This document shows, piece by piece, positions 1 to 64,000 of a stretch of 64,000 bases of DNA. Within the stretch, counting starts at the first letter, position 1, and the number at the start of each line of letters is the position of its first letter. The translations under genes were made by a program, and so were the position numbers. This DNA comes from an archaeon (GTDB lineage Archaea; Nanobdellota; Nanobdellia; Pacearchaeales; GW2011-AR1), in contig JABHSE010000002.1 of NCBI GenBank assembly GCA_018697035.1, positions 1 to 64,000 of the forward strand, in the 5' to 3' direction. The notes beneath the pieces were generated by a model. That model ran no database searches, had not been told where the DNA came from, and saw only the letters and a program-made list of their open reading frames with translations.

Positions 1-318
1 GTGCGACATTAAATGCAATTCACCTGCAACAAGATTTCTATAACGAACAGCAGTACCTTCCTCTTGCAACGCACCATAACTATTCGCACCAAAAGCTACA
101 TCTCCTGCAATATCCAACTTCGCCCCTGGCGCCGTCGTGCCAATCCCAACATTCCCTAAATTATAATAAATATCACTCCCACTCGTCGTCCACTGACTAG
201 ACCCATTAACATTCGTCAACCCACTCCCATCCCCAACAAACCCAACCGCCGTCACATTATAATCATTAAAATTCCACATCTTCGCCGCCGAACCAAACCC
301 TACAACCAAAACCAACAT
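1..318 (-). CDS. Surface/tail-fibre-like protein with [11 protein letters not shown] repeat, N-terminal fragment (runs off window)
   Basis: Minus-strand reading [43 protein letters not shown]...[29 protein letters not shown]...; same repeat type as the 2854-6636 CDS. Confidence 0.65.
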
Positions 319-448
319 AACAATAAGAATAATCCCCCAACTCCCAACTCCGGGGCCAGCAGGGTCATACCTATTTGAGGCAAACCTCCAACCAAGGGGC
401 TCCGCCCCTCTCTCCCAACCCCTAACTCCTAACACCCAACTCGTAGTC

Positions 449-1300
449 CTATTCATAACCCACCCCCACCAATTTATCTCTCTTTCTCTTCTCAACACTC
501 TTCTCATCTTTCCCAAGATAATTATCAGAATTAACAACCCTCTCCCCACTCTTCCTCTCCAAATCCTGCCTAGCAACCATCGCAACACTCCCACCCTCAA
601 TCGCAACATCTCTATGTTCTTCAAAATCCTTAGGGTCCCTAACCCTCTCAAGCTCAGCCGTCGAAGCCTCCCCCAACATCGAAAAAATCAACTCAAGATC
701 CGTCATATGATCTCGCAAATTCTCCTTTTCCAAACCCTTAAATTTTTTATATTCACTAGGATACATATCAAAAGTCGCCTTCGAAATCTCAGCAGTCAAA
801 ATCGCAAAATCACTATTCTTATCAACACCTCGAGTCTTCCACTCATCTGTCAAATCCTGCCTGACCGAAATCCCCCTTAACCTTTTATCAATCCAACCCT
901 TAGAATAACCCTTTTCCTCATAAAGCCTCTTCATCCTCTCCTGCGCCAACTCCGGATTCCCAATCTCATCAATTCTCTCACTCCCCACCTTCGCCAACCA
1001 CAACTTAAACGGCTCAGCCTTCCTTGAAGGAATAGACTGAATAATTCTAAAGATTCCTTTTTTATTAGCACAATTAACTGCCTGCTCTCCTCCCGCAGTC
1101 TTAATTAGAAGGGGATGTACAATTTGTACCCACCCCTCCTTCAAAAATTCGTCTCGTTGTCTCATCTTATTAACATATTGCTTAATATCGCGACTCTCTA
1201 CTAATGCCCCAACAACATCAACAACCGAAAAAAACCACTCGCCATCCTTCAGAACCCGTCTAACCTCTCTATCTCCAAAAATCAAAACATCCCTAACCAT
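449..1300 (-). CDS. BRO-N (phage antirepressor-like) domain protein
   Basis: ORF 283 aa; N-terminus [46 protein letters not shown] resembles BRO family N-terminal domain. Confidence 0.75.
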
Positions 1301-1485
1301 TCAAACCACCCCCAGTTACCCAAGTCGTGAATCCAAAGGGTTCAATCGGGCCTAATAGGGTCATGCCATACGTGACCCCACCCCTAACTCCGGGGCCAGC
1401 AGGGTCATGCCTATTTGAGGCCAACTCCCAACTCGGGCTCACCAGAGTCATGTCCGTAGAGGACCCAACCAAGAGGCTCCGCCTC

Positions 1486-2019
1486 TCACCCAAAAATCCT
1501 TTCATAAAAAATATCGCCCCCTTTAATTAAAACATGATTCTCAATAATCTCCCTCGACAAAGAGTCCCCAATAACCCCAACACTAAACTCAGAATCCAAC
1601 TTCGAATAATCCCACTTGCCTTCCTTAGAATAAACCCACTTAGCGCTCGAACCACCACTCTCTAAATAAATCTCAACATCACTATTCTTATCCTTCCTCT
1701 CCTTAGTATATCCCCCAAAAAAACAAGCAAAACTAGCCTCGTTATCCTTCTGCAACTTAGAAACAACATCCCTCAAAAAAGGATGCTTCGCCAAAAACCG
1801 AATCAACTTATAACTCTCCATCATCAGAATATACGCCCGAGCCTCCGAACTATCCTTCAAAGAATAAACCTTATTCCTACCCTCGACGACAAAATCAACA
1901 ACATTCTCACCCTCTAAACTCGCAATCTTCCGAACAATCATCATATGGTTAATATCAAGCACGTCAGAAATCCCCCGAATGTGCTTCTTCCCTCTAGCCA
2001 AAACGTCCACTATCTCCAT
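1486..2019 (-). CDS. HTH domain plus nucleotidyltransferase (MNT-like) protein
   Basis: ORF 1486..2049 opens with TTG at 2049; first ATG (MEIVDVLARGKKHIRGISDVL) at 2019. winged-HTH-like N-terminus and FFGGYTKERKDKNSDVEIYL (GG-x-DvE nucleotidyltransferase-like motif). Confidence 0.65.
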   Translation of the reverse strand: MEIVDVLARGKKHIRGISDVLDINHMMIVRKIASLEGENVVDFVVEGRNKVYSLKDSSEARAYILMMESYKLIRFLAKHPFLRDVVSKLQKDNEASFACFFGGYTKERKDKNSDVEIYLESGGSSAKWVYSKEGKWDYSKLDSEFSVGVIGDSLSREIIENHVLIKGGDIFYERIFG

Positions 2020-2042
2020 CCCATAATCTTTCTGTTCCACTT

Positions 2043-2253
2043 GTAACAAATATGTTATTGACTATATAAACCTTACACTTACCCTAGGTAACCACAAACA
2101 TTCACTACTAAATCTCAACACCAAAATCCAACCATAAAAAATCCTTGTAACAAATATGTTCCATTAATAACACATACGATACACTCCACAAACTCTCAAT
2201 ATCAACAAATAAACCAATTAACAAATATGTTCCACTTGTAACAAATATAACAC
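2043..2253. promoter_or_regulatory. Array of palindromic operator-like sites TAACA-N4-TGTTA
   Basis: gTAACAaataTGTTAt at 2043-2058, gTAACAaataTGTTcc 2147-2162, tTAACAaataTGTTcc 2219-2234, gTAACAaatataaca 2239-2253; first lies between a TATA-like tttatatag and the start of the 1486-2019 CDS. Confidence 0.6.
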
Positions 2254-2320
2254 AAAAACCACGCCCCCAACCACAACATTCCCCACACCCAACTCCTAAC
2301 TACAATGTCTTTGATATTGT

Positions 2321-2781
2321 CTACTCCAAACTCTTAATCAATCCACTAATCATCTTAGTAATACAAACAATATCACCTCGAAACTTCCTATAATTTTCCT
2401 CTCCAATATAACCTAATCGAACACAAATCTGCAAAATACTATTAACTTCATAGGCCGAACCACGACTAATCAAAAGAAATCTCCTAAAATCCTTAGCACT
2501 CCCCTTACCTTGCCCCTTACCCCAACACTCCGCAATTAGGGGTATGCCGAGCGGCCGGCAATATTCAACGGAACAGACAAAACCGCCCTCCTCAACTGAC
2601 TAGTCAAACCATAAGCCTCACTCTTAGGAAAATTCTTACTATTCAAATAAACCGCCTCAACCAAATCCATAGCCTTCTGCCACACAATCAAATCCTCATA
2701 ATTATAACTATCCTTCTCATCCCCACTCCCTACAACATCTTTTTTCTCATCCATCTTATAATAACAACCACTCCCAAACAC
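2321..2781 (-). pseudogene. Four-helix-bundle (23S rRNA intervening-sequence family-like) protein interrupted by a 26-bp insertion
   Basis: NYEDLIVWQKAMDLVEAV...LTSQLRRAVLSVPLNIA | insertion | ECWGKGQGKGSAKDFRRFLLISRGSAYEVNSILQICVRLGYIGEENYRKFRGDIVCITKMISGLIKSLE*; removal of 26 nt restores one frame. Confidence 0.75.
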
Positions 2782-2800
2782 GTGAATCCAAAGGATTCAC
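2782..2800. repeat. Perfect small hairpin GTGAATCCAAAGGATTCAC
   Basis: Related copies at 1327-1345 (gtgaatccaaagggttcaat) and 6710-6729 (gtaaatccaaaagattcact). Confidence 0.6.
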
Positions 2801-2853
2801 TCCCCACCCCTAACTCCCAACCCCCAACACCTAACTACGTTTGGTAGTATAAG

Positions 2854-5800
2854 TTACCAAACGTTAACATCTCCGTTCGACTCAACCGTAATATTCATAG
2901 AACTAACAATCATCGCCCCAGTAATATTCGCATCCCCAGCAACATTCAACTCATTCTGCGGAGAAGTCGTCCCAATTCCGACATTCCCTGTATCTTCTAC
3001 AAACATTCTAGTCGTTGCAGAACCTCCTGTCATAAAATGAATATCATTCCCCGAATTCTCAGCAAAAATAGCAAGGGACCTATCTGTACCAGCACCAGAA
3101 ACTGCTTTTTGCGTAGTTATTAACCCATTTCTAGCTCCATCAGATTCAGAAATTTCAAAATAACCCCTAGCTCTAACATTTCCTACAACATCTAATTTTC
3201 TTCCCGGACTCGCAGTCCCAATTCCAACATCCCCATTATTAAACACGTAGTCATCACTAGTATAAAACACCATATCATCGACATTATGGTTGTATCCAAC
3301 ATATCCCCTATTAGCAGAAACGGGGCTCCCAAAAAAGATATAAGAGTCACTCGTTGCCGGAGTATGTAAATTAATAGAAGCTCTCCCATCATTCTCAATC
3401 ACCAACCCATCTGCATAAGGGACAATTGTACCCGCACTTCCATCATATATGTGCAGTTTTTTTTCAGGACTCGCCGTTCCAATCCCAACCTTACCATCCT
3501 TAAGAACCAACACATTTGTATGAAAATCATCATCCGCTGCATTAGGAGTCGTAAACTTAGCACCATTTCTAAAAAGTATTTCTCTTCCATCGCCCGTAAA
3601 ACTACCATCCGAATTACCAGAAGGATCATATCCCATTGAAATAGTCACTGCATCTGTTTGATAATTAGTTCCCGATGATCCAAGTATTAATGTTTTATAA
3701 CCCGACGAATAACCCCACGTAGAAGGTTCCATAGCCTTCCTAGTTCCTACCTTAACATTCCCATTTACATCCAAAACTTCATCAGGACTCGCCGTCCCAA
3801 TCCCGACATCACCATTCATGATCTGAATATCCCCATCTGCCTGAATCCTCATAGCCTCCGTAGAAGCCGTAGTAAATGCCAAAGTATCTGCGGTATCAGA
3901 AAACATTCCTGTATTAGTATCCCCATTAAAAGTAAAATCAGGAGCACCAGCAGTCCCATCATTATTATACCCACCTCTAACAGAACCATAACCAACAATA
4001 TTAGAATTAGCCTCAATATCAGTAGATGAATAAATTGTACCTATAACATGAAGTGGATTAGTAGGACTCGCCGTCCCAATCCCGACCCTACCAGCAACAT
4101 TATCAACAAACAAATCACTTCCTCCAATCGAAAAATTGTTATTCCCCAAAACCAAATTAGAATCAGCCCCTGTATAGGGAACATAATCCCCGCTAACCGT
4201 CGCATTAATCCCAAGCAACTGGCTATAAGTCACAGCATCCTGAGCCGCCGTCCCATTCGCTAAATTATTAATCTGTCCCGAATCCATATCGAGCGTCCCA
4301 TTAATCACAACAGAGCCATTAACATGAAGTTCTTCCTGAGGAGAAGTAGTTCCAATCCCGACGTTACCCGTATTTCCTAAAAACATAGTATCCACTGTGG
4401 GAGCTCCAGCAGTAACAGATCCATACCCAATAGTCATTCCTGTCCCAGAATAATAAGTATAATAAGGATCATTTCCATCAAAACCTTGACCAGTAAAATA
4501 TCCTGAGGCTGATTTTTCAAGAATTAATTGACTATCTCCATCTAAAACATGAAGCTTAGCCGAAGGGTCTGTCTCTCCAATCCCGACATTGCCACCTGAA
4601 TTGATTCTCATGTATTCTGCACCACCAGTCCAAAACGCAATTGCATTAGCTGATACCTCTGTTATATATGTATCAAGACCTCCATCTAAAAATAATTTTT
4701 TGGTTGGTTGAATACTAATATTGTCATCAAATCTTGCTTCTCCACCAACAACATGTAACTTTTCTGCTGGCGCCGTCGTTCCGATTCCGACATTCCCACC
4801 AGCCTCTATAAACATATCCGAAGTTCCAGCAGAAGTATGAAATGAAAGATTTTTACCATCTATTCTCAACGGAATATAATCTGAAGCAGTTCTATCATAA
4901 CCATCTAATAAAGCATAGCCCCCACTTGATGTAATATATTGAATTTCTACCCCAGGACCAGTTGCTCCCGTTGCAGTTCCCCCCGTAGAACGAATCAATC
5001 CACTTCCTTGCACCGCCCCAACTACCTGCAACGATGTTCCTGGCGCCCCCGTCCCAATCCCAACCTTCCCCCCAACATTATCAACAAACAAATCACTCCC
5101 ACCAACACTCAAATTATTATCCCCCAAAACCAAATTAGAATCAGCCCCAGTATAAGGAACATAATCCCCGCTAACCGTCGCATTAATCCCAAGCAACTGA
5201 CTATAAGTCACCGCATCCTGGGCAGCCGTCCCATTAGACAAATTAGTAATCTTCCCCGAATCCATATCAAGCGTCCCATTAATCACAACAGAACCATTAA
5301 CATGAAGCTCCTGTTGAGGAGAAGTCGTCCCAATTCCGACGTTGCCCGTCTTACCAATAACCATTCGATATAAACCATCTGTCATAAAATGAATATCAGC
5401 AGCATCATCTGTTTGAATTCTCATTCCATTAGCAGTCATCCCATGAAATCGTAGAACATCATCACGTACCGCAACATATTTACTAACAGAACGACCAACC
5501 CTCAACTGCTCATCAGCATTACGTATAACATCTAAGGCATAACCCGGCTCCGTCGTCCCAATGCCGACATTGCCGTCTTTATCCAAATGCATTGTTGTTG
5601 TCCAAGAAATTCCAAGGTCAGCTGAGCCTGAACCAGCAGTTCTAAATTGGATATCTCCTTTATACATACCCATATTAGCAGCATAATCAGAAGTTTTATA
5701 TTTCCAACCAGAAGAATAATAGGCATTACTATTAAACCAAAAATCAGTATCTTGACCAAAGAATATTGAAGTGTCTAAACTTTCAATTGCACCTGCTATA

Positions 5801-6636
5801 TTAGTCCAGCTTTCAATATCATTAGTTCCAAGACCTAACACATCTCCACTTGTTCCAAGAACTAACTTAGCTCCCGGTGCCACCGTCCCAACCCCAACTC
5901 TCCCACTAATAGAATCAACAAACAAATCACTCCCCCCAACACTAAAATTATTATCACCCAAAACCAAATTAGAATCAGCCCCAGTATAAGGAACAAAATC
6001 CCCACTAACTGTAGCACTAACCGCATCCAACTGAGACTTAGTCACCGCATCCTGAGCCGCACTCCCATTCGCCAAATCATGTATATACCCAGACCCCATA
6101 CTCAAATTCCCCCCAACCTCGACATTCCCCGTAACATTCAAACCCCCCGTAACCCGAACCCAACCATTAACAATATTATCAACAACTTCCCCAAAAGCAA
6201 AACTCAACTTCTGCCCAAGCGTCAAATTCGCAACCTCATAATTCCTCGTACTATCTAAATAATCACTAACATTAGCCCGAAACGAATAACCCGAACTCGT
6301 CAAATTCATCCGTGGCACCATTTCACCGTCGCCAGCAACATTCACACCCAAATAATACTGCACCGAAAACGGCAAATCCAAGTCAGTCAAAATCACATCA
6401 TAAACTCCTAAATTATTCGTCGTCACACTATAGGTATCCGTCCACAAAAAAGCACCTCCAGAATAAGAAGTATAAACACTAAAATTCATAGAATAAGTCC
6501 CCTCCAGCGGCCCACCCGAATCACTCAATTTCCCATGAATACTAAACGTCTGCGGCACAGCCAAAACATTCCCAGCTAAAGCTAAAACCACACCAAAAAA
6601 AATCATCAGCCTCAAAGCTAGGACACCCTTTTCCAT
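2854..6636 (-). CDS. Very large secreted tail-fibre-like surface protein with GNVGIGT(T/A)SP repeats
   Basis: Signal-peptide-like start MEKGVLALRLMIFFGVVLALAGNVLA; many NVGIGTTSPQ repeats and three copies of a ~75-aa unit (NGTAAQDAVTYSQLLGINATVSGDYVPYTGADSNLVLGDNNFSVGGSDLFVDNVGGRVGIGT). ORF call to 6849 over-extends through repeats. Confidence 0.8.
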   Translation of the reverse strand: MEKGVLALRLMIFFGVVLALAGNVLAVPQTFSIHGKLSDSGGPLEGTYSMNFSVYTSYSGGAFLWTDTYSVTTNNLGVYDVILTDLDLPFSVQYYLGVNVAGDGEMVPRMNLTSSGYSFRANVSDYLDSTRNYEVANLTLGQKLSFAFGEVVDNIVNGWVRVTGGLNVTGNVEVGGNLSMGSGYIHDLANGSAAQDAVTKSQLDAVSATVSGDFVPYTGADSNLVLGDNNFSVGGSDLFVDSISGRVGVGTVAPGAKLVLGTSGDVLGLGTNDIESWTNIAGAIESLDTSIFFGQDTDFWFNSNAYYSSGWKYKTSDYAANMGMYKGDIQFRTAGSGSADLGISWTTTMHLDKDGNVGIGTTEPGYALDVIRNADEQLRVGRSVSKYVAVRDDVLRFHGMTANGMRIQTDDAADIHFMTDGLYRMVIGKTGNVGIGTTSPQQELHVNGSVVINGTLDMDSGKITNLSNGTAAQDAVTYSQLLGINATVSGDYVPYTGADSNLVLGDNNLSVGGSDLFVDNVGGKVGIGTGAPGTSLQVVGAVQGSGLIRSTGGTATGATGPGVEIQYITSSGGYALLDGYDRTASDYIPLRIDGKNLSFHTSAGTSDMFIEAGGNVGIGTTAPAEKLHVVGGEARFDDNISIQPTKKLFLDGGLDTYITEVSANAIAFWTGGAEYMRINSGGNVGIGETDPSAKLHVLDGDSQLILEKSASGYFTGQGFDGNDPYYTYYSGTGMTIGYGSVTAGAPTVDTMFLGNTGNVGIGTTSPQEELHVNGSVVINGTLDMDSGQINNLANGTAAQDAVTYSQLLGINATVSGDYVPYTGADSNLVLGNNNFSIGGSDLFVDNVAGRVGIGTASPTNPLHVIGTIYSSTDIEANSNIVGYGSVRGGYNNDGTAGAPDFTFNGDTNTGMFSDTADTLAFTTASTEAMRIQADGDIQIMNGDVGIGTASPDEVLDVNGNVKVGTRKAMEPSTWGYSSGYKTLILGSSGTNYQTDAVTISMGYDPSGNSDGSFTGDGREILFRNGAKFTTPNAADDDFHTNVLVLKDGKVGIGTASPEKKLHIYDGSAGTIVPYADGLVIENDGRASINLHTPATSDSYIFFGSPVSANRGYVGYNHNVDDMVFYTSDDYVFNNGDVGIGTASPGRKLDVVGNVRARGYFEISESDGARNGLITTQKAVSGAGTDRSLAIFAENSGNDIHFMTGGSATTRMFVEDTGNVGIGTTSPQNELNVAGDANITGAMIVSSMNITVESNGDVNVW

Positions 6637-6885
6637 CACAATCTCTAATGAATTTATATATATAAACATACCTCCATTTCCAACAAAATTACTCCCAAAT
6701 CCCAAAATCGTAAATCCAAAAGATTCACTTCCCCACACCAAACTCCTAACCCCCAACTCGGGCTCAGCAGAGTCACCTGCTCGCAGGTTCTCGTGCCACC
6801 CAATGGTATGCCATACGTGGCCCAACCACGACATCCTCGATGTCATCACCGCAACCTATTTAAACCAAAATTTTGTTCTCCAATA

Positions 6886-7248
6886 ATGAAATCAGGAAGA
6901 AAAATATCTGGCGGCAGATACAAGAAACCAAAGAAAAAGAAACTAACAGGTAGACAAGGTCAAGCAAGAATTGTAAAAATCGGAGATACAAAAACAAAAC
7001 TTCTAAAAGGCCGAGGCAAAACAACAAAACTAGTATCTTTCCTAAATAACATAGCAAACATCGTAGTAAAAGGTAAAGGCAAAAAATCAAAAATAAAAAA
7101 CGTCCTAGAAACCCCATCGAATCTTTTTCTCGCAAGACAAAACATCTTAGTAAAGGGCGCAACAATAGAAACAGAATTAGGGAAAGCAATAATCACAAAT
7201 AGACCTTCACAAGAAGGAAACGTCCAAGCAAAACTTCTAGCAGAATAA
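6886..7248 (+). CDS. 30S ribosomal protein S8e
   Basis: MKSGRKISGGRYKKPKKKKLTGRQGQARIVKIGDTKTKLLKGRGKTTKLVSF...; start trimmed from ORF 6793. Confidence 0.92.
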   Translation: MKSGRKISGGRYKKPKKKKLTGRQGQARIVKIGDTKTKLLKGRGKTTKLVSFLNNIANIVVKGKGKKSKIKNVLETPSNLFLARQNILVKGATIETELGKAIITNRPSQEGNVQAKLLAE

Positions 7249-7307
7249 ATTTATCGACGATATCAAACCGAAAGCTTTAAAAAAGAAATCCTTTTATAAA
7301 CTTTACT

Positions 7308-8243
7308 ATGGCAGTCAAAAAATGTCCAGAGTGCGGCAGTTCTAAATTAATATCGGATGAGACAAGAGGAGAGATAGTTTGCGGCTCATGCGGACTCTTA
7401 GTCGAAGAAAACATGGTAGACACCTCACATGAACTCAGAAGCTTCGACAAATCCGAAAAAAAGTCCCGTGGCGGAGCACCAATATCTCTACAAAAATTCG
7501 ACAAAGGACTAACAACAAACGTCGGAGAAATCTCAGACATCTACAGACTCGATTCGACTCAACAAACAAGAAAATATCTCCGTCTAAAAAAATGGCAAGA
7601 AAGAGTTTCAACCTCGATTGAAAGAAACTTAAGGTTAGCAATGTCTGAACTTAGGAGAGTCGCTTCATATTTAGATCTACCTTCAGTAGTAAGAGACGAA
7701 TCCGCAAGAATCTACAACTTCGTATTACAGCGAGGCCTAGTCCGAGGCCGTTCAATGGAATCAGTCATAGCAGCTTGCATCTACGCAGCATGCCGTTCAT
7801 ATAATATCCCAAGAACTCTAGACGAAATTTCAAATGCTTCCGAAGTTGAACGAAAAGAAATAGGCAGGACATACAGATTCATAATAAGAAAAATCGGATT
7901 AAAGGTAACTCCAAGTTCCCCAAAAGATTACATCTCAAGATTCTCAAGTACCTTACATCTATCCCCTCAAGCCCAAAACGAAGCTCTAAAGATTTTAAGA
8001 AAAGCCGAAGTTTCCGAATTAACATCCGGCCGAGGCCCAGCCGGAATAGCAGCAGCAGCGCTCTACGTAGCCGCTCTAATCAACGATGAGAAGAAAACAC
8101 AAAGAGAGGTAGCCGACGTCGCAGGAATCACTGAGGTAACAATACGAAACAGATACAAAGAATTACTAGAGAGATTAGACCTAGAAGACAAACTCAAAAT
8201 TAAAGAGAACGAAAGAAAGAAAAGAAAACAACCAGAAGAATAA
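7308..8243 (+). CDS. tfb: Transcription initiation factor IIB (TFB)
   Basis: Zn ribbon CPECGSSKLISDETRGEIVCGSCGLL plus two cyclin-like repeats. Confidence 0.95.
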   Translation: MAVKKCPECGSSKLISDETRGEIVCGSCGLLVEENMVDTSHELRSFDKSEKKSRGGAPISLQKFDKGLTTNVGEISDIYRLDSTQQTRKYLRLKKWQERVSTSIERNLRLAMSELRRVASYLDLPSVVRDESARIYNFVLQRGLVRGRSMESVIAACIYAACRSYNIPRTLDEISNASEVERKEIGRTYRFIIRKIGLKVTPSSPKDYISRFSSTLHLSPQAQNEALKILRKAEVSELTSGRGPAGIAAAALYVAALINDEKKTQREVADVAGITEVTIRNRYKELLERLDLEDKLKIKENERKKRKQPEE

Positions 8244-8290
8244 CTATCAAACCATATCTTTTTATACCAAACTTATTAGCCATTAATATT

Positions 8291-8334
8291 TCCATAAGAA
8301 ATGCAGCGTCAAAGACGATGTGATTTTTTATGGA
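8291..8334. repeat. GAA/AAA-capped TCCA hairpin repeat, copy H1
   Basis: tccataagaaatgcagcgtcaaagacgatgtgattttttatgga. Confidence 0.85.
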
Positions 8335-8503
8335 ACCAAAACCTTTTATACCAAAAAATTTACAAACTAACAAGGACTCAGTCTAAAATGACCAAGTCAA
8401 AAAACCTCATATTTTTGGGAGTCACGTCTCGCAAAAATATGGAACATGGAAAATTTTCAATTTTCCTACTGATAAAAATCATAGATTTTTATCAAGACTT
8501 CAT

Positions 8504-8586
8504 GAGGGAATGCCGGAGCGGTCAAACGGGCTAGGCTTAGGACCTAGTGGTTTATGCCTACGGGGGTTCGAATCCTCCTTCCCTCA
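8504..8586 (+). tRNA. tRNA-Leu(TAG)
   Basis: Acceptor GAGGGAA/TTCCCTC, anticodon arm CTAGG-CTTAGGA-CCTAG, long variable arm, T-loop GGGGGTTCGAATCCTCC. Confidence 0.93.
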
Positions 8587-8644
8587 TTTATGGTTTCAAT
8601 AGAAACCATTTTCTAGAACAATGATACGAATGCTCTAAACTTTT

Positions 8645-8738
8645 TACGGGGGCAAAAATCTTTGCTCGAATTTTTCAGAATTTTATTCTGATGAAAAATT
8701 TTAGAGTGAATTGTGAGTAGAATCTTCCCTCCCTCATT
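8645..8738 (+). repeat. tRNA-Leu T-arm/3'-end duplication with T-loop hairpin module
   Basis: tacggggg (8645-8652) + 67-nt module + gaatcttccctccctcatt (8720-8738), versus tRNA tacggggg-ttc-gaatcctccttccctcatt. Confidence 0.85.
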
Positions 8739-11700
8739 CTCCACAAACTTCAGGGAACATCTCCTCGATCTTCGCCTCATGCTTCAGGACATTTTCAACA
8801 TATTCAGGATCCCCAATAACATCCCCCTCACTAGTCTTACACTTTGTATTCCATCCATTATACCATCTCAAGGCCGCCATCCAACCACCATATTGAACAT
8901 TATCATCCGGATGACATAAATAATCTCTAGGATAATTACTATCATCCCTATATCTCAAATACTTAGAGATCAAAATCTTCTCAACCGCATATTCAACATT
9001 ATTTTCTAAAACAGCAAAATCCCCAGCAGTATGAACCCCACTATTAATCTGCATAATTCCCAAACTCTTCCCATCATCACCTTTAATCAAATTACTCCCA
9101 TCACATTCCAAACATTCTACAACAGTCCCTCTCTCAACAACTCCACAATGACTCAATTTACTCTCCTGCATCGCAACCATTAAAGCCAAACACTCTAAAC
9201 TTTTCGCTCCAGTTTCAGCCTCAATATATTTATCGACATCCCCATACTTCGCCTTCAAGTTCCCAACAATATCAATCACCTTATTCCCATTCTCAACACG
9301 ACAATTCATAATAGTAGAAACCTCAACATCGGCCTCACCTTCTTCCTCATCATCCTCCCAAAACTTCAAACTTTCCCATAAACTCTCAACCCTACCTACA
9401 CCTTCAATATTCCCAGAGCAACAACACCCCTCTTCAACTTCATAATCAAAAAATCCATCCCGCCTCTCACACTCCGAAGCAGTCATCTCAATAGAATTAT
9501 CCCCATATCCACTATCCTCACAAAACAATTCACAACTAATATCCTCCTTATCAACTTTACTATCTCCTTCGTTAACTTCTAACTCCTCATTATCTCGAAC
9601 CTCTGCAACTTTAATCACTTCGTCCTCGCTAGCCAACCCAACCAACAACCGATAAACACTAGCTTTCAAGCTCAAAGCCTCTGCCCGGTCTCCATTCGTC
9701 CCAGCTCCACTAGCACTATCATTCCCAATCACTCTCTCCAGATCAAAAACAATATTTAAACCATCAACCTCAGATCGAGAAATGCTCAAAGCTTCGATAT
9801 CAATCCGAGCCTTCTCTAACAACTTAGCAACCGCTTCCAAATCCAAACGAGTACTATTAATCAAACCCTTCAATCTATCCAACTCATCAAACGTCGTTCC
9901 CTCAAAAGTAGATATCGTCTCCAAGTCATCCTCGACACTCTCAATATCCAACCAACATCTCAAATTAACATCCCCACAATATCCAACATCTTTCCACTTC
10001 GACCCACTATTCTGCATAACATCATCCTCGCTCTTAGACTTACAATAACCACCATCACACTCGAAACCCTTATCACAATCGCCCTCTTCACTACACCCAA
10101 CCAAATCTCCCTTAGCAATTCCACTATCTGGATTATTCGTAGCACAAATCCTAACAATTCCCCTCAAAGCAATCTCCGGATTAATCGTCTCCTCAGCCCC
10201 AGCCTGCAAATTCAAAGTCGCCATCGACAAAGCCGAAGGACTCCCCGAAATACATTCTTTCTCGCTCTTAATATCTTCCTGAGTAGCCTGATCCTCTGTA
10301 TACTTCTTCGCCAAATAATCAATCCCAAAACTAGTCGTAACCTGCTTAAACCCACACTTCTCTTGCGCATTAATAACAACACACAACTCCTTATATCCAG
10401 CAGGCGCCGTAAAATCAACCGATTTATCAGCACTCGAGCCAGCAGCGATATATCCAGACATCTCTCCATTACTAATTTCAGGAGTCGAGGCATAATAACT
10501 CGACGCCGGCGGATCCTTCAAATAAACCTTATACTGAACACCCGCATCATTCCCAGCATAAATATGAAAATAAACCTTATACTGACTAGTCGCAGGAACC
10601 GTGGCCTCGGTAAAAGTAATCTCGCTAAACTGAGCATAAAATTGACTAGGGCTTTCGGGAGCAAGTAAATTCTCAATAAAATTAGCCGAACCTGGAACAC
10701 TCGAACCGACAAACGCCTTACAAACCGAACCACCAACCTCTTGTGTGCTTCTAATATTAAAAGCCCTAAAAGCATTCTGGGCATACGTATCCTTAAAATA
10801 ACTAATCGACTTCTTTGTATTCTCCCAAGCACTAGCCACCAAAGCGTACTCACCACCACCACGAACTTTATTCCCACCAATAGCATAATCAATAACCCCG
10901 GGAACCAATTTATCCATCAACGGCGACAACTGCCTCCAAAAAAACTCACACTTGTAAATCGAAGTTATCTGATCACAAATCCCAACCAACTCACCAGTTT
11001 CCAAAGAATGCTCCAAACACTCTCTCTCACTTCTCAAAATAGAAACATAACTATCAAGTCCAGCATGCACCCCACTTAAACAAATCGGCATAAAGATTCC
11101 CTCCTTTGCATTAGGTAAACATAAAACTAAGCTCCCGATAATCCCAGTCTGAATCACATCAGCCACTGGAAACTTATCATCAAAATTACACCGACTCGGC
11201 GGACAAATCACCGGGTCACAAACATTAAACATTAACTTACAATCACTTGGACTCATAAATTCCTGACACTCAACCGAAGGAGTATTCACGGGCTTACCTC
11301 TGTCAATACTCTCACCCAAAATATTAATCTTGTCATTCTTCGCCTGTCCCGAAGCCTGCCGAATTGCCTCTCGCGCACGATCATACAACTTAGTCATATC
11401 AACATTCTTACACAAACCAAACTTCTTACTTTCAGGAATACTATTTTCACTAAAACTTAAGCAATCATCATCCCCACCCTTCGACTCCATCAGCCCATTA
11501 ATCCCGATATTACAAATATAAAAATTACTAACATCCCCAGAAGCCTTATACCCTTGAACAGAACTACTGAAAACATCACCTCCAGAATTCGAAACCCAAA
11601 CATACCAACCCCCATCCAAGCTCTTCCCAGGATAACCAAACGGAACAATCGCCGGCAAACCTGCATTATCTCCAATATCAAAATATTGAACCTGAGCTTT

Positions 11701-14700
11701 ACTTCTCCAATCATTAGAGCAACTCCCAGCATCAAGCATTTGAACACTAACCCCGTCCTTGCTATAAGGAATCTTATCCAACTTTTCAACTTTATTATCA
11801 ACTTCTTTAACCAAACTCAACTTCCCGCCCTTAGATACAACCTCATAAATACCATGTTGCCCACCCCCCTCAGAAGGAAACAAATAAAGATAATCATGTG
11901 ACCCAGAAGAAATAATCTGTGCTCCAATCTCTCCATCAACTTTATCACTCAACTGCAAATCCTCCCAATTCAAACCAAGACTCTCCAGCTCACTTTTATC
12001 AAACCTTTCCTTCTCATCAATTAAATTCCCATTACCCCCACTCATAATACTAACCGGAATCTCTACCGTCTCACCTTCAACTTTAAACTTATATTCATCC
12101 GCTTTAATGGATTTCACTCCCTCATTCTCCTGACTCAAAGCAACATACCGAAGCGCGCCATCCATCTCCCCCTTAACCGCCTTCTTCCCAACACCCTCCG
12201 ACTTCTGCCAAAGCATAATCGCCTGCAACTGCGAAAGACTTAAATCTCCACTAACCTCAAGTGGCCGATCCACTCCCTCAACTTCAATCTTAGTACCAAC
12301 CCCAATCTTCCTAGCCAAACACTCTCTATACTCTTTCTCTTTAACAACACTCTTACCTCCAATAATCCCACCAGAATCTCCAACAACTCCCGCCTCATTC
12401 TGACAACCTTCCATGTCCGCATTCACACTCTTCAAGTTCCCAGCCATAGTCTCAACAGCGTTGTCAATATCTCCATTCTCATTCAGTTTATTATAACACT
12501 CCGTCCTACTCATCTCCCTATACTTAGAATCTGTATCACAAATTTCTCTATACTCAGCCATAACCTTAGATCGAGCAGCTCCGGCACCCCCAGTCCCACT
12601 CAACATATTCTTAACCATCAAAATCGTACTCGTAGCAAAACAAGCCCCCTTCAAACCCGTCACAACATCACCCAACCTCTCAACAATATCCTCCCACTTC
12701 GCAATCGACTTATTCAAATTAGCAATCATCCTCTGCGTCTTCTCAGGGCTAAGTTCAATCGCCCTCTTCTCAACCCCAATTCTAAATGTAAAATCAGCCT
12801 CGCTCTTCTCATGCTTAACATCCGGAATCAAACTAACATGCGCAACCTCATTAACAATAATATTACTAACATAAACCTCAACCCCATTAAACGTCGTCCG
12901 CTCACCCTCCTTAATCGTAGCCGGCCTAGACCTCGCATCACCCTTCGCATTCTCAACTTTACTCTTGAAATAAACCTTAACACTACCAGGTAAAATGGTC
13001 CTAATCTCCAAGACACCAGAGCTACCCATACTAATATTCTGACTCTCATTATACCCATTCTTAGATTGACCACCAACCTTCAAATCAACCCTCTTCTCTC
13101 CTTCTGCAACCGCCTTAAAATCGACAACCGAAATGGACTGAAACTCATTCCCAACATAAACACTAACAAACGACTCAGAATAATCAGTCCCATCCAACTT
13201 TGCCCTCATATCCCGAACATAATCAACATTATTCGCCGAAGGATAATCATCCAAAAACAAATCCATCAACATCCTCTGCGCCGAAAAATTCCCTATCTCT
13301 CCAGCCAAAACAATCTCCTCGTACAAAGCCTCCTCAGCCCAAGTCCCACCAGCCTCCTTCTCTTCACTACCATAATCTTCAACCAACTCGTCCCTCACAA
13401 CAACAACCGATTTATCGAAATATTTATCAGATTTGCCATCAATCGTAGATGTTCCACTCAATCCATCGAAAAAATCTTTATCTTCTTTAGAAAAAATAGC
13501 CAACCCACTAATTTTAATCTTTTCAACTTCATTCTTAAAATCATCAAAACTACCAGTAGATATCAATTTATCTCTAATAGTCGTTACATCCTTATCTTTA
13601 GGTATATTGGTAGCAAGAATAACAAACTCAGTATCTTCACTTGGATGAGTTCCATAATAAATTACGTACTTCCCACCATCACCAATTCTTTCACCAACCT
13701 TACGCTCTACAAATTCCTCTTCAGTGCTCATTCTCAACATAACCCCAACTCCACTCAAACTAAGCGGCGCAATCTTCCCAGCCCCCGAACAAGAAAGTGT
13801 AATCTCCCCATCATTATTCCCCCGAACATTCAACTTCTTAACAGAACACTTCCCGTCCAAAAACTTCGACCCTTCCCGAACCCAAACATCATTCCCATCA
13901 ACATTAAGCCTCGCCATATCTTCTTGCGTCGTAATATCCGTCAACTTAACTTTCAATCCAGCCTTACAATAAAACCCAGGCAAATAACTCGAACTACTAG
14001 TCTCACCCTCTTTCAAAGTCAACGTCCTCAAAACCTTATCCCGACTCTCCATCACCTGAATCTTAGCACTACCCTCACCAACATCCAACACCCTCAAAAA
14101 ACCTCGACCATTCCAAAACGAATTCTCTACATATTTCCGATCCCACTCATCCTCACTCATCGGCTCCAAATAATAATCCCCCTTCCCAGTCCCATATGCC
14201 TCCTCCGCATCATAAGTCATCGTCGCCGTCAAGTTCCCAGCAACCCATTCCTCCATATTCGCCTCGACCTTTTCCTGCTTCAAAATAATCACAACATAAC
14301 CAATATTCTCCAGCGTCGGATCCCCAAGCAAAGTAGTATAAGACTTAACAGCAGCACGAGCCGGATGATAAACAACAGATCGAACACCTTCAGGATAATC
14401 ACCCTTAAATGAAATCGATTTAATTGAAGAAACTTTAATCAACGGATTAACCTTAATCGCATACAATTGACAAAATACAGGAACATTCTGCTCCGCCAAT
14501 AAATCACTTCGAACAACCATCGGACTACATCCACCAGGAGGAATACCAATCACAAAATCCGTCGTAGCATTACACTGGTCATTCTTCATATCATTCAAAA
14601 TCGGCCAATAGTTCTCAAAATCGCTAGCATATAAATTGTCAAAAGTCGGCTGATTAGACTGCCAATTACTAGAAGGATTATCTAAAGCAAAAACCCCAGA

Positions 14701-14751
14701 GCTAACAAAAATCCCTATCAATAAAATAAGTGATAATCTTCCCTTTATCAT
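8734..14751 (-). CDS. 2005-aa secreted protein with C-terminal lysozyme/SLT-like domain
   Basis: Signal peptide MIKGRLSLILLIGIFVSSGVFA; C-terminus LECLALMVAMQESKLSHC...KSLGIMQINSGVH...AVLENNVEYAVEKILISKYL...YGGWMAALRWYNGWN. Confidence 0.75.
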   Translation of the reverse strand: MIKGRLSLILLIGIFVSSGVFALDNPSSNWQSNQPTFDNLYASDFENYWPILNDMKNDQCNATTDFVIGIPPGGCSPMVVRSDLLAEQNVPVFCQLYAIKVNPLIKVSSIKSISFKGDYPEGVRSVVYHPARAAVKSYTTLLGDPTLENIGYVVIILKQEKVEANMEEWVAGNLTATMTYDAEEAYGTGKGDYYLEPMSEDEWDRKYVENSFWNGRGFLRVLDVGEGSAKIQVMESRDKVLRTLTLKEGETSSSSYLPGFYCKAGLKVKLTDITTQEDMARLNVDGNDVWVREGSKFLDGKCSVKKLNVRGNNDGEITLSCSGAGKIAPLSLSGVGVMLRMSTEEEFVERKVGERIGDGGKYVIYYGTHPSEDTEFVILATNIPKDKDVTTIRDKLISTGSFDDFKNEVEKIKISGLAIFSKEDKDFFDGLSGTSTIDGKSDKYFDKSVVVVRDELVEDYGSEEKEAGGTWAEEALYEEIVLAGEIGNFSAQRMLMDLFLDDYPSANNVDYVRDMRAKLDGTDYSESFVSVYVGNEFQSISVVDFKAVAEGEKRVDLKVGGQSKNGYNESQNISMGSSGVLEIRTILPGSVKVYFKSKVENAKGDARSRPATIKEGERTTFNGVEVYVSNIIVNEVAHVSLIPDVKHEKSEADFTFRIGVEKRAIELSPEKTQRMIANLNKSIAKWEDIVERLGDVVTGLKGACFATSTILMVKNMLSGTGGAGAARSKVMAEYREICDTDSKYREMSRTECYNKLNENGDIDNAVETMAGNLKSVNADMEGCQNEAGVVGDSGGIIGGKSVVKEKEYRECLARKIGVGTKIEVEGVDRPLEVSGDLSLSQLQAIMLWQKSEGVGKKAVKGEMDGALRYVALSQENEGVKSIKADEYKFKVEGETVEIPVSIMSGGNGNLIDEKERFDKSELESLGLNWEDLQLSDKVDGEIGAQIISSGSHDYLYLFPSEGGGQHGIYEVVSKGGKLSLVKEVDNKVEKLDKIPYSKDGVSVQMLDAGSCSNDWRSKAQVQYFDIGDNAGLPAIVPFGYPGKSLDGGWYVWVSNSGGDVFSSSVQGYKASGDVSNFYICNIGINGLMESKGGDDDCLSFSENSIPESKKFGLCKNVDMTKLYDRAREAIRQASGQAKNDKINILGESIDRGKPVNTPSVECQEFMSPSDCKLMFNVCDPVICPPSRCNFDDKFPVADVIQTGIIGSLVLCLPNAKEGIFMPICLSGVHAGLDSYVSILRSERECLEHSLETGELVGICDQITSIYKCEFFWRQLSPLMDKLVPGVIDYAIGGNKVRGGGEYALVASAWENTKKSISYFKDTYAQNAFRAFNIRSTQEVGGSVCKAFVGSSVPGSANFIENLLAPESPSQFYAQFSEITFTEATVPATSQYKVYFHIYAGNDAGVQYKVYLKDPPASSYYASTPEISNGEMSGYIAAGSSADKSVDFTAPAGYKELCVVINAQEKCGFKQVTTSFGIDYLAKKYTEDQATQEDIKSEKECISGSPSALSMATLNLQAGAEETINPEIALRGIVRICATNNPDSGIAKGDLVGCSEEGDCDKGFECDGGYCKSKSEDDVMQNSGSKWKDVGYCGDVNLRCWLDIESVEDDLETISTFEGTTFDELDRLKGLINSTRLDLEAVAKLLEKARIDIEALSISRSEVDGLNIVFDLERVIGNDSASGAGTNGDRAEALSLKASVYRLLVGLASEDEVIKVAEVRDNEELEVNEGDSKVDKEDISCELFCEDSGYGDNSIEMTASECERRDGFFDYEVEEGCCCSGNIEGVGRVESLWESLKFWEDDEEEGEADVEVSTIMNCRVENGNKVIDIVGNLKAKYGDVDKYIEAETGAKSLECLALMVAMQESKLSHCGVVERGTVVECLECDGSNLIKGDDGKSLGIMQINSGVHTAGDFAVLENNVEYAVEKILISKYLRYRDDSNYPRDYLCHPDDNVQYGGWMAALRWYNGWNTKCKTSEGDVIGDPEYVENVLKHEAKIEEMFPEVCGE

Positions 14752-16580
14752 TCGAAATAAACCTCCACAATCTCATCATCAACACGTTCATGATTCGCCG
14801 ACAACTCCTCAAGACTCGCAGGCAAACCAAACAAAGGTACATTCAAATTTATTTCATCAGCATTATCCAAATCTTCCGAAGTAATATACTCCCTTGTTTT
14901 CCCACCACCAACAACCGCAAAATCAATATCCATTTCAGGCATATTAATATCATAACACTTCTCAGTCTCAGCCCCAAACAACCCCATCAAACCAGACTCA
15001 GGAACATCAACACATTCACTTCGACTCGTCGCTGGAAACTTCAAACTCGAGCCGTCATAAACATAAACACTCACATTATAATAACCCTCAACCAACTCCA
15101 ACGAATCCATCTCAGGATAAAGCACCGTAGCAGAAAAATCCTCAGAGATAAAATTAACAACAGCCTTATCAACATTACCCAAATCCAAACTCAAATTATA
15201 TTTCTTCTTTAAAACAACATTCGCCAAACTCTCCTCATTCGTAGAAATTTGATACTTCGCCTGAGCATAACCCTCAGCATCAGCAACAACAAAACCATTC
15301 ACACATTGCGGAAACTCACCATTCAAAATAGCATCCTCTCCAGTAATTTCAGTTTCACCAATATTACAAACCGCATCCAAACATTTGAAGCTAATCACAG
15401 CCTCAACCGGATTCAAATCAACATCATAAGTATAGACATCAACCTCTTGATTCTTCATTTCACAAACCCTAGACTCAATACTAAAACCATTCGTCGTAGG
15501 CAAAGCCTCTCTCGGCTGACTCCTTGAAATCACAACACCAACCGGAAACTGAAACAACTCATTATCGTCGAAAAACTGCACCATCACAGGAAAATTAACA
15601 TCGTAAACAAAATGATAAGGAACATAACAAAAGCCCAAGACACCAAGCCCTTCCTGTAAACCGACAGGCTTCACAACCTTATCGCCATACATTTCAACCC
15701 GCGTAGTCCAATCCTGCAAGTACATAAAATTAACATTCTCTTTCAAATTCAAACCACTATCCTCCACAAAATACTCCCGCTCATCCGACGACAAATCATA
15801 ATAATCCCCATCGAGCCTAATCGAAGCAATATTCGCAGCCAAACCATCTTTCAAATCTTCAACAATCTCCTCCTCAACAAAAATCTTCGGAGCACAACCA
15901 AATTCAATCCCATCAACCGGAGCATAAAGCCTCAAAACATCCAAAGCATAATTCTCCAGAAACATGTTCGCCTTCTCATAATCATAAACATCTACAGCTA
16001 AACTGTAAAACTTACCAAGCTTACTCGACACATCAAGCTCGTGAGAAGAAACAACAACCGAACTATTACCCTTAAAAATACTAATCTTATTATCAACAAC
16101 AACCTCAACATCCAACTCATTTATCTTAGAACTAGCATCTCCTCCGTCAACAAACACATCAAAACCAGCAGCCTCAAAATCCGAAAAATCACAAAGCCCC
16201 ACCCTCTCCGAAACATATCCAGCCAACTCCCTTTCCATCTCCCCCTTCGTCGGAACACTTTCTTTCAATAAATTATTCCCAGAAACATGCATCCAATAGG
16301 GAACAGCCTGTCCCATGAAGTCCAAATGCGAACTAAACGGCATATATGCAGATCCAGGCTCAAAAGCCCCACTATCAATTCTACCTCCCTGCTCACCCAA
16401 AAGCGCAATCCCTTCACTAGCACGATCCTCCAAACAAGAGACATAATAATCATAAACCGGCTTTAGGTCCTCAGGAATACTAGTCCCCATAAAATCATCC
16501 CTCAAAACAAAATACGCAATCACACTCCCAACTATCAAAATCGCCAAAATAATAAAAATCGTCACCTGTGCCTTCTTCAT
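14748..16580 (-). CDS. 610-aa membrane-anchored extracellular protein, DPANN KKAQVTIF-type N-terminus
   Basis: MKKAQVTIFIILAILIVGSVIAYFVLRDD; ATGA overlap with downstream gene. Confidence 0.7.
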   Translation of the reverse strand: MKKAQVTIFIILAILIVGSVIAYFVLRDDFMGTSIPEDLKPVYDYYVSCLEDRASEGIALLGEQGGRIDSGAFEPGSAYMPFSSHLDFMGQAVPYWMHVSGNNLLKESVPTKGEMERELAGYVSERVGLCDFSDFEAAGFDVFVDGGDASSKINELDVEVVVDNKISIFKGNSSVVVSSHELDVSSKLGKFYSLAVDVYDYEKANMFLENYALDVLRLYAPVDGIEFGCAPKIFVEEEIVEDLKDGLAANIASIRLDGDYYDLSSDEREYFVEDSGLNLKENVNFMYLQDWTTRVEMYGDKVVKPVGLQEGLGVLGFCYVPYHFVYDVNFPVMVQFFDDNELFQFPVGVVISRSQPREALPTTNGFSIESRVCEMKNQEVDVYTYDVDLNPVEAVISFKCLDAVCNIGETEITGEDAILNGEFPQCVNGFVVADAEGYAQAKYQISTNEESLANVVLKKKYNLSLDLGNVDKAVVNFISEDFSATVLYPEMDSLELVEGYYNVSVYVYDGSSLKFPATSRSECVDVPESGLMGLFGAETEKCYDINMPEMDIDFAVVGGGKTREYITSEDLDNADEINLNVPLFGLPASLEELSANHERVDDEIVEVYFE

Positions 16581-16696
16581 TTCTTCACTTTCTCCTCAAT
16601 TAATTTCATAATCTCACTGTTAATATCCTTTTGTATACTCATCTTAAACTTCGCCCACAACTCTTCATCTTCGACTAACAACAAATACTTCTTCAT
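16577..16696 (-). CDS. 39-aa microprotein overlapping the start of the 610-aa gene
   Basis: MKKYLLLVEDEELWAKFKMSIQKDINSEIMKLIEEKVKK*, ATGA stop/start overlap at 16577-16580; not in ORF track. Confidence 0.55.
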   Translation of the reverse strand: MKKYLLLVEDEELWAKFKMSIQKDINSEIMKLIEEKVKK

Positions 16697-16804
16697 ACTA
16701 AAAATCTTAAATAAACTCTAACTTATAAAACTTCCTAACTAACTTACTAAGTAACTAACTTACTAACAAAAACGATAAAAAACAAATCAACAATCAAACA
16801 TCAA

Positions 16805-16875
16805 GATCCCGTAGTCTAATGGTAGAACGCATCGTTGACTTCGATGACACCCAAGTTCGATTCTTGGCGGGATCA
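16805..16875 (+). tRNA. tRNA, probably Val(GAC), with atypical features
   Basis: Acceptor GATCCCG/CGGGATC, anticodon arm CATCG-TTGACTT-CGATG, T arm CCAAG-TTCGATT-CTTGG; U37 and a C12/A23 mismatch are unusual. Confidence 0.75.
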
Positions 16876-17023
16876 TTAAACGAAATCTTTAGATTTTGTT
16901 TAGAAAATCTTAGATTTTCGTGTCCGAGTGTCCTAGCGACACGACGGTAGAGGAAATTGCATAGCAACTTTTCGATATCATCAGAGATGATGTTTATTCC
17001 TACAATACATCTAGAACTTGGGT

Positions 17024-17116
17024 ACCCAAGGCGAACAATTCACTCTAAAATTTTTCTCTGCGAAGCGATTAGAAAAATTTTAGAGTGAATTGTGAGGAGA
17101 TTCTTGGCGGGATCAT
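17024..17116 (+). repeat. tRNA-Val T-arm/3'-end duplication with T-loop hairpin module
   Basis: acccaag (17024-17030) + 68-nt module with 22-bp inverted repeat + gattcttggcgggatcat (17099-17116). Confidence 0.87.
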
Positions 17117-17364
17117 CACCACAAATCCTCGGAAAACAACAATCTAGAATGCCTAGTCTTCTCAATTTGCCCAACCCTCAAAACATATTCCAAACCATCC
17201 TCCCTATCTAAGAATTCCCCATCATCCCTCAAAAATCCCTGACTTCCCCTAATCCCAAAATCCCCCGTCTCCCTATGAATCATACTTATAACATCATGAT
17301 GACGATTAGGTTCAGGTAAAGAATAAAGCTTATCCTTATAATAGATCGCAACATCGGTTATCAT
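17116..17364 (-). CDS. Small conserved phage/virus-type protein (SEDLW C-terminus)
   Basis: MITDVAIYYKDKLYSLPEPNRHHDVISMIHRETGDFGIRGSQGFLRDDGEFLDREDGLEYVLRVGQI...LLFSEDLW. Confidence 0.6.
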   Translation of the reverse strand: MITDVAIYYKDKLYSLPEPNRHHDVISMIHRETGDFGIRGSQGFLRDDGEFLDREDGLEYVLRVGQIEKTRHSRLLFSEDLW

Positions 17365-17636
17365 CTCTTCCCAACCTCTCCACCCAAGACCTTCCCCCAA
17401 TTATCCTCAACATCCTCAACATCCAAACCACCAAACTCTAGTCCCGCCACATCACAAAAATCCCGAACCAACTCTTCCGGCATCAATCTCGCCCCAACAT
17501 AATAATTCTTCAAAGTCGAATACGGAACATCAAACCCAAACTGCAACAATCCCCTCAAACTAGGACTCTTCAACTTCAAAATAACCAAATCCAAAAACAA
17601 CCTCTGTCCACCCCTCTGCAAAAATCGAATCCTCAT
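17361..17636 (-). CDS. Small HTH-like protein overlapping the SEDLW gene
   Basis: MRIRFLQRGGQRLFLDLVILKLKSPSLRGLLQFGFDVPYSTLKNYYVGARLMPEELVRDFCDVAGL; ATGA overlap. Confidence 0.5.
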   Translation of the reverse strand: MRIRFLQRGGQRLFLDLVILKLKSPSLRGLLQFGFDVPYSTLKNYYVGARLMPEELVRDFCDVAGLEFGGLDVEDVEDNWGKVLGGEVGKR

Positions 17637-17729
17637 AAAAACAATATAGCACAAACCTTAATAAAACTAACTACGGGACCATATAATAGTAAAACTTATA
17701 AAGCAATTTTCAAAAGCAACTATATGAAG

Positions 17730-18026
17730 ATGCCAAAAAAGCTAAACAGATACTGCTCACATTGCAAAAAGAAAACAGAACAAAAGGTAAAGCAACAATC
17801 TACAGGAAGACCCTCGACAATGAAAAGAGGTTCAAAGGTAAGAGCAATGCTTAGAGGACTAAACCGAGGAATCGGAAACCAAGGACGTTTCTCACGTATG
17901 AAGAATCAAGCAAAAGGTAATCGTAAAACAACTAAAAAAACAGCTATCGTCTACACCTGCACAGTCTGCAAAAAAGGCAAAGACCAAAAGAAAGGTAAAC
18001 GAACAAGCAAATTAGTATTAGAATAA
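17730..18026 (+). CDS. 50S ribosomal protein L44e
   Basis: MPKKLNRYCSHCKKKTEQKVKQ...TCTVCKKGKDQKKGKRTSKLVLE. Confidence 0.92.
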   Translation: MPKKLNRYCSHCKKKTEQKVKQQSTGRPSTMKRGSKVRAMLRGLNRGIGNQGRFSRMKNQAKGNRKTTKKTAIVYTCTVCKKGKDQKKGKRTSKLVLE

Positions 18027-18027
18027 A

Positions 18028-18729
18028 ATGGCAGAAAGAAAGAAATACATCGAAGTCCAAGTTCCATTCTTAGGAGAATCACTAAGAGTATTAGGAACAC
18101 CAGAAGATCTAGACAACAAAACAATCAAACTCGACCTGACAAGAAAACTACGAGGCAAAGGACTAACAATCAAACTAAGAATTTTCAATCAAGAAGGGAA
18201 ACTCTTCGCAATTCCGAATAGCCTAATATTAGCTTCTTCATACATCCGACGAATGATGCGAAAAAGAACCAACTACGTCGAAGATTCATTCATGGCAAGA
18301 TGCTCCGACATCCGAGTTACATTCAAACCACATCTAATCACAAGAAAAAAAGTCTCGAGAGTAGTTAGAAAAAATCTACGAAACACAACAAAAGAATTCA
18401 TACTTGAATACTGCAAAGAAAAAGATTACATGACAGTTGCACAAGACATCTTCGACGGCACTCTCCAAAAAACACTACTCCCAAAACTAAAGAAAGTATA
18501 CCCGCTATCCTTCTGCGACATCCGAGTTTTCGAAACAAAAGAACTACAAAAAATCGACATTCAAAAAGCAATAGAGTTGCCAGAAATAGTAATCCCAGAT
18601 ATTCAGGAAATTGGGTCTGCCCCAACCCATAATGAAAATGAATCTGTGAGGGTACCTGAAGAAAAGGAAGTAGAGGATATCCAGGAAGCTCCAAAAGAAG
18701 AAATAAAAGAAGAGAAAATAAAAGAATAA
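18028..18729 (+). CDS. 30S ribosomal protein S3Ae (eS1) with repeat-derived C-terminal insertion
   Basis: KKYIEVQVPFLGESLRVLGTPEDLDNKTIKLDLTRKLRGKGLTIKLRIF... Confidence 0.88.
   Translation: MAERKKYIEVQVPFLGESLRVLGTPEDLDNKTIKLDLTRKLRGKGLTIKLRIFNQEGKLFAIPNSLILASSYIRRMMRKRTNYVEDSFMARCSDIRVTFKPHLITRKKVSRVVRKNLRNTTKEFILEYCKEKDYMTVAQDIFDGTLQKTLLPKLKKVYPLSFCDIRVFETKELQKIDIQKAIELPEIVIPDIQEIGSAPTHNENESVRVPEEKEVEDIQEAPKEEIKEEKIKE
18613..18657. repeat. 45-bp dispersed element (GGGTCTGCCCCAACC-N14-ATCTGTGAGGGTA), copy 1 inside S3Ae CDS
   Basis: gggtctgccccaacc cataatgaaaatga atctgtgagggta; second copy at 25041. Confidence 0.85.
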
Positions 18730-19223
18730 TGGCACTACAACAAACACTAGTTCTAATAAAACCCGACGGTGTAGCAAGAGGATTAACCGGAGAGATCACA
18801 AAACGATTTGAAAGAATCGGATTAAAGATTGTAGCACTAAAGTTAGTAAGAGTAAATATGGACCATGCAAAACAGCATTATACTGAAGACATCACCGAAA
18901 GACACGGAGAAAAAGTAAGAGATAACCTACTGAACTTCATAACAGAAGGACCGGTAGTAGCAATGATATTAGAGGGAGTAGACGCAATCGCAAACGTCAG
19001 AAAAATAGTGGGTTCAACAGAATCAAAATCCGCATCACCAGGGACAATCAGAGGTGACTTCTCACACGTTAGTTATTCCCACGCAGACGAGAAAGAAATC
19101 CCAGTAAAAAATGTAATCCACGCATCAGCAGACGAAACAGATGCAAAAAACGAAACAGCCTTATGGTTCTCAATCGACGAAATATGCGACTACAAACGAA
19201 CAGACGAATGTCACGTATTCTAA
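18729..19223 (+). CDS. ndk: Nucleoside diphosphate kinase
   Basis: QTLVLIKPDGVARGLTGEI...GTIRGDFSHVSYSHADEKEIPVKNVIHASAD. Confidence 0.95.
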   Translation: MALQQTLVLIKPDGVARGLTGEITKRFERIGLKIVALKLVRVNMDHAKQHYTEDITERHGEKVRDNLLNFITEGPVVAMILEGVDAIANVRKIVGSTESKSASPGTIRGDFSHVSYSHADEKEIPVKNVIHASADETDAKNETALWFSIDEICDYKRTDECHVF

Positions 19224-19273
19224 TTCCAAAAAAATCAATATTAAAACTTCCTTAAATAATCAGATAATCAGAT

Positions 19274-19483
19274 CTATTTCTTCATAACTTTTTTAACTTC
19301 CTTCTTAGAAACAACTTTCTTAACAACCGCAACAACTTTCTCAGTCAAAGATTTCTTATTCTTAGGTCTAGGCGCCCTATTACGAGAACCTCCACCAACT
19401 AGCTTAGCAATACGCTTCTTACGTCGAGCAACTCTCCAACTTCTCTGTCTATTCAAACGCTTAGGCTTATTTTTTCCTGGCAT
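19274..19483 (-). CDS. Lysine/arginine-rich small protein
   Basis: MPGKNKPKRLNRQRSWRVARRKKRIAKLVGGGSRNRAPRPKNKK... Confidence 0.55.
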   Translation of the reverse strand: MPGKNKPKRLNRQRSWRVARRKKRIAKLVGGGSRNRAPRPKNKKSLTEKVVAVVKKVVSKKEVKKVMKK

Positions 19484-19576
19484 ATTATTTTATTCCTTTT
19501 TCCTATTTTAAACCTTTAGGTTATCTAAAACCAAACTACACAAAACTTAAAAATGAATTCCCCAATAAATTTACAT

Positions 19577-19648
19577 GCCTGCGTAGCTCAGTGATAGAGC
19601 ATCTGTCTTGTAAACAGAGGGTCGAGGGTTTGACTCCCTTCGCAGGCT
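19577..19648 (+). tRNA. tRNA-Thr(TGT)
   Basis: Acceptor GCCTGCG/CGCAGGC, anticodon arm TCTGT-CTTGTAA-ACAGA. Confidence 0.93.
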
Positions 19649-19670
19649 TTCTAAATCAAACACTCGATAT

Positions 19671-19762
19671 GTCGAGGGCGAAAAGTTTGCTCGAATTTTT
19701 TCTAAAAAATCATTGGAAAAATTTAGAGTAAACTTTAAGTAAAGGACTCCCTTCGCAGGCTT
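19671..19762 (+). repeat. tRNA-Thr T-arm/3'-end duplication with T-loop hairpin module
   Basis: gtcgaggg (19671-19678) + 66-nt module + gactcccttcgcaggctt (19745-19762), 1 nt before the next start codon. Confidence 0.87.
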
Positions 19763-19763
19763 C

Positions 19764-20018
19764 ATGGCATGGCAAGACACAACACTAACAATAGCAGTCC
19801 TAGCCCTAAACTACGCACTGATCCCTCAAGTCGTCAAAGCCCACAAAGAGAAGAAACCCCTAGTCTCAATACAAACTGCCCTCATAACAACAATCGGTAT
19901 GGCAACAATATCACTAACATATCTAACTCTAGACCTAATCTTCGCTTCCATCATGAATTTCACAGCAGCAATTCTCTGGGCAGCAACTCTAACTCAATCA
20001 ATAATATACAAAGAATAG
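19764..20018 (+). CDS. SemiSWEET/PQ-loop-like small membrane protein
   Basis: LALNYALIPQVVKAHKEKKPLVSIQTALITTIGMATISLTYLTLDLIFASIMNFTAAILW. Confidence 0.55.
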   Translation: MAWQDTTLTIAVLALNYALIPQVVKAHKEKKPLVSIQTALITTIGMATISLTYLTLDLIFASIMNFTAAILWAATLTQSIIYKE

Positions 20019-20576
20019 TTAATAATCAATAATCTCAACTTTTTTATCCCCTTCCAAAACTTCAACAATCTCACACTCCAAATTAGCGATCTCAGCCTTC
20101 ACAAACGGACCAACAGCATCCCCTTGGGCATCTAAAAATTCCGGTACATCTTCCAAAAAACGCACTAACCTATGCTTACAAGTCACATCTTTCCCGCCCC
20201 CATTCATTTCCCCGGCCTGATTCTTCTCAGCCTTCTCCAACGCCTTCACCAACGCCTCAAACAAATCCTTCTCAAACCCCAACAAATTCTCAAAATCCTT
20301 CTTTGAAATCCCAACCTGCGACGCAACAAACGCCAAATTCAAAATCTTCTTCTTCCGAATCCTAAGCAAATCCCGAAAACTAGTATGAGCATTATCCAAC
20401 TTCTTCTTACTCTTAATCGCAACATCCGAAAACAAATCACCTTCCTTATCCAAAAAAGCCTTCTTCTCACGAAAATAATCACTAACCCCAACCAAAAAAG
20501 CCTTAGGCAAAATCTGCAAATTCTCACTATACTTCTCCTTCCTCATCGCCTCATAAATATCACTAAACGTCAACAT
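20019..20576 (-). CDS. GINS complex subunit (Gins51-like)
   Basis: FSDIYEAMRKEKYSENLQILPKAFLVGVSDYFREKKAFL and C-terminal VRFLEDVPEFLDAQGDAVGPFVKAEIANL. Confidence 0.75.
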   Translation of the reverse strand: MLTFSDIYEAMRKEKYSENLQILPKAFLVGVSDYFREKKAFLDKEGDLFSDVAIKSKKKLDNAHTSFRDLLRIRKKKILNLAFVASQVGISKKDFENLLGFEKDLFEALVKALEKAEKNQAGEMNGGGKDVTCKHRLVRFLEDVPEFLDAQGDAVGPFVKAEIANLECEIVEVLEGDKKVEIIDY

Positions 20577-20658
20577 ATAACTAAAATCCAGACTCTCTTT
20601 AAAACAATTGTTATACTCGATTCAAAACAAATTTAAACATCCCAAATCTTACAAAACC

Positions 20659-21711
20659 ATGTTCGGCAAACTAAAAGAAAAACTCAAAAACTGGGTCTCA
20701 AAAAACAAAGAAGAAGAAATAGTAGAGACAGTGCCAACAACAACTAACAAAAAAAGCAAATCAGTAAGTAAGCCAAAAAAAATCAGTCCAAAAAAAGAGA
20801 GTAAAAAGAAAGTAGCAATAGAAGAACCTAAAGCAAAAGAAGAACCAATCATAACACCAAAAAAATCCATATTCTCAAAATTCCAAAAAACTCTAACTCA
20901 AGAAAAATTCGACAACCTATTCCAAGAACTTCAAATAATCCTCCTACAAAACAACGTCGCATACGAAACAGTCGAAGCAATAGAAGCCTCTCTTTCTAAA
21001 CCCCTAGTAGGTAAGCCAATGAAAAAAGTTAATCTCGCGACTGAATTAAAAACCGCAATAGAATCTCTCCTAATCAATCCCCCAAACTTCATAAACCAAA
21101 TCAAATCGTCAGATTCAAAACCCTACATAATCCTTTTCGCCGGAATCAACGGATCAGGCAAAACAACAACCATAGCAAAGGTAGCACACTACCTCCAAAA
21201 AAACAAACTATCAGTATGCCTAGCAGCAGCAGACACATTCCGAGCAGCAGCAATTCAACAATTAGAAGAACATGCCCAAAAATTAAATGTGCCACTAATC
21301 AAAAAAGACTACGGAGCAGATCCAGCCGCAGTAGGATTCGATGCAATAAAATATGCAAAGAAAAACAAAATCGACGTAGTCCTAATCGACACCGCAGGCC
21401 GAATGCAAAACTCCGATACACTAATGAAAGAAATAGAAAAAATCGCAAGAGTAACAAAGCCCGACATGAAAATATTCCTAGGCGAATCAATCACTGGAAA
21501 CGACGCAACTCTTCAAGCAAAAGCTTTCAACGACTCAATTGGACTAACAGGAATCATCCTCTCAAAAGCCGACATAGACGAAAAAGGCGGAACCGCACTC
21601 TCAGTCTCACACGTGACCAACAAACCAATCCTCTTCCTGGGAACTGGACAAGATTACAAAGACTTAGAAATATTCGACAAAGAGAAATTAATTGAAAAAC
21701 TAGGATTATAA
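20659..21711 (+). CDS. ftsY: Signal recognition particle receptor FtsY
   Basis: GINGSGKTTTIAKVAHYL, DTFRAAAIQQLEEHA, DTAGRMQN, SKADIDEKGGTALS. Confidence 0.95.
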   Translation: MFGKLKEKLKNWVSKNKEEEIVETVPTTTNKKSKSVSKPKKISPKKESKKKVAIEEPKAKEEPIITPKKSIFSKFQKTLTQEKFDNLFQELQIILLQNNVAYETVEAIEASLSKPLVGKPMKKVNLATELKTAIESLLINPPNFINQIKSSDSKPYIILFAGINGSGKTTTIAKVAHYLQKNKLSVCLAAADTFRAAAIQQLEEHAQKLNVPLIKKDYGADPAAVGFDAIKYAKKNKIDVVLIDTAGRMQNSDTLMKEIEKIARVTKPDMKIFLGESITGNDATLQAKAFNDSIGLTGIILSKADIDEKGGTALSVSHVTNKPILFLGTGQDYKDLEIFDKEKLIEKLGL

Positions 21712-21724
21712 TTTACAAAAATAA

Positions 21725-21931
21725 TCAAAACATGCCATAAAACTGAAAAGAACTATACCTATAACAATAACGATCACTCTTATAATTCGTCACATTATCA
21801 CGAAGCCTCGCCTTAACCTTCCCAGGAAGCAAGTCTAAATTATTCTTCGCACGAAAGTCTTTCAACTTATACACCAATTTCTTCCTGAAACCCGACTCAC
21901 ACCTTCTCATACAAAACCAACTCCAATGCAC
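21725..21931 (-). CDS. Hypothetical small protein
   Basis: ORF only (MRRCESGFRKKLVYKLKDFRAKNNLDLLPGKVKARLRDNV...). Confidence 0.3.
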   Translation of the reverse strand: MHWSWFCMRRCESGFRKKLVYKLKDFRAKNNLDLLPGKVKARLRDNVTNYKSDRYCYRYSSFQFYGMF

Positions 21932-21992
21932 TTAATAAGTATTATTGCACTCAAACCCAAAATTTAATAACCCACCAAAACCTCTCTTCTTA

Positions 21993-23393
21993 ATGGTACT
22001 AGACAAACTAGGTTCAACCCTAAAATCCGGGATAAAAAAGATATCCAACGCAATCTTCCTAGATAAGAAACTAATAGATGGAATCATCAAAGACATCCAA
22101 AAATCCCTAATCGAAGCAGACGTAAACATAGAACTAGTATTCTCGTTAACTCAAAAAATCAAAAAAATAGCCTACGACGAATCAATCCAAAACATCGACA
22201 AAAAAGAACAACTCGTAAAATTAATCCACGATGAAATACTGCTAATATTAGGAGGAGAAGCAAAAGAACTCAAGCTCCCAAAACAAGCAAGCATCATGTT
22301 CCTAGGTTTATATGGAGCTGGTAAAACCACAACAATAGCAAAGCTCGGATTCTATTATGCGAAGAGAGGAAGAAAAGTCGCACTACTAGGACTCGACACA
22401 CAACGACCAGCCGCAATGGACCAACTCCAACAAATGGCCGACAAAGCCAAACTACCAGTATTCATAGAAACTAAGGAAGATAAAGAGAAAAACAAAAAGC
22501 TAACTCACACAAAAAGGTCCCTAGGAATAATCAAGAAATACAAAACCGAGCTCAAAAAATACGACCTAATCCTAATCGATACCGCCGGACGAGACGGCCT
22601 AAACAAAGACCTAATAAAAGAAATCAAAACCCTAGACAAAACCCTAAAACCTACACACAAAATCCTAGTCATGCCTTCCGATGTAGGACAAACAGCCAAG
22701 ACTCAGGCCCAGGAATTCCAAAAAGCCCTAGAAATAACCGGCGTAATAATAACAAGAATGGACGGAACATCAAAAGCCGGAGGCGCCCTAACAGCATGCG
22801 CAGAAACTGACTCTCCAGTCTACTTCATAGGTGTCGGCGAACAAATCCACGAAATCGAAACCTTCAATCCAGAGTCCTTCATTCAAAGACTTCTAGGAAT
22901 GGGAGACCTTCAAGCATTACTCGAACACGTCAAATCAGCAACCGACGAATCCCAAACAAAACGAATAGAAGATAGACTAAAAGAAGGAAAATTTACACTC
23001 CTAGACCTATACTCCCAACTAGAACAAATGAACAAAATGGGTTCAATGGATAAGCTAATAGGAATGGTCCCAGGAATGTCCGCCGCAAAAATCCCAAAAG
23101 CAGCCCTCGAATCCCAAGAAAAGAAAATGGCACACTGGAAGTCAGCAATCTCAAGCATGACTGAAGAAGAAATCGAAAACCCGGAACTACTAGATAAACA
23201 AACAAAAAGAATTCAAAGAATAGCAAAAGGCTCCGGCACAACCACAACCGAAATCCGAGAACTCCTAAAACAATACAAGATGCTAAAAGAAATGATGGGT
23301 ATGCAATCCGGAATGGCTGACGGAAACATCGACTCAAAAATGATGCAGAAGATGGCTAAGAAGATGAAGGGAATAAAGGGGATGAAGCTCTAA
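21993..23393 (+). CDS. srp54: Signal recognition particle 54 kDa protein
   Basis: GLYGAGKTTTIAKLGFYYAKRGRKVALLGLDTQRPAAMDQLQQ; Met-rich M domain. Confidence 0.95.
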   Translation: MVLDKLGSTLKSGIKKISNAIFLDKKLIDGIIKDIQKSLIEADVNIELVFSLTQKIKKIAYDESIQNIDKKEQLVKLIHDEILLILGGEAKELKLPKQASIMFLGLYGAGKTTTIAKLGFYYAKRGRKVALLGLDTQRPAAMDQLQQMADKAKLPVFIETKEDKEKNKKLTHTKRSLGIIKKYKTELKKYDLILIDTAGRDGLNKDLIKEIKTLDKTLKPTHKILVMPSDVGQTAKTQAQEFQKALEITGVIITRMDGTSKAGGALTACAETDSPVYFIGVGEQIHEIETFNPESFIQRLLGMGDLQALLEHVKSATDESQTKRIEDRLKEGKFTLLDLYSQLEQMNKMGSMDKLIGMVPGMSAAKIPKAALESQEKKMAHWKSAISSMTEEEIENPELLDKQTKRIQRIAKGSGTTTTEIRELLKQYKMLKEMMGMQSGMADGNIDSKMMQKMAKKMKGIKGMKL

Positions 23394-23394
23394 A

Positions 23395-23910
23395 ATGTGT
23401 CAGTGGAAAATAATAAATTATTGGGAATGGATTAAAGAAAATCCAAAAGACGCAACTCAAATTATAATTGCCTTAATAATGCTTATCTCTGTAGGAATAA
23501 GCTTTTGGTCCGTTTCTACAATAAAAGAACAAATTGAAATGGAATCTAAACCGATTTTGTCTGTTCAAAGCGTTACACCCGATAACCCAATCAGTCCGAC
23601 CAATTACTCTCTAGGAATATTTAATTTTGGAAAAGGTCCCGGGAAGATAAATAAAATAGAATACAAACTCTTATCTAAAGAAGGAGAATTATTAAGAACC
23701 AAAACAAAATTATCCAACTACACAGTATTCCAAAAAAATGAAATATTTTTATTAATCACGCCTTCACTTCTAAACCCATCACAATCAGAACTTAAAATAA
23801 AAACAACAATATATTACCAAGATTTAAACGGGAAAGAATATGAATCCTACCAATATTTCGAATACGACAAGGAAACTAGAATTACTAAATTCTATGAAGG
23901 GATATATTAA
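23395..23910 (+). CDS. Hypothetical single-TM protein
   Basis: One TM segment ATQIIIALIMLISVGISFWSV and a globular C-terminal part. Confidence 0.55.
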   Translation: MCQWKIINYWEWIKENPKDATQIIIALIMLISVGISFWSVSTIKEQIEMESKPILSVQSVTPDNPISPTNYSLGIFNFGKGPGKINKIEYKLLSKEGELLRTKTKLSNYTVFQKNEIFLLITPSLLNPSQSELKIKTTIYYQDLNGKEYESYQYFEYDKETRITKFYEGIY

Positions 23911-23914
23911 CAAT

Positions 23915-23986
23915 ATGAAACTCCTCCAACAAAACTCCGAAGCCAAAATCTACTTCCAAAATAACACAATCCTAAAATATAACTAA
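23915..23986 (+). pseudogene. Truncated duplicate of the bud32 5' end
   Basis: MKLLQQNSEAKIYFQNNTILKYN* versus MKLLQQGAEAKIYLQDNKVLKDR of bud32 at 24375. Confidence 0.85.
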
Positions 23987-24000
23987 TACGACAAACCATC

Positions 24001-24044
24001 TCCACAAGAAATGCGGTACCGAAGGTGACGTAATTTTTTGTGGA
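24001..24044. repeat. TCCA hairpin repeat, copy H2
   Basis: tccacaagaaatgcggtaccgaaggtgacgtaattttttgtgga. Confidence 0.85.
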
Positions 24045-24078
24045 ATAGCAAAAAAACAAAAATCAAACAAATCCCCAA

Positions 24079-24321
24079 TCAACAAGCCCACTTCAAATGA
24101 GAAAACTTCAACCCACCAGAGCGACCAAGAATACTAGGCACACCATAAAACTTAACAGCATCACTACTAGTTTCTCCAATATGATACGTTATCTTCTCCC
24201 CAGTCCAACCCTCCCAATAATTCTCTAAAAACCTAACACTCTTATCTGGAGATCGTCCCACCTCATTAAACTCAAACAAACCAGTAGGATCCGTTATACC
24301 ATCTTCCAAGCCTTCCACCAT
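24079..24321 (-). CDS. Hypothetical small protein between bud32 fragment and bud32
   Basis: MVEGLEDGITDPTGLFEFNEVGRSPDKSVRFLENYWEGWTGEKITYHIGETSSDAVKF... Confidence 0.4.
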   Translation of the reverse strand: MVEGLEDGITDPTGLFEFNEVGRSPDKSVRFLENYWEGWTGEKITYHIGETSSDAVKFYGVPSILGRSGGLKFSHLKWAC

Positions 24322-24374
24322 CTCCACACAAACCCTCAAACATTTATAAAAACTACTACACTCTAAACTATACA

Positions 24375-25022
24375 ATGAAACTCCTCCAACAAGGTGCCGA
24401 AGCCAAAATCTACCTCCAAGACAACAAGGTCCTAAAAGACAGAATCCCAAAATCCTACAGACACACTACCCTAGACAACAAGATAAGAACCTCTCGCACA
24501 AAGCGCGAAGCCAAAATCCTAACCAAAGCCAAAAGCATCAAGGCAAACGTCCCGAGCCTAATCCACACCGAAAAACACATTCTAACAATAGAATATATTA
24601 AAGGCGACCGCCTATCCGAAACCCTAAACTCTTATCCAAAAGATAAACAAATCTCCATAATGAAAAAACTAGGCCGCCAAATCGCACGCCTCCACAAAAA
24701 CAACATCATCCACTCCGACCTCACAACCTCAAACACAATATTGCAAAACAAAGCTTTGCCAAATACCCCCAACTCTAAACACCTAACTCCTAACTCCAAA
24801 GTCTATATCATAGACTTCGGCCTCTCCTACATCTCCCACAAAACAGAAGACAAAGCAGTAGATCTCCATCTTCTCAAACAAGCCCTTCAAGCAAAACACT
24901 TCCAAAACTCAAAACAACTCTTCACCGCATTCCTCCAAGGCTACAAATCAAAAGAATCAAAACAAATTCTAGAAAGATTAGAAATAGTAGACTCCCGCGG
25001 ACGATACAAACATTCAAAATAA
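24375..25022 (+). CDS. bud32: KEOPS complex kinase Bud32
   Basis: GAEAKIYLQDNKVLKDRIPKSYRH, RTKREAKIL, NNIIHSDLTTSNTILQN...VYIIDFGLSY. Confidence 0.93.
   Translation: MKLLQQGAEAKIYLQDNKVLKDRIPKSYRHTTLDNKIRTSRTKREAKILTKAKSIKANVPSLIHTEKHILTIEYIKGDRLSETLNSYPKDKQISIMKKLGRQIARLHKNNIIHSDLTTSNTILQNKALPNTPNSKHLTPNSKVYIIDFGLSYISHKTEDKAVDLHLLKQALQAKHFQNSKQLFTAFLQGYKSKESKQILERLEIVDSRGRYKHSK
24765..24798. repeat. Heptamer (C/T)AAC(T/A)CC tract inside bud32 CDS
   Basis: accccc aactctaaac acctaactcc taactcc, encodes NTPNSKHLTPNSK between DLTTSNTILQN and VYIIDFGLSY. Confidence 0.75.
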
Positions 25023-25040
25023 AAATAGCCCCGCGAGGAT
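25021..25040 (-). repeat. tRNA-Gln 3'-end duplication
   Basis: aaaaatagccccgcgaggat identical at 25021-25040 and 25100-25119 (tRNA-Gln 3' end). Confidence 0.9.
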
Positions 25041-25085
25041 GGGTCTGCCCCAACCTATCTTAAACATATATCTGTGAGGGTATCG
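25041..25085. repeat. 45-bp dispersed element, copy 2
   Basis: gggtctgccccaacc tatcttaaacatat atctgtgagggta; same 14-nt spacing as copy in S3Ae. Confidence 0.85.
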
Positions 25086-25104
25086 AACCAGGTTCGAAGA
25101 AAAA

Positions 25105-25177
25105 TAGCCCCGCGAGGATTCGAACCTCGGTCGCTGGGATCAAAACCCAGAATCCTTGACCACTAGACTACGGGACT
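25105..25177 (-). tRNA. tRNA-Gln(TTG)
   Basis: Minus strand AGTCCCGTAGTCTAGTGGTCAAGGATTCTGGGTTTTGATCCCAGCGACCGAGGTTCGAATCCTCGCGGGGCTA. Confidence 0.93.
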
Positions 25178-25283
25178 ATATTTTTAATAGAAGATATCGG
25201 TTTAAAAGTTTTTAGAAAGAGGCAATTCTTTAATTTTCAACAACTACCATCAAACTTAAAAACCCAAAATTCGAAACACTACA

Positions 25284-25646
25284 ATGGCAGAACTAACAAA
25301 ACCAACCTGGATCAAAATGAAAGAACCAGAGCTAAAAAAAACCATCCTAGAACTATCACTAACATATGCACCTTCTCAAATAGGAATAATCCTACGGGAC
25401 CAATACGGAATCCCAACAACAAAAGTCTTCGGCAAAAAACTAAAGGCTTACATGAAAGAACTAGGAATAGATAGAAATGAAGACCTAGAAAACGCAGAGA
25501 AAAAGGTAACAGGACTAAAAGAGCACTTAAAAAACAATATCACAGACCGAAGCGCAAAACACAAACTACAACACGCACAATCTCGCCTAAATATCACAAA
25601 GAAATACTTCGGCATCTCACTCAGAGACCGAAAAAAGAAAAAATAA
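25284..25646 (+). CDS. 30S ribosomal protein S15
   Basis: LTKPTWIKMKEPELKKTILELSLTYAPSQIGIILRDQYGIPTTKVFGKKL. Confidence 0.9.
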   Translation: MAELTKPTWIKMKEPELKKTILELSLTYAPSQIGIILRDQYGIPTTKVFGKKLKAYMKELGIDRNEDLENAEKKVTGLKEHLKNNITDRSAKHKLQHAQSRLNITKKYFGISLRDRKKKK

Positions 25647-25706
25647 TCCGTCACTACTAGAGCATACCACACAAATCTTTTTAAGCAAATCTAATTTCTC
25701 TACTCT

Positions 25707-27056
25707 ATGCTAAAAGAGATTGATACCTTCGCGAAGGAATTCCTGCAATTCGCCAAAGACAAACCAATAAGAATCATATCACACCACGACACCGACGGTA
25801 TAACCTCAGCCGCAATCCTAGCAAAAACATTCCAACGCCTCGATAAAAAATTCTCAATCCGAATCGTCAAAGGACTAGAAGACTCTAATATCAAAGAAGA
25901 AATAGCAAGACAGCCAAACGAAGTCATCATATTCTCAGACCTAGCATCATCAAATCTAGATCATTTCAAAGACCTAGAACACCCAGTCTTTATCCTAGAT
26001 CACCACGAGATAGACAAAAATAAAGTCAACAGCAAGACAAAAATAATAAACCATCACCTCTATCCAAACTCCGAAGACAACACTATAACAGGAGCCGGAA
26101 TCTGCTATCTCTTCGCAAAAGCAATATCTCCTGAAAACCAAGATCTCGCATCCCTAGCAATAATCGGGCTAATCGGCGACCGACACGAAACAAACCTCTC
26201 CAAAATAAACCAACAAATAGTTACCGAAGCTCAAGATCTCAAAATAAAAAAAGGAATCGCAATCTACCCAGCAACAAGACCACTACGTCGAGCACTCGAA
26301 TGGTCAACTAACCCTTTCATCCCAGGAGTCACAGGCTCAGGTCCGGGAGCAATGGAAATCCTAAGAGAAACATCAATCCCCTACGACAAAACCCTAATGG
26401 AACTCTCAACCGACGAAATGTCAAAACTAATAACAGCAATCATACTAAGAAGAGCCGCACATGGAAAAGAAGAAGACATCCTCGGAAACCTCTACATCCT
26501 AAAATTCTTCAACACAAAAGAAGACGTCCGTGAAATATCAACCCTAATCAATGCGTGCTCCAGACTCGGACACTCGGACGTAGCAATATCATACTGTCTA
26601 GAAAACGAAAAAGCAAAAGCCCAAGCACTAGATATCTACACAAAATATAAACAAGAACTAGTCTCAGGATTGAGAGTCGCAGAAAAAATGGACAAGATAA
26701 AAGGCAAGGGCTTCGTCATCCTAAACGCCAAAGATCAAATCAAAGACGCAATAGTCGGAACAATATGTTCAATGCTCTCATCCTCTCCAACATACGAAGA
26801 AGGAACAATCCTAATCGGAATGGCATACAACAAAGACAAAATCAAAGTATCAGCAAGAATAGTAGGACACGAAGGACGAAATCTAAAAGAGGTCTTAGAA
26901 AAAACCGTAGTAACATTCAAGGGAGCAAACCCAGAAACAATCGCCGAAGTCGGAGGCCATCATTTTGCAGCAGGATGCTTAGTAGAGAAAGACAAGGAAT
27001 CTTCGTTCATTGAAACACTCAAAAAAGAATTGGAAATTGAGATTGTAAAAGTTTAA
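25707..27056 (+). CDS. DHH-family phosphoesterase / RecJ-like exonuclease
   Basis: RIISHHDTDGITSAAILAKTF, FILDHHEID, GLIGDRHE, C-terminal GGHHFAAGC (DHHA1). Confidence 0.9.
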   Translation: MLKEIDTFAKEFLQFAKDKPIRIISHHDTDGITSAAILAKTFQRLDKKFSIRIVKGLEDSNIKEEIARQPNEVIIFSDLASSNLDHFKDLEHPVFILDHHEIDKNKVNSKTKIINHHLYPNSEDNTITGAGICYLFAKAISPENQDLASLAIIGLIGDRHETNLSKINQQIVTEAQDLKIKKGIAIYPATRPLRRALEWSTNPFIPGVTGSGPGAMEILRETSIPYDKTLMELSTDEMSKLITAIILRRAAHGKEEDILGNLYILKFFNTKEDVREISTLINACSRLGHSDVAISYCLENEKAKAQALDIYTKYKQELVSGLRVAEKMDKIKGKGFVILNAKDQIKDAIVGTICSMLSSSPTYEEGTILIGMAYNKDKIKVSARIVGHEGRNLKEVLEKTVVTFKGANPETIAEVGGHHFAAGCLVEKDKESSFIETLKKELEIEIVKV

Positions 27057-27775
27057 ACCGAATCTGGTAAAACTTGACTCAACACTTTCTCGTTATCAAT
27101 ATATCTAGAAACAATTTTATTAAGCCCATCTTTGGAATGAATATCTTTTACACCTTCGAACAACAAATAAGCCCCTTTCAAAACAAAATCAAAATTAGGA
27201 TTACTTGTTACATACTTTGGCACAAAACCACCAGAAACCACATTGGCATTTGATATAGTACAGTCTATTTTATCCACGAGAGATTTCATTTGCTCACCCC
27301 CTTCAGTAGTTGTCCGAGAAGACATATAATGAGAAATAAATTTATCGGACTGACAAGCAGGAAAACTATGCACTCCCCCGAACACTTCATCAGGCGAACC
27401 ATACGGACTTCTAACATCTGTCCTCAAACCAACGACAAACTTACCCATCAACTTAGCATATGAACTTTCAACAACAACTCCTTCATCCAAAGGCTCATCA
27501 AAATTAGCAAGAACAACATCACTATTAGGAATAAAAATACCCATATCTAAAAAATAAATAATATTCTTAGCTATTAAACTTTCCCGTCCTATTTCAACTT
27601 TCCCAGACAAAGTCTTAATTAAATTACCAAATTCGAAGCCATCCCTTTGAGGAGAATTAACATTATATCCAATACTTTCTAACCCCTCAACCAGACAAGA
27701 ATTAAAAAAAGCTTCTCTGCCATTAAATAATGCCGCTGCCGAATATATCTTTATTTTATCTTCCACCCAATTCAA
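27053..27775 (-). CDS. Nucleoside 2-deoxyribosyltransferase-like protein
   Basis: KIYSAAALFNGREAFFNSCL...NSDVVLANFDEPLDEGVVVESSYAKLMGKFVVGLRTDVR. Confidence 0.75.
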   Translation of the reverse strand: MNWVEDKIKIYSAAALFNGREAFFNSCLVEGLESIGYNVNSPQRDGFEFGNLIKTLSGKVEIGRESLIAKNIIYFLDMGIFIPNSDVVLANFDEPLDEGVVVESSYAKLMGKFVVGLRTDVRSPYGSPDEVFGGVHSFPACQSDKFISHYMSSRTTTEGGEQMKSLVDKIDCTISNANVVSGGFVPKYVTSNPNFDFVLKGAYLLFEGVKDIHSKDGLNKIVSRYIDNEKVLSQVLPDSV

Positions 27776-27819
27776 AATAAAATTTTCTTTAAAAAAACAG
27801 TTGCTCTACAATCTATATA

Positions 27820-28419
27820 TTAAACAACTCTTTTCCCTGGAACGCTATGATGCCTAAAACATCGAGGCTCATAACGCTCATTATCTACACTACCATCAAC
27901 AGAAATAATAGGAGAGTCATAATGCGCCGGCTCTCCATTAGCCAACCTCTGAGTATAATACGCTTTATCACCACAAACAGGACAAATCGCATAAAGCTTC
28001 GTCAACTCATTCGCACGAAACATCAACTCCTTCATCTCACCAAACGGTTCACCCCTAAAATCACTATCCAGTCCAGCAAAAACCACATTCTTCATACGAC
28101 GCTGCAACTCCAAAACTACCTCCACAATTGCTTTATTAAAAAACTGAATCTCCTCGATAAGAACTATATCATGTTCAACTCCAACATACTCCAAAATTTT
28201 CTCAGGCTCTTTCTCAGAAACATAAATCCATTCAACAAAATTCCTACCCGACCTACAATGCTCTTCCCTACTATCAAGCTTCGGCTTAAACCCGATATAT
28301 CTAGCACCAGAAATCCAACGCAATGGATCAACCCTTTTCAAAAGATATTCAGACTTCCCAGAAGCCATCGGACCAGAAAACCCTTCAATTACACCGGGTC
28401 TAATAAACAAACTCCTCAC
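27820..28419 (-). CDS. tdk: Thymidine kinase
   Basis: GFSGPMASGKSEYLLKR, DIVLIEEIQFF, FAGLDSDFRGEPFG, CPVCGDKA. Confidence 0.92.
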   Translation of the reverse strand: MRSLFIRPGVIEGFSGPMASGKSEYLLKRVDPLRWISGARYIGFKPKLDSREEHCRSGRNFVEWIYVSEKEPEKILEYVGVEHDIVLIEEIQFFNKAIVEVVLELQRRMKNVVFAGLDSDFRGEPFGEMKELMFRANELTKLYAICPVCGDKAYYTQRLANGEPAHYDSPIISVDGSVDNERYEPRCFRHHSVPGKRVV

Positions 28420-30005
28420 TTCTTTCCCTCATAATTTATACAAGCCTCAACAAACCCCCTAAATAGTGGAGCCGGCGCCAACAATGAACTCTTCAACTCC
28501 GGATGCCCCTGTGTCGCAACAAAATACGGATGATCATCAAGCTCAACAAACTCAACCAACTTCCCATCAGGCGACATCCCAGACAACCTCAAACCCTTAT
28601 CCCTCAAAACATCATGATACTCCGGATTAACTTCAAACCTATGCCGATGCCTCTCCCTTACATCTACAGACCCATACAACTTATTAATCTTACTCCCCTC
28701 CTCAACCACAGCCTCATAAGACCCCAACCTCATAGTCCCACCTTTATTCTTAATATCTTTTTGCGACTCCATAATATCAATTACAGGATACTTTGTCCCA
28801 GCATCAACCTCCACAGTATTAGCCCCCTCAAGCCCACAAACATTACGAGCGTACTCAACAACAGCGGTCTGCAACCCCAAACAAATCCCAAGATAAGGAA
28901 CCTTATTCTCTCGACAATACTTCGCCGCCACAATCTTCCCTTCAAGCCCCCTAGAACCAAACCCACCAGGAACAATAACTCCCGAAGCCTTTTCAATTCC
29001 ATCAAGCCCACTCTCAGTATCAATAAAATCAATATTAATCTTAGTACCATAATGCGCCGAACAATGATTCAGAGCCTCAACAATACTAGCATAAGAATCT
29101 TCCAAATTCATATATTTCCCAGCCAAAGCAACATTAACCTCACCCGAAAAATTCCTCTTATTCTCAACCAACCGCGCCCACTCCCCCAAATCCGCCCTAA
29201 CAGGAATATCCAACTTCCGAGCCAATAACTGACTCATCCCCTGCCTCTCAAAAACCATCGGAATATCATAAACATCATTAACATCCAACCCTGTAATAAC
29301 ATCCTCTGGATTAAGCCCCGCACTACGAGCAATCTTTCCCCTAACATTATCACTAAGCATACTCTCACACCTAGCAATAATAATATCCGGCTCAATCCCT
29401 CGCTGTCCCATCTCAGCAATAGCCATCTGTGTTGGTTTACTCTTCTGCTCATTTACACCAGATAAAACCGGAACATAAGTCAAATGCGCAAAAACAACAT
29501 TCTCACGACCAACCCTTCTAGGCAAATGCTTAACCGCATGAAGATAAAGCTCGTTCTCCATATCCCCAACAGTCCCACCAATCTCAATTAACCCAACATC
29601 CGCCCCACTCCCCTCAACCTTATCAACAAGATAATCTTGAATAAACTCCGAAACATGCGGAACCATTTGAACAGTCTGCCCAAGAAACTCGCCCCTACGT
29701 TCTTTATTCAAAATATCATTAAAAACTCTTCCCATTGTCAAATTAGAATCACTTTTACAGGTCACACCAAGAAACCTCTCATAGTGCCCAAAATCCATAT
29801 CAACCTCGCCTCCATCATCAAGTACAAAAACCTCCCCATGCTCAATCGGATTCATCGTCCCAGGATCCACATTCAAATAACCGTCACACTTAATCGGCAC
29901 AACCTCATACGATGACGACAAAATATTCCCAATAGAAGCCATAGCAATCCCTTTTCCCAAACCAGAAAGCACACCACCAGTCACCACAATATATTTTCTC
30001 TGCAT
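28416..30005 (-). CDS. pyrG: CTP synthase
   Basis: KYIVVTGGVLSGLGKGIAMASIG, KCDGYLNVDPGTMNPIEHGEVFVLDDGGE, GICLGLQ. Confidence 0.96.
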   Translation of the reverse strand: MQRKYIVVTGGVLSGLGKGIAMASIGNILSSSYEVVPIKCDGYLNVDPGTMNPIEHGEVFVLDDGGEVDMDFGHYERFLGVTCKSDSNLTMGRVFNDILNKERRGEFLGQTVQMVPHVSEFIQDYLVDKVEGSGADVGLIEIGGTVGDMENELYLHAVKHLPRRVGRENVVFAHLTYVPVLSGVNEQKSKPTQMAIAEMGQRGIEPDIIIARCESMLSDNVRGKIARSAGLNPEDVITGLDVNDVYDIPMVFERQGMSQLLARKLDIPVRADLGEWARLVENKRNFSGEVNVALAGKYMNLEDSYASIVEALNHCSAHYGTKINIDFIDTESGLDGIEKASGVIVPGGFGSRGLEGKIVAAKYCRENKVPYLGICLGLQTAVVEYARNVCGLEGANTVEVDAGTKYPVIDIMESQKDIKNKGGTMRLGSYEAVVEEGSKINKLYGSVDVRERHRHRFEVNPEYHDVLRDKGLRLSGMSPDGKLVEFVELDDHPYFVATQGHPELKSSLLAPAPLFRGFVEACINYEGKK

Positions 30006-30100
30006 GCTCTAGAAAACCCAAAGCCTCTTTTAAATTATATTATACCCAAACATACACATGCAAACCAAACCCTTAAAAACCAAATTCATCACAAAAACAT

Positions 30101-30271
30101 ATGGAACAAAAAGGAAAATTCATAAGAGTAAAATGCTCGAAATGTAAAGACTCCCAAGTAATCTTCGGAAAAGCCTCGACAAAAGTCAGATGCATAGCCT
30201 GCAACGCAGTTCTAGCTCTACCCTCTTCAGGCAAAGCAAAAATCCGAGCCAAAGTCGAAGAAGTCTTGTAA
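30101..30271 (+). CDS. 30S ribosomal protein S27e
   Basis: MEQKGKFIRVKCSKCKDSQVIFGKASTKVRCIACNAVLALPSSGKAKIRAKVEEVL*; not in ORF track. Confidence 0.9.
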   Translation: MEQKGKFIRVKCSKCKDSQVIFGKASTKVRCIACNAVLALPSSGKAKIRAKVEEVL

Positions 30272-30303
30272 ACTTTTAAATAACTAGGAAAACTAATTTT
30301 AAC

Positions 30304-31008
30304 ATGGAAGAAGGAGACATAATACCCTGCAAAGTAAAAGAAGTAACGAACACAATCACATTCGTAGAAATGCCAAACGGACAAGAAGGAACAATCATAT
30401 CATCAGAAATCGCCGCAGGCCGAATCAAACTAATGCGACAATACGTAGTCCCAAACAAACAAGTCGTATGCAAAGTCCTAAGAATTGAAGGCGACCACGC
30501 ACACCTATCTCTAAGACGAGTAACTTCAAAAGAAAAGAAAGAAGTCATGCAAAAAACAAAGCAAACACAGGCAATCAGTGTAGCATTCAAGCAAATCTTA
30601 AAAGAAAAAGAAAAAGATGTCAATGAAAAAATATTAAACGACTTCAAAGACCTGTCTGAGTTTGCAGTATCAGTAAGAACAAAACCAGAACTACTTCAAA
30701 AATATATTCCAAAAGAAAATCAGAAAGCTATAGAAAAAATAATCAACAAAAAAAGAAAAAATGAACAACTAAGGCAAAAAATAAAAATAAAATGCCTAGA
30801 GAACAATGGCATAGAAAGAATTAGAAAAATATTCAATCTAAAAAATGACAACCTCAAAGTAACCTACATCTCAGCAGGAAAATTCTCTCTAAGGCTAACA
30901 GTAGAAGATTTCAAAACGGGCAAAAAAGACATGGCAGAAATATTAGAAGAATTAGAAAAAAGGGCAAAGGAAAATAATTGTGAATTCTTCGCAAGTGAAG
31001 ACAAATGA
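30304..31008 (+). CDS. Translation initiation factor aIF2 alpha subunit
   Basis: S1 domain GDIIPCKVKEVTNTITFVEMPNGQEGTIISSEIA...; followed by S27e/Nop10 context. Confidence 0.9.
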   Translation: MEEGDIIPCKVKEVTNTITFVEMPNGQEGTIISSEIAAGRIKLMRQYVVPNKQVVCKVLRIEGDHAHLSLRRVTSKEKKEVMQKTKQTQAISVAFKQILKEKEKDVNEKILNDFKDLSEFAVSVRTKPELLQKYIPKENQKAIEKIINKKRKNEQLRQKIKIKCLENNGIERIRKIFNLKNDNLKVTYISAGKFSLRLTVEDFKTGKKDMAEILEELEKRAKENNCEFFASEDK

Positions 31009-31154
31009 ACTCCCTAAAAAAATGCCCAACTTGTAAAACCTACACTCTCAAAAAAACTTGCAACAAATGTAAAGTCGAAACAAAGTCAGCACACTACACA
31101 TTTCCAAAAATAAGAAACGCTCCCCCTCGCTCAGCTCCTTTCAAGAGACGATAA
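31005..31154 (+). CDS. H/ACA RNP protein Nop10
   Basis: MNSLKKCPTCKTYTLKKTCNKCKVETKSAHYTFPKIRNAPPRSAPFKRR*; not in ORF track. Confidence 0.88.
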   Translation: MNSLKKCPTCKTYTLKKTCNKCKVETKSAHYTFPKIRNAPPRSAPFKRR

Positions 31155-31742
31155 ACATTCTTTCTTAACAATCTCCATATCAGCCTCCCAAAGCGGCGTC
31201 AACTTAGTTCGATTATAAATAATAGCAGCAGGATGAAAAAGCGGCAACAATCTAATCTTCACCCCACCAATTTCAATCTCTCGAACCTCCCCATGAACCT
31301 GACTAATCCCAGGCTGTTTCTTCATATCCTCTGGCCTGCCAAGCGCCATAAAAAACTTAGTCGCATAATTCCCAAGAGAACAAACAACCTTCGGCTTCAT
31401 ATCTCGAATCTGCTTCAATAACCAAGGCGTATGCGCCGCAATTTCCTCCGGCAACGGATCCCGATTCTCAGGAGGTCGACACTTCAAGATATTGGCAACA
31501 TAAATATCATCCAACGACAAACCCACATTATCCAACAGCTTATCCAAATTCTTTCCAGCAGCACCCACAAAAGGCTCTCCTAGCTCATCCTCACGCCGAC
31601 CAGGAGCCTCTCCAACAAACAAAATATTGCTATTCAAATTCCCCTTCCCAACAACGACATTAATACAATCCCTAAATAACTCAGTCCTTTTAACCATAGC
31701 AGCCTCCAGAAAATTAAACTCAGGATTCTTTTTATTAGACAT
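31131..31742 (-). CDS. Type 4-like uracil-DNA glycosylase
   Basis: ILFVGEAPGRREDELGEPFVGAAGKNLDKLL, YVANILKCRPPENRDP, HPAAIIYN. Confidence 0.92.
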   Translation of the reverse strand: MSNKKNPEFNFLEAAMVKRTELFRDCINVVVGKGNLNSNILFVGEAPGRREDELGEPFVGAAGKNLDKLLDNVGLSLDDIYVANILKCRPPENRDPLPEEIAAHTPWLLKQIRDMKPKVVCSLGNYATKFFMALGRPEDMKKQPGISQVHGEVREIEIGGVKIRLLPLFHPAAIIYNRTKLTPLWEADMEIVKKECLSSLERS

Positions 31743-31772
31743 AAATAAAATAATTATCGAGAATTAATAAAG

Positions 31773-34700
31773 CTACTTACCATACTTAGCATCAACAAGA
31801 TCAAACCTTCCCTTATTCTTCTCATGCATATAATCAATCTTCCTCTTTTGAGTCACAAGAGAATTATCCATAACAGCCTCTTCTAAAAAAGATTTGCATT
31901 CTTTCAAAACTCCAGCAGTATAATCCCATCCCGAAATCTTATCAGTAACCGAATCCATAAAATGTCTAGCTCCAATAATCTGTTCACCACCAGCTCCATA
32001 CTGCGCAACCATAGCACCCCGTAGAGAAGAAACCTTACCAATCATATCAACATAAGGAACAGTCGGCTGCTTCCCAGTATCAAGAACAAACATCTTTCCT
32101 TTCTCTGCCCCAACACCAGCATGATGCCTATCAGAAGTAAAACAATACATAGCAGGAGTTCGAGTCCCAACCAAATGCTTAGGGATATGACTAATTTCCG
32201 TCTTCCCAGATTTCAACTTATGAGTAATTACGGCAGGAATACCATTACCGTCAACACTAGGAATATTAACAGTCTCATAAGAATAGGATTGTCCAGAAGC
32301 TTCCTTGCCCTTAATTAACATTCCTTGATCTAAATAGTTTCCATCGAACAAATTGCAGATAACATCTCCTTCACTCATACCACTGCCTCTCTTGCCCCCC
32401 ATCCAATGATTTCCAGTTCCAACATAAAGCCTCATCCCATTATCCATCAACTCTTCATTAATCGGCTGAACAGCTTGTTGAAACAAGGCAACCTGAGTCT
32501 CCGGTAAAAACTGCGGCTTGGACTCTTCAAATTCTTTAGTATATGTTTTAATATGTTCAATAACCTGTGAATCTGTCATCCCACTCTCCCTCATCTTAGC
32601 CTCAATCAAACCCAAGTCTCTCATAAATTCGACACTACTTCTCTTAGATCCATGTCCTCCTTCCCTCTTGGAATCAAAATCTCTATAGCCCATCTCTCCA
32701 TTCATAGCCTCTGTCATAATGCCGTACTGTATACCATCCAATCCAAACGCCTGAGCAGCAACCAACTGAGAAGCCTCAATACCATCAACCAAAGAAGGCC
32801 TACCGGGGGTAGAATACCCACCAAGATGCAAGTCATTTTGCAACAAAACATTGTAAAGCTGAGGAGAAACTGCTTCATGAATCTCTCCAATCCTCTTCTT
32901 AGTCTCATTAATAAGATCCCTACACTTCTCCTTGGCTTTAACATTCTTAGTTCCCCTCAACTTCCCTCGAGTCTCTTTTAATGTCTTTTCAAGCCCACTA
33001 TACTCTTCCCCATATTCATCAGCAATTTTTTCATAAACCACATCGTCAACAAAGATAGGCTGAAAGCTCTGATCAGCATGCTCAACATAAATCACATTCC
33101 CAGTAGTACAACCACCCTTAGCCATCCGCTTAGCATGCCAAGTTCCACGATTTCCTTTAAGCATCAATTCGCCCAGCTTAGAGGTATTGTGACGAGTAGT
33201 AAGTTTCATATACTGAGCAATCTCCGGCTGCAACCTAAACTCATCCTTAATAGTAGTTGGACCAATGGTAAACCTGGCCTGATGCATAAACCCATCTGAA
33301 CCATAACCAGAAAAATAAACATCCGAAGCACTAAAATTTCTCTTACTAAATTCCCCAATAGTCTTTGGCTTACTTCCACCTTTCTTAATCCTCTCACTAA
33401 CCTCTCCCATATGGAAACCCTGAAGCTCAGCCGCACTATTAAGCAACGGCTCATTAGACCTCTGCTCATTAGTCCGAGGAAAGGAGGTAAACGTTGTTCC
33501 AATTGGAGAGTCCGCGGTCAACTCCACACCCTCAATCAAATCCTGAGGATCTGGAACATTAACATTAATAATAGAATCAGTATGGAGTTTAATATTCAAA
33601 TCTTTTCCAGACAGCCTCTTTAATTCAGGAATCAAAATCTCAGTATAGACATCCTTATACTTCTTTTTCTTAACCATTTGAAGAGCCTTAGCTTCCATTG
33701 GAGTAATAGCAATATGTCCAGTAAACCAAGCTGGGCCCTCACCTTCAGCCATCAAAGCATTCTCAAATCGCTCCGCCTCACAAATTTTATCCTCCAAAGA
33801 AGAAATCTTATTATGAACCTTTCCAAAATTATCCTGTTCTCCTTCATGCGCCCTCTGCAAATGTCCAAACGTAACATGTTCGTCATAAATCCTATTAACA
33901 ATTCCAAAAAATTCGGAACTAAATTGTTCCTCAGCAACCCCGCCATCTATTCTCTTTCCAGTAATGTCTTCATATTCTCCCCTAACTCTATCTTTAAGTT
34001 TTTTGAATTGGGCCTTGTCTTTTCCTTCAACTGTATGAAAATAACCATCCACCAATTTCCCAAACCCAGCTCCTCCATGTGCAAACTCATCTCCCGATTT
34101 ACTCTTCTCCTTGTTAACATGAAAATAAACTCTCTCTAAAACCAACTTATCAATTAAACTCTTCCCAAGATCGTTCCGAACACCTTCCCACTCCTCTCTC
34201 CATTTAGGCAAACTTTTAGTGACGCTCTTCATCTTGGAATGAATTTTTCTCAAAGATGCATTAAGTGTATCCTCGATTTCACTCATGTTTGCAACATCGT
34301 TATAACTCCAATACATATGAATAGGAACATGCTCTGGAACATTTTCAACTAAAGGCAACATTTCATGTGCAACACTTTTTCCAGCTTCCTCCAGGGAGCC
34401 AAGTGTATCAACAACATAGTCAGTAAGATTCTTCATATCTTTTTTTGTCACCTCATGATCACCAAGAGTAAGAGTCTGCTTCACTTTCTTCAACTCATCT
34501 CCATTGCCAGCAGCTCCAGTTTTATTTATCCCAGTCATCAAAGCCCTTTGATTTTTTGCCTTCCCAAAAATTTGAATCATCTCTGGCATAATACCACCCT
34601 GGAAATGAACGCTATTTAATTTCGCATCAAGCCCCATAGCTTTCCTAAAAATATTCTGCCCCTGAAACGCCTCATTGTTTGTATAGAGTTGCCCAAACCC

Positions 34701-35087
34701 CATCTCGGCATTCATCTCATGAAACTTCGTAACCCGATAGTCCCCTCTATTATCATCCCATCTCAACCTATGCTGATTAGTAACCGCATTAACCAACGCG
34801 TCCTCTTTATCAAAAAAACCACTATTCGTAGGAAGATTATCCGGAGACGGAACGTTCCAAACTTTCCCAATCTTATTCAACTGCTTCCAAACTTCTTTTT
34901 TAGACTTCCCAGTCTTATCAGAAATCTGTTTCAATGTAGGAACCTGACGATTAAATATAGAAGGAGTAACATAAATAACAGAATTATTATTAGGAGATAA
35001 TTCGTCTATAGATTGCAAAAAAGACCTATCAGATTCATCAATCAAAAGTCTTTCTTTCAATACATCAGGCACAGCTCTTCCTCTCAT
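31773..35087 (-). CDS. Large protein with putative degenerate calcineurin-like phosphoesterase motifs
   Basis: N-terminal HTH-like TLKQISDKTGKSKKEVWKQLNKIG; NDLHLGGYST, VGTGNHWMGGKRG, SDRHHAGVGAE motifs. Confidence 0.5.
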   Translation of the reverse strand: MRGRAVPDVLKERLLIDESDRSFLQSIDELSPNNNSVIYVTPSIFNRQVPTLKQISDKTGKSKKEVWKQLNKIGKVWNVPSPDNLPTNSGFFDKEDALVNAVTNQHRLRWDDNRGDYRVTKFHEMNAEMGFGQLYTNNEAFQGQNIFRKAMGLDAKLNSVHFQGGIMPEMIQIFGKAKNQRALMTGINKTGAAGNGDELKKVKQTLTLGDHEVTKKDMKNLTDYVVDTLGSLEEAGKSVAHEMLPLVENVPEHVPIHMYWSYNDVANMSEIEDTLNASLRKIHSKMKSVTKSLPKWREEWEGVRNDLGKSLIDKLVLERVYFHVNKEKSKSGDEFAHGGAGFGKLVDGYFHTVEGKDKAQFKKLKDRVRGEYEDITGKRIDGGVAEEQFSSEFFGIVNRIYDEHVTFGHLQRAHEGEQDNFGKVHNKISSLEDKICEAERFENALMAEGEGPAWFTGHIAITPMEAKALQMVKKKKYKDVYTEILIPELKRLSGKDLNIKLHTDSIINVNVPDPQDLIEGVELTADSPIGTTFTSFPRTNEQRSNEPLLNSAAELQGFHMGEVSERIKKGGSKPKTIGEFSKRNFSASDVYFSGYGSDGFMHQARFTIGPTTIKDEFRLQPEIAQYMKLTTRHNTSKLGELMLKGNRGTWHAKRMAKGGCTTGNVIYVEHADQSFQPIFVDDVVYEKIADEYGEEYSGLEKTLKETRGKLRGTKNVKAKEKCRDLINETKKRIGEIHEAVSPQLYNVLLQNDLHLGGYSTPGRPSLVDGIEASQLVAAQAFGLDGIQYGIMTEAMNGEMGYRDFDSKREGGHGSKRSSVEFMRDLGLIEAKMRESGMTDSQVIEHIKTYTKEFEESKPQFLPETQVALFQQAVQPINEELMDNGMRLYVGTGNHWMGGKRGSGMSEGDVICNLFDGNYLDQGMLIKGKEASGQSYSYETVNIPSVDGNGIPAVITHKLKSGKTEISHIPKHLVGTRTPAMYCFTSDRHHAGVGAEKGKMFVLDTGKQPTVPYVDMIGKVSSLRGAMVAQYGAGGEQIIGARHFMDSVTDKISGWDYTAGVLKECKSFLEEAVMDNSLVTQKRKIDYMHEKNKGRFDLVDAKYGK

Positions 35088-35215
35088 GCTAACCCAAAAA
35101 ACCAATATTCTTTTTAAAGAAGTATATAGTCGAATATAGGTAATCATAAAATAACACAATAACAAATCCACACCATCATCAAAAGAAATATATAATATAT
35201 ACACCTCACAATATC

Positions 35216-35434
35216 ATGAAAAAACTAATCAAAATAAAAGACTGGTACATCCTCCCATCATGGGCAAGAGGCCTCGCAATCGGAACAGTCATCGGCTCCA
35301 TTCTAATAATACCCACAGCCTTCCTAGTCAAAAACTACTTCACCCTCCTCATTCCAATGATAATCCTCCTTACTTGCTCTATAATCGGAATGATAATCAC
35401 ACAAAAACGAAAACACTTCGGACTATCTCACTAG
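35216..35434 (+). CDS. Small two-TM membrane protein
   Basis: ORF 72 aa with two hydrophobic segments. Confidence 0.5.
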   Translation: MKKLIKIKDWYILPSWARGLAIGTVIGSILIIPTAFLVKNYFTLLIPMIILLTCSIIGMIITQKRKHFGLSH

Positions 35435-35435
35435 A

Positions 35436-35831
35436 CTACTTTTTATTCTTAACCTTAATCTCAACAAACCCCTTCCTATTATCTTTCAAGAAATACCAAA
35501 CCACCCCACCAACAACCAACAATCCACTAAGCAAAACCAAAACAACCTTCCAACTAATACCCTTAACAAAATTTAAAACATCCTCATATCCTTCTTCAAT
35601 AGCACCGACCTCTTCTTCACCTGCTCCATCCTCATCCTGAACATCATCTTCCTCTTCTTCCTCTTCTTCCACAACACTAGCGTTCGTAGTCACACCAGCT
35701 CCACCCCCACCTCCGCCACCAGACCCAGTATCAGTAGCAGCAGCGGTAGGAACAACAATATTATATCCCGCACCAGCAACCAAACTAAACATTAAAACAA
35801 ACATTAAAACAAAAACAGATTCTCTTCTCAT
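35436..35831 (-). CDS. Secreted/membrane protein with Gly-rich and acidic linker
   Basis: Signal peptide, GGGGGGGAG, EEEEEEDD, C-terminal TM VLVLLSGLLVVGGVVWYF. Confidence 0.6.
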   Translation of the reverse strand: MRRESVFVLMFVLMFSLVAGAGYNIVVPTAAATDTGSGGGGGGGAGVTTNASVVEEEEEEEDDVQDEDGAGEEEVGAIEEGYEDVLNFVKGISWKVVLVLLSGLLVVGGVVWYFLKDNRKGFVEIKVKNKK

Positions 35832-35832
35832 C

Positions 35833-38800
35833 CTAAAATCCTAGTGACACCGGAACTTGACAAGCTGTTATGCCAGTACCGCCCGATTCACAATTTACAT
35901 AATCATCAACGTCCTGAGCACCGGCCCCAACGTCATCAACGAAATTAAACGTATTAGCAGCAGCATATGTGATAGGAACATTCATCTGGATATAATCACT
36001 AGCTCCACCAAGATGCATCTCATCAATTAACTTATTCCATTTCTTCAAACTAGAATTCATCCCCATCATATTAGTATCAGCATCACAAATAAACGCGTTA
36101 GTCATATCAATCTTCACCGGCTCATAAACATTAACTCCATAAAACCCTATACTCAAATCGTCATCACAATTACTATGCACCGTAAAATTCATATTCTTAG
36201 TTACTGAAGTGTTGGTCTTAATCCCTACGTCGAATGTTGTAGGAACTCCACTAATATTAAATGTCTCAGTAAAATTATAGCCCGTCTTATTCAAAGCAGG
36301 AATATCAACGGTATACCCATCTGGCAAATCAAGCTTAAAAATAAACGCCTTATCGACCTGGCTCGTCTTAGTAGTAAAATTAGAACAAGCAGAAAGAGCA
36401 CAATTACTAGAAGGGTCACACGTCTTAACCTTATAATAATAGACAGTTCCATTTTCTAAATCAAATCCTAAACTAGTCGTCTCATCTATTAAATCCAAAG
36501 CATGAAACGGCTTGAAATTAGAATAATTCTGATACGTCTCAATCCCAACATCATTAATAGTAGCATTCAATATCTTACAAGTAGAATCATCAAGATAAAA
36601 TTTAACACTCATGTTCGACGGCTCATTGGTATCTATCTTCATAAACGCACCGTCAGAAAGCTCATCTACTTCATTATATATCACAGTAGGAGCAACCTTA
36701 TCTGTAGCGTTAGCAGAAAATGAAAATGAAGCCCCACTCGCGCACTTAGGAGTAAACGCACAAACAGGATCCGCACAATCAGCCAATCCGTCCTCGTTAT
36801 CATCAACTCCATTCATACATTCCTCAAAAACATTAAACCCAAACTTTTGTACATTCTTACATTTAGGATCTTTCGTGCTAGGATTAGAACAATCTATAAA
36901 ACCGAAATCAATACTTCCTGGAGTATAATATCCCGGACCAACATAATCAGAAGGACTCGTTACAGAATCAGAACTATTTGCGCTAGCCATATAAACCCTC
37001 ATGTTAGCAGTTTTACTATACTCCGAAAAAGACTCCAAATCTTGCGAACTAACTGCAACCATAACCCCTGATATCTCTCCACAGCTCATCTGCTTATTCG
37101 TACTAACAAGAGCATTCGTAGCAGTCCAAGTACCACTACTACATCTCATCAATTGCTTAGTCTCGGTAATCCCGGTAACACTATCGTTCCTCGCAATATA
37201 ACTAATTCTAAATTCATAACCAGGATAACTAGCATCTCCTATAGCATTACAACCACCTGTCTCACTGCCGTCAGTATCTAGATACCAATAAAATTTACCA
37301 GAGCTATTTCCCGCACCCAGTGTCCCCGTAGAAATTGTACCATTCATACCCATTCCTGCACCGACATTACGGCCATTACAAATGATTGAATCACTTATAT
37401 TGAATATCCCCGCACCAAAATTCAAACCTTCAGCACCAACCCTCATTCCCATTCCCATAATATCTACCTCATCACTAACCCCCAACTCAGCTTCGGGACC
37501 ATACTGTCCAAAAGCATTTCCTGAATCCATAGCAAGCTGATGAACATCTCCCCCTTTCGAATCTCCAAACTGCTGATATTCCCCCTTATCCATACACCAA
37601 CCAGAAGGCTCAGTAGCAGATTTATTATTATTAGAATAAGTATCGTTCTTATATGTACAGGTGACACTCGCAACATTACAACCAGTCTCGTTCCCATCAT
37701 ATTGCCAACATCCTGTCTGACCATCAGCTCCAGTTTGCCCCATCATCATAAACATCTCTGGCTGACAGGTAGCGCTCATATCTCTCCATTCACATAAGCC
37801 AGAACTAGCACCGCCAACATCACCACACGCACTCTCATTCAAAGTCCAATCCATACACGCTACATTACACCAGCCACCCTGGTCAGAGTACTGGTCCTCT
37901 TGCCAAGTACAATTAGTCGCAGCTCCACAGGTAGTCACATTCAAATCCATACAATCAGTAAATGGTTTATAATCACAGAATCCTGCACCTGGGTTATTAT
38001 CACACCAATCAGTCCCACTACCATCACCTGCACACCATGTATCATTCTTCCACTGACACTGCGCAGAACCTCCGCCACAAGTAGATTCATTAGAATATTG
38101 CCAACAATTAGCTGTATCCATCTTAGTCTTATTTAGGTCACACATCTCAGCCGCGCCCATCATTCCAACAGACTCATTAGTACATCCAGCCGTAGCTCCA
38201 CAGGTAGCTAGGTCATTATCAAACTTCCAACAATTAGCTCCAGGCATGTCACACCATCCATCACTATTCCAAGTATCATTTAACCACGTACAGTTTAATC
38301 CACTAAAAGCCTCAGTTTGATTACACCCTCCCTCTGTAGTCTCCGCAAAACAATCCCCACCAATTGCGCTCCCTCCACAGAAATTATCAAATCCACAATC
38401 CGGGTCTGCACAATCAACCATCTGGTCGTTATCGTTATCAATACCATCGAAACAAATCTCACCAGCATATCCCTCTGGACTACATAAATTCGAAGTCGTA
38501 TCCCATGAACACTCAATCGAACTAGCCTGGCAATCAGTAGTATCATAGCACGAGAAACAATCACTGTCACAAACCTTCTTAGATTTATCCACACAATATC
38601 CATCAGCAGTCATGTTTCCATTTTCACTCTCATTAACCCATTTACAACCAACTCCGGCATTAGCAACACTACCCGCACAGGCACCATAGGCATCATTCAT
38701 AAAATCACAATCTTCACAATTAGTATTACAATCTCCCGAACCTGCAGTCTCCATCTCTTGTGGATAATCACACCATCCGAGTCCATTAAACGCCGAAGTT

Positions 38801-40509
38801 CCAGCGGCATCATTCGTCCAGGCACAATATCCCAATGCCGAACCAGTACATGCAGCCGCTGCCGTAGTGTTATCCACCCAAGCAGTCCCATTGCCCTGAA
38901 ACTCACAAGCCCAACACGAAGTATCACAATTCGCTTTATTCGCCTCCTGTCCACCATCATCAACATCAAAGAATCCCGTCATCTCACACCAAGAGTCCTG
39001 CTTCAAAATATCATTCTCTAAATAATACTCAGTCTGCCAAGTCCCACCAGAAGCAGTACAAGAAATTTCACTACCAATTCCTCCAAGGTCAGTTTCTCCA
39101 CCAGAACCAAACACAGCGTTAGAATTAAAAGTACAATTTTTAATAATAGTAGAAGCATTATCCCAAGTGCATGGCATCATAAATTCCTCAATCAACTGAG
39201 AGCACATTGTATAATTATTCTTAGAATTTGGATGCTCACAAAATGGTACCGGTGGCTCAGCCTTCCTACCATCACTATCAACACCTGCAGTACAATATGC
39301 CCCAATATTAACAGTTGTATTACCCCATGCACAATTTGGTAATGGACCATACTTACAGGCAGACTTTATCTGAATATCCGTACAAACTAAATTAGCACTA
39401 TTATTAGCATTAACATATAATGGATCCCCTGCCACATGCCCTTCACACCATCCGGCATTGACGCCACTACCACAAATATTATCAGATGAAGCATTATCCA
39501 CCCCATTTATACCTCCGTCGGCAGTACAATATGCGCACCCAGTAATATTTCCACAAACATTCGGCTGATTATCAGCAAACCAACAATGAGCTCCGCCTCC
39601 AAACATAAAACCACCTCCCCCAAACATACCTCCGCCATCAGTAGGCATAATACAATCCCCAGTAGAATTATACCATCCACCCTGATCAAAACAAGAATCA
39701 GTAGTATTATACGCTCCAAATCCTCCGCCTCCATAAGCATCATCACATTCCTCCTGCCCGCTATCATTAACCCAATTACAAGGCATATACAAACTATTCT
39801 TCAAAGTATTACATTGCGTTTCATTACCATCCGCAAAACTACAACTCTGCGACATACACCATCCATCACTATAACTAGAATTTTCATAATAACAAACACC
39901 ATCAAAAACTGCAGCACAAGTAGACTCGTTCCCATCATAACTCCAACAGCCAGCCTGATCACAACATCCGATATCATCCGAAGTAGCAGAAGGATTTTTA
40001 TTTTGAGCATCCGTCAAAGATTTAATATTACACCATGTATTTTCATTCGCAGCATTAGGTTGCCAAATATAATTATTAAGGCCACACGCTGCCTTATCTC
40101 CATTATATTGCCAAGCACCATCCTCCATTCCTCCCCACATCTCATCACCATCCCAATCCTGCATACATCCTCCAGGAGCACCCTGAGTCCCATTAGGATA
40201 CCACATAGTAAAATAAGGATCCCATGTACAATTCATAGCACCGTTATTTGCATCACAAGCAGTAGAGTTAGTGCCATCGTAATCCCAACAACCTATATCC
40301 ATACAACATCCAGGACTCTGGTCACACCAAGGATCTTCCGCACTAGTCTCCCAATTACAAACACCTCCGCCATTAGAAGCCGTACAAGTAGATTCTAAGG
40401 TTCCACTATACTGCCAACAATCATTAAAGTCAGCAACAACAAAATTCAAGCTAAACAGGATACTAAAAACTAACAACACGCCTAACAACAAAAACCTTAA
40501 CGACTTCAT
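35833..40509 (-). CDS. Giant Cys/Trp-rich repeat surface protein
   Basis: Signal peptide MKSLRFLLLGVLLVFSILFSLNFVVA; dozens of CWQYDGNETGCN/CTWxND/GWCD repeats; EICFDGIDNDNDQMVDCADPDC Ca-binding-like repeats. Confidence 0.85.
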   Translation of the reverse strand: MKSLRFLLLGVLLVFSILFSLNFVVADFNDCWQYSGTLESTCTASNGGGVCNWETSAEDPWCDQSPGCCMDIGCWDYDGTNSTACDANNGAMNCTWDPYFTMWYPNGTQGAPGGCMQDWDGDEMWGGMEDGAWQYNGDKAACGLNNYIWQPNAANENTWCNIKSLTDAQNKNPSATSDDIGCCDQAGCWSYDGNESTCAAVFDGVCYYENSSYSDGWCMSQSCSFADGNETQCNTLKNSLYMPCNWVNDSGQEECDDAYGGGGFGAYNTTDSCFDQGGWYNSTGDCIMPTDGGGMFGGGGFMFGGGAHCWFADNQPNVCGNITGCAYCTADGGINGVDNASSDNICGSGVNAGWCEGHVAGDPLYVNANNSANLVCTDIQIKSACKYGPLPNCAWGNTTVNIGAYCTAGVDSDGRKAEPPVPFCEHPNSKNNYTMCSQLIEEFMMPCTWDNASTIIKNCTFNSNAVFGSGGETDLGGIGSEISCTASGGTWQTEYYLENDILKQDSWCEMTGFFDVDDGGQEANKANCDTSCWACEFQGNGTAWVDNTTAAAACTGSALGYCAWTNDAAGTSAFNGLGWCDYPQEMETAGSGDCNTNCEDCDFMNDAYGACAGSVANAGVGCKWVNESENGNMTADGYCVDKSKKVCDSDCFSCYDTTDCQASSIECSWDTTSNLCSPEGYAGEICFDGIDNDNDQMVDCADPDCGFDNFCGGSAIGGDCFAETTEGGCNQTEAFSGLNCTWLNDTWNSDGWCDMPGANCWKFDNDLATCGATAGCTNESVGMMGAAEMCDLNKTKMDTANCWQYSNESTCGGGSAQCQWKNDTWCAGDGSGTDWCDNNPGAGFCDYKPFTDCMDLNVTTCGAATNCTWQEDQYSDQGGWCNVACMDWTLNESACGDVGGASSGLCEWRDMSATCQPEMFMMMGQTGADGQTGCWQYDGNETGCNVASVTCTYKNDTYSNNNKSATEPSGWCMDKGEYQQFGDSKGGDVHQLAMDSGNAFGQYGPEAELGVSDEVDIMGMGMRVGAEGLNFGAGIFNISDSIICNGRNVGAGMGMNGTISTGTLGAGNSSGKFYWYLDTDGSETGGCNAIGDASYPGYEFRISYIARNDSVTGITETKQLMRCSSGTWTATNALVSTNKQMSCGEISGVMVAVSSQDLESFSEYSKTANMRVYMASANSSDSVTSPSDYVGPGYYTPGSIDFGFIDCSNPSTKDPKCKNVQKFGFNVFEECMNGVDDNEDGLADCADPVCAFTPKCASGASFSFSANATDKVAPTVIYNEVDELSDGAFMKIDTNEPSNMSVKFYLDDSTCKILNATINDVGIETYQNYSNFKPFHALDLIDETTSLGFDLENGTVYYYKVKTCDPSSNCALSACSNFTTKTSQVDKAFIFKLDLPDGYTVDIPALNKTGYNFTETFNISGVPTTFDVGIKTNTSVTKNMNFTVHSNCDDDLSIGFYGVNVYEPVKIDMTNAFICDADTNMMGMNSSLKKWNKLIDEMHLGGASDYIQMNVPITYAAANTFNFVDDVGAGAQDVDDYVNCESGGTGITACQVPVSLGF

Positions 40510-40568
40510 CACCATCTTAATTAATATTGTTAACAATGTATACTACTTAAAACTTACGCAAAACAGCC

Positions 40569-41615
40569 TCAAACATCAATGTCCCGCAAACCATCAGTCT
40601 CAATCATAAACACCGTTTCATTATCCGGCAAATCCGGAGAATCAATCAACTTACAAACTCTCGAATCCTTTTTCCCCCGCCTCAAATACATCCGATAAGT
40701 ACAGGCATGCCCAACAATATTCCCACCAATAGCCTTAGTAGGATCCCCAAACATCTGCGCCGGATCACTCATCACTTGGTTCGTAACATAAACTGCCAAA
40801 TTATTCTGCTCAGCAATCCTCATTAAATTATGCAAATACCGATTCAACCTCTGCTGTCTATCCGCAAGCATCCCTCGCCCCGAAAATTCCGCCCTAAAAT
40901 GCGCAGTCAAAGAATCAATAATCATCAACCTAATCGGCTCGCCTTCCTTAATCAGCTCCGCAACCCTATCAAGCAACAGCATCTGATGGTCCGAATTAAA
41001 AGCCCGAGCAACCAAAATATTCTTCAATACCTTATCAGCGTTAGCACCAATCCCCTCAGCGAACTGCCTAACCCTCTCAGGCCGAAACGTTCCCTCCGTA
41101 TCAATATAAACAGCCTTACCATTCGCCCCACCCTGATCAAGCGGCAGCTGAACACCAACAGCCAAAGACAAAGCCAACTGAGTCTTCCCCGAACCAAAAG
41201 CACCGAAAGCCTCAGTAATCGCCTTAGTCTGTATACCTTTTCCCCCCAAAAGATTGTCTACATTTTTAGATCCAGTAGTAATATTAAACAACTCCTTACG
41301 CTTCTCCTCGTGCTCCAAACCCGAAACAAATCCCATATCCATCATCTTCCTCGAAGCCTGAATCGCCTTCCTCGCAACCGACTCACTCATCCCCGCCATA
41401 TCACTCAAAGCAGACGGAGTCAAAACAGCAAGCCCCATCAACTCATAAATCCCGGCAGCCTCTAATTTCGCAACAGCACCAGGACCAACACCAGGCAAAT
41501 CAATCAACTGCGGCCCCTTATCTTCTTTAACAACCTTTTTTTTCACCGGCTTCACAACCTCAACATCCCCAGAAACAGCCTCTTTAACTTCATCAATATC
41601 CTTCTTAGCAACCAT
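40569..41615 (-). CDS. radA: DNA repair and recombination protein RadA
   Basis: LPGVGPGAVAKLEAAGIYE, AFGAFGSGKTQLALSLAVGVQLP, VYIDTEGTFRPERVRQFA. Confidence 0.96.
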   Translation of the reverse strand: MVAKKDIDEVKEAVSGDVEVVKPVKKKVVKEDKGPQLIDLPGVGPGAVAKLEAAGIYELMGLAVLTPSALSDMAGMSESVARKAIQASRKMMDMGFVSGLEHEEKRKELFNITTGSKNVDNLLGGKGIQTKAITEAFGAFGSGKTQLALSLAVGVQLPLDQGGANGKAVYIDTEGTFRPERVRQFAEGIGANADKVLKNILVARAFNSDHQMLLLDRVAELIKEGEPIRLMIIDSLTAHFRAEFSGRGMLADRQQRLNRYLHNLMRIAEQNNLAVYVTNQVMSDPAQMFGDPTKAIGGNIVGHACTYRMYLRRGKKDSRVCKLIDSPDLPDNETVFMIETDGLRDIDV

Positions 41616-41656
41616 AATAGGCAAAATCCATTTCACTTTATAAGGATTTATATCAT

Positions 41657-42115
41657 TCAAAAGAGACTATTGAAAACCAACCAAACATCTAGCAACAATA
41701 CCAACACAAACAAAACATCCTCAACCCAACTCCCACTCCTAATAAATCCCCGAACCCTAAACCCAAAAGGCCAAAAAACTTTCAACCCCATACAAGTAAA
41801 GCAATCCAAAACTAAATGAGAAACATATCCAATAAAAAATCCGAAACCAGCCCAAAGATTAAACAACCCAACAACCGACGACAAAACCAAACACCCAACC
41901 AAACTATGCAAAAACCCTCGATGCCTCAAAAACCAAGCCACAAACCAAAGCCTCTTCCCAACCTTACTCTTCAAGGAATCAACATCAACAAAAACACTCC
42001 CAAGCAAAACAAAACCCAAAACGAATCCGGGCATCTCAACAAACCTATCCAAAATAAACCACACTAAGACACCAAACAAAACATGAGTCCGAAACAACAT
42101 CAAATAATAACCCAA
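41657..42115 (-). CDS. YdjM/DUF457-like membrane-bound metal-dependent hydrolase
   Basis: RTHVLFGVLVWF...GSVFVDVDSLKSK...FLRHRGFLHSLVG...YVSHLVLDCFT. Confidence 0.8.
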   Translation of the reverse strand: MGYYLMLFRTHVLFGVLVWFILDRFVEMPGFVLGFVLLGSVFVDVDSLKSKVGKRLWFVAWFLRHRGFLHSLVGCLVLSSVVGLFNLWAGFGFFIGYVSHLVLDCFTCMGLKVFWPFGFRVRGFIRSGSWVEDVLFVLVLLLDVWLVFNSLF

Positions 42116-42150
42116 TCTAAAATTATAAACCTAACCAACCAATTGGAAGT

Positions 42151-42233
42151 CTCAATAGATTAAGACGAGACGCAGGGTTGCGAAGTGTGCAGACGCACAT
42201 GAGTGTTCCTGCAACGAAGTATTAAGCATTGAG
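42151..42233. repeat. Stop-codon-embracing structured element, copy A
   Basis: ctcaat...gcaggGTTGCGAAGTGTGCagacGCACATGAGTGTTcctgcaacgaag...attgag. Confidence 0.8.
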
Positions 42234-43184
42234 AGTTTCAATTAAAGCCTCAACATCTACTTTTTCGACGCTATTCGCCACAATCTCCAAATTATTAAAC
42301 AGCTGATTCCTATTAACTCGTCCACTCAAATAAATTTCAGTCCCAAGCAAATCATCTCGAAATGCGGCAGCCTTCACCTCATCACTCAAATCTTCCTCAG
42401 GAATCAACAACTTAATCTGGTCCGAAAACATAACAACCCTTATACTCTCGACTCCATCATCCAAAACAAAATTCAAAATCGCTCGGTCTTTCTTCTCGAC
42501 AACTCCATGCTCCGCACATTTGAAAACGCCATCATCTCCCAACATACCCTTCTTATTACAAGTCGGACAAACCGAATAAAACCTGGGCTGAAAAACCTGT
42601 ACAACAATACCCCTCGCCTTCACACTCATCCCTTGCCGAACCTCATCTAAACCAACTTCACTCGCAGCCGGCGCATTCTTAACCTCCGCCATTTCAACCG
42701 AACTCTTCTTCAATTCTCCAAAACTAGACAAATGAATCTCCGAATCTCTCGTCGACCCATTCTTAATCTCAACAACATCCCCAACCTTAATCAACTCATC
42801 CTCGATCATCGCAATATGATTCGTATCCCACAAAACAACACGTGTACTTCCACTATCGTCCGCCAAAATAAAATTCGCAACCTTCCCCTTCCGATCATTC
42901 TTCTCAAACTCACGAACAGGAAAAATATTCATAATCTTCCCCACAACATTAACCTTCCGAAGACCTCCAATCAACTCCGCAACCTTCAAATCTTCATCTT
43001 CAAAACTAATTCCAAGTTCAGCCGAAATAATCTGCGCAGCTCCCTCTTTAGAAATCAACCCCGACAACTTCGCCTTCTTCGCCTCAATCTTCCTCTCAAC
43101 CTCAGCCCGCTCCAAACCAGAAGCCTTTGCAATCCGATCAACCAACAACTCATAATTCTTCATACCCAAAAAAACCAACTTCAC
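42222..43184 (-). CDS. Replication factor A / OB-fold ssDNA-binding protein
   Basis: GLRKVNVVGKIMNIFPVREFEKNDRKGKVANFILADDSGSTRVVLWD; Zn finger CPTCNKKGMLGDDGVFKCAEHG. Confidence 0.88.
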   Translation of the reverse strand: MKLVFLGMKNYELLVDRIAKASGLERAEVERKIEAKKAKLSGLISKEGAAQIISAELGISFEDEDLKVAELIGGLRKVNVVGKIMNIFPVREFEKNDRKGKVANFILADDSGSTRVVLWDTNHIAMIEDELIKVGDVVEIKNGSTRDSEIHLSSFGELKKSSVEMAEVKNAPAASEVGLDEVRQGMSVKARGIVVQVFQPRFYSVCPTCNKKGMLGDDGVFKCAEHGVVEKKDRAILNFVLDDGVESIRVVMFSDQIKLLIPEEDLSDEVKAAAFRDDLLGTEIYLSGRVNRNQLFNNLEIVANSVEKVDVEALIETLNA

Positions 43185-43227
43185 TATTTAAGTATTATTG
43201 AGATACACTACATCCATGATTTGATAA

Positions 43228-43668
43228 TTAATCAAAATCATCTATCAAACTTGTAAGAAGACTATCAGCCCTCTCGATATCTTCATTGGTAGTTAGGCGA
43301 TCTATGATACCAGAATCGTCATAATATACCATAAACTTTTCAAAGAGTTCCTTGGATTTTGCACTAGCATAACCATCAAGAATAACACACTCGGTATCTG
43401 CTATCACCCCCTGAAACCAATTATTCCTCACCTTATGTCTCCCAGTATCAGTATTACTATGTAAAATCACTACAGGAATTTCGTTACTACATTCATCTCT
43501 AAGAAATTTCAGATGCCCTAAATATTCTGTACCGTCCATATCTTCAGAAATTCCATTCAATTTATAAAACTTCTCAAAACCCAAAATTTCCACAGGAAAG
43601 CGTGGCGTCGAAGATGCTACGATTTCCTGTGGAATATTATTACACCGGTACATCAGATTGCAACACAA
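43228..43668 (-). CDS. Hypothetical protein; 5' part overlaps hairpin H3
   Basis: ORF; PVVILHSNTDTGRHKVRNNWFQGVIADTECVILDGYAS. Confidence 0.45.
   Translation of the reverse strand: MCCNLMYRCNNIPQEIVASSTPRFPVEILGFEKFYKLNGISEDMDGTEYLGHLKFLRDECSNEIPVVILHSNTDTGRHKVRNNWFQGVIADTECVILDGYASAKSKELFEKFMVYYDDSGIIDRLTTNEDIERADSLLTSLIDDFD
43589..43633. repeat. TCCA hairpin repeat, copy H3
   Basis: tccacaggaaagcgtggcgtcgaagatgctacgatttcctgtgga. Confidence 0.85.
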
Positions 43669-43768
43669 AACTTACGCTCCACCAGGAGTGCCTACTGGGT
43701 GAACCAACATAGATTAATTATAAAACTTAATCAGTAAGTTTTATAAACCAAAATCAAGACATCTAAAT

Positions 43769-43915
43769 ATGAAATGCTCAAGCTGCGACAAAGAAACGAC
43801 AAAAATCGTAAAATTCCCATGCCCAAAATGCAATAACGAAATCCTAAGATGCGACAAATGCAGAACCCTATCAATCGAATATAAATGTCCAAAGTGTCAA
43901 CACCAAGGACCTTAG
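43769..43915 (+). CDS. Small zinc-ribbon protein
   Basis: MKCSSCDKETTKIVKFPCPKCNNEILRCDKCRTLSIEYKCPKCQHQGP*; directly upstream of aEF1-beta. Confidence 0.8.
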   Translation: MKCSSCDKETTKIVKFPCPKCNNEILRCDKCRTLSIEYKCPKCQHQGP

Positions 43916-43924
43916 ATATAACAA

Positions 43925-44200
43925 ATGGCAACAGCAGGAATACAATTTAAAATAATGCCCGAAGGCGTAGAAACAGACTTAGAGCAACTCAAAACAACAA
44001 TAAAGAAAACAATAGAATCTTTCGAATCAGGAGTCTTCAATGAAGCAAAAGAGGAACCAATAGCATTCGGACTAAAGGCACTAATCATAACAATCGCACT
44101 TTCCGAAGACGAAGAATCCGATGCAGTAGAAACCGCCCTCTCAAAAATCCCAGAAATATCCTCTGTAGAACTTATCGACTATCGAAGAGTAGTGGGATAA
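43925..44200 (+). CDS. Elongation factor 1-beta
   Basis: FKIMPEGVETDLEQLKTTIKK...IAFGLKALIITIALSEDE...VELIDYRRVVG. Confidence 0.9.
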   Translation: MATAGIQFKIMPEGVETDLEQLKTTIKKTIESFESGVFNEAKEEPIAFGLKALIITIALSEDEESDAVETALSKIPEISSVELIDYRRVVG

Positions 44201-44264
44201 ACATTACAAAATATCATCTAATTAACGAAACATTTTTAAACTACTAAGGAGTAACAGATATATT

Positions 44265-44444
44265 ATGGAAGATAAATATAAAAAAAGTCCAGAAGCACAA
44301 TCGCACTGTGACAAAATAAAGAAAAAACTAGAAACACCAAAACCAGATTACGTCGGGATATTGGTAAATGAAATAGAGAATGCTTATGACCAAAAAATTA
44401 TAGCATATATAAAAGACAAAAATTTATCCGACTTAGAAAAATAA
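44265..44444 (+). CDS. Hypothetical 59-aa protein
   Basis: MEDKYKKSPEAQSHCDKIKKKLETPKPDYVGILVNEIENAYDQKIIAYIKDKNLSDLEK*. Confidence 0.45.
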   Translation: MEDKYKKSPEAQSHCDKIKKKLETPKPDYVGILVNEIENAYDQKIIAYIKDKNLSDLEK

Positions 44445-44495
44445 TTACTCAGGACTCTTCAAAAAACTTATAACCTCTCTTAACTTATATCTAAC

Positions 44496-45086
44496 ATGCC
44501 AATCACAACAGAAGAAGCCTCCAAAATAAAAGAACAACTTCTAACCCAACTAGACAACTTCCCAGAGGAGAAACGTTCTCAGATTACCGAACAGATCAAC
44601 TCAATGACAGGCGAACAAGTCGAAGCCTTCGTTAAACAAAACAACCTAACTCACCTAGGCGGACAATGCATCTTCTGCTCAATCGTAGCAAACAAAACCC
44701 CATCCTACAAAATCGCCGAAGACAAGAACTACATCGCAATCCTAGAACTTAATCCTCTAAGCAAAGGCCATTCCCTAATTATACCAAAAGAACATCTCGA
44801 AAAAGTCCCAGAATCAGCAGATGCCCTAACACAAGAAATCGCAAGAAAACTAAAAAACAAATTCAATCCTGAGGATGTCAAAATCAACGAACTAAAAATC
44901 ATGGACCACGCTCTCTTAGAAGTCGTCCCAATATATGGAAACGAAACAGAGAGACATCAGGCATCAGAAGAAGAATTAAAATCACTTCAGGAAGAAATAT
45001 TAAAAGCTCAAGAAATAAAAATGCCCGAAAAACCACAAGAAGTCAAAACAGAAGAAATCCCAATTCTACCCCCAAGAATTCCCTAA
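44496..45086 (+). CDS. HIT-like protein, catalytic motif apparently degenerate
   Basis: CIFCSIVANKTPSYKIAEDKNYIAILELNPLSKGHSLIIPKEH; HxHxH replaced by DHALLEVVP. Confidence 0.75.
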   Translation: MPITTEEASKIKEQLLTQLDNFPEEKRSQITEQINSMTGEQVEAFVKQNNLTHLGGQCIFCSIVANKTPSYKIAEDKNYIAILELNPLSKGHSLIIPKEHLEKVPESADALTQEIARKLKNKFNPEDVKINELKIMDHALLEVVPIYGNETERHQASEEELKSLQEEILKAQEIKMPEKPQEVKTEEIPILPPRIP

Positions 45087-45470
45087 TTAATTTTTCGACT
45101 TAGCCAAAAAACTCTCGTTCATCAAATATCCCAACGTAACACCTACAGCGTCCCATGCCAACTCATCTACCTGAAAACTACCTCGACTCATACACTGACT
45201 AGCCTCATAATAGGCCGAAGCACCAAGGTACAAGCCAAACTTATTAACGGTCAAATACTCATATTTTTCTGCAATATAATCCATTCCCTTTCCTAATAAA
45301 AAAGGCATAGCAATCCCCGCCAACAAATGATCCAAACTACCCTGAAGACTAGCAATTACAGGAATCTGTTCCCTTATCCCATCGACAAAAGAACTATGGT
45401 TAGCCAAAACAGCAAGTCCAGCACCGCCAATAACAACTCGCTCCTTATCTACATTCTCCATATTAAACAA
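45087..45470 (-). CDS. Hypothetical protein
   Basis: ORF 127 aa. Confidence 0.5.
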   Translation of the reverse strand: MFNMENVDKERVVIGGAGLAVLANHSSFVDGIREQIPVIASLQGSLDHLLAGIAMPFLLGKGMDYIAEKYEYLTVNKFGLYLGASAYYEASQCMSRGSFQVDELAWDAVGVTLGYLMNESFLAKSKN

Positions 45471-45491
45471 GAAAAAAACCTACTTATAAAA

Positions 45492-46310
45492 TCATGCAAT
45501 AACCAAAATACCTACAAACCAATCCCTCAAGAGAGCATACCCCATAAACGCAATCAAAAACGCCGGAACAAACGGCAAACCTTCCTTAATCAAAACCTTC
45601 CTCCGCCCCTTCAACAACTCAATATCTTCCAAACTCAAACCATCCCAATCCGCCTCGACAACTCGCCCACCAACCCGAACATCATCAACCAACCAATCCC
45701 CTTCCCGCAACTCGCTCCCAGAAACCTCTCGAATCATCGAAACATTCTCCAACCCCTTAGCAAAAACATAAAGCAAAGGAAAAATAAAAACCAACAACCC
45801 AACTAAAAAGAACAAAAAATCAACAAATCCGAACAACATCAAAACAATACCAACACCAACAATCCACAACTTATCTTGCACCAACTTCTTCATCTCCAGA
45901 TTAACCTTCTCACGATTTTGAAACCACAGGACTCCGGAATAAACCAATCCATAAACAGAACCACTAATCATCAAAAACAAAAGAAACACTCCAATATTAA
46001 TCATCGAACCCAGAAAAGTAGAAGCAAGAAAAAAGGCAGTCATAGCAAATAACAACTTAGCATCTCCCCCAGCAAAAACCCTACCATAATAAAACAAATT
46101 CATAATCAGAAACATCACGGCCAACAAAAACCCAACATGAAAAACAACATTAGAATTCCCAGATAAAATTGCACCATAGAAAACAAAAATCAAACTAGAA
46201 ACAAGTAAAAACAAATTCAACCAATTGTCAACCTCCCTCCTCTTCAGGTCCTGCATACTAGCAACAAGAATTCCAACAAAAAACAACCAAAACAAAAACC
46301 CAAATTCCAT
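45492..46310 (-). CDS. A24 prepilin/preflagellin peptidase
   Basis: VASMQDLKRREVDNWLNLFLL and VFAGGDAKLLFAMTAFF (GxGD-type), multi-TM. Confidence 0.88.
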   Translation of the reverse strand: MEFGFLFWLFFVGILVASMQDLKRREVDNWLNLFLLVSSLIFVFYGAILSGNSNVVFHVGFLLAVMFLIMNLFYYGRVFAGGDAKLLFAMTAFFLASTFLGSMINIGVFLLFLMISGSVYGLVYSGVLWFQNREKVNLEMKKLVQDKLWIVGVGIVLMLFGFVDFLFFLVGLLVFIFPLLYVFAKGLENVSMIREVSGSELREGDWLVDDVRVGGRVVEADWDGLSLEDIELLKGRRKVLIKEGLPFVPAFLIAFMGYALLRDWFVGILVIA

Positions 46311-46311
46311 T

Positions 46312-46503
46312 CTATCTAAAATTCCTCCCGATTAAATTCACAATCAAAATAAACACCGACAAAACTAATCCAATAAGAGCTATAACCATATCCGAAGCAC
46401 TAAAACATGAAGTACTAATAGTATTTAAAAAAATATAAATAAAAATTAAATAATTCACAAAGTTCCCAAGAAAATCCAAAACACCAAATTGCATATTAAA
46501 CAA
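46312..46503 (-). CDS. Small membrane protein
   Basis: ORF 63 aa, hydrophobic. Confidence 0.45.
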   Translation of the reverse strand: MFNMQFGVLDFLGNFVNYLIFIYIFLNTISTSCFSASDMVIALIGLVLSVFILIVNLIGRNFR

Positions 46504-46597
46504 GTGTCCTAATTATTCCGTATCCCAAAACAACAATAGCCACAATACCAGCAAGGACAGCCAAATAATTCAACCACTTCAAAACCTCTTTACTCAT
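46496..46597 (-). CDS. 33-aa single-TM protein
   Basis: MSKEVLKWLNYLAVLAGIVAIVVLGYGIIRTLV*. Confidence 0.45.
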   Translation of the reverse strand: MSKEVLKWLNYLAVLAGIVAIVVLGYGIIRTLV

Positions 46598-46621
46598 AAT
46601 GTAAACACAACTCTATTTTAT

Positions 46622-46822
46622 TTAAAACTTCCTCTTCTTCCCTTTTCCGTAACCTTTCTTCTTCTTGACAACGACCTTCCCCATTTTATCCACCTTACTC
46701 TCGCTCTCCTCATTAACCTCAGATGACCGGAACTTCCCACCCCGCTTATACCCCCGAACCAATCGCTTCTTCTTTAAATCCCCCTTCGTCCTTCGCCTAT
46801 CAATCCCTCCGAAATCCATCAA
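46622..46822 (-). CDS. Small basic protein
   Basis: Lys/Arg-rich 66 aa within minus-strand pilus cluster. Confidence 0.45.
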   Translation of the reverse strand: MMDFGGIDRRRTKGDLKKKRLVRGYKRGGKFRSSEVNEESESKVDKMGKVVVKKKKGYGKGKKRKF

Positions 46823-47355
46823 ATCCTCTCCACCGTAAATTTACTCCCCACCTTCTTAATCAAATACTCAGCAGAAAAATTAAAGGCAAAGTCAATCGGA
46901 AAATTCACCTCGGTCAAATCCAAAGCTCTCAACTCAAAACTCTTCCCAACCTCATTTCTCTTCAAAATAATATCTCCAGAATCCTCTTGAACAGTATACA
47001 AAATATTATCCAAAAAAGAAACCTCATCAAATTCTCCCCTCTTCATTTCCTTTCCATCTCTAGTCAAATTGGAAAAAATAAAATCCTTCATCTTATCATT
47101 AAAGCCCGAAACAAGTGCCGCCTTAAACGCAAGCTCATCAATCCCACTACTCTCCACACTCTTCAATACAAGCTCCTTCTCCCTCATCTCAAAAATATCC
47201 AAATTATCCCGAACATCCAAAACAACCAAAGGAGAAACCAAAGAACTCTGAACCCTTTCTTGTTGAACCGAATAAACCATAATAGAAAGACCGCACATCA
47301 ACAAAGTTATCAAAACCAAAATCGCCGAAAAAAGCTGCCCACGTTTATTTCTCAT
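46819..47355 (-). CDS. Type IV pilin-like protein
   Basis: MRNKRGQLFSAILVLITLLMCGLSIMVYS class III signal. Confidence 0.7.
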   Translation of the reverse strand: MRNKRGQLFSAILVLITLLMCGLSIMVYSVQQERVQSSLVSPLVVLDVRDNLDIFEMREKELVLKSVESSGIDELAFKAALVSGFNDKMKDFIFSNLTRDGKEMKRGEFDEVSFLDNILYTVQEDSGDIILKRNEVGKSFELRALDLTEVNFPIDFAFNFSAEYLIKKVGSKFTVERI

Positions 47356-47650
47356 ACTTCACCATCCTTAACGAATCCTCAACACCCAAATCACTAGCAA
47401 CCAAAAACTTAACCTCACTAAGATTAACATACCGACCCGAATAACTAAACACATTATCAATCTCCGCCATACTCTCATTATAAATCGCAACATCCGAACT
47501 AACCTTATTCAACTTCTTAACAACCCCAGCGCCAACAACAAAAACAATCAAAATCAATGCAATCAAAATCGTAGCGCCGAAAAAAGCAATAAAACTAGAA
47601 AGAAGCCCTCTCTTCCCAAACCCTCGCCTCTCAATCTTACTCATCTGCAT
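47345..47650 (-). CDS. Type IV pilin-like protein
   Basis: RRGFGKRGLLSSFIAFFGATILIALILIVFVVG. Confidence 0.7.
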   Translation of the reverse strand: MQMSKIERRGFGKRGLLSSFIAFFGATILIALILIVFVVGAGVVKKLNKVSSDVAIYNESMAEIDNVFSYSGRYVNLSEVKFLVASDLGVEDSLRMVKYEK

Positions 47651-48149
47651 AATTCACCAACACCTCCAATTTCATCTTACCATCAAACCTCCCACTACTA
47701 TCCAAAACCACAACAGAATAATTCGCCTTATAATATCCAGGCTCATATTCTCCAAGACCTTCGGTTCCAGCCAAAGCATTCCCGGTCGCAACAACCTTCC
47801 CATATAAATCCTTCAACCACAGAGACCCACTATCTCCTTCGCTAAAACTCGCAATCTCCCTCCCCCTCACATCGACAACATCCACACCAACATAAGCTCT
47901 ATCAATATCAACAATCCCGCAACCCTGAATCATATTATCAACATCCCTTCTCAAATCCAAAACCCCATCTCCAGCCAAACAATCAACAACACCACGAGCC
48001 AAAATATGCGCCTCGGCATCTCGAACATCAATATAATAACCATACACAAACGACCCAGCTCCAAAAACAATAAACGCGATAACCGTCACCATAAACAAAC
48101 GATACATCATATTAATTCCCTCCGCCATCATTCCCCTCTTTTCCATCAC
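47637..48149 (-). CDS. Type IV pilin-like protein
   Basis: MMEKRGMMAEGINMMYRLFMVTVIAFIVFGAGSFVYGY. Confidence 0.7.
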   Translation of the reverse strand: MMEKRGMMAEGINMMYRLFMVTVIAFIVFGAGSFVYGYYIDVRDAEAHILARGVVDCLAGDGVLDLRRDVDNMIQGCGIVDIDRAYVGVDVVDVRGREIASFSEGDSGSLWLKDLYGKVVATGNALAGTEGLGEYEPGYYKANYSVVVLDSSGRFDGKMKLEVLVNYADE

Positions 48150-48517
48150 TTCACCGTCACCAAAAATTTATCCCCAACCTCTTCAACTTCTACCGAATAT
48201 CTAGAAAAATAAGGATACCCCCCAACAGACCGGAGCCCATCCACGCTAACAAAAACCCTCCCATCATCAATATCAACATCATCAATAACCCCATTAATAT
48301 TACCCTTCCAAACCTCAAAACTCATCCCAGCCTCGGCAGAGTCAATCAACAAAGCCAACTGCTTCTCTAAAACCTGCTGCATAACATTCCGCCCATTAAC
48401 CCTCTCCGCAGACGCAAACAAAAAAACAGCCAGAATCAAAGCAATCAAAATAACATGAACCACAAACTCATTCATAACAGAACCCCTCTTGTCCATCATC
48501 CTGGAATTCCTTCCCAT
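48146..48517 (-). CDS. Type IV pilin-like protein
   Basis: MMDKRGSVMNEFVVHVILIALILAVFLFASAE. Confidence 0.7.
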   Translation of the reverse strand: MGRNSRMMDKRGSVMNEFVVHVILIALILAVFLFASAERVNGRNVMQQVLEKQLALLIDSAEAGMSFEVWKGNINGVIDDVDIDDGRVFVSVDGLRSVGGYPYFSRYSVEVEEVGDKFLVTVK

Positions 48518-49431
48518 GTCTCACACATATTCGCATTCTTCCACAGCATACCATCAAACAATTTATTACCAATCTCCTCAAATGGGGAACCCACATCGGT
48601 CTGAAAATAAAACAAATAGGGAATATAGTCTCCAATATCACTTTTTTCAGCAGAAGTAATAATCCCATAACCAATCAGCAAATCTCCTTTTGAAGAATCA
48701 AACATCATCGGCAAATCCACACGACTAACATCTAGCGGAGACCAAACATTTTTAATTTTCTCCAATCCCCTGTTCTCAGTACCCCCAGTCAATCTATTCA
48801 AAAGCACAGCGTTTTTATAATCAGAAATATCCACCTTAAAATTATCTCCACTAAGATTAAACTCTCTAGCTGAAGCCGGATTAAACGCAGGAAATTTCTC
48901 CCCCGCATTTTTCAAATATGTTCGATAACTAAATCCCTTATTCATTTGCAAATCCAAACTATCCCGAATATTAATCTCAACACTATTTTGATTCATATAT
49001 TCCTTAGCCTCGTTGGTTAAGTGAATCCTGGCACATGGCACACAGGTAGAAGCAACGCTATAAAAATCTGAAGGAAAGGCACTAGCATCACCTTTATCAT
49101 AAAGAGCCCAACATTCCACAATATTCTCCGCGATAATTTTCTCCGCCCGCTCAATATCCCTCACATCACTCTCATCAATCTCCACAACATGCGTCTTACA
49201 TTTTAGGGGATACTCACTCTTAAAAGATTTAAGATTAAAACCCATATATTTACTCTCAGGCAACAGATTCCTCAACTGAATACTCTGCCTACAAATCTGC
49301 CTAGCCTCCTCATCCCCAGTCCACAACTCATTAAAAATAAAATACAAACTCAAACTCAAAACCATCAACCCCAAAATCAACGACAACATAATTCCCCACT
49401 TATAATCACCTTTCTTATTCATACCAAACAA
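48496..49431 (-). CDS. Type IV pilin-like protein
   Basis: MNKKGDYKWGIMLSLILGLMVLSLSLYFIFNELW. Confidence 0.7.
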   Translation of the reverse strand: MFGMNKKGDYKWGIMLSLILGLMVLSLSLYFIFNELWTGDEEARQICRQSIQLRNLLPESKYMGFNLKSFKSEYPLKCKTHVVEIDESDVRDIERAEKIIAENIVECWALYDKGDASAFPSDFYSVASTCVPCARIHLTNEAKEYMNQNSVEINIRDSLDLQMNKGFSYRTYLKNAGEKFPAFNPASAREFNLSGDNFKVDISDYKNAVLLNRLTGGTENRGLEKIKNVWSPLDVSRVDLPMMFDSSKGDLLIGYGIITSAEKSDIGDYIPYLFYFQTDVGSPFEEIGNKLFDGMLWKNANMCETWEGIPG

Positions 49432-49452
49432 TACAAACCTAACTTAATAAAA

Positions 49453-49590
49453 CTAACTTATAGCTTTCAAAACAATCTTCCAAATAGCCCAACTCACCAA
49501 CACCAAAATCCCAATAGACCCAATCCATCTAACAGTCTCATTCGCAAAAACCGCTCCCGCCTTATTCTTCCTATTAACTACTAAACGCAT
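49453..49590 (-). CDS. 45-aa pilin-like membrane protein
   Basis: MRLVVNRKNKAGAVFANETVRWIGSIGILVLVSWAIWKIVLKAIS*; not in ORF track. Confidence 0.5.
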   Translation of the reverse strand: MRLVVNRKNKAGAVFANETVRWIGSIGILVLVSWAIWKIVLKAIS

Positions 49591-50107
49591 AATTCGCAAC
49601 CTCCTTCTCTAGTTTAACTTTCCGACCCTCTCCAGCGGTCCAAGTCCCTCCTCCTTGCTGACTAACATCATTATAAAAAAAGCTAACCGGCAAATCCATA
49701 CCCCGACAATACTTACAAACCACACTCTTCCCAGACTCAGAACAAACACAGAGAACATTCTCCTTCGAATCTAATTTACGAGTAAATATTTTATCATTTC
49801 TTTTAAAACTAGCCAAATTCCCAAAATAAGCCAAATAAAAATTCATATCATCTCTCCCATTATCCAACATAAAAAAACTAGCACTCCCCAATCCATCAAC
49901 CTCATCGACAGATCTCTCAAGCATATCGAAATAAGACTTCGCCGTCTCATCCCCCTCATCAAAAACAGGAGAAAACAGGTTAACCAAAAGCCACGCCATC
50001 GCAGCGAAAACAACAACCGCCAAAATCACCTTCACAATCTCCTCATCCATCACCCCACCCTTTTTCCCTATCCCCGCAACCCCACAAAACGCATCCATCA
50101 AAAACAA
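49574..50107 (-). CDS. Type IV pilin-like protein
   Basis: GKKGGVMDEEIVKVILAVVVFAAMAWLLVNLFS. Confidence 0.65.
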   Translation of the reverse strand: MFLMDAFCGVAGIGKKGGVMDEEIVKVILAVVVFAAMAWLLVNLFSPVFDEGDETAKSYFDMLERSVDEVDGLGSASFFMLDNGRDDMNFYLAYFGNLASFKRNDKIFTRKLDSKENVLCVCSESGKSVVCKYCRGMDLPVSFFYNDVSQQGGGTWTAGEGRKVKLEKEVANYAFSS

Positions 50108-50126
50108 CCTCCAAACCTAACAGTCT

Positions 50127-50172
50127 TCCATGAGAAACACGACGCTCGAAGAGTGTTGTAGTTTCTTATGGA
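50127..50172. repeat. TCCA hairpin repeat, copy H4
   Basis: tccatgagaaacacgacgctcgaagagtgttgtagtttcttatgga; followed by heptamer tract 50182-50212. Confidence 0.87.
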
Positions 50173-50234
50173 ATCCAGGGGACTCCCAACTCCTAACACC
50201 CAACACCCAACCAAAAAAAAATCCCTATTTTTTT

Positions 50235-51731
50235 TCATCGACATTTCCCCTTCAAAAATTTACCAACCAAATTTCCAAAATAAATCCCGTTAAAATCACT
50301 TTTCTGCAACCGATAAATTTCCTCGTCTCCAACCTTCTTCCACTTAGCCCCATCTCTCTCAACAAGATAAGCCGGAAAATACCTCAGATCACCACGCTCC
50401 AACAAATTACTCTCAACCTTCCCAAACGCCGTAAACTTCAAACCAAAAACCTCTCCATCAGAGGCAGTAAAAACAACAACAGGAAAATAATCAGTATCTT
50501 CAAAACTAGTCACAAAATTTTTGCCATCCACAACCACAATCTTACCATCTCTAGCCTTCTTCAAATTTTCAATATGAACTTCAGAAGCTTTTTTCGCATC
50601 TTCAGTCAATCTAGTTTTAATCTTCGCAAACTCATTCTTTAAATTATTAACCTCAGCCTCACTATCAAGTTCATCATAGGAACTCCCAATCCATTCATTA
50701 TTCCCAACCAAACTTCCTATCTCTTGCATATTATTAAGACCGGCACTGTCAATAACCTCAAACCCAATCTTATCTCCATGACAACAACAAGTTCCTCCCA
50801 TTTTTTCTGTCCCTCTACATTCGGAAAAAGAATCAACTTTCGCCGGGCTATAACTAGATTCCTCATCAAACCCGCTACAAATAGCATTACAAAGCTTCCC
50901 TTCTTTTAATCCGGACTCAATCGCAATCTTTTCCCTATCTACTCGAACAATCTCATCAACCTTCACAACAGAATCATCACTCCAAAAAACCTTATCATCA
51001 TTCCCAGTAAAACTAGAAAGAGAACTTCCAACCTTACGCCAAAGTCCATCATCTTTCTTGGCTCGCTTATACCAAACCAAATCAACAAACGCATCAATGG
51101 CATCTTCATCCTTATCAAAAAATTTAGCGTCTTCCTTGTTCATCTGCACAACCCACTCACCATTCTGCCAAACCGCCGTAACATTCTCATCGGTCCAACC
51201 GCTTCCATCCCCAAACAAAACAAACCGCTTAGTAAAGGCACTATTGTAAACCTCCTTACCATTAAGTGTCTCCAAGAACCCAACCGAAGCATTATACCTC
51301 TCCCAATTCTCCTTCTCGGCAACAACCTTATCCAAAAGAACAGAATCAGCACTCCTCCAACTCCCGCCTTCCAACCTATCTATCTTCCCATTCACCAACC
51401 TATAATCCCCAACCCCACCAATACTAATATTGCAAACCCCATCACGACACACATTAAAACTAGCCCTCTTTTTGTCCCAATTCAAAATTTCCAAAAACTC
51501 CTTCCCTCCTCCCAGATCCAAAATCTCAGTCTCATAACATCCACTATACAAATCACTCTTAAACCCAAACAAAATCTTAACCTCATCAAACTGCGCACCG
51601 ACACTATCAATCAACGGATTCAATCCCCCAACCGTAGCCCCCCAAGCAACCAAAACCAAAACAACAATCAACAAAATAATATTAACCAACTTCCCAACTG
51701 TCCAATTAACTGCACCTTTCTTATGTTCCAT
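50235..51731 (-). CDS. Type IV pilin-like secreted protein
   Basis: MEHKKGAVNWTVGKLVNIILLIVVLVLVAWGATVGG; start trimmed. Confidence 0.7.
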   Translation of the reverse strand: MEHKKGAVNWTVGKLVNIILLIVVLVLVAWGATVGGLNPLIDSVGAQFDEVKILFGFKSDLYSGCYETEILDLGGGKEFLEILNWDKKRASFNVCRDGVCNISIGGVGDYRLVNGKIDRLEGGSWRSADSVLLDKVVAEKENWERYNASVGFLETLNGKEVYNSAFTKRFVLFGDGSGWTDENVTAVWQNGEWVVQMNKEDAKFFDKDEDAIDAFVDLVWYKRAKKDDGLWRKVGSSLSSFTGNDDKVFWSDDSVVKVDEIVRVDREKIAIESGLKEGKLCNAICSGFDEESSYSPAKVDSFSECRGTEKMGGTCCCHGDKIGFEVIDSAGLNNMQEIGSLVGNNEWIGSSYDELDSEAEVNNLKNEFAKIKTRLTEDAKKASEVHIENLKKARDGKIVVVDGKNFVTSFEDTDYFPVVVFTASDGEVFGLKFTAFGKVESNLLERGDLRYFPAYLVERDGAKWKKVGDEEIYRLQKSDFNGIYFGNLVGKFLKGKCR

Positions 51732-51761
51732 ATCCAACCTCAGAAAAACAATTACAACCTT

Positions 51762-51807
51762 TCCACAGGAAATTGTGCGTGTCGAAGACACCATAATTTT
51801 TTATGGA
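51762..51807. repeat. TCCA hairpin repeat, copy H5
   Basis: tccacaggaaattgtgcgtgtcgaagacaccataattttttatgga; followed by heptamer tract 51811-51840. Confidence 0.87.
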
Positions 51808-51857
51808 ATACTTCAAACTCCAAACTCCCAACTCCCAACCATGAAAATCTTCGATTT

Positions 51858-51995
51858 TCATCTCCCAAACCTCAAAGCACTCTTGATCCCCTCAATCAAA
51901 CCCCCGCCCTTATCACTAAACATAATAAACGCTCCAACCATAATAACCAAAACAATTACAAAAATCAGAATCTTAACAATCTCCTCCATTTCCAT
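51858..51995 (-). CDS. 45-aa pilin-like membrane protein
   Basis: MEMEEIVKILIFVIVLVIMVGAFIMFSDKGGGLIEGIKSALRFGR*; not in ORF track. Confidence 0.5.
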   Translation of the reverse strand: MEMEEIVKILIFVIVLVIMVGAFIMFSDKGGGLIEGIKSALRFGR

Positions 51996-52082
51996 CAATA
52001 CAAAACAAAAAACAAATTAATAAACATTCCTAAAACCCAAAAAATAAAAAAATAAAAAAAGAGGGATAACCCTCAAAAAAAA

Positions 52083-52406
52083 TTAACAAGTAATACTACA
52101 TTTGTCTACATAACCTTTAGTCGCAAAACTCGTACAATTACCGGCTTCCTTTGCAGCATCGGCAGAAACAACTATAGTCCTACTTTGATTACAAAAACCA
52201 TACTGGTTATCCTGCTGACAAGCCAAAGTACAAGCAGTGCTCATAGTATCGACATTAACGTCACCACCACCAAGGCCAGTAACTTTCTCCCACAAACTTC
52301 CCCATCCAGTGCTAAACCCATAGATCAAGAATACAAGAACAACCAATCCCAAGACTATCGCAATAATAGTCCCAAGCGTCATCTGCTGCCCTTTTTTATT
52401 TTCCAT
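52083..52406 (-). CDS. Cys-rich type IV pilin-like protein (candidate major pilin)
   Basis: MENKKGQQMTLGTIIAIVLGLVVLVFLIYGFSTGWG, six Cys in C-terminal part. Confidence 0.7.
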   Translation of the reverse strand: MENKKGQQMTLGTIIAIVLGLVVLVFLIYGFSTGWGSLWEKVTGLGGGDVNVDTMSTACTLACQQDNQYGFCNQSRTIVVSADAAKEAGNCTSFATKGYVDKCSITC

Positions 52407-52520
52407 TTATCTCACCTCCCTTACAATTATTCATAATAAGTTAAACCTACCAACATTACACATATTATAAAACTTCCCAATCACAATAATTCTTATAAAC
52501 GACAATCAATAAAATAAAAT

Positions 52521-52856
52521 ATGGAGAAAATAGCCACAGACAAGTTCCAAGGAACAAGAGAACAGTTTTATCTCAAAGATAAAACATGCACACAAGTACA
52601 ACTCCCACTATCAATAACAAAAGAAGACCACGAAAAATTCAGCATACTAGAATTAAAAGTAGATAACCACCCAATAGGACCTCTTTTCCAAGGAACAAAA
52701 GAAACCCCCGCCTCAACCGCAGTAAATTATCAAACAATTTCTCAACTATACGAATCATTTCAAGGCTCAGAAATAAAACAAATGAGAGACGAACTTACCT
52801 CCGCATCACAAGAAATATTCGACTACGCCCACAAAACATATCTAAAAGATAACTAA
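52521..52856 (+). CDS. Hypothetical protein
   Basis: ORF 111 aa. Confidence 0.5.
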   Translation: MEKIATDKFQGTREQFYLKDKTCTQVQLPLSITKEDHEKFSILELKVDNHPIGPLFQGTKETPASTAVNYQTISQLYESFQGSEIKQMRDELTSASQEIFDYAHKTYLKDN

Positions 52857-52891
52857 GACATTCTCCAATTTTTCATGAAAAACCAAAGCCT

Positions 52892-52996
52892 CTAACTTAA
52901 TTTCTAGCAGGCTCAGGCAAGGCGGCAGGTTGCGAAGTGTGCAAGCGCACATGAGCGTTCTGCCAACGAAGCATCAGCCGCTAGAAATTAAGTTAG
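52892..52996. repeat. Stop-codon-embracing structured element, copy B
   Basis: 17-bp perfect terminal stem ctaacttaatttctagc/gctagaaattaagttag; core ggcagGTTGCGAAGTGTGCaagcGCACATGAGCGTTctgccaacgaag. Confidence 0.85.
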
Positions 52997-55150
52997 TCCA
53001 GCTAAAGCGATTGCTCCGACTAAAGTCAATCCAATAATCGCCCCAGCCGCAACAACCAAATACAAAATCATCGAAACCTTCAAATTCTTCCCGACTTCAG
53101 CCGTCATCTGCAACGGATCCCTACCACTCTTCAGCGTCACAAGAGTCTGCGTCAAAATAAACACAACCTGAATCAAATAAATCCCAACAACAATCTGCAA
53201 CCAATAAGTCGGAATCATCTTCGTAACATCAAAAATCCCCAAGATACTACTAAACTGAGACCCAGTCATATCACCATTAGCAAACATCTCACTTAACGCC
53301 GAAAGAATAGTCGTAATCATACCAGCCAACCCAACAATAATACCCGACAAAAGCGGCGCCAGAAAAGTCATATTCGACTTCATATCAGAAATAATCTCCG
53401 CCAACAAATCATTCAACCTATCATTAATCTTCTTAATATTTTTAACATAATCACTAATCGACATCAAACTCCGAGCCGCAACCTTCAGCCCCTTCTTCAC
53501 CGACTCAACCAGAATCCTCATACTAGTCGCAACCAACTGCGACGGATAAAAAACAACAGCCCCTCTCTTCGGATCAAACAACGCCCTCTCCAAACTCATA
53601 CCCAGCTGCCCGATATTATCATTAACAATCCTAAAAAAACCTTCAGTCGCAGTCCCTCTAACACTCGACGAAACCTTAGCGAAAGCAATCTCAGCAGGCG
53701 ACCCGTCCCCTATCCTATTTCCCAACTGAAACAGCGAAGACACAAACTCCTTTTCAACTTCCTTATATTTATTCCTCGTCTCCAAAATCTCTTTAGTCCT
53801 TGCCTTAGCACCAACAATAAACACCGTAGCAATAGCAGCAGGAATACATAAACTCAAAAGCAAAGCACCAGAACCAAACGGGCCAGACAAATTCCCAGAA
53901 GCATCAGTCAAAATACCAAACACACCTCCACCCCCCAAGAACCCAATCCCAAGATCAGACCAAGCATAATCCCGAGTCGTATTAAGCCAAAGCGGCACAT
54001 TAGTATACCTCCACAAAAACGGAATAATCCCCAAGATAAACAATGGCAAAGCAAAAAGAACTCCCTTCCAATACCCAGCATTACTCTTATATTTCTCATA
54101 CAACGGATTCTGCTCCAACAACTCCGACTCCCCATAACCACCAGGCCTCTTCATCATAACGCTCTCCGTCAACGCAATCACCATAAACGGCACCAACACA
54201 TTAAAAATCAAAAGCACATGATACCACTGAATAGCACCCCCCAGCATCGTAGAAGCCAAAGGCAAAATAGCCAAAGCCAGCGTCGGCAAAACAATCCCCA
54301 ACATATAAACATTAGTCAAAGGAGCCTTCGCATCATGCGTATACTTAAGCATCTTGTCATAAACCCCATCCAAAATAACCTGCAAACTCTTCTCCAAAGT
54401 TGCAACCCTCCGTGCCTCCTCAGGCTCGTACAAACTCGATTCAATCAAATGAAACGCCTCAACAAACTCCAAACTATAATCCTTCCAAGTCAACAAATAA
54501 TTATCAACCGAATCCTTAATCGTAGAAAACTTCCCAACCTCGACGTCCCAAAACACCTTCCGAAAATCCAACGAGAGCGGCGCCCTCAAATGCTCCGAAG
54601 CAAAAGCAACCGCCTTCTCAAAATTAGAAGTATGCTTCATATAAATAACAATATACAAAATCGCGGGAACCATCTCAGCCGAAGCCTTCAGTCGCCAACG
54701 AACCGCCAACCTCTCCGGAGTCTTCGAAGAATAAAAGAACAAAAAGATAGCTAACAAAAAAACCAGAAACAAAAACATTGCAGAAAAAGCCCCGGTCAAC
54801 AACCAAATACCAGCGATAGAAGCAATACCACCAAACAGCGTCAAAAACAAAAGCATCGTAGAGAAGACAACAACCTCTGAAGCACTAACATTCAAATGCG
54901 CAATCTCAATCGCCCGGTTAATTCTAATCTTATCTTTCTCCCCAACCTTAATACTAAAAACATTCCCCATCGACTTACACCATCTCTCATACCGCGAAAA
55001 CTCAGGCATCATAGAATCCTTAAACGCCTCATAACTCTTAGAAAATCCCGACTTCTGATCTACAGCCTCAGGCTTCTGAGAATTAAACCCCTTCATCTGC
55101 TTCTCTATCTTCGAACCATACTTATTCAAAATATCATCAGTACTAGTCAT
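52988..55150 (-). CDS. Type IV pilus/archaellum assembly membrane protein (TadC/FlaJ/PilC-like)
   Basis: Two T2SF-like helical domains, multiple TM segments, adjacent pilus ATPase. Confidence 0.85.
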   Translation of the reverse strand: MTSTDDILNKYGSKIEKQMKGFNSQKPEAVDQKSGFSKSYEAFKDSMMPEFSRYERWCKSMGNVFSIKVGEKDKIRINRAIEIAHLNVSASEVVVFSTMLLFLTLFGGIASIAGIWLLTGAFSAMFLFLVFLLAIFLFFYSSKTPERLAVRWRLKASAEMVPAILYIVIYMKHTSNFEKAVAFASEHLRAPLSLDFRKVFWDVEVGKFSTIKDSVDNYLLTWKDYSLEFVEAFHLIESSLYEPEEARRVATLEKSLQVILDGVYDKMLKYTHDAKAPLTNVYMLGIVLPTLALAILPLASTMLGGAIQWYHVLLIFNVLVPFMVIALTESVMMKRPGGYGESELLEQNPLYEKYKSNAGYWKGVLFALPLFILGIIPFLWRYTNVPLWLNTTRDYAWSDLGIGFLGGGGVFGILTDASGNLSGPFGSGALLLSLCIPAAIATVFIVGAKARTKEILETRNKYKEVEKEFVSSLFQLGNRIGDGSPAEIAFAKVSSSVRGTATEGFFRIVNDNIGQLGMSLERALFDPKRGAVVFYPSQLVATSMRILVESVKKGLKVAARSLMSISDYVKNIKKINDRLNDLLAEIISDMKSNMTFLAPLLSGIIVGLAGMITTILSALSEMFANGDMTGSQFSSILGIFDVTKMIPTYWLQIVVGIYLIQVVFILTQTLVTLKSGRDPLQMTAEVGKNLKVSMILYLVVAAGAIIGLTLVGAIALAGLT

Positions 55151-55173
55151 ATTCTAAAAGCGCCCTCCAAGTG

Positions 55174-55219
55174 TCCATAAGAAATCATGTGAGTCGAAGA
55201 CTCCATGGTTTTTTGTGGA
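55174..55219. repeat. TCCA hairpin repeat, copy H6
   Basis: tccataagaaatcatgtgagtcgaagactccatggttttttgtgga. Confidence 0.87.
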
Positions 55220-55239
55220 AAATTCCAAATCAATCAATC

Positions 55240-55521
55240 TCATTTTTTCTTCACCTTCATTTTCTCCCTCCGCAAAAAATCAGCAACAGCAATATCAACA
55301 AACTGCTTCCGATTCACGTATCTAAATTTATTCTCATCCAAATTAATAAACTCTTCGACATCCATCAACAACTCACTATTAATCTTAACAGCCGAATCCC
55401 GAGCCTTCCTCACAGTCTTCTTCTTCCTTGGAAAAATCGCCCGAACCGAAATATGATCAATCGACCCATCTTTCAAACTAATATCATCAAAATCCAATTT
55501 CGCACCTTTCGCCTTTACCAT
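55240..55521 (-). CDS. Small basic, possibly ribbon-helix-helix-type protein
   Basis: AVKINSELLMDVEEFINLDENKFRYVNRKQFVDIAVADFLRREK. Confidence 0.55.
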   Translation of the reverse strand: MVKAKGAKLDFDDISLKDGSIDHISVRAIFPRKKKTVRKARDSAVKINSELLMDVEEFINLDENKFRYVNRKQFVDIAVADFLRREKMKVKKK

Positions 55522-55588
55522 ATTAAGTTACAATAAGTAACCAAAAGTAACTATATAAATTATCCCAAAACCGAAAATCAAAATATAC

Positions 55589-55634
55589 TCCATAAGAAAT
55601 TATGCGTGTCGAAGACACCATTATTTTTTATGGA
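55589..55634. repeat. TCCA hairpin repeat, copy H7
   Basis: tccataagaaattatgcgtgtcgaagacaccattattttttatgga. Confidence 0.87.
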
Positions 55635-55643
55635 ACTAAAACT

Positions 55644-55928
55644 CTAATCCTTAAGCCTATTAAAATCCGCAGCAGTAGCAGGCTTACCAGAACCCAAAGA
55701 ACCGCACGCCAATTCATAAGCACACTCTAAATAAACCAACCCCTCATTAACTCCCCTATCCGCAACAACATCAGCAGGAAAATAATCTCCTAATCCCGCA
55801 ACCATATCCAATGCCCTAATCTTCTCACCATCATCCACAACTCCAACATTCTTATAAAAATCCCCTAATGAAACATCCTTCAGCCTCTTAACATCAGCAC
55901 CAGCCAAATAATCCATATCCAAACTCAT
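55644..55928 (-). CDS. Hypothetical protein
   Basis: ORF 94 aa. Confidence 0.5.
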   Translation of the reverse strand: MSLDMDYLAGADVKRLKDVSLGDFYKNVGVVDDGEKIRALDMVAGLGDYFPADVVADRGVNEGLVYLECAYELACGSLGSGKPATAADFNRLKD

Positions 55929-55989
55929 ACAACTCCAAGCACTCTACCCTTTATAAAAATTATTACACTTTACTCTATATCAAAACTCC

Positions 55990-56033
55990 TCCATGAGAAA
56001 TGCGCGGCCAAAAGCTGTGCAATTTTTTATGAA
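55990..56033. repeat. TCCA hairpin repeat, copy H8 (most diverged)
   Basis: tccatgagaaatgcgcggccaaaagctgtgcaattttttatgaa. Confidence 0.8.
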
Positions 56034-56046
56034 ATAACTCTAACAA

Positions 56047-58332
56047 TCAAACCACTAACTTCTTGCTCTCCAACTCTAACCACCGCTTCCACTTCCCAAA
56101 AACAACATCACCCTTAGGCAACCCAACATCCTCAACAACCTCATTCGAAATCTGATGAAACGCATTATTAGACATAACCGTAAACTCCCCTTCCAAAATC
56201 TCCGGCAAATTCTCCCGTTCAGCAAAATCTACAGTCTCCTGCTTAATCTTTGCCCGAAGCATAACATTATCCCAAACCGCATCCCAATCCCCAGCCCAAC
56301 CCTTAACATTCGAAGCAATATCCTTCATAATCTCAGAGTCCCCATTAATCAAATCATCCGTCGGCTCCAACTTATCGCTCTCGACATTATACTTCATCAA
56401 ATCAACAAAACCACCTTCCCGCAAAGGGTCCTTCTCCCAATGCTTCCGAACCTCACTAACCGACAAAACCCTTCTCCAAGAATGCATACCATCAGCAGAC
56501 TTAATTGGATTCGCAACAACAATCAAATCCGTAGCCTTAAAACTCGTAGCCGGAACATCCAAGTCATTAACAACCCTATCAAAAACACCATAAGGAGAAG
56601 CACCATGAATAGTCCCCGCAACAACATTCGCCAAAGCCCCAACCCTCATCGCCTCATACAAAGCCTTAGCCTCTCCACTTCTAATCTCCCCCACAATCAA
56701 AGACGAATCTCCTAAACGCAAAGATGCCCGAATCCCATCCTCAGCCGAAACTTCCGCAGACTCACCACCCAAAGCCGACCGAACCTTCATCGACAAAATA
56801 TCATAATCCAATTTCCTCATAGCAGAAACCGGCAACTCCAAAGTATCCTCAACCGTAATAATCCTCTTATCAGGCATAATCTCCAACAACAACGCGCCAA
56901 GTAAAGACGTCTTCCCAGAAGACCGAGTTCCCGCAACAAGCATCGTCCGCGCACCATCAATCATAAAACTCAGCAAACCCGCAGTCATAGAATCAATCAT
57001 CCCATTCTTAATAAACAAAGGCAAAGTCCAAGGCTTACTCCTATGCCTCCTCAAAGTATAGGCAAGACCTCCAGCAGACAAAGGCTGCTGAATAATCGCA
57101 ACCCTCGCACTAATCTTTCCCAACTCCAAATTCGTATCTAATATAGGGTTAGCTTCGTCAAGTGCCCGACCCGACGTCATCCTAAACTTAGCAGCCCAAG
57201 AATCCGCATCCTCCATAGAAGGAACCAAGTTGGTCACACACTCCCCAAATTCATTATGCCGAACAAAAATATTCGATAACGAAACAGGCGCATTAACCAT
57301 AATATCCTGCAAGTCCTCATCCTCGAGCAACACCTCCAAAACCCCAAACCCAATCGTATGCCTAACCAAAATATTCGCCAACTTCTTCAAATCACTATAA
57401 CTCAAAACAACATTCTTATTCCCAGCCAAATCACTAATCAAGTCCCGAGCAACATTAAAAAAAACCTGCCTCGTCCTCTCAGGATCAGTAAATTCCTCAG
57501 CAGTCGGACGATGCTCAATTAAAACATTCCGAGCAAGATTCAACAACATATGATGATCCTCATCCAACAAATACTCAGGCGGCGACAAATGATAAACCAA
57601 CTTCGCCTTATTCGGCCTACGAAAAATAGTCACCAAACTCTCGCTACTCCCCTTCGCAACCTTATACTGCTTCACAATCTCCGCATCCTCAGGCAACCGT
57701 GCAACCATTCGAGTAAACGTAAAATTCGGCATAATATCCGCCCGAAAAACCTCATTGTAAATCCCCCTATCTCCCGAAACATAAGAATCGAAATTATCCT
57801 TAACTCTTCGAATCAATTCCAAATTATTAAAATAACCAATCACCTTCTCCAAAAGACGAATATACTCCAAAGCATCCGCGCCACCCTTAGCCTTCTTACT
57901 AAACAACTCGCCCCTCAACTCACGATAAGCCCGAACAGGATCCATAGGCAAAACCTCATTAATCACATAATTAAAAAAAGAATATGCCTCCTGATAAAAC
58001 AAACCCAAATGCGCCAACTTATCTTCAGAAACAATCCTCTCTTGCTTAATCAAAAAATCAATCAAATTAGCAACCTCAACCAACATCTTAATCTGCGAAA
58101 AATCATGCGCATAATTTCTCTGCTGAACAAAAACAACTCTAGAAATATTCGACTCCTCTCTCAAATTCCCAATCGTCGCAGCCATCACCTGGCCCGAATC
58201 AACAAGCGACGGTACAACATCCGCACCAAGATAATTAACATACATCACATTCTCACCACTCTCTCTCACAACCTCGTAAGAATAAAGCGGCGCACCATCC
58301 TTAAACATCATACAACACGAAAAACAAAACAA
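56047..58332 (-). CDS. Type IV pilus/archaellum-type secretion ATPase (PilT/VirB11-like)
   Basis: VAGTRSSGKTSLLGALLLEIMPDKRIITVEDTLELP, SSLIVGEIRSGEAKALYEAMRVGA. Confidence 0.9.
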   Translation of the reverse strand: MFCFSCCMMFKDGAPLYSYEVVRESGENVMYVNYLGADVVPSLVDSGQVMAATIGNLREESNISRVVFVQQRNYAHDFSQIKMLVEVANLIDFLIKQERIVSEDKLAHLGLFYQEAYSFFNYVINEVLPMDPVRAYRELRGELFSKKAKGGADALEYIRLLEKVIGYFNNLELIRRVKDNFDSYVSGDRGIYNEVFRADIMPNFTFTRMVARLPEDAEIVKQYKVAKGSSESLVTIFRRPNKAKLVYHLSPPEYLLDEDHHMLLNLARNVLIEHRPTAEEFTDPERTRQVFFNVARDLISDLAGNKNVVLSYSDLKKLANILVRHTIGFGVLEVLLEDEDLQDIMVNAPVSLSNIFVRHNEFGECVTNLVPSMEDADSWAAKFRMTSGRALDEANPILDTNLELGKISARVAIIQQPLSAGGLAYTLRRHRSKPWTLPLFIKNGMIDSMTAGLLSFMIDGARTMLVAGTRSSGKTSLLGALLLEIMPDKRIITVEDTLELPVSAMRKLDYDILSMKVRSALGGESAEVSAEDGIRASLRLGDSSLIVGEIRSGEAKALYEAMRVGALANVVAGTIHGASPYGVFDRVVNDLDVPATSFKATDLIVVANPIKSADGMHSWRRVLSVSEVRKHWEKDPLREGGFVDLMKYNVESDKLEPTDDLINGDSEIMKDIASNVKGWAGDWDAVWDNVMLRAKIKQETVDFAERENLPEILEGEFTVMSNNAFHQISNEVVEDVGLPKGDVVFGKWKRWLELESKKLVV

Positions 58333-58386
58333 TATTAAAACATATCTATACTAAACAATTATAAAGTTATTCCACTAACCACAAAC

Positions 58387-58776
58387 ATGGAACCGCCACA
58401 GCCCCAAGAAAACCAAATCAAATCACTTCTCTCCGATTTCAACACAAGACTCCGAGACCTAGACGAACGAAATAAGCTAATCAGAGAAAGGGTCCTACTT
58501 CTCGGAAAAAATTTAATATCCTCACGCCAAGACATAGAAGATGAATTAAAAGAAATAAAAAAGAACAACCAGGAGATAAAGCAGGACCTCGAAAAAATAA
58601 AAAGAACATCGAACTTATTGTTAACCGAATTCAATAAATTCGTAAAAAGGGAGGAGCTCGCCCTCGTAGAAAGAATGCTAAAAGACTTCCAACCACTAGA
58701 ATTCATGCGAAAAAAGGACGTCGAAGAACTAATCGAAAATAAAATAAATATAAAAACCACGAAAACCACATCTTAA
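58387..58776 (+). CDS. Coiled-coil protein
   Basis: Heptad-rich 129 aa, adjacent to pilus ATPase. Confidence 0.55.
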   Translation: MEPPQPQENQIKSLLSDFNTRLRDLDERNKLIRERVLLLGKNLISSRQDIEDELKEIKKNNQEIKQDLEKIKRTSNLLLTEFNKFVKREELALVERMLKDFQPLEFMRKKDVEELIENKINIKTTKTTS

Positions 58777-58777
58777 C

Positions 58778-59488
58778 ATGGCAACACTAGACAGAGTAGT
58801 AGAAATGCAACAGCAAAATAAAACCGACATAGAAATAACGGCACAGCTCCAAAATGAAGGAATAGCACCTGCAGAAATCGACGACGCAATAAACCAAGCT
58901 CAAATCAAAAACGCAGTCTCACCTCCAACTCAAACCCCACCACAAGAAATGCAACCATCGATAACGGCACAACAGCCAGCAGCACCAGAGGTATATCCTC
59001 CTCAAGCTCAAGCTCCACAACCAGAAGCACTACCACAAGAACCAGAGCCGCAACAACCTCAACAACCAGAACAAGAACAACCGCAAATGCAACAACCTCA
59101 ACAACCGCAAGAATACTACCAACCAACACCCCAAGCATACCAAGATCAAAATTACTACGAACCACAAGGCTCTCTCGACTCAGAAACAATATCAGAAATA
59201 GCGGAACAAGTCGCAACCGAAAAACTAGAAGACTACAAATCAAAAGTCGGAGACATTGCTTCTTTCAAAAACCAAATGCAAAACCAGGTGAACGATATCG
59301 ATGATAGACTAAAGAGAATAGAAAGCTCAATCCAACAACTACAAAACGCAATCCTAGGAAAGATAGGCGAATACGGAGAAAACTACGCAATGGTTCACAA
59401 GGACCTAGATAACCTACACGGAACCGTCGCAAAATTAATGAACCCACTAATAGATAACGTCAACGAAATGAAAAAAGTTTCTAAATAA
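58778..59488 (+). CDS. P/Q-rich linker coiled-coil protein
   Basis: PQPEALPQEPEPQQPQQPEQEQPQMQQPQQPQEYYQPT followed by coiled coil. Confidence 0.6.
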   Translation: MATLDRVVEMQQQNKTDIEITAQLQNEGIAPAEIDDAINQAQIKNAVSPPTQTPPQEMQPSITAQQPAAPEVYPPQAQAPQPEALPQEPEPQQPQQPEQEQPQMQQPQQPQEYYQPTPQAYQDQNYYEPQGSLDSETISEIAEQVATEKLEDYKSKVGDIASFKNQMQNQVNDIDDRLKRIESSIQQLQNAILGKIGEYGENYAMVHKDLDNLHGTVAKLMNPLIDNVNEMKKVSK

Positions 59489-59500
59489 TATCCACCAAAC

Positions 59501-59603
59501 AATTTTAATTTATAGCAGATTTAGACGAGGCGCAAGGTTACGAAGCGTACAAGCGTACGTGAGTGTTCTTGCAACAAAGTATGAATCGCTAAAAATCAAA
59601 ATT
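59501..59603. repeat. Stop-codon-embracing structured element, copy C
   Basis: Core gcaagGTTACGAAGCGTACaagcGTACGTGAGTGTTcttgcaacaaag with AT-rich terminal stem. Confidence 0.82.
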
Positions 59604-60081
59604 ACTTCTTAGTTAGGACGAATGATACTACACCCGCAATAACCAACAACAAGATCATACCAAACCATCCCTCATCAAACCATCCCTGAATCATCTCCCA
59701 ATTCAACACCCAATTAAAAACATAAGCCGAACTAAAAATAAAAAACAACAACATAACACCAAGCAAAACCCAAGCAAACCAATTACCCTTACCAAAAAAC
59801 TCCCCTATCTTAATACCAGGAATAAATGCCAATATCACAATCAAAAAGAATAATGAAATAACAATCGTCCCAAACCAGGCCGAACTAAACTGCACAAAAT
59901 CAACCAAACTCGCCTCAACAATAAAAAAACTCGAAAGAATGAACGAAATGAAAAGCATAACCGCAGGACTCTCTCCCAAAACTTTCGTCTTAACAAGCAA
60001 AGCATAAATCACAATAAACACCAACAAAAACGCAAAGATAGGCATAAAATATCCAATCGCCGAAACACTAGCCTCAACCAT
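59602..60081 (-). CDS. Multi-TM membrane protein (paralog family member 1)
   Basis: Hydrophobic; FAFLLVFIVIYALLVKTKVLGESP. Confidence 0.6.
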   Translation of the reverse strand: MVEASVSAIGYFMPIFAFLLVFIVIYALLVKTKVLGESPAVMLFISFILSSFFIVEASLVDFVQFSSAWFGTIVISLFFLIVILAFIPGIKIGEFFGKGNWFAWVLLGVMLLFFIFSSAYVFNWVLNWEMIQGWFDEGWFGMILLLVIAGVVSFVLTKK

Positions 60082-60138
60082 TTTTCACCTCAAATGAATA
60101 AATGGATTGATGAAATATTTTTAATGTTACTTCTACCA

Positions 60139-60669
60139 TTATCCCGTAGTAGTCCCCGCCACTTTAGCTTTACCTTTAGCAACAATAACAATAACTGCTA
60201 TAACTCCACCCAAAACCAACAATGCCCAAAAATTCTCAGAAAACCATCCACCAAATCCACCATAATTACTCCACTCTTCCCACGCACCAAACGACCAAAT
60301 CAAAGTACCAACTCCTATAACACCAGCAAAAGTCAATAATAGTTTATTTTCTTTTTCACTACCATCTTTACTAAAAAAACCAAGAAAAATCAACAATACC
60401 AAAAACAGACTAAGTCCAATTCCAAATCTCGGAAAGATGATCGCAAAAAACTCACTAACAAAATCAAACTGCAAACTAAGCAAGCCTACCGCAACCGCAA
60501 TAACCGCTAATATCCCATCATTACCATCCCCCAAAATCCCAGTCTTCTTCAAAATAGCAAACACAACCGCAAAAATCAAAAGGAACGGAATCACATAGGA
60601 AAAAACTCCAATTTCATTCCAGATATTCAAAACATCGGTAATAGTCGTAACCATAAATTTTACAAACAA
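60139..60669 (-). CDS. Multi-TM membrane protein (paralog family member 2)
   Basis: VIPFLLIFAVVFAILKKTGILGDGNDGI. Confidence 0.6.
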   Translation of the reverse strand: MFVKFMVTTITDVLNIWNEIGVFSYVIPFLLIFAVVFAILKKTGILGDGNDGILAVIAVAVGLLSLQFDFVSEFFAIIFPRFGIGLSLFLVLLIFLGFFSKDGSEKENKLLLTFAGVIGVGTLIWSFGAWEEWSNYGGFGGWFSENFWALLVLGGVIAVIVIVAKGKAKVAGTTTG

Positions 60670-60694
60670 ATCTTATTTATATATCTTTCCAAGT

Positions 60695-61180
60695 CTAACC
60701 CTCTTTCTTCTTCCCGCCCCAAATAGCAACACCAACAACAGCCACAACTAAAGCAACCATAACCACATTCATCCAAATATCACTCTGACCTCCAAACGAA
60801 GCCCAGACACTCTCCCATAACCCACTCACGAACAGAACAACACCAACAGTAAACACCGCAGCAATACCCAAAAAAGTATACTTCAAAGCAGGAGGCATAT
60901 TTTTATCGTCACTCAGATCCCCCGCAACAAAACCATAAAGAATCATAAACACTAAAATCACCGCAACACCAACAGCCATCCAAGGCATTATCCCCACAAG
61001 AATATCTCGAGGACCAGGAACCCCGATCAAAATCAAACCAATAACCAATCCAACAATAGCATCATTCTGCGCCTTCCCATCTCCCAAAATCTTCGATTTC
61101 TGCAAAATCGCAAACACAACAACAAACACCAACAAAAACGGCAACAACATCTCCGTAAAAAATGCACTCTCGAATATCAT
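60695..61180 (-). CDS. Multi-TM membrane protein (paralog family member 3)
   Basis: MLLPFLLVFVVVFAILQKSKILGDGKAQNDAI. Confidence 0.6.
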   Translation of the reverse strand: MIFESAFFTEMLLPFLLVFVVVFAILQKSKILGDGKAQNDAIVGLVIGLILIGVPGPRDILVGIMPWMAVGVAVILVFMILYGFVAGDLSDDKNMPPALKYTFLGIAAVFTVGVVLFVSGLWESVWASFGGQSDIWMNVVMVALVVAVVGVAIWGGKKKEG

Positions 61181-61265
61181 AACAAAATAAACATTAAATC
61201 TTATTTAAAGATTACTAATTCAATCAATATATATTTTCGACCTCTATAATTCTTATAAACTCCCC

Positions 61266-62630
61266 ATGCCCAAAAGGCAAATGGTAGAACTTCCCGAAAC
61301 AAGCCTAGAGCGAAAAACAAAATCTCTCGGATATCCACTATATTCTTCAATAAAAAAAGCAGACGCCCTGGCAAAAAAATTCCACAAAGCAATCCCAAAA
61401 AATCTAAAAGAAAGCGACAAAGATCTCTTATTCCTACTGCCAGGAATTTACTTCAAAGAATTCGCAAGAAAAAAACCGCAAACAGATCCCTACATATTCA
61501 AATCCTCTGTAATCCTAAACAACTTACTATTAAACACAAAAGAACTCCTTAGAAGCAACAACCTCCCCTTCAATGAAAAATCATTCCTAAGCGACAATCT
61601 CTTATGTAAAAATTTCCCTCCCTCAATAATGATTTTAGAAAAAAGAAATTCTGGGATACAGGCCGAACTAGGAGAACTAGCACTAGAATCTCCCGTACCA
61701 ATAATAGAAGCAATTGAAAACGAGTTTTATTTTTTCTTCCAATACAACTCAGAAAAATCAACCCCTGGAATAGAAAAACTCCTACAGGCCAGAACAAAAA
61801 AAGTATCAAAATTGGCAAACATAGCAGATAAATTCCCAAAAATCCTAAAAGGTGTAGGATTAAGAAACGAGGCCGCAAGCTTAAAAGAATCATTAACAAA
61901 TCTAAAAGACAGCTCTCTTTTATATCAAGCCCTACAATCAGACCAAATAGCAGAAGAAATGTCCCCCTTACTAAAAGCACACGCCGAGCTAAAAAAGGTA
62001 AAATACTCGGGCAACATATGGAACTTTTCGGATTCCATGGGCCACGAAATAACAGCTGCCATGGATTTAGCAAAAAGTCTAGAATTCTACCAACACATGC
62101 TATCTAATCAAGAACTAAGTGACCAAGAAAACCTAGCATTCAGTCTAGATAAAAACCTATATTTCATAGAAAATGCCTTGGTAGAAACCGAACAAAAAAA
62201 ATCCTTCCAAGAAAATCAAACAGATTACCTAGCCCAATGTATCCTTATGCAAAACGAAGAATCCACAATAATAAAAGAATTACTTTTCACAAAGGCCCCT
62301 TTCTCAGGATTAGAAAACATGCTAACATCTTTTGGTATTCCTTCAAAAAAGGCAACCGCAATAAAAAAATATCTTTCAGCAAACAGCCTAAACAGATCCT
62401 TTGCATTCGACAAAGATGGCTTCGCAACCAGAAAAGAAATGATAAAGGAAATATATAATGAAGGAGAACGTTTCACTCCTGCAGCCTCCCAGTTAGTAGA
62501 ATCTGTAACAGGACAAAAGCCCTCTCCATTCTCTTACAAATTTTTCACAGACGAAACCTCTTCAGCAGACGCAGTAAGAACAATAACATATGCAGCAAGA
62601 TTAGAATCGGGGGAACAAAATGAACATTGA
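61266..62630 (+). CDS. Hypothetical alpha-helical protein
   Basis: ORF 454 aa; overlaps next gene by 11 nt. Confidence 0.6.
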   Translation: MPKRQMVELPETSLERKTKSLGYPLYSSIKKADALAKKFHKAIPKNLKESDKDLLFLLPGIYFKEFARKKPQTDPYIFKSSVILNNLLLNTKELLRSNNLPFNEKSFLSDNLLCKNFPPSIMILEKRNSGIQAELGELALESPVPIIEAIENEFYFFFQYNSEKSTPGIEKLLQARTKKVSKLANIADKFPKILKGVGLRNEAASLKESLTNLKDSSLLYQALQSDQIAEEMSPLLKAHAELKKVKYSGNIWNFSDSMGHEITAAMDLAKSLEFYQHMLSNQELSDQENLAFSLDKNLYFIENALVETEQKKSFQENQTDYLAQCILMQNEESTIIKELLFTKAPFSGLENMLTSFGIPSKKATAIKKYLSANSLNRSFAFDKDGFATRKEMIKEIYNEGERFTPAASQLVESVTGQKPSPFSYKFFTDETSSADAVRTITYAARLESGEQNEH

Positions 62631-63906
62631 AGTAATAGAAGAAAAATTCTCAAAACTAAGTCCATCACAAGAAAAAAATATAACAACAAAACAATTCAGA
62701 GGCACAAAAACAGATTCCTATATAAGACAAAATTCAGGTGTATGCTTTATACTAGACCAAGATCCAACATATGAAGTATTCAACCCCTCCTTTGCAATAA
62801 TGGAATCTAGAAATACCTATAGGCCAATATTAGAGCACGGCCAACAGGATAAAGAATTATCTTATAAATTACTAACTCGTCACGTCCAATTCCATGAAAT
62901 AATTCACGCCAATCAAATTGGTTCACCCTTAATATGGAGAGAAATGGCAAACCACGCAGGAGCATTTTATCTAGACCTGGCGATAAAAGAATTGAAAAAC
63001 GACAGACTAGATTACGAACAACCCGGAGAAAAAATCAAAGGAGCATTTTCACAAATCAAAAAAACAACAAGAGAAATGTTAACAGACTCTTTAGATTTAA
63101 TAGTGATGCAATCTCTAAGTCAACACGAAGTGGCGAAAGATATGAGAAAGCATGGAACATATGTCGCAAGAATGAACGCGGGAATTCCTATTATGAATAA
63201 ATACGGAAATTTCGATATGAAAACACTGAAAGAAACAATACCTCTCGACACAATAGAAAATTCCGCAACAAAACAAAATTACTTAAAAATAAAAAAAGCT
63301 ATGCAATCTTCAGACCTAGAATGTATGAGACAAACACATAAAGAAGCAGAAGAGTTTTCCAACGAAATGCTAGGAATAATAGAAACAATGGCAGAAGCTT
63401 TCGCATTAGAGGTAGACAAAGATTTTATAATGAGTATGGAAAACAAAAACCTCTCAATAGAAAAAAGAAAAAAAATGCACAGCCTATTATATGAAGAAGT
63501 ATCAGGTAGGGGTATCCGAGCGAAACAATATATGGAAGCAATGAAATTCGAAACACAAAAAGAAAGAAATGAAAAAATGGCATCAAGCGGATTAAAATAC
63601 CAACAAATAATAGAAGGTGAACAACATGAATCTCCAGTCAAAATAAAACTGATGCGACTAGGCTATCATCCCCTAAACCCATTAGGAGCTTATGAAAACA
63701 TGGAAGAATTAGCAAAAAGAGCAGCTAAGCAAAACATCCCGCTAGAAAAATTACTTTCTCCAATAAACGCAGCCAACTCCCTACTCGGCCTAAGATATAA
63801 CGTACACCTATCAGAATTCACAAACCACATTCAAAAACATGGCAGACACCAAGCCTTCGAAAACATGCTAAACGCCGAAACATTCTCCGACATAATAGAT
63901 AAATAA
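62620..63906 (+). CDS. Hypothetical protein with HEIIH (HExxH) motif, putative zincin
   Basis: RHVQFHEIIHANQIGSPLIWREMANHAGAFYLDLAIKEL. Confidence 0.55.
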   Translation: MNIEVIEEKFSKLSPSQEKNITTKQFRGTKTDSYIRQNSGVCFILDQDPTYEVFNPSFAIMESRNTYRPILEHGQQDKELSYKLLTRHVQFHEIIHANQIGSPLIWREMANHAGAFYLDLAIKELKNDRLDYEQPGEKIKGAFSQIKKTTREMLTDSLDLIVMQSLSQHEVAKDMRKHGTYVARMNAGIPIMNKYGNFDMKTLKETIPLDTIENSATKQNYLKIKKAMQSSDLECMRQTHKEAEEFSNEMLGIIETMAEAFALEVDKDFIMSMENKNLSIEKRKKMHSLLYEEVSGRGIRAKQYMEAMKFETQKERNEKMASSGLKYQQIIEGEQHESPVKIKLMRLGYHPLNPLGAYENMEELAKRAAKQNIPLEKLLSPINAANSLLGLRYNVHLSEFTNHIQKHGRHQAFENMLNAETFSDIIDK

Positions 63907-63928
63907 TCTCCAAACGAAAATCTAAACC

Positions 63929-64000
63929 CTACATCTCAACTTCTTCAGAATCAAAATCAATATCTTCCTCTTGCTGCTGAATAGGAACCGCGTTCTTATT
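63929..64000 (-). CDS. C-terminus of an unidentified protein (runs off window)
   Basis: ...NKNAVPIQQQEEDIDFDSEEVEM*. Confidence 0.4.
   Translation of the reverse strand, partial: NKNAVPIQQQEEDIDFDSEEVEM

Follow-up and report, generated by a model that had tools for sequence, protein, structure and literature searches.

Three sequences on the plus strand of an archaeal contig share a set of letters and a predicted structure, and each lies at the end of a gene that is read from the minus strand. The question raised by this locus is what kind of element they represent and how it came to sit at gene ends. The window studied here is a stretch of 64,000 nucleotides (contig C4:1-64000) of G000, an 809-kb Pacearchaeota genome. 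The original prediction for this stretch left a choice between a mobile 3′-UTR element and a bidirectional terminator or non-coding RNA.

ERIC repeats have been known for 35 years and used in bacterial typing since 1991, and De Gregorio is said to have reported in 2005 that stop-overlapping ERICs prefer one orientation. ERICs are mobile, end in TA and undergo co-transcription, and in Yersinia they destabilise upstream transcripts in an orientation- and ribosome-dependent manner (PMC2229807; PMC10969869). Some short dispersed palindromes carry stops in several frames or have effects at the RNA level (PMC2229807).

In this study, we concluded that the three sequences probably belong to an ERIC-like repeat family, whose copies are short non-autonomous palindromes with a conserved, strand-asymmetric hairpin core; these would have entered gene 3′ ends in one orientation and then been kept. 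The fold, the copy number, the placement at gene ends, the strand bias, the filled and empty sites and the gammaproteobacterial relatives connecting to ERIC were all observed.

Structure and extent of the element

The letters shared by the three copies were found where the original prediction had placed them, and the ends it had drawn were too short; the corrected bounds are given in Table 1. The fold was derived from an alignment of the three window copies and nine more from the same genome, nearly ungapped across 107 nt. It consists of four helices: P1, an AT-rich base of 16 bp; P2, of 6 + 2 bp; P3, of 5 + 2 bp; and P4, of 6 bp with a tetraloop. P2 and P3 are joined by a conserved loop, RAGGCG / CAACGAAG, which in copy C flanks P3 as AGGCG / CAAC(G/A), and P3 and P4 are joined by a GAA/GA loop. 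The terminal stem of copy B is indeed a perfect helix of 17 bp (CTAACTTAATTTCTAGC/GCTAGAAATTAAGTTAG).

The three helices proposed to covary proved real, with double changes at 24 of 37 pairs in the 12 nearly ungapped copies. For these copies and pairs the covariation score was 0.432, against 0.194 for shuffled and 0.07-0.13 for slid partners. The pairing is also conserved in additional copies: across 93 distinct ones the score was 0.577, against 0.207 when shuffled and at most 0.14 with slid partners. None of the 4227 Rfam covariance models gave a relevant match at gathering or relaxed thresholds. A kink-turn that might bind L7Ae had also been suggested; this was not supported, because the loop is GAA/GA (GA/GA in ERIC) with a single extra, bulged A, where a kink-turn would have a 3-nt bulge and then tandem sheared G.A pairs.

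Table 1. Positions in the window of the three element copies, the helices of copy C and the host genes.
Feature	Position	Strand	Remarks
Element copy A	42139..42245	+	107 nt, class 1; covariance model R1, 107.8 bits
Element copy B	52891..52997	+	107 nt, class 1, 17-bp perfect P1; covariance model R1, 117.8 bits
Element copy C	59499..59605	+	107 nt, class 1; covariance model R1, 116.3 bits
P1 5′ arm, copy C	59501..59516	+	fold columns 4-19
P1 3′ arm, copy C	59588..59603	+	fold columns 91-106; overlaps TAA stop of minus-strand gene
P2, copy C	5′ arm 59518..59526, 3′ arm 59579-59587	+	covarying
P3, copy C	5′ arm 59532..59536, 3′ arm 59568-59572	+	covarying, 98% paired
P4 hairpin, copy C	59545..59560	+	covarying; closing G-U pair beside GAA/GA internal loop
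Host gene of copy A, replication factor A (RPA)	42222..43184	-	NCBIfam, E 3.6e-39; stop at +21
Host gene of copy B, 720-aa protein	52988..55150	-	without Pfam/NCBIfam match; stop at +7
Host gene of copy C, 159-aa ORF	59602..60081	-	without Pfam match; stop at +1

Copy number and distribution in archaea

Covariance model R1 detected 24 copies in G000 and a 25th was found later, giving about 25. The family also takes in a second structural class, with the loop TTCGCAG...ACCAAGAA. Among the archaeal genomes used, all of them incomplete drafts, copies occur in 19 of the 200 genomes of the order and in 13 of the 16 of the genus; outside the genus but in the same order, two genera have 18 matches each and four have single copies. 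Weaker opposite-strand matches in the order-wide scan were the palindromes of the same copies read backwards. An exact-pattern scan of viral contigs found no element.

Placement at gene 3′ ends

The stop codon of an upstream long ORF lies in or beside P1, between -7 and +22 of the gene-sense element edge, in 90 of 107 archaeal copies, compared with 10 of 107 for the other edge and 4% for random positions. The commonest stop offset is +1 (42 copies), followed by +7 (11 copies). In the gene sense the element starts with TA-ATTTT..., and in most copies its ends read TA(ATTTT...AAAAT)TG. All three window copies follow this rule, with the minus-strand stop codon within or at the edge of P1 as had been described (Table 1). 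The RPA-like call for the host of copy A was confirmed by NCBIfam, and the TadC-like label on the host of copy B found no match in Pfam or NCBIfam. The three hosts had been regarded as unrelated, but their common position is not a matter of chance: the gene-end rule spans nearly every copy, RNA genes too, and the family reaches bacteria.

The hosts are core genes, among them those for RPA, uS7, aEF-2, EF-1alpha, DnaG, TBP and NrdD. Where inspected, the copies beyond these 90 mostly adjoin short ORFs or RNA genes, and one, at L076, is unassigned. Archaeal copies were also found at the 3′ ends of 16S rRNA, tRNA-His, tRNA-Leu, a tRNA with a group I intron and SRP RNA (RF01857, E 2.7e-15, below the gathering score). 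The inclusion of tRNA, rRNA and SRP RNA genes shows that the placement rule is "gene 3′ end" rather than "stop codon".

Some individual loci were recorded in addition. In G011 (L084:1210-1500), the intron-split tRNA (RF00028, 63 bits) with an element copy at its 3′ end was identified by ARAGORN as tRNA-Asn gtt with a 183-nt intron. Two copies, L075:1501-1607 and L118:1475-1622, are exceptions to the gene-end rule; they seem to adjoin an opposite-strand reading frame that is SRP GTPase-like by eye, apparently at an orthologous place in two species. Upstream of the element at L085:7057-9350 and L116, NrdD is seemingly split in two species, with a long ORF fitting the NRDD profile only to position 528 of 562 and a separate short, C-terminal-like ORF (MARTKCEVWSRV...) after it. 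A gene for a 1044-aa protein (G000:C4:82513-85647, start MGFTHLHLHTEYSLLDGATKIGELF), by eye resembling a bacterial-type PHP/DNA polymerase III alpha subunit, carries a copy at its stop codon.

Filled and empty sites

Orthologous sites were seen both filled and empty, with the natural stop intact. At EF-1alpha the element occupies the natural ...KKL-stop position in at least five congeners, and others are without it. Orthologs of the 720-aa gene at copy B end without an element in 11 congeners, and a partial copy was found in G002. No direct-repeat excess indicative of target-site duplication was detected (mean 4.68 vs 4.77 shuffled), with a lone 9-bp duplication, AAACTTTAA, at EF-1alpha of G003. 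Being dispersed, patchy and multi-copy, with filled and empty sites at gene 3′ ends, the family supports the better half of the original prediction, namely a mobile 3′-UTR element. Most likely, the element was mobile and is now partly vertically inherited, and it is most likely co-transcribed within 3′ UTRs.

Gammaproteobacterial relatives and the link to ERIC

A pattern match in Salinisphaera japonica lies in the rRNA spacer between tRNA-Ile and tRNA-Ala, at the 3′ end of tRNA-Ile; it scored 56 bits with the archaeal model R2, with an E-value flattered because the pattern preselected part of the score. In Gammaproteobacteria as a whole, 36 of 369 genomes matched at E<=0.01, where about 4 would be expected, and several had 8-10 copies. 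These copies carry the loops of the archaeal element, and in many of them a stop codon borders the element. A pattern match in a Rhodobacteraceae MAG (L140) had no covariance-model match and was discarded as chance.

A covariance model built from 33 of the bacterial matches, R3, detected 5 of 10 E. coli ERIC loci, correct in both place and strand, with rough E-values of 4.8e-5 to 0.028, and nothing else in 30.6 kb. Model R2 gave no match to the E. coli ERIC loci at E<=10. As judged from these sequence models, the link between the archaeal family and ERIC needs the bacterial intermediates. The ERIC query was a 59-mer, whose sequence was confirmed when it matched in 5395 of 5426 E. coli genomes; in E. 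coli K-12 it located 13 places. The E. coli ERIC folds with a P4 closed by G-U, a GA/GA loop and a GGAAGGC / CAACGCA loop, as in the archaeal element, and the genes iscX, ybhI and ahpC each end with a stop codon at an ERIC edge, on the antisense strand.

When phages, plasmids and E. coli were searched by blastn with the bacterial copies, two plasmid records were the only significant ones, one match being intergenic and the other unannotated. In G519, four copies with pairwise equal scores lie about 60 bases or less from the starts of contigs C90, C99, C265 and C285, as expected of recent identical copies that break assembly. In the gammaproteobacterium G238, two loci (L164, L165) share a repeat longer than 200 bp with the hairpin in its middle.

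Strand asymmetry

Orientation is concordant among all copies of each contig. The strand that folds better runs antisense to the host gene, and it is the C-rich strand in 105 of 107 archaeal copies. In the G000 contigs that carry copies, GC skew was very strong, at +0.39, -0.38 and -0.42, and the fold strand was always the C-rich one. Nearby genes that read along the fold strand have C-rich third positions too (109 of 118), and the skew is therefore a property of the chromosome rather than an effect of the host genes. The G-rich strand is usually the leading strand; if this holds here, the hosts are leading-strand genes. Plain gene orientation was considered as the source of the strand coherence and rejected, with 60-78% of genes on the majority strand versus about 98-100% of elements. 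As a separate observation, contigs C1, C3 and C4 of G000 have an overall skew of about 0.4, which reaches as much as 0.79 at third codon positions and keeps a clean sign within each contig.

The plus strand had been proposed as the structured one, and two measures agree with this. By parsimony on a tree of 108 copies, with counts that rest on one FastTree topology, core pairs showed 68 changes to G-T against 34 to A-C (p = 0.001), and P1 changes were strand-neutral (34:37). In 75 of 88 copies, the RNA of the fold strand had the lower minimum free energy. The core therefore seems to be under selection as one strand, the one that is antisense to the gene upstream.

In the 23 copies whose outer P1 arm is coding sequence, 88% of cells pair with their own downstream arm versus 57% with that of another copy, which shows that the UTR arm and the last codons of the host co-evolve. 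By itself this co-evolution does not separate selection for pairing from DNA palindrome correction, and since P1 has no strand preference, its pairing could be kept by palindrome correction and not by RNA selection.

The G-U preference of the core and the greater stability of the fold-strand RNA would also be expected of a small antisense non-coding RNA gene, or a 3′-end regulatory RNA, transcribed from the fold strand and co-opted in the genus; the site at gene ends would then be functional rather than left over from insertion. The same explanation is favoured by the element having been kept at the orthologous site after EF-1alpha in at least five species. Against it stand the patchy occurrence among species with some orthologous sites filled and others empty, the equal-scoring bacterial copies at contig ends, and the fact that ERIC, which acts like a mobile repeat, has the same fold-strand asymmetry; nor was a common upstream promoter noticed in an unsystematic look. 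We therefore consider an antisense RNA gene unlikely.

Mobility and placement after the stop codon

No candidate for a mobilising enzyme was found, Y1 transposases being absent from all but one of the archaeal genomes richest in copies. The strand-specific hairpin and the near-absolute orientation relative to GC skew would suit a derivative of a single-strand DNA transposon of the REP/RAYT or IS200/IS605 type, moved by a Y1 transposase in replication, and REPs too are known as stop-proximal palindromes. Such a derivative is nevertheless quite improbable: no Y1_Tnp was found in G000, G002, G003, G107 or G162, incomplete MAGs with many copies each, and Y1 transposase presence did not correlate with element copies. 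The element also lacks a GTAG/CGTC tag and has 107 nt, against the 20-40 given in PMC3733652.

Downstream of several copies there are T-rich tracts, and the genes at copies B and C are convergent, both of which would suit a transcription terminator, including the bidirectional one of the original prediction. At EF-1alpha of G010 and G003, that is in at least two species, a native short hairpin and T-run are retained downstream of the element, and the element is therefore an insert between the stop codon and the terminator. Many copies lie between co-directional genes and the element is found inside rRNA operons, so that a terminator is a very poor candidate. Recombination sites like integron attC would share the strand coherence, the folded structure and the position after the stop codon, but are scarcely credible here, as the hosts are core operon genes and RNA genes and not cassettes, the AT-rich P1 ends have no RYYYAAC/GTTRRRY boxes, and conservation is concentrated in the core, which is not the case in attC.

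Discussion

Considering the above results, we favour the ERIC-like mobile repeat and propose a model for its movement and its effect. The mobility step would use one strand as folded single-stranded DNA or RNA and would be coupled to replication; such a one-strand step would explain both the orientation on the C-rich strand only and the antisense fold bias. The strand data suggest that mobility may proceed via one folded strand at the replication fork.

In the host mRNA, the element would lie between the stop codon and the terminator, and P1 would pair the last codons and the stop with the downstream arm. A terminating ribosome would open P1, and the stability of the mRNA 3′ end would then depend on translation. 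This would be a 3′-UTR switch of the kind proposed for stop-overlapping Yersinia ERICs, with a different nuclease; the effect on mRNA stability is inferred. To our knowledge, archaea are generally without the RNase E of the Yersinia model, which counts against the mechanism.

More broadly, and much more tentatively, the archaeal element, its bacterial relatives and ERIC may form one cross-domain family of mobile hairpins, in which one folded strand moves in replication with the help of a mobilising enzyme and lands at the 3′ ends of transcribed genes, and whose presence in DPANN archaea and Gammaproteobacteria reflects spread or persistence.

Through the intermediate bacterial copies, the ERIC puzzle, which concerns both mobility and gene regulation, now reaches a second domain of life. 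Comparison with an archaeal branch that shares the core and is more strictly placed offers a handle on the origin of ERIC, its mobiliser and its position at stop codons. The comparison separates the conserved parts (the GA/GA loop, the AAGGCG/CAACG loop and the fold strand) from the variable ones, and it exposes a replication-strand bias that any model of mobility must explain. The element would also be a widespread 3′-UTR element in core operons of a DPANN lineage.

Comparison with known systems

RUP, Correia/NEMIS, YPAL, RPE and archaeal MITEs resemble the element as short dispersed palindromes. Several of them have terminal TA and a target-site duplication, neither of which was seen here, and we know of no core motif that they have in common with it. 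Integron attC sites are similar in the folded single strand, uniform orientation and location after stop codons, and differ in their R-box ends (RYYYAAC / GTTRRRY), in contrast to an AT-rich P1, and in their cassettes, in contrast to core-gene hosts. REP, BIME and RAYT systems are likewise palindromes near stop codons with strand-specific hairpins; they differ from the element in the GTAG or CGTC tag, in the associated Y1 transposase and in length, at 20-40 bp as stated in PMC3733652.

ERIC (IRU, RU-1) differs from the archaeal element in length (127 vs 107 nt), in the absence of the AT-rich P1, and in duplicating a TA target, a duplication not seen in the archaea. The near-absolute replication-strand orientation of the archaeal copies is a further difference, scored on the archaeal side only. 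The host range of ERIC is Enterobacteriaceae and Vibrionaceae, whereas that of the ERIC-like family is Pacearchaeota and other Gammaproteobacteria. We use the term "ERIC-like", and not ERIC, because TA duplication and direct similarity fail. In other respects the two agree: both are imperfect palindromes of similar size, dispersed, non-coding and multi-copy, with a P4 hairpin closed by a G-U pair beside a GA/GA loop and an AAGGCG / CCAACGCA loop. In both, the preferred fold strand is antisense to the gene whose stop codon the element touches, and one orientation prevails at stop codons. The archaeal family is best described as a new archaeal variant related to ERIC.
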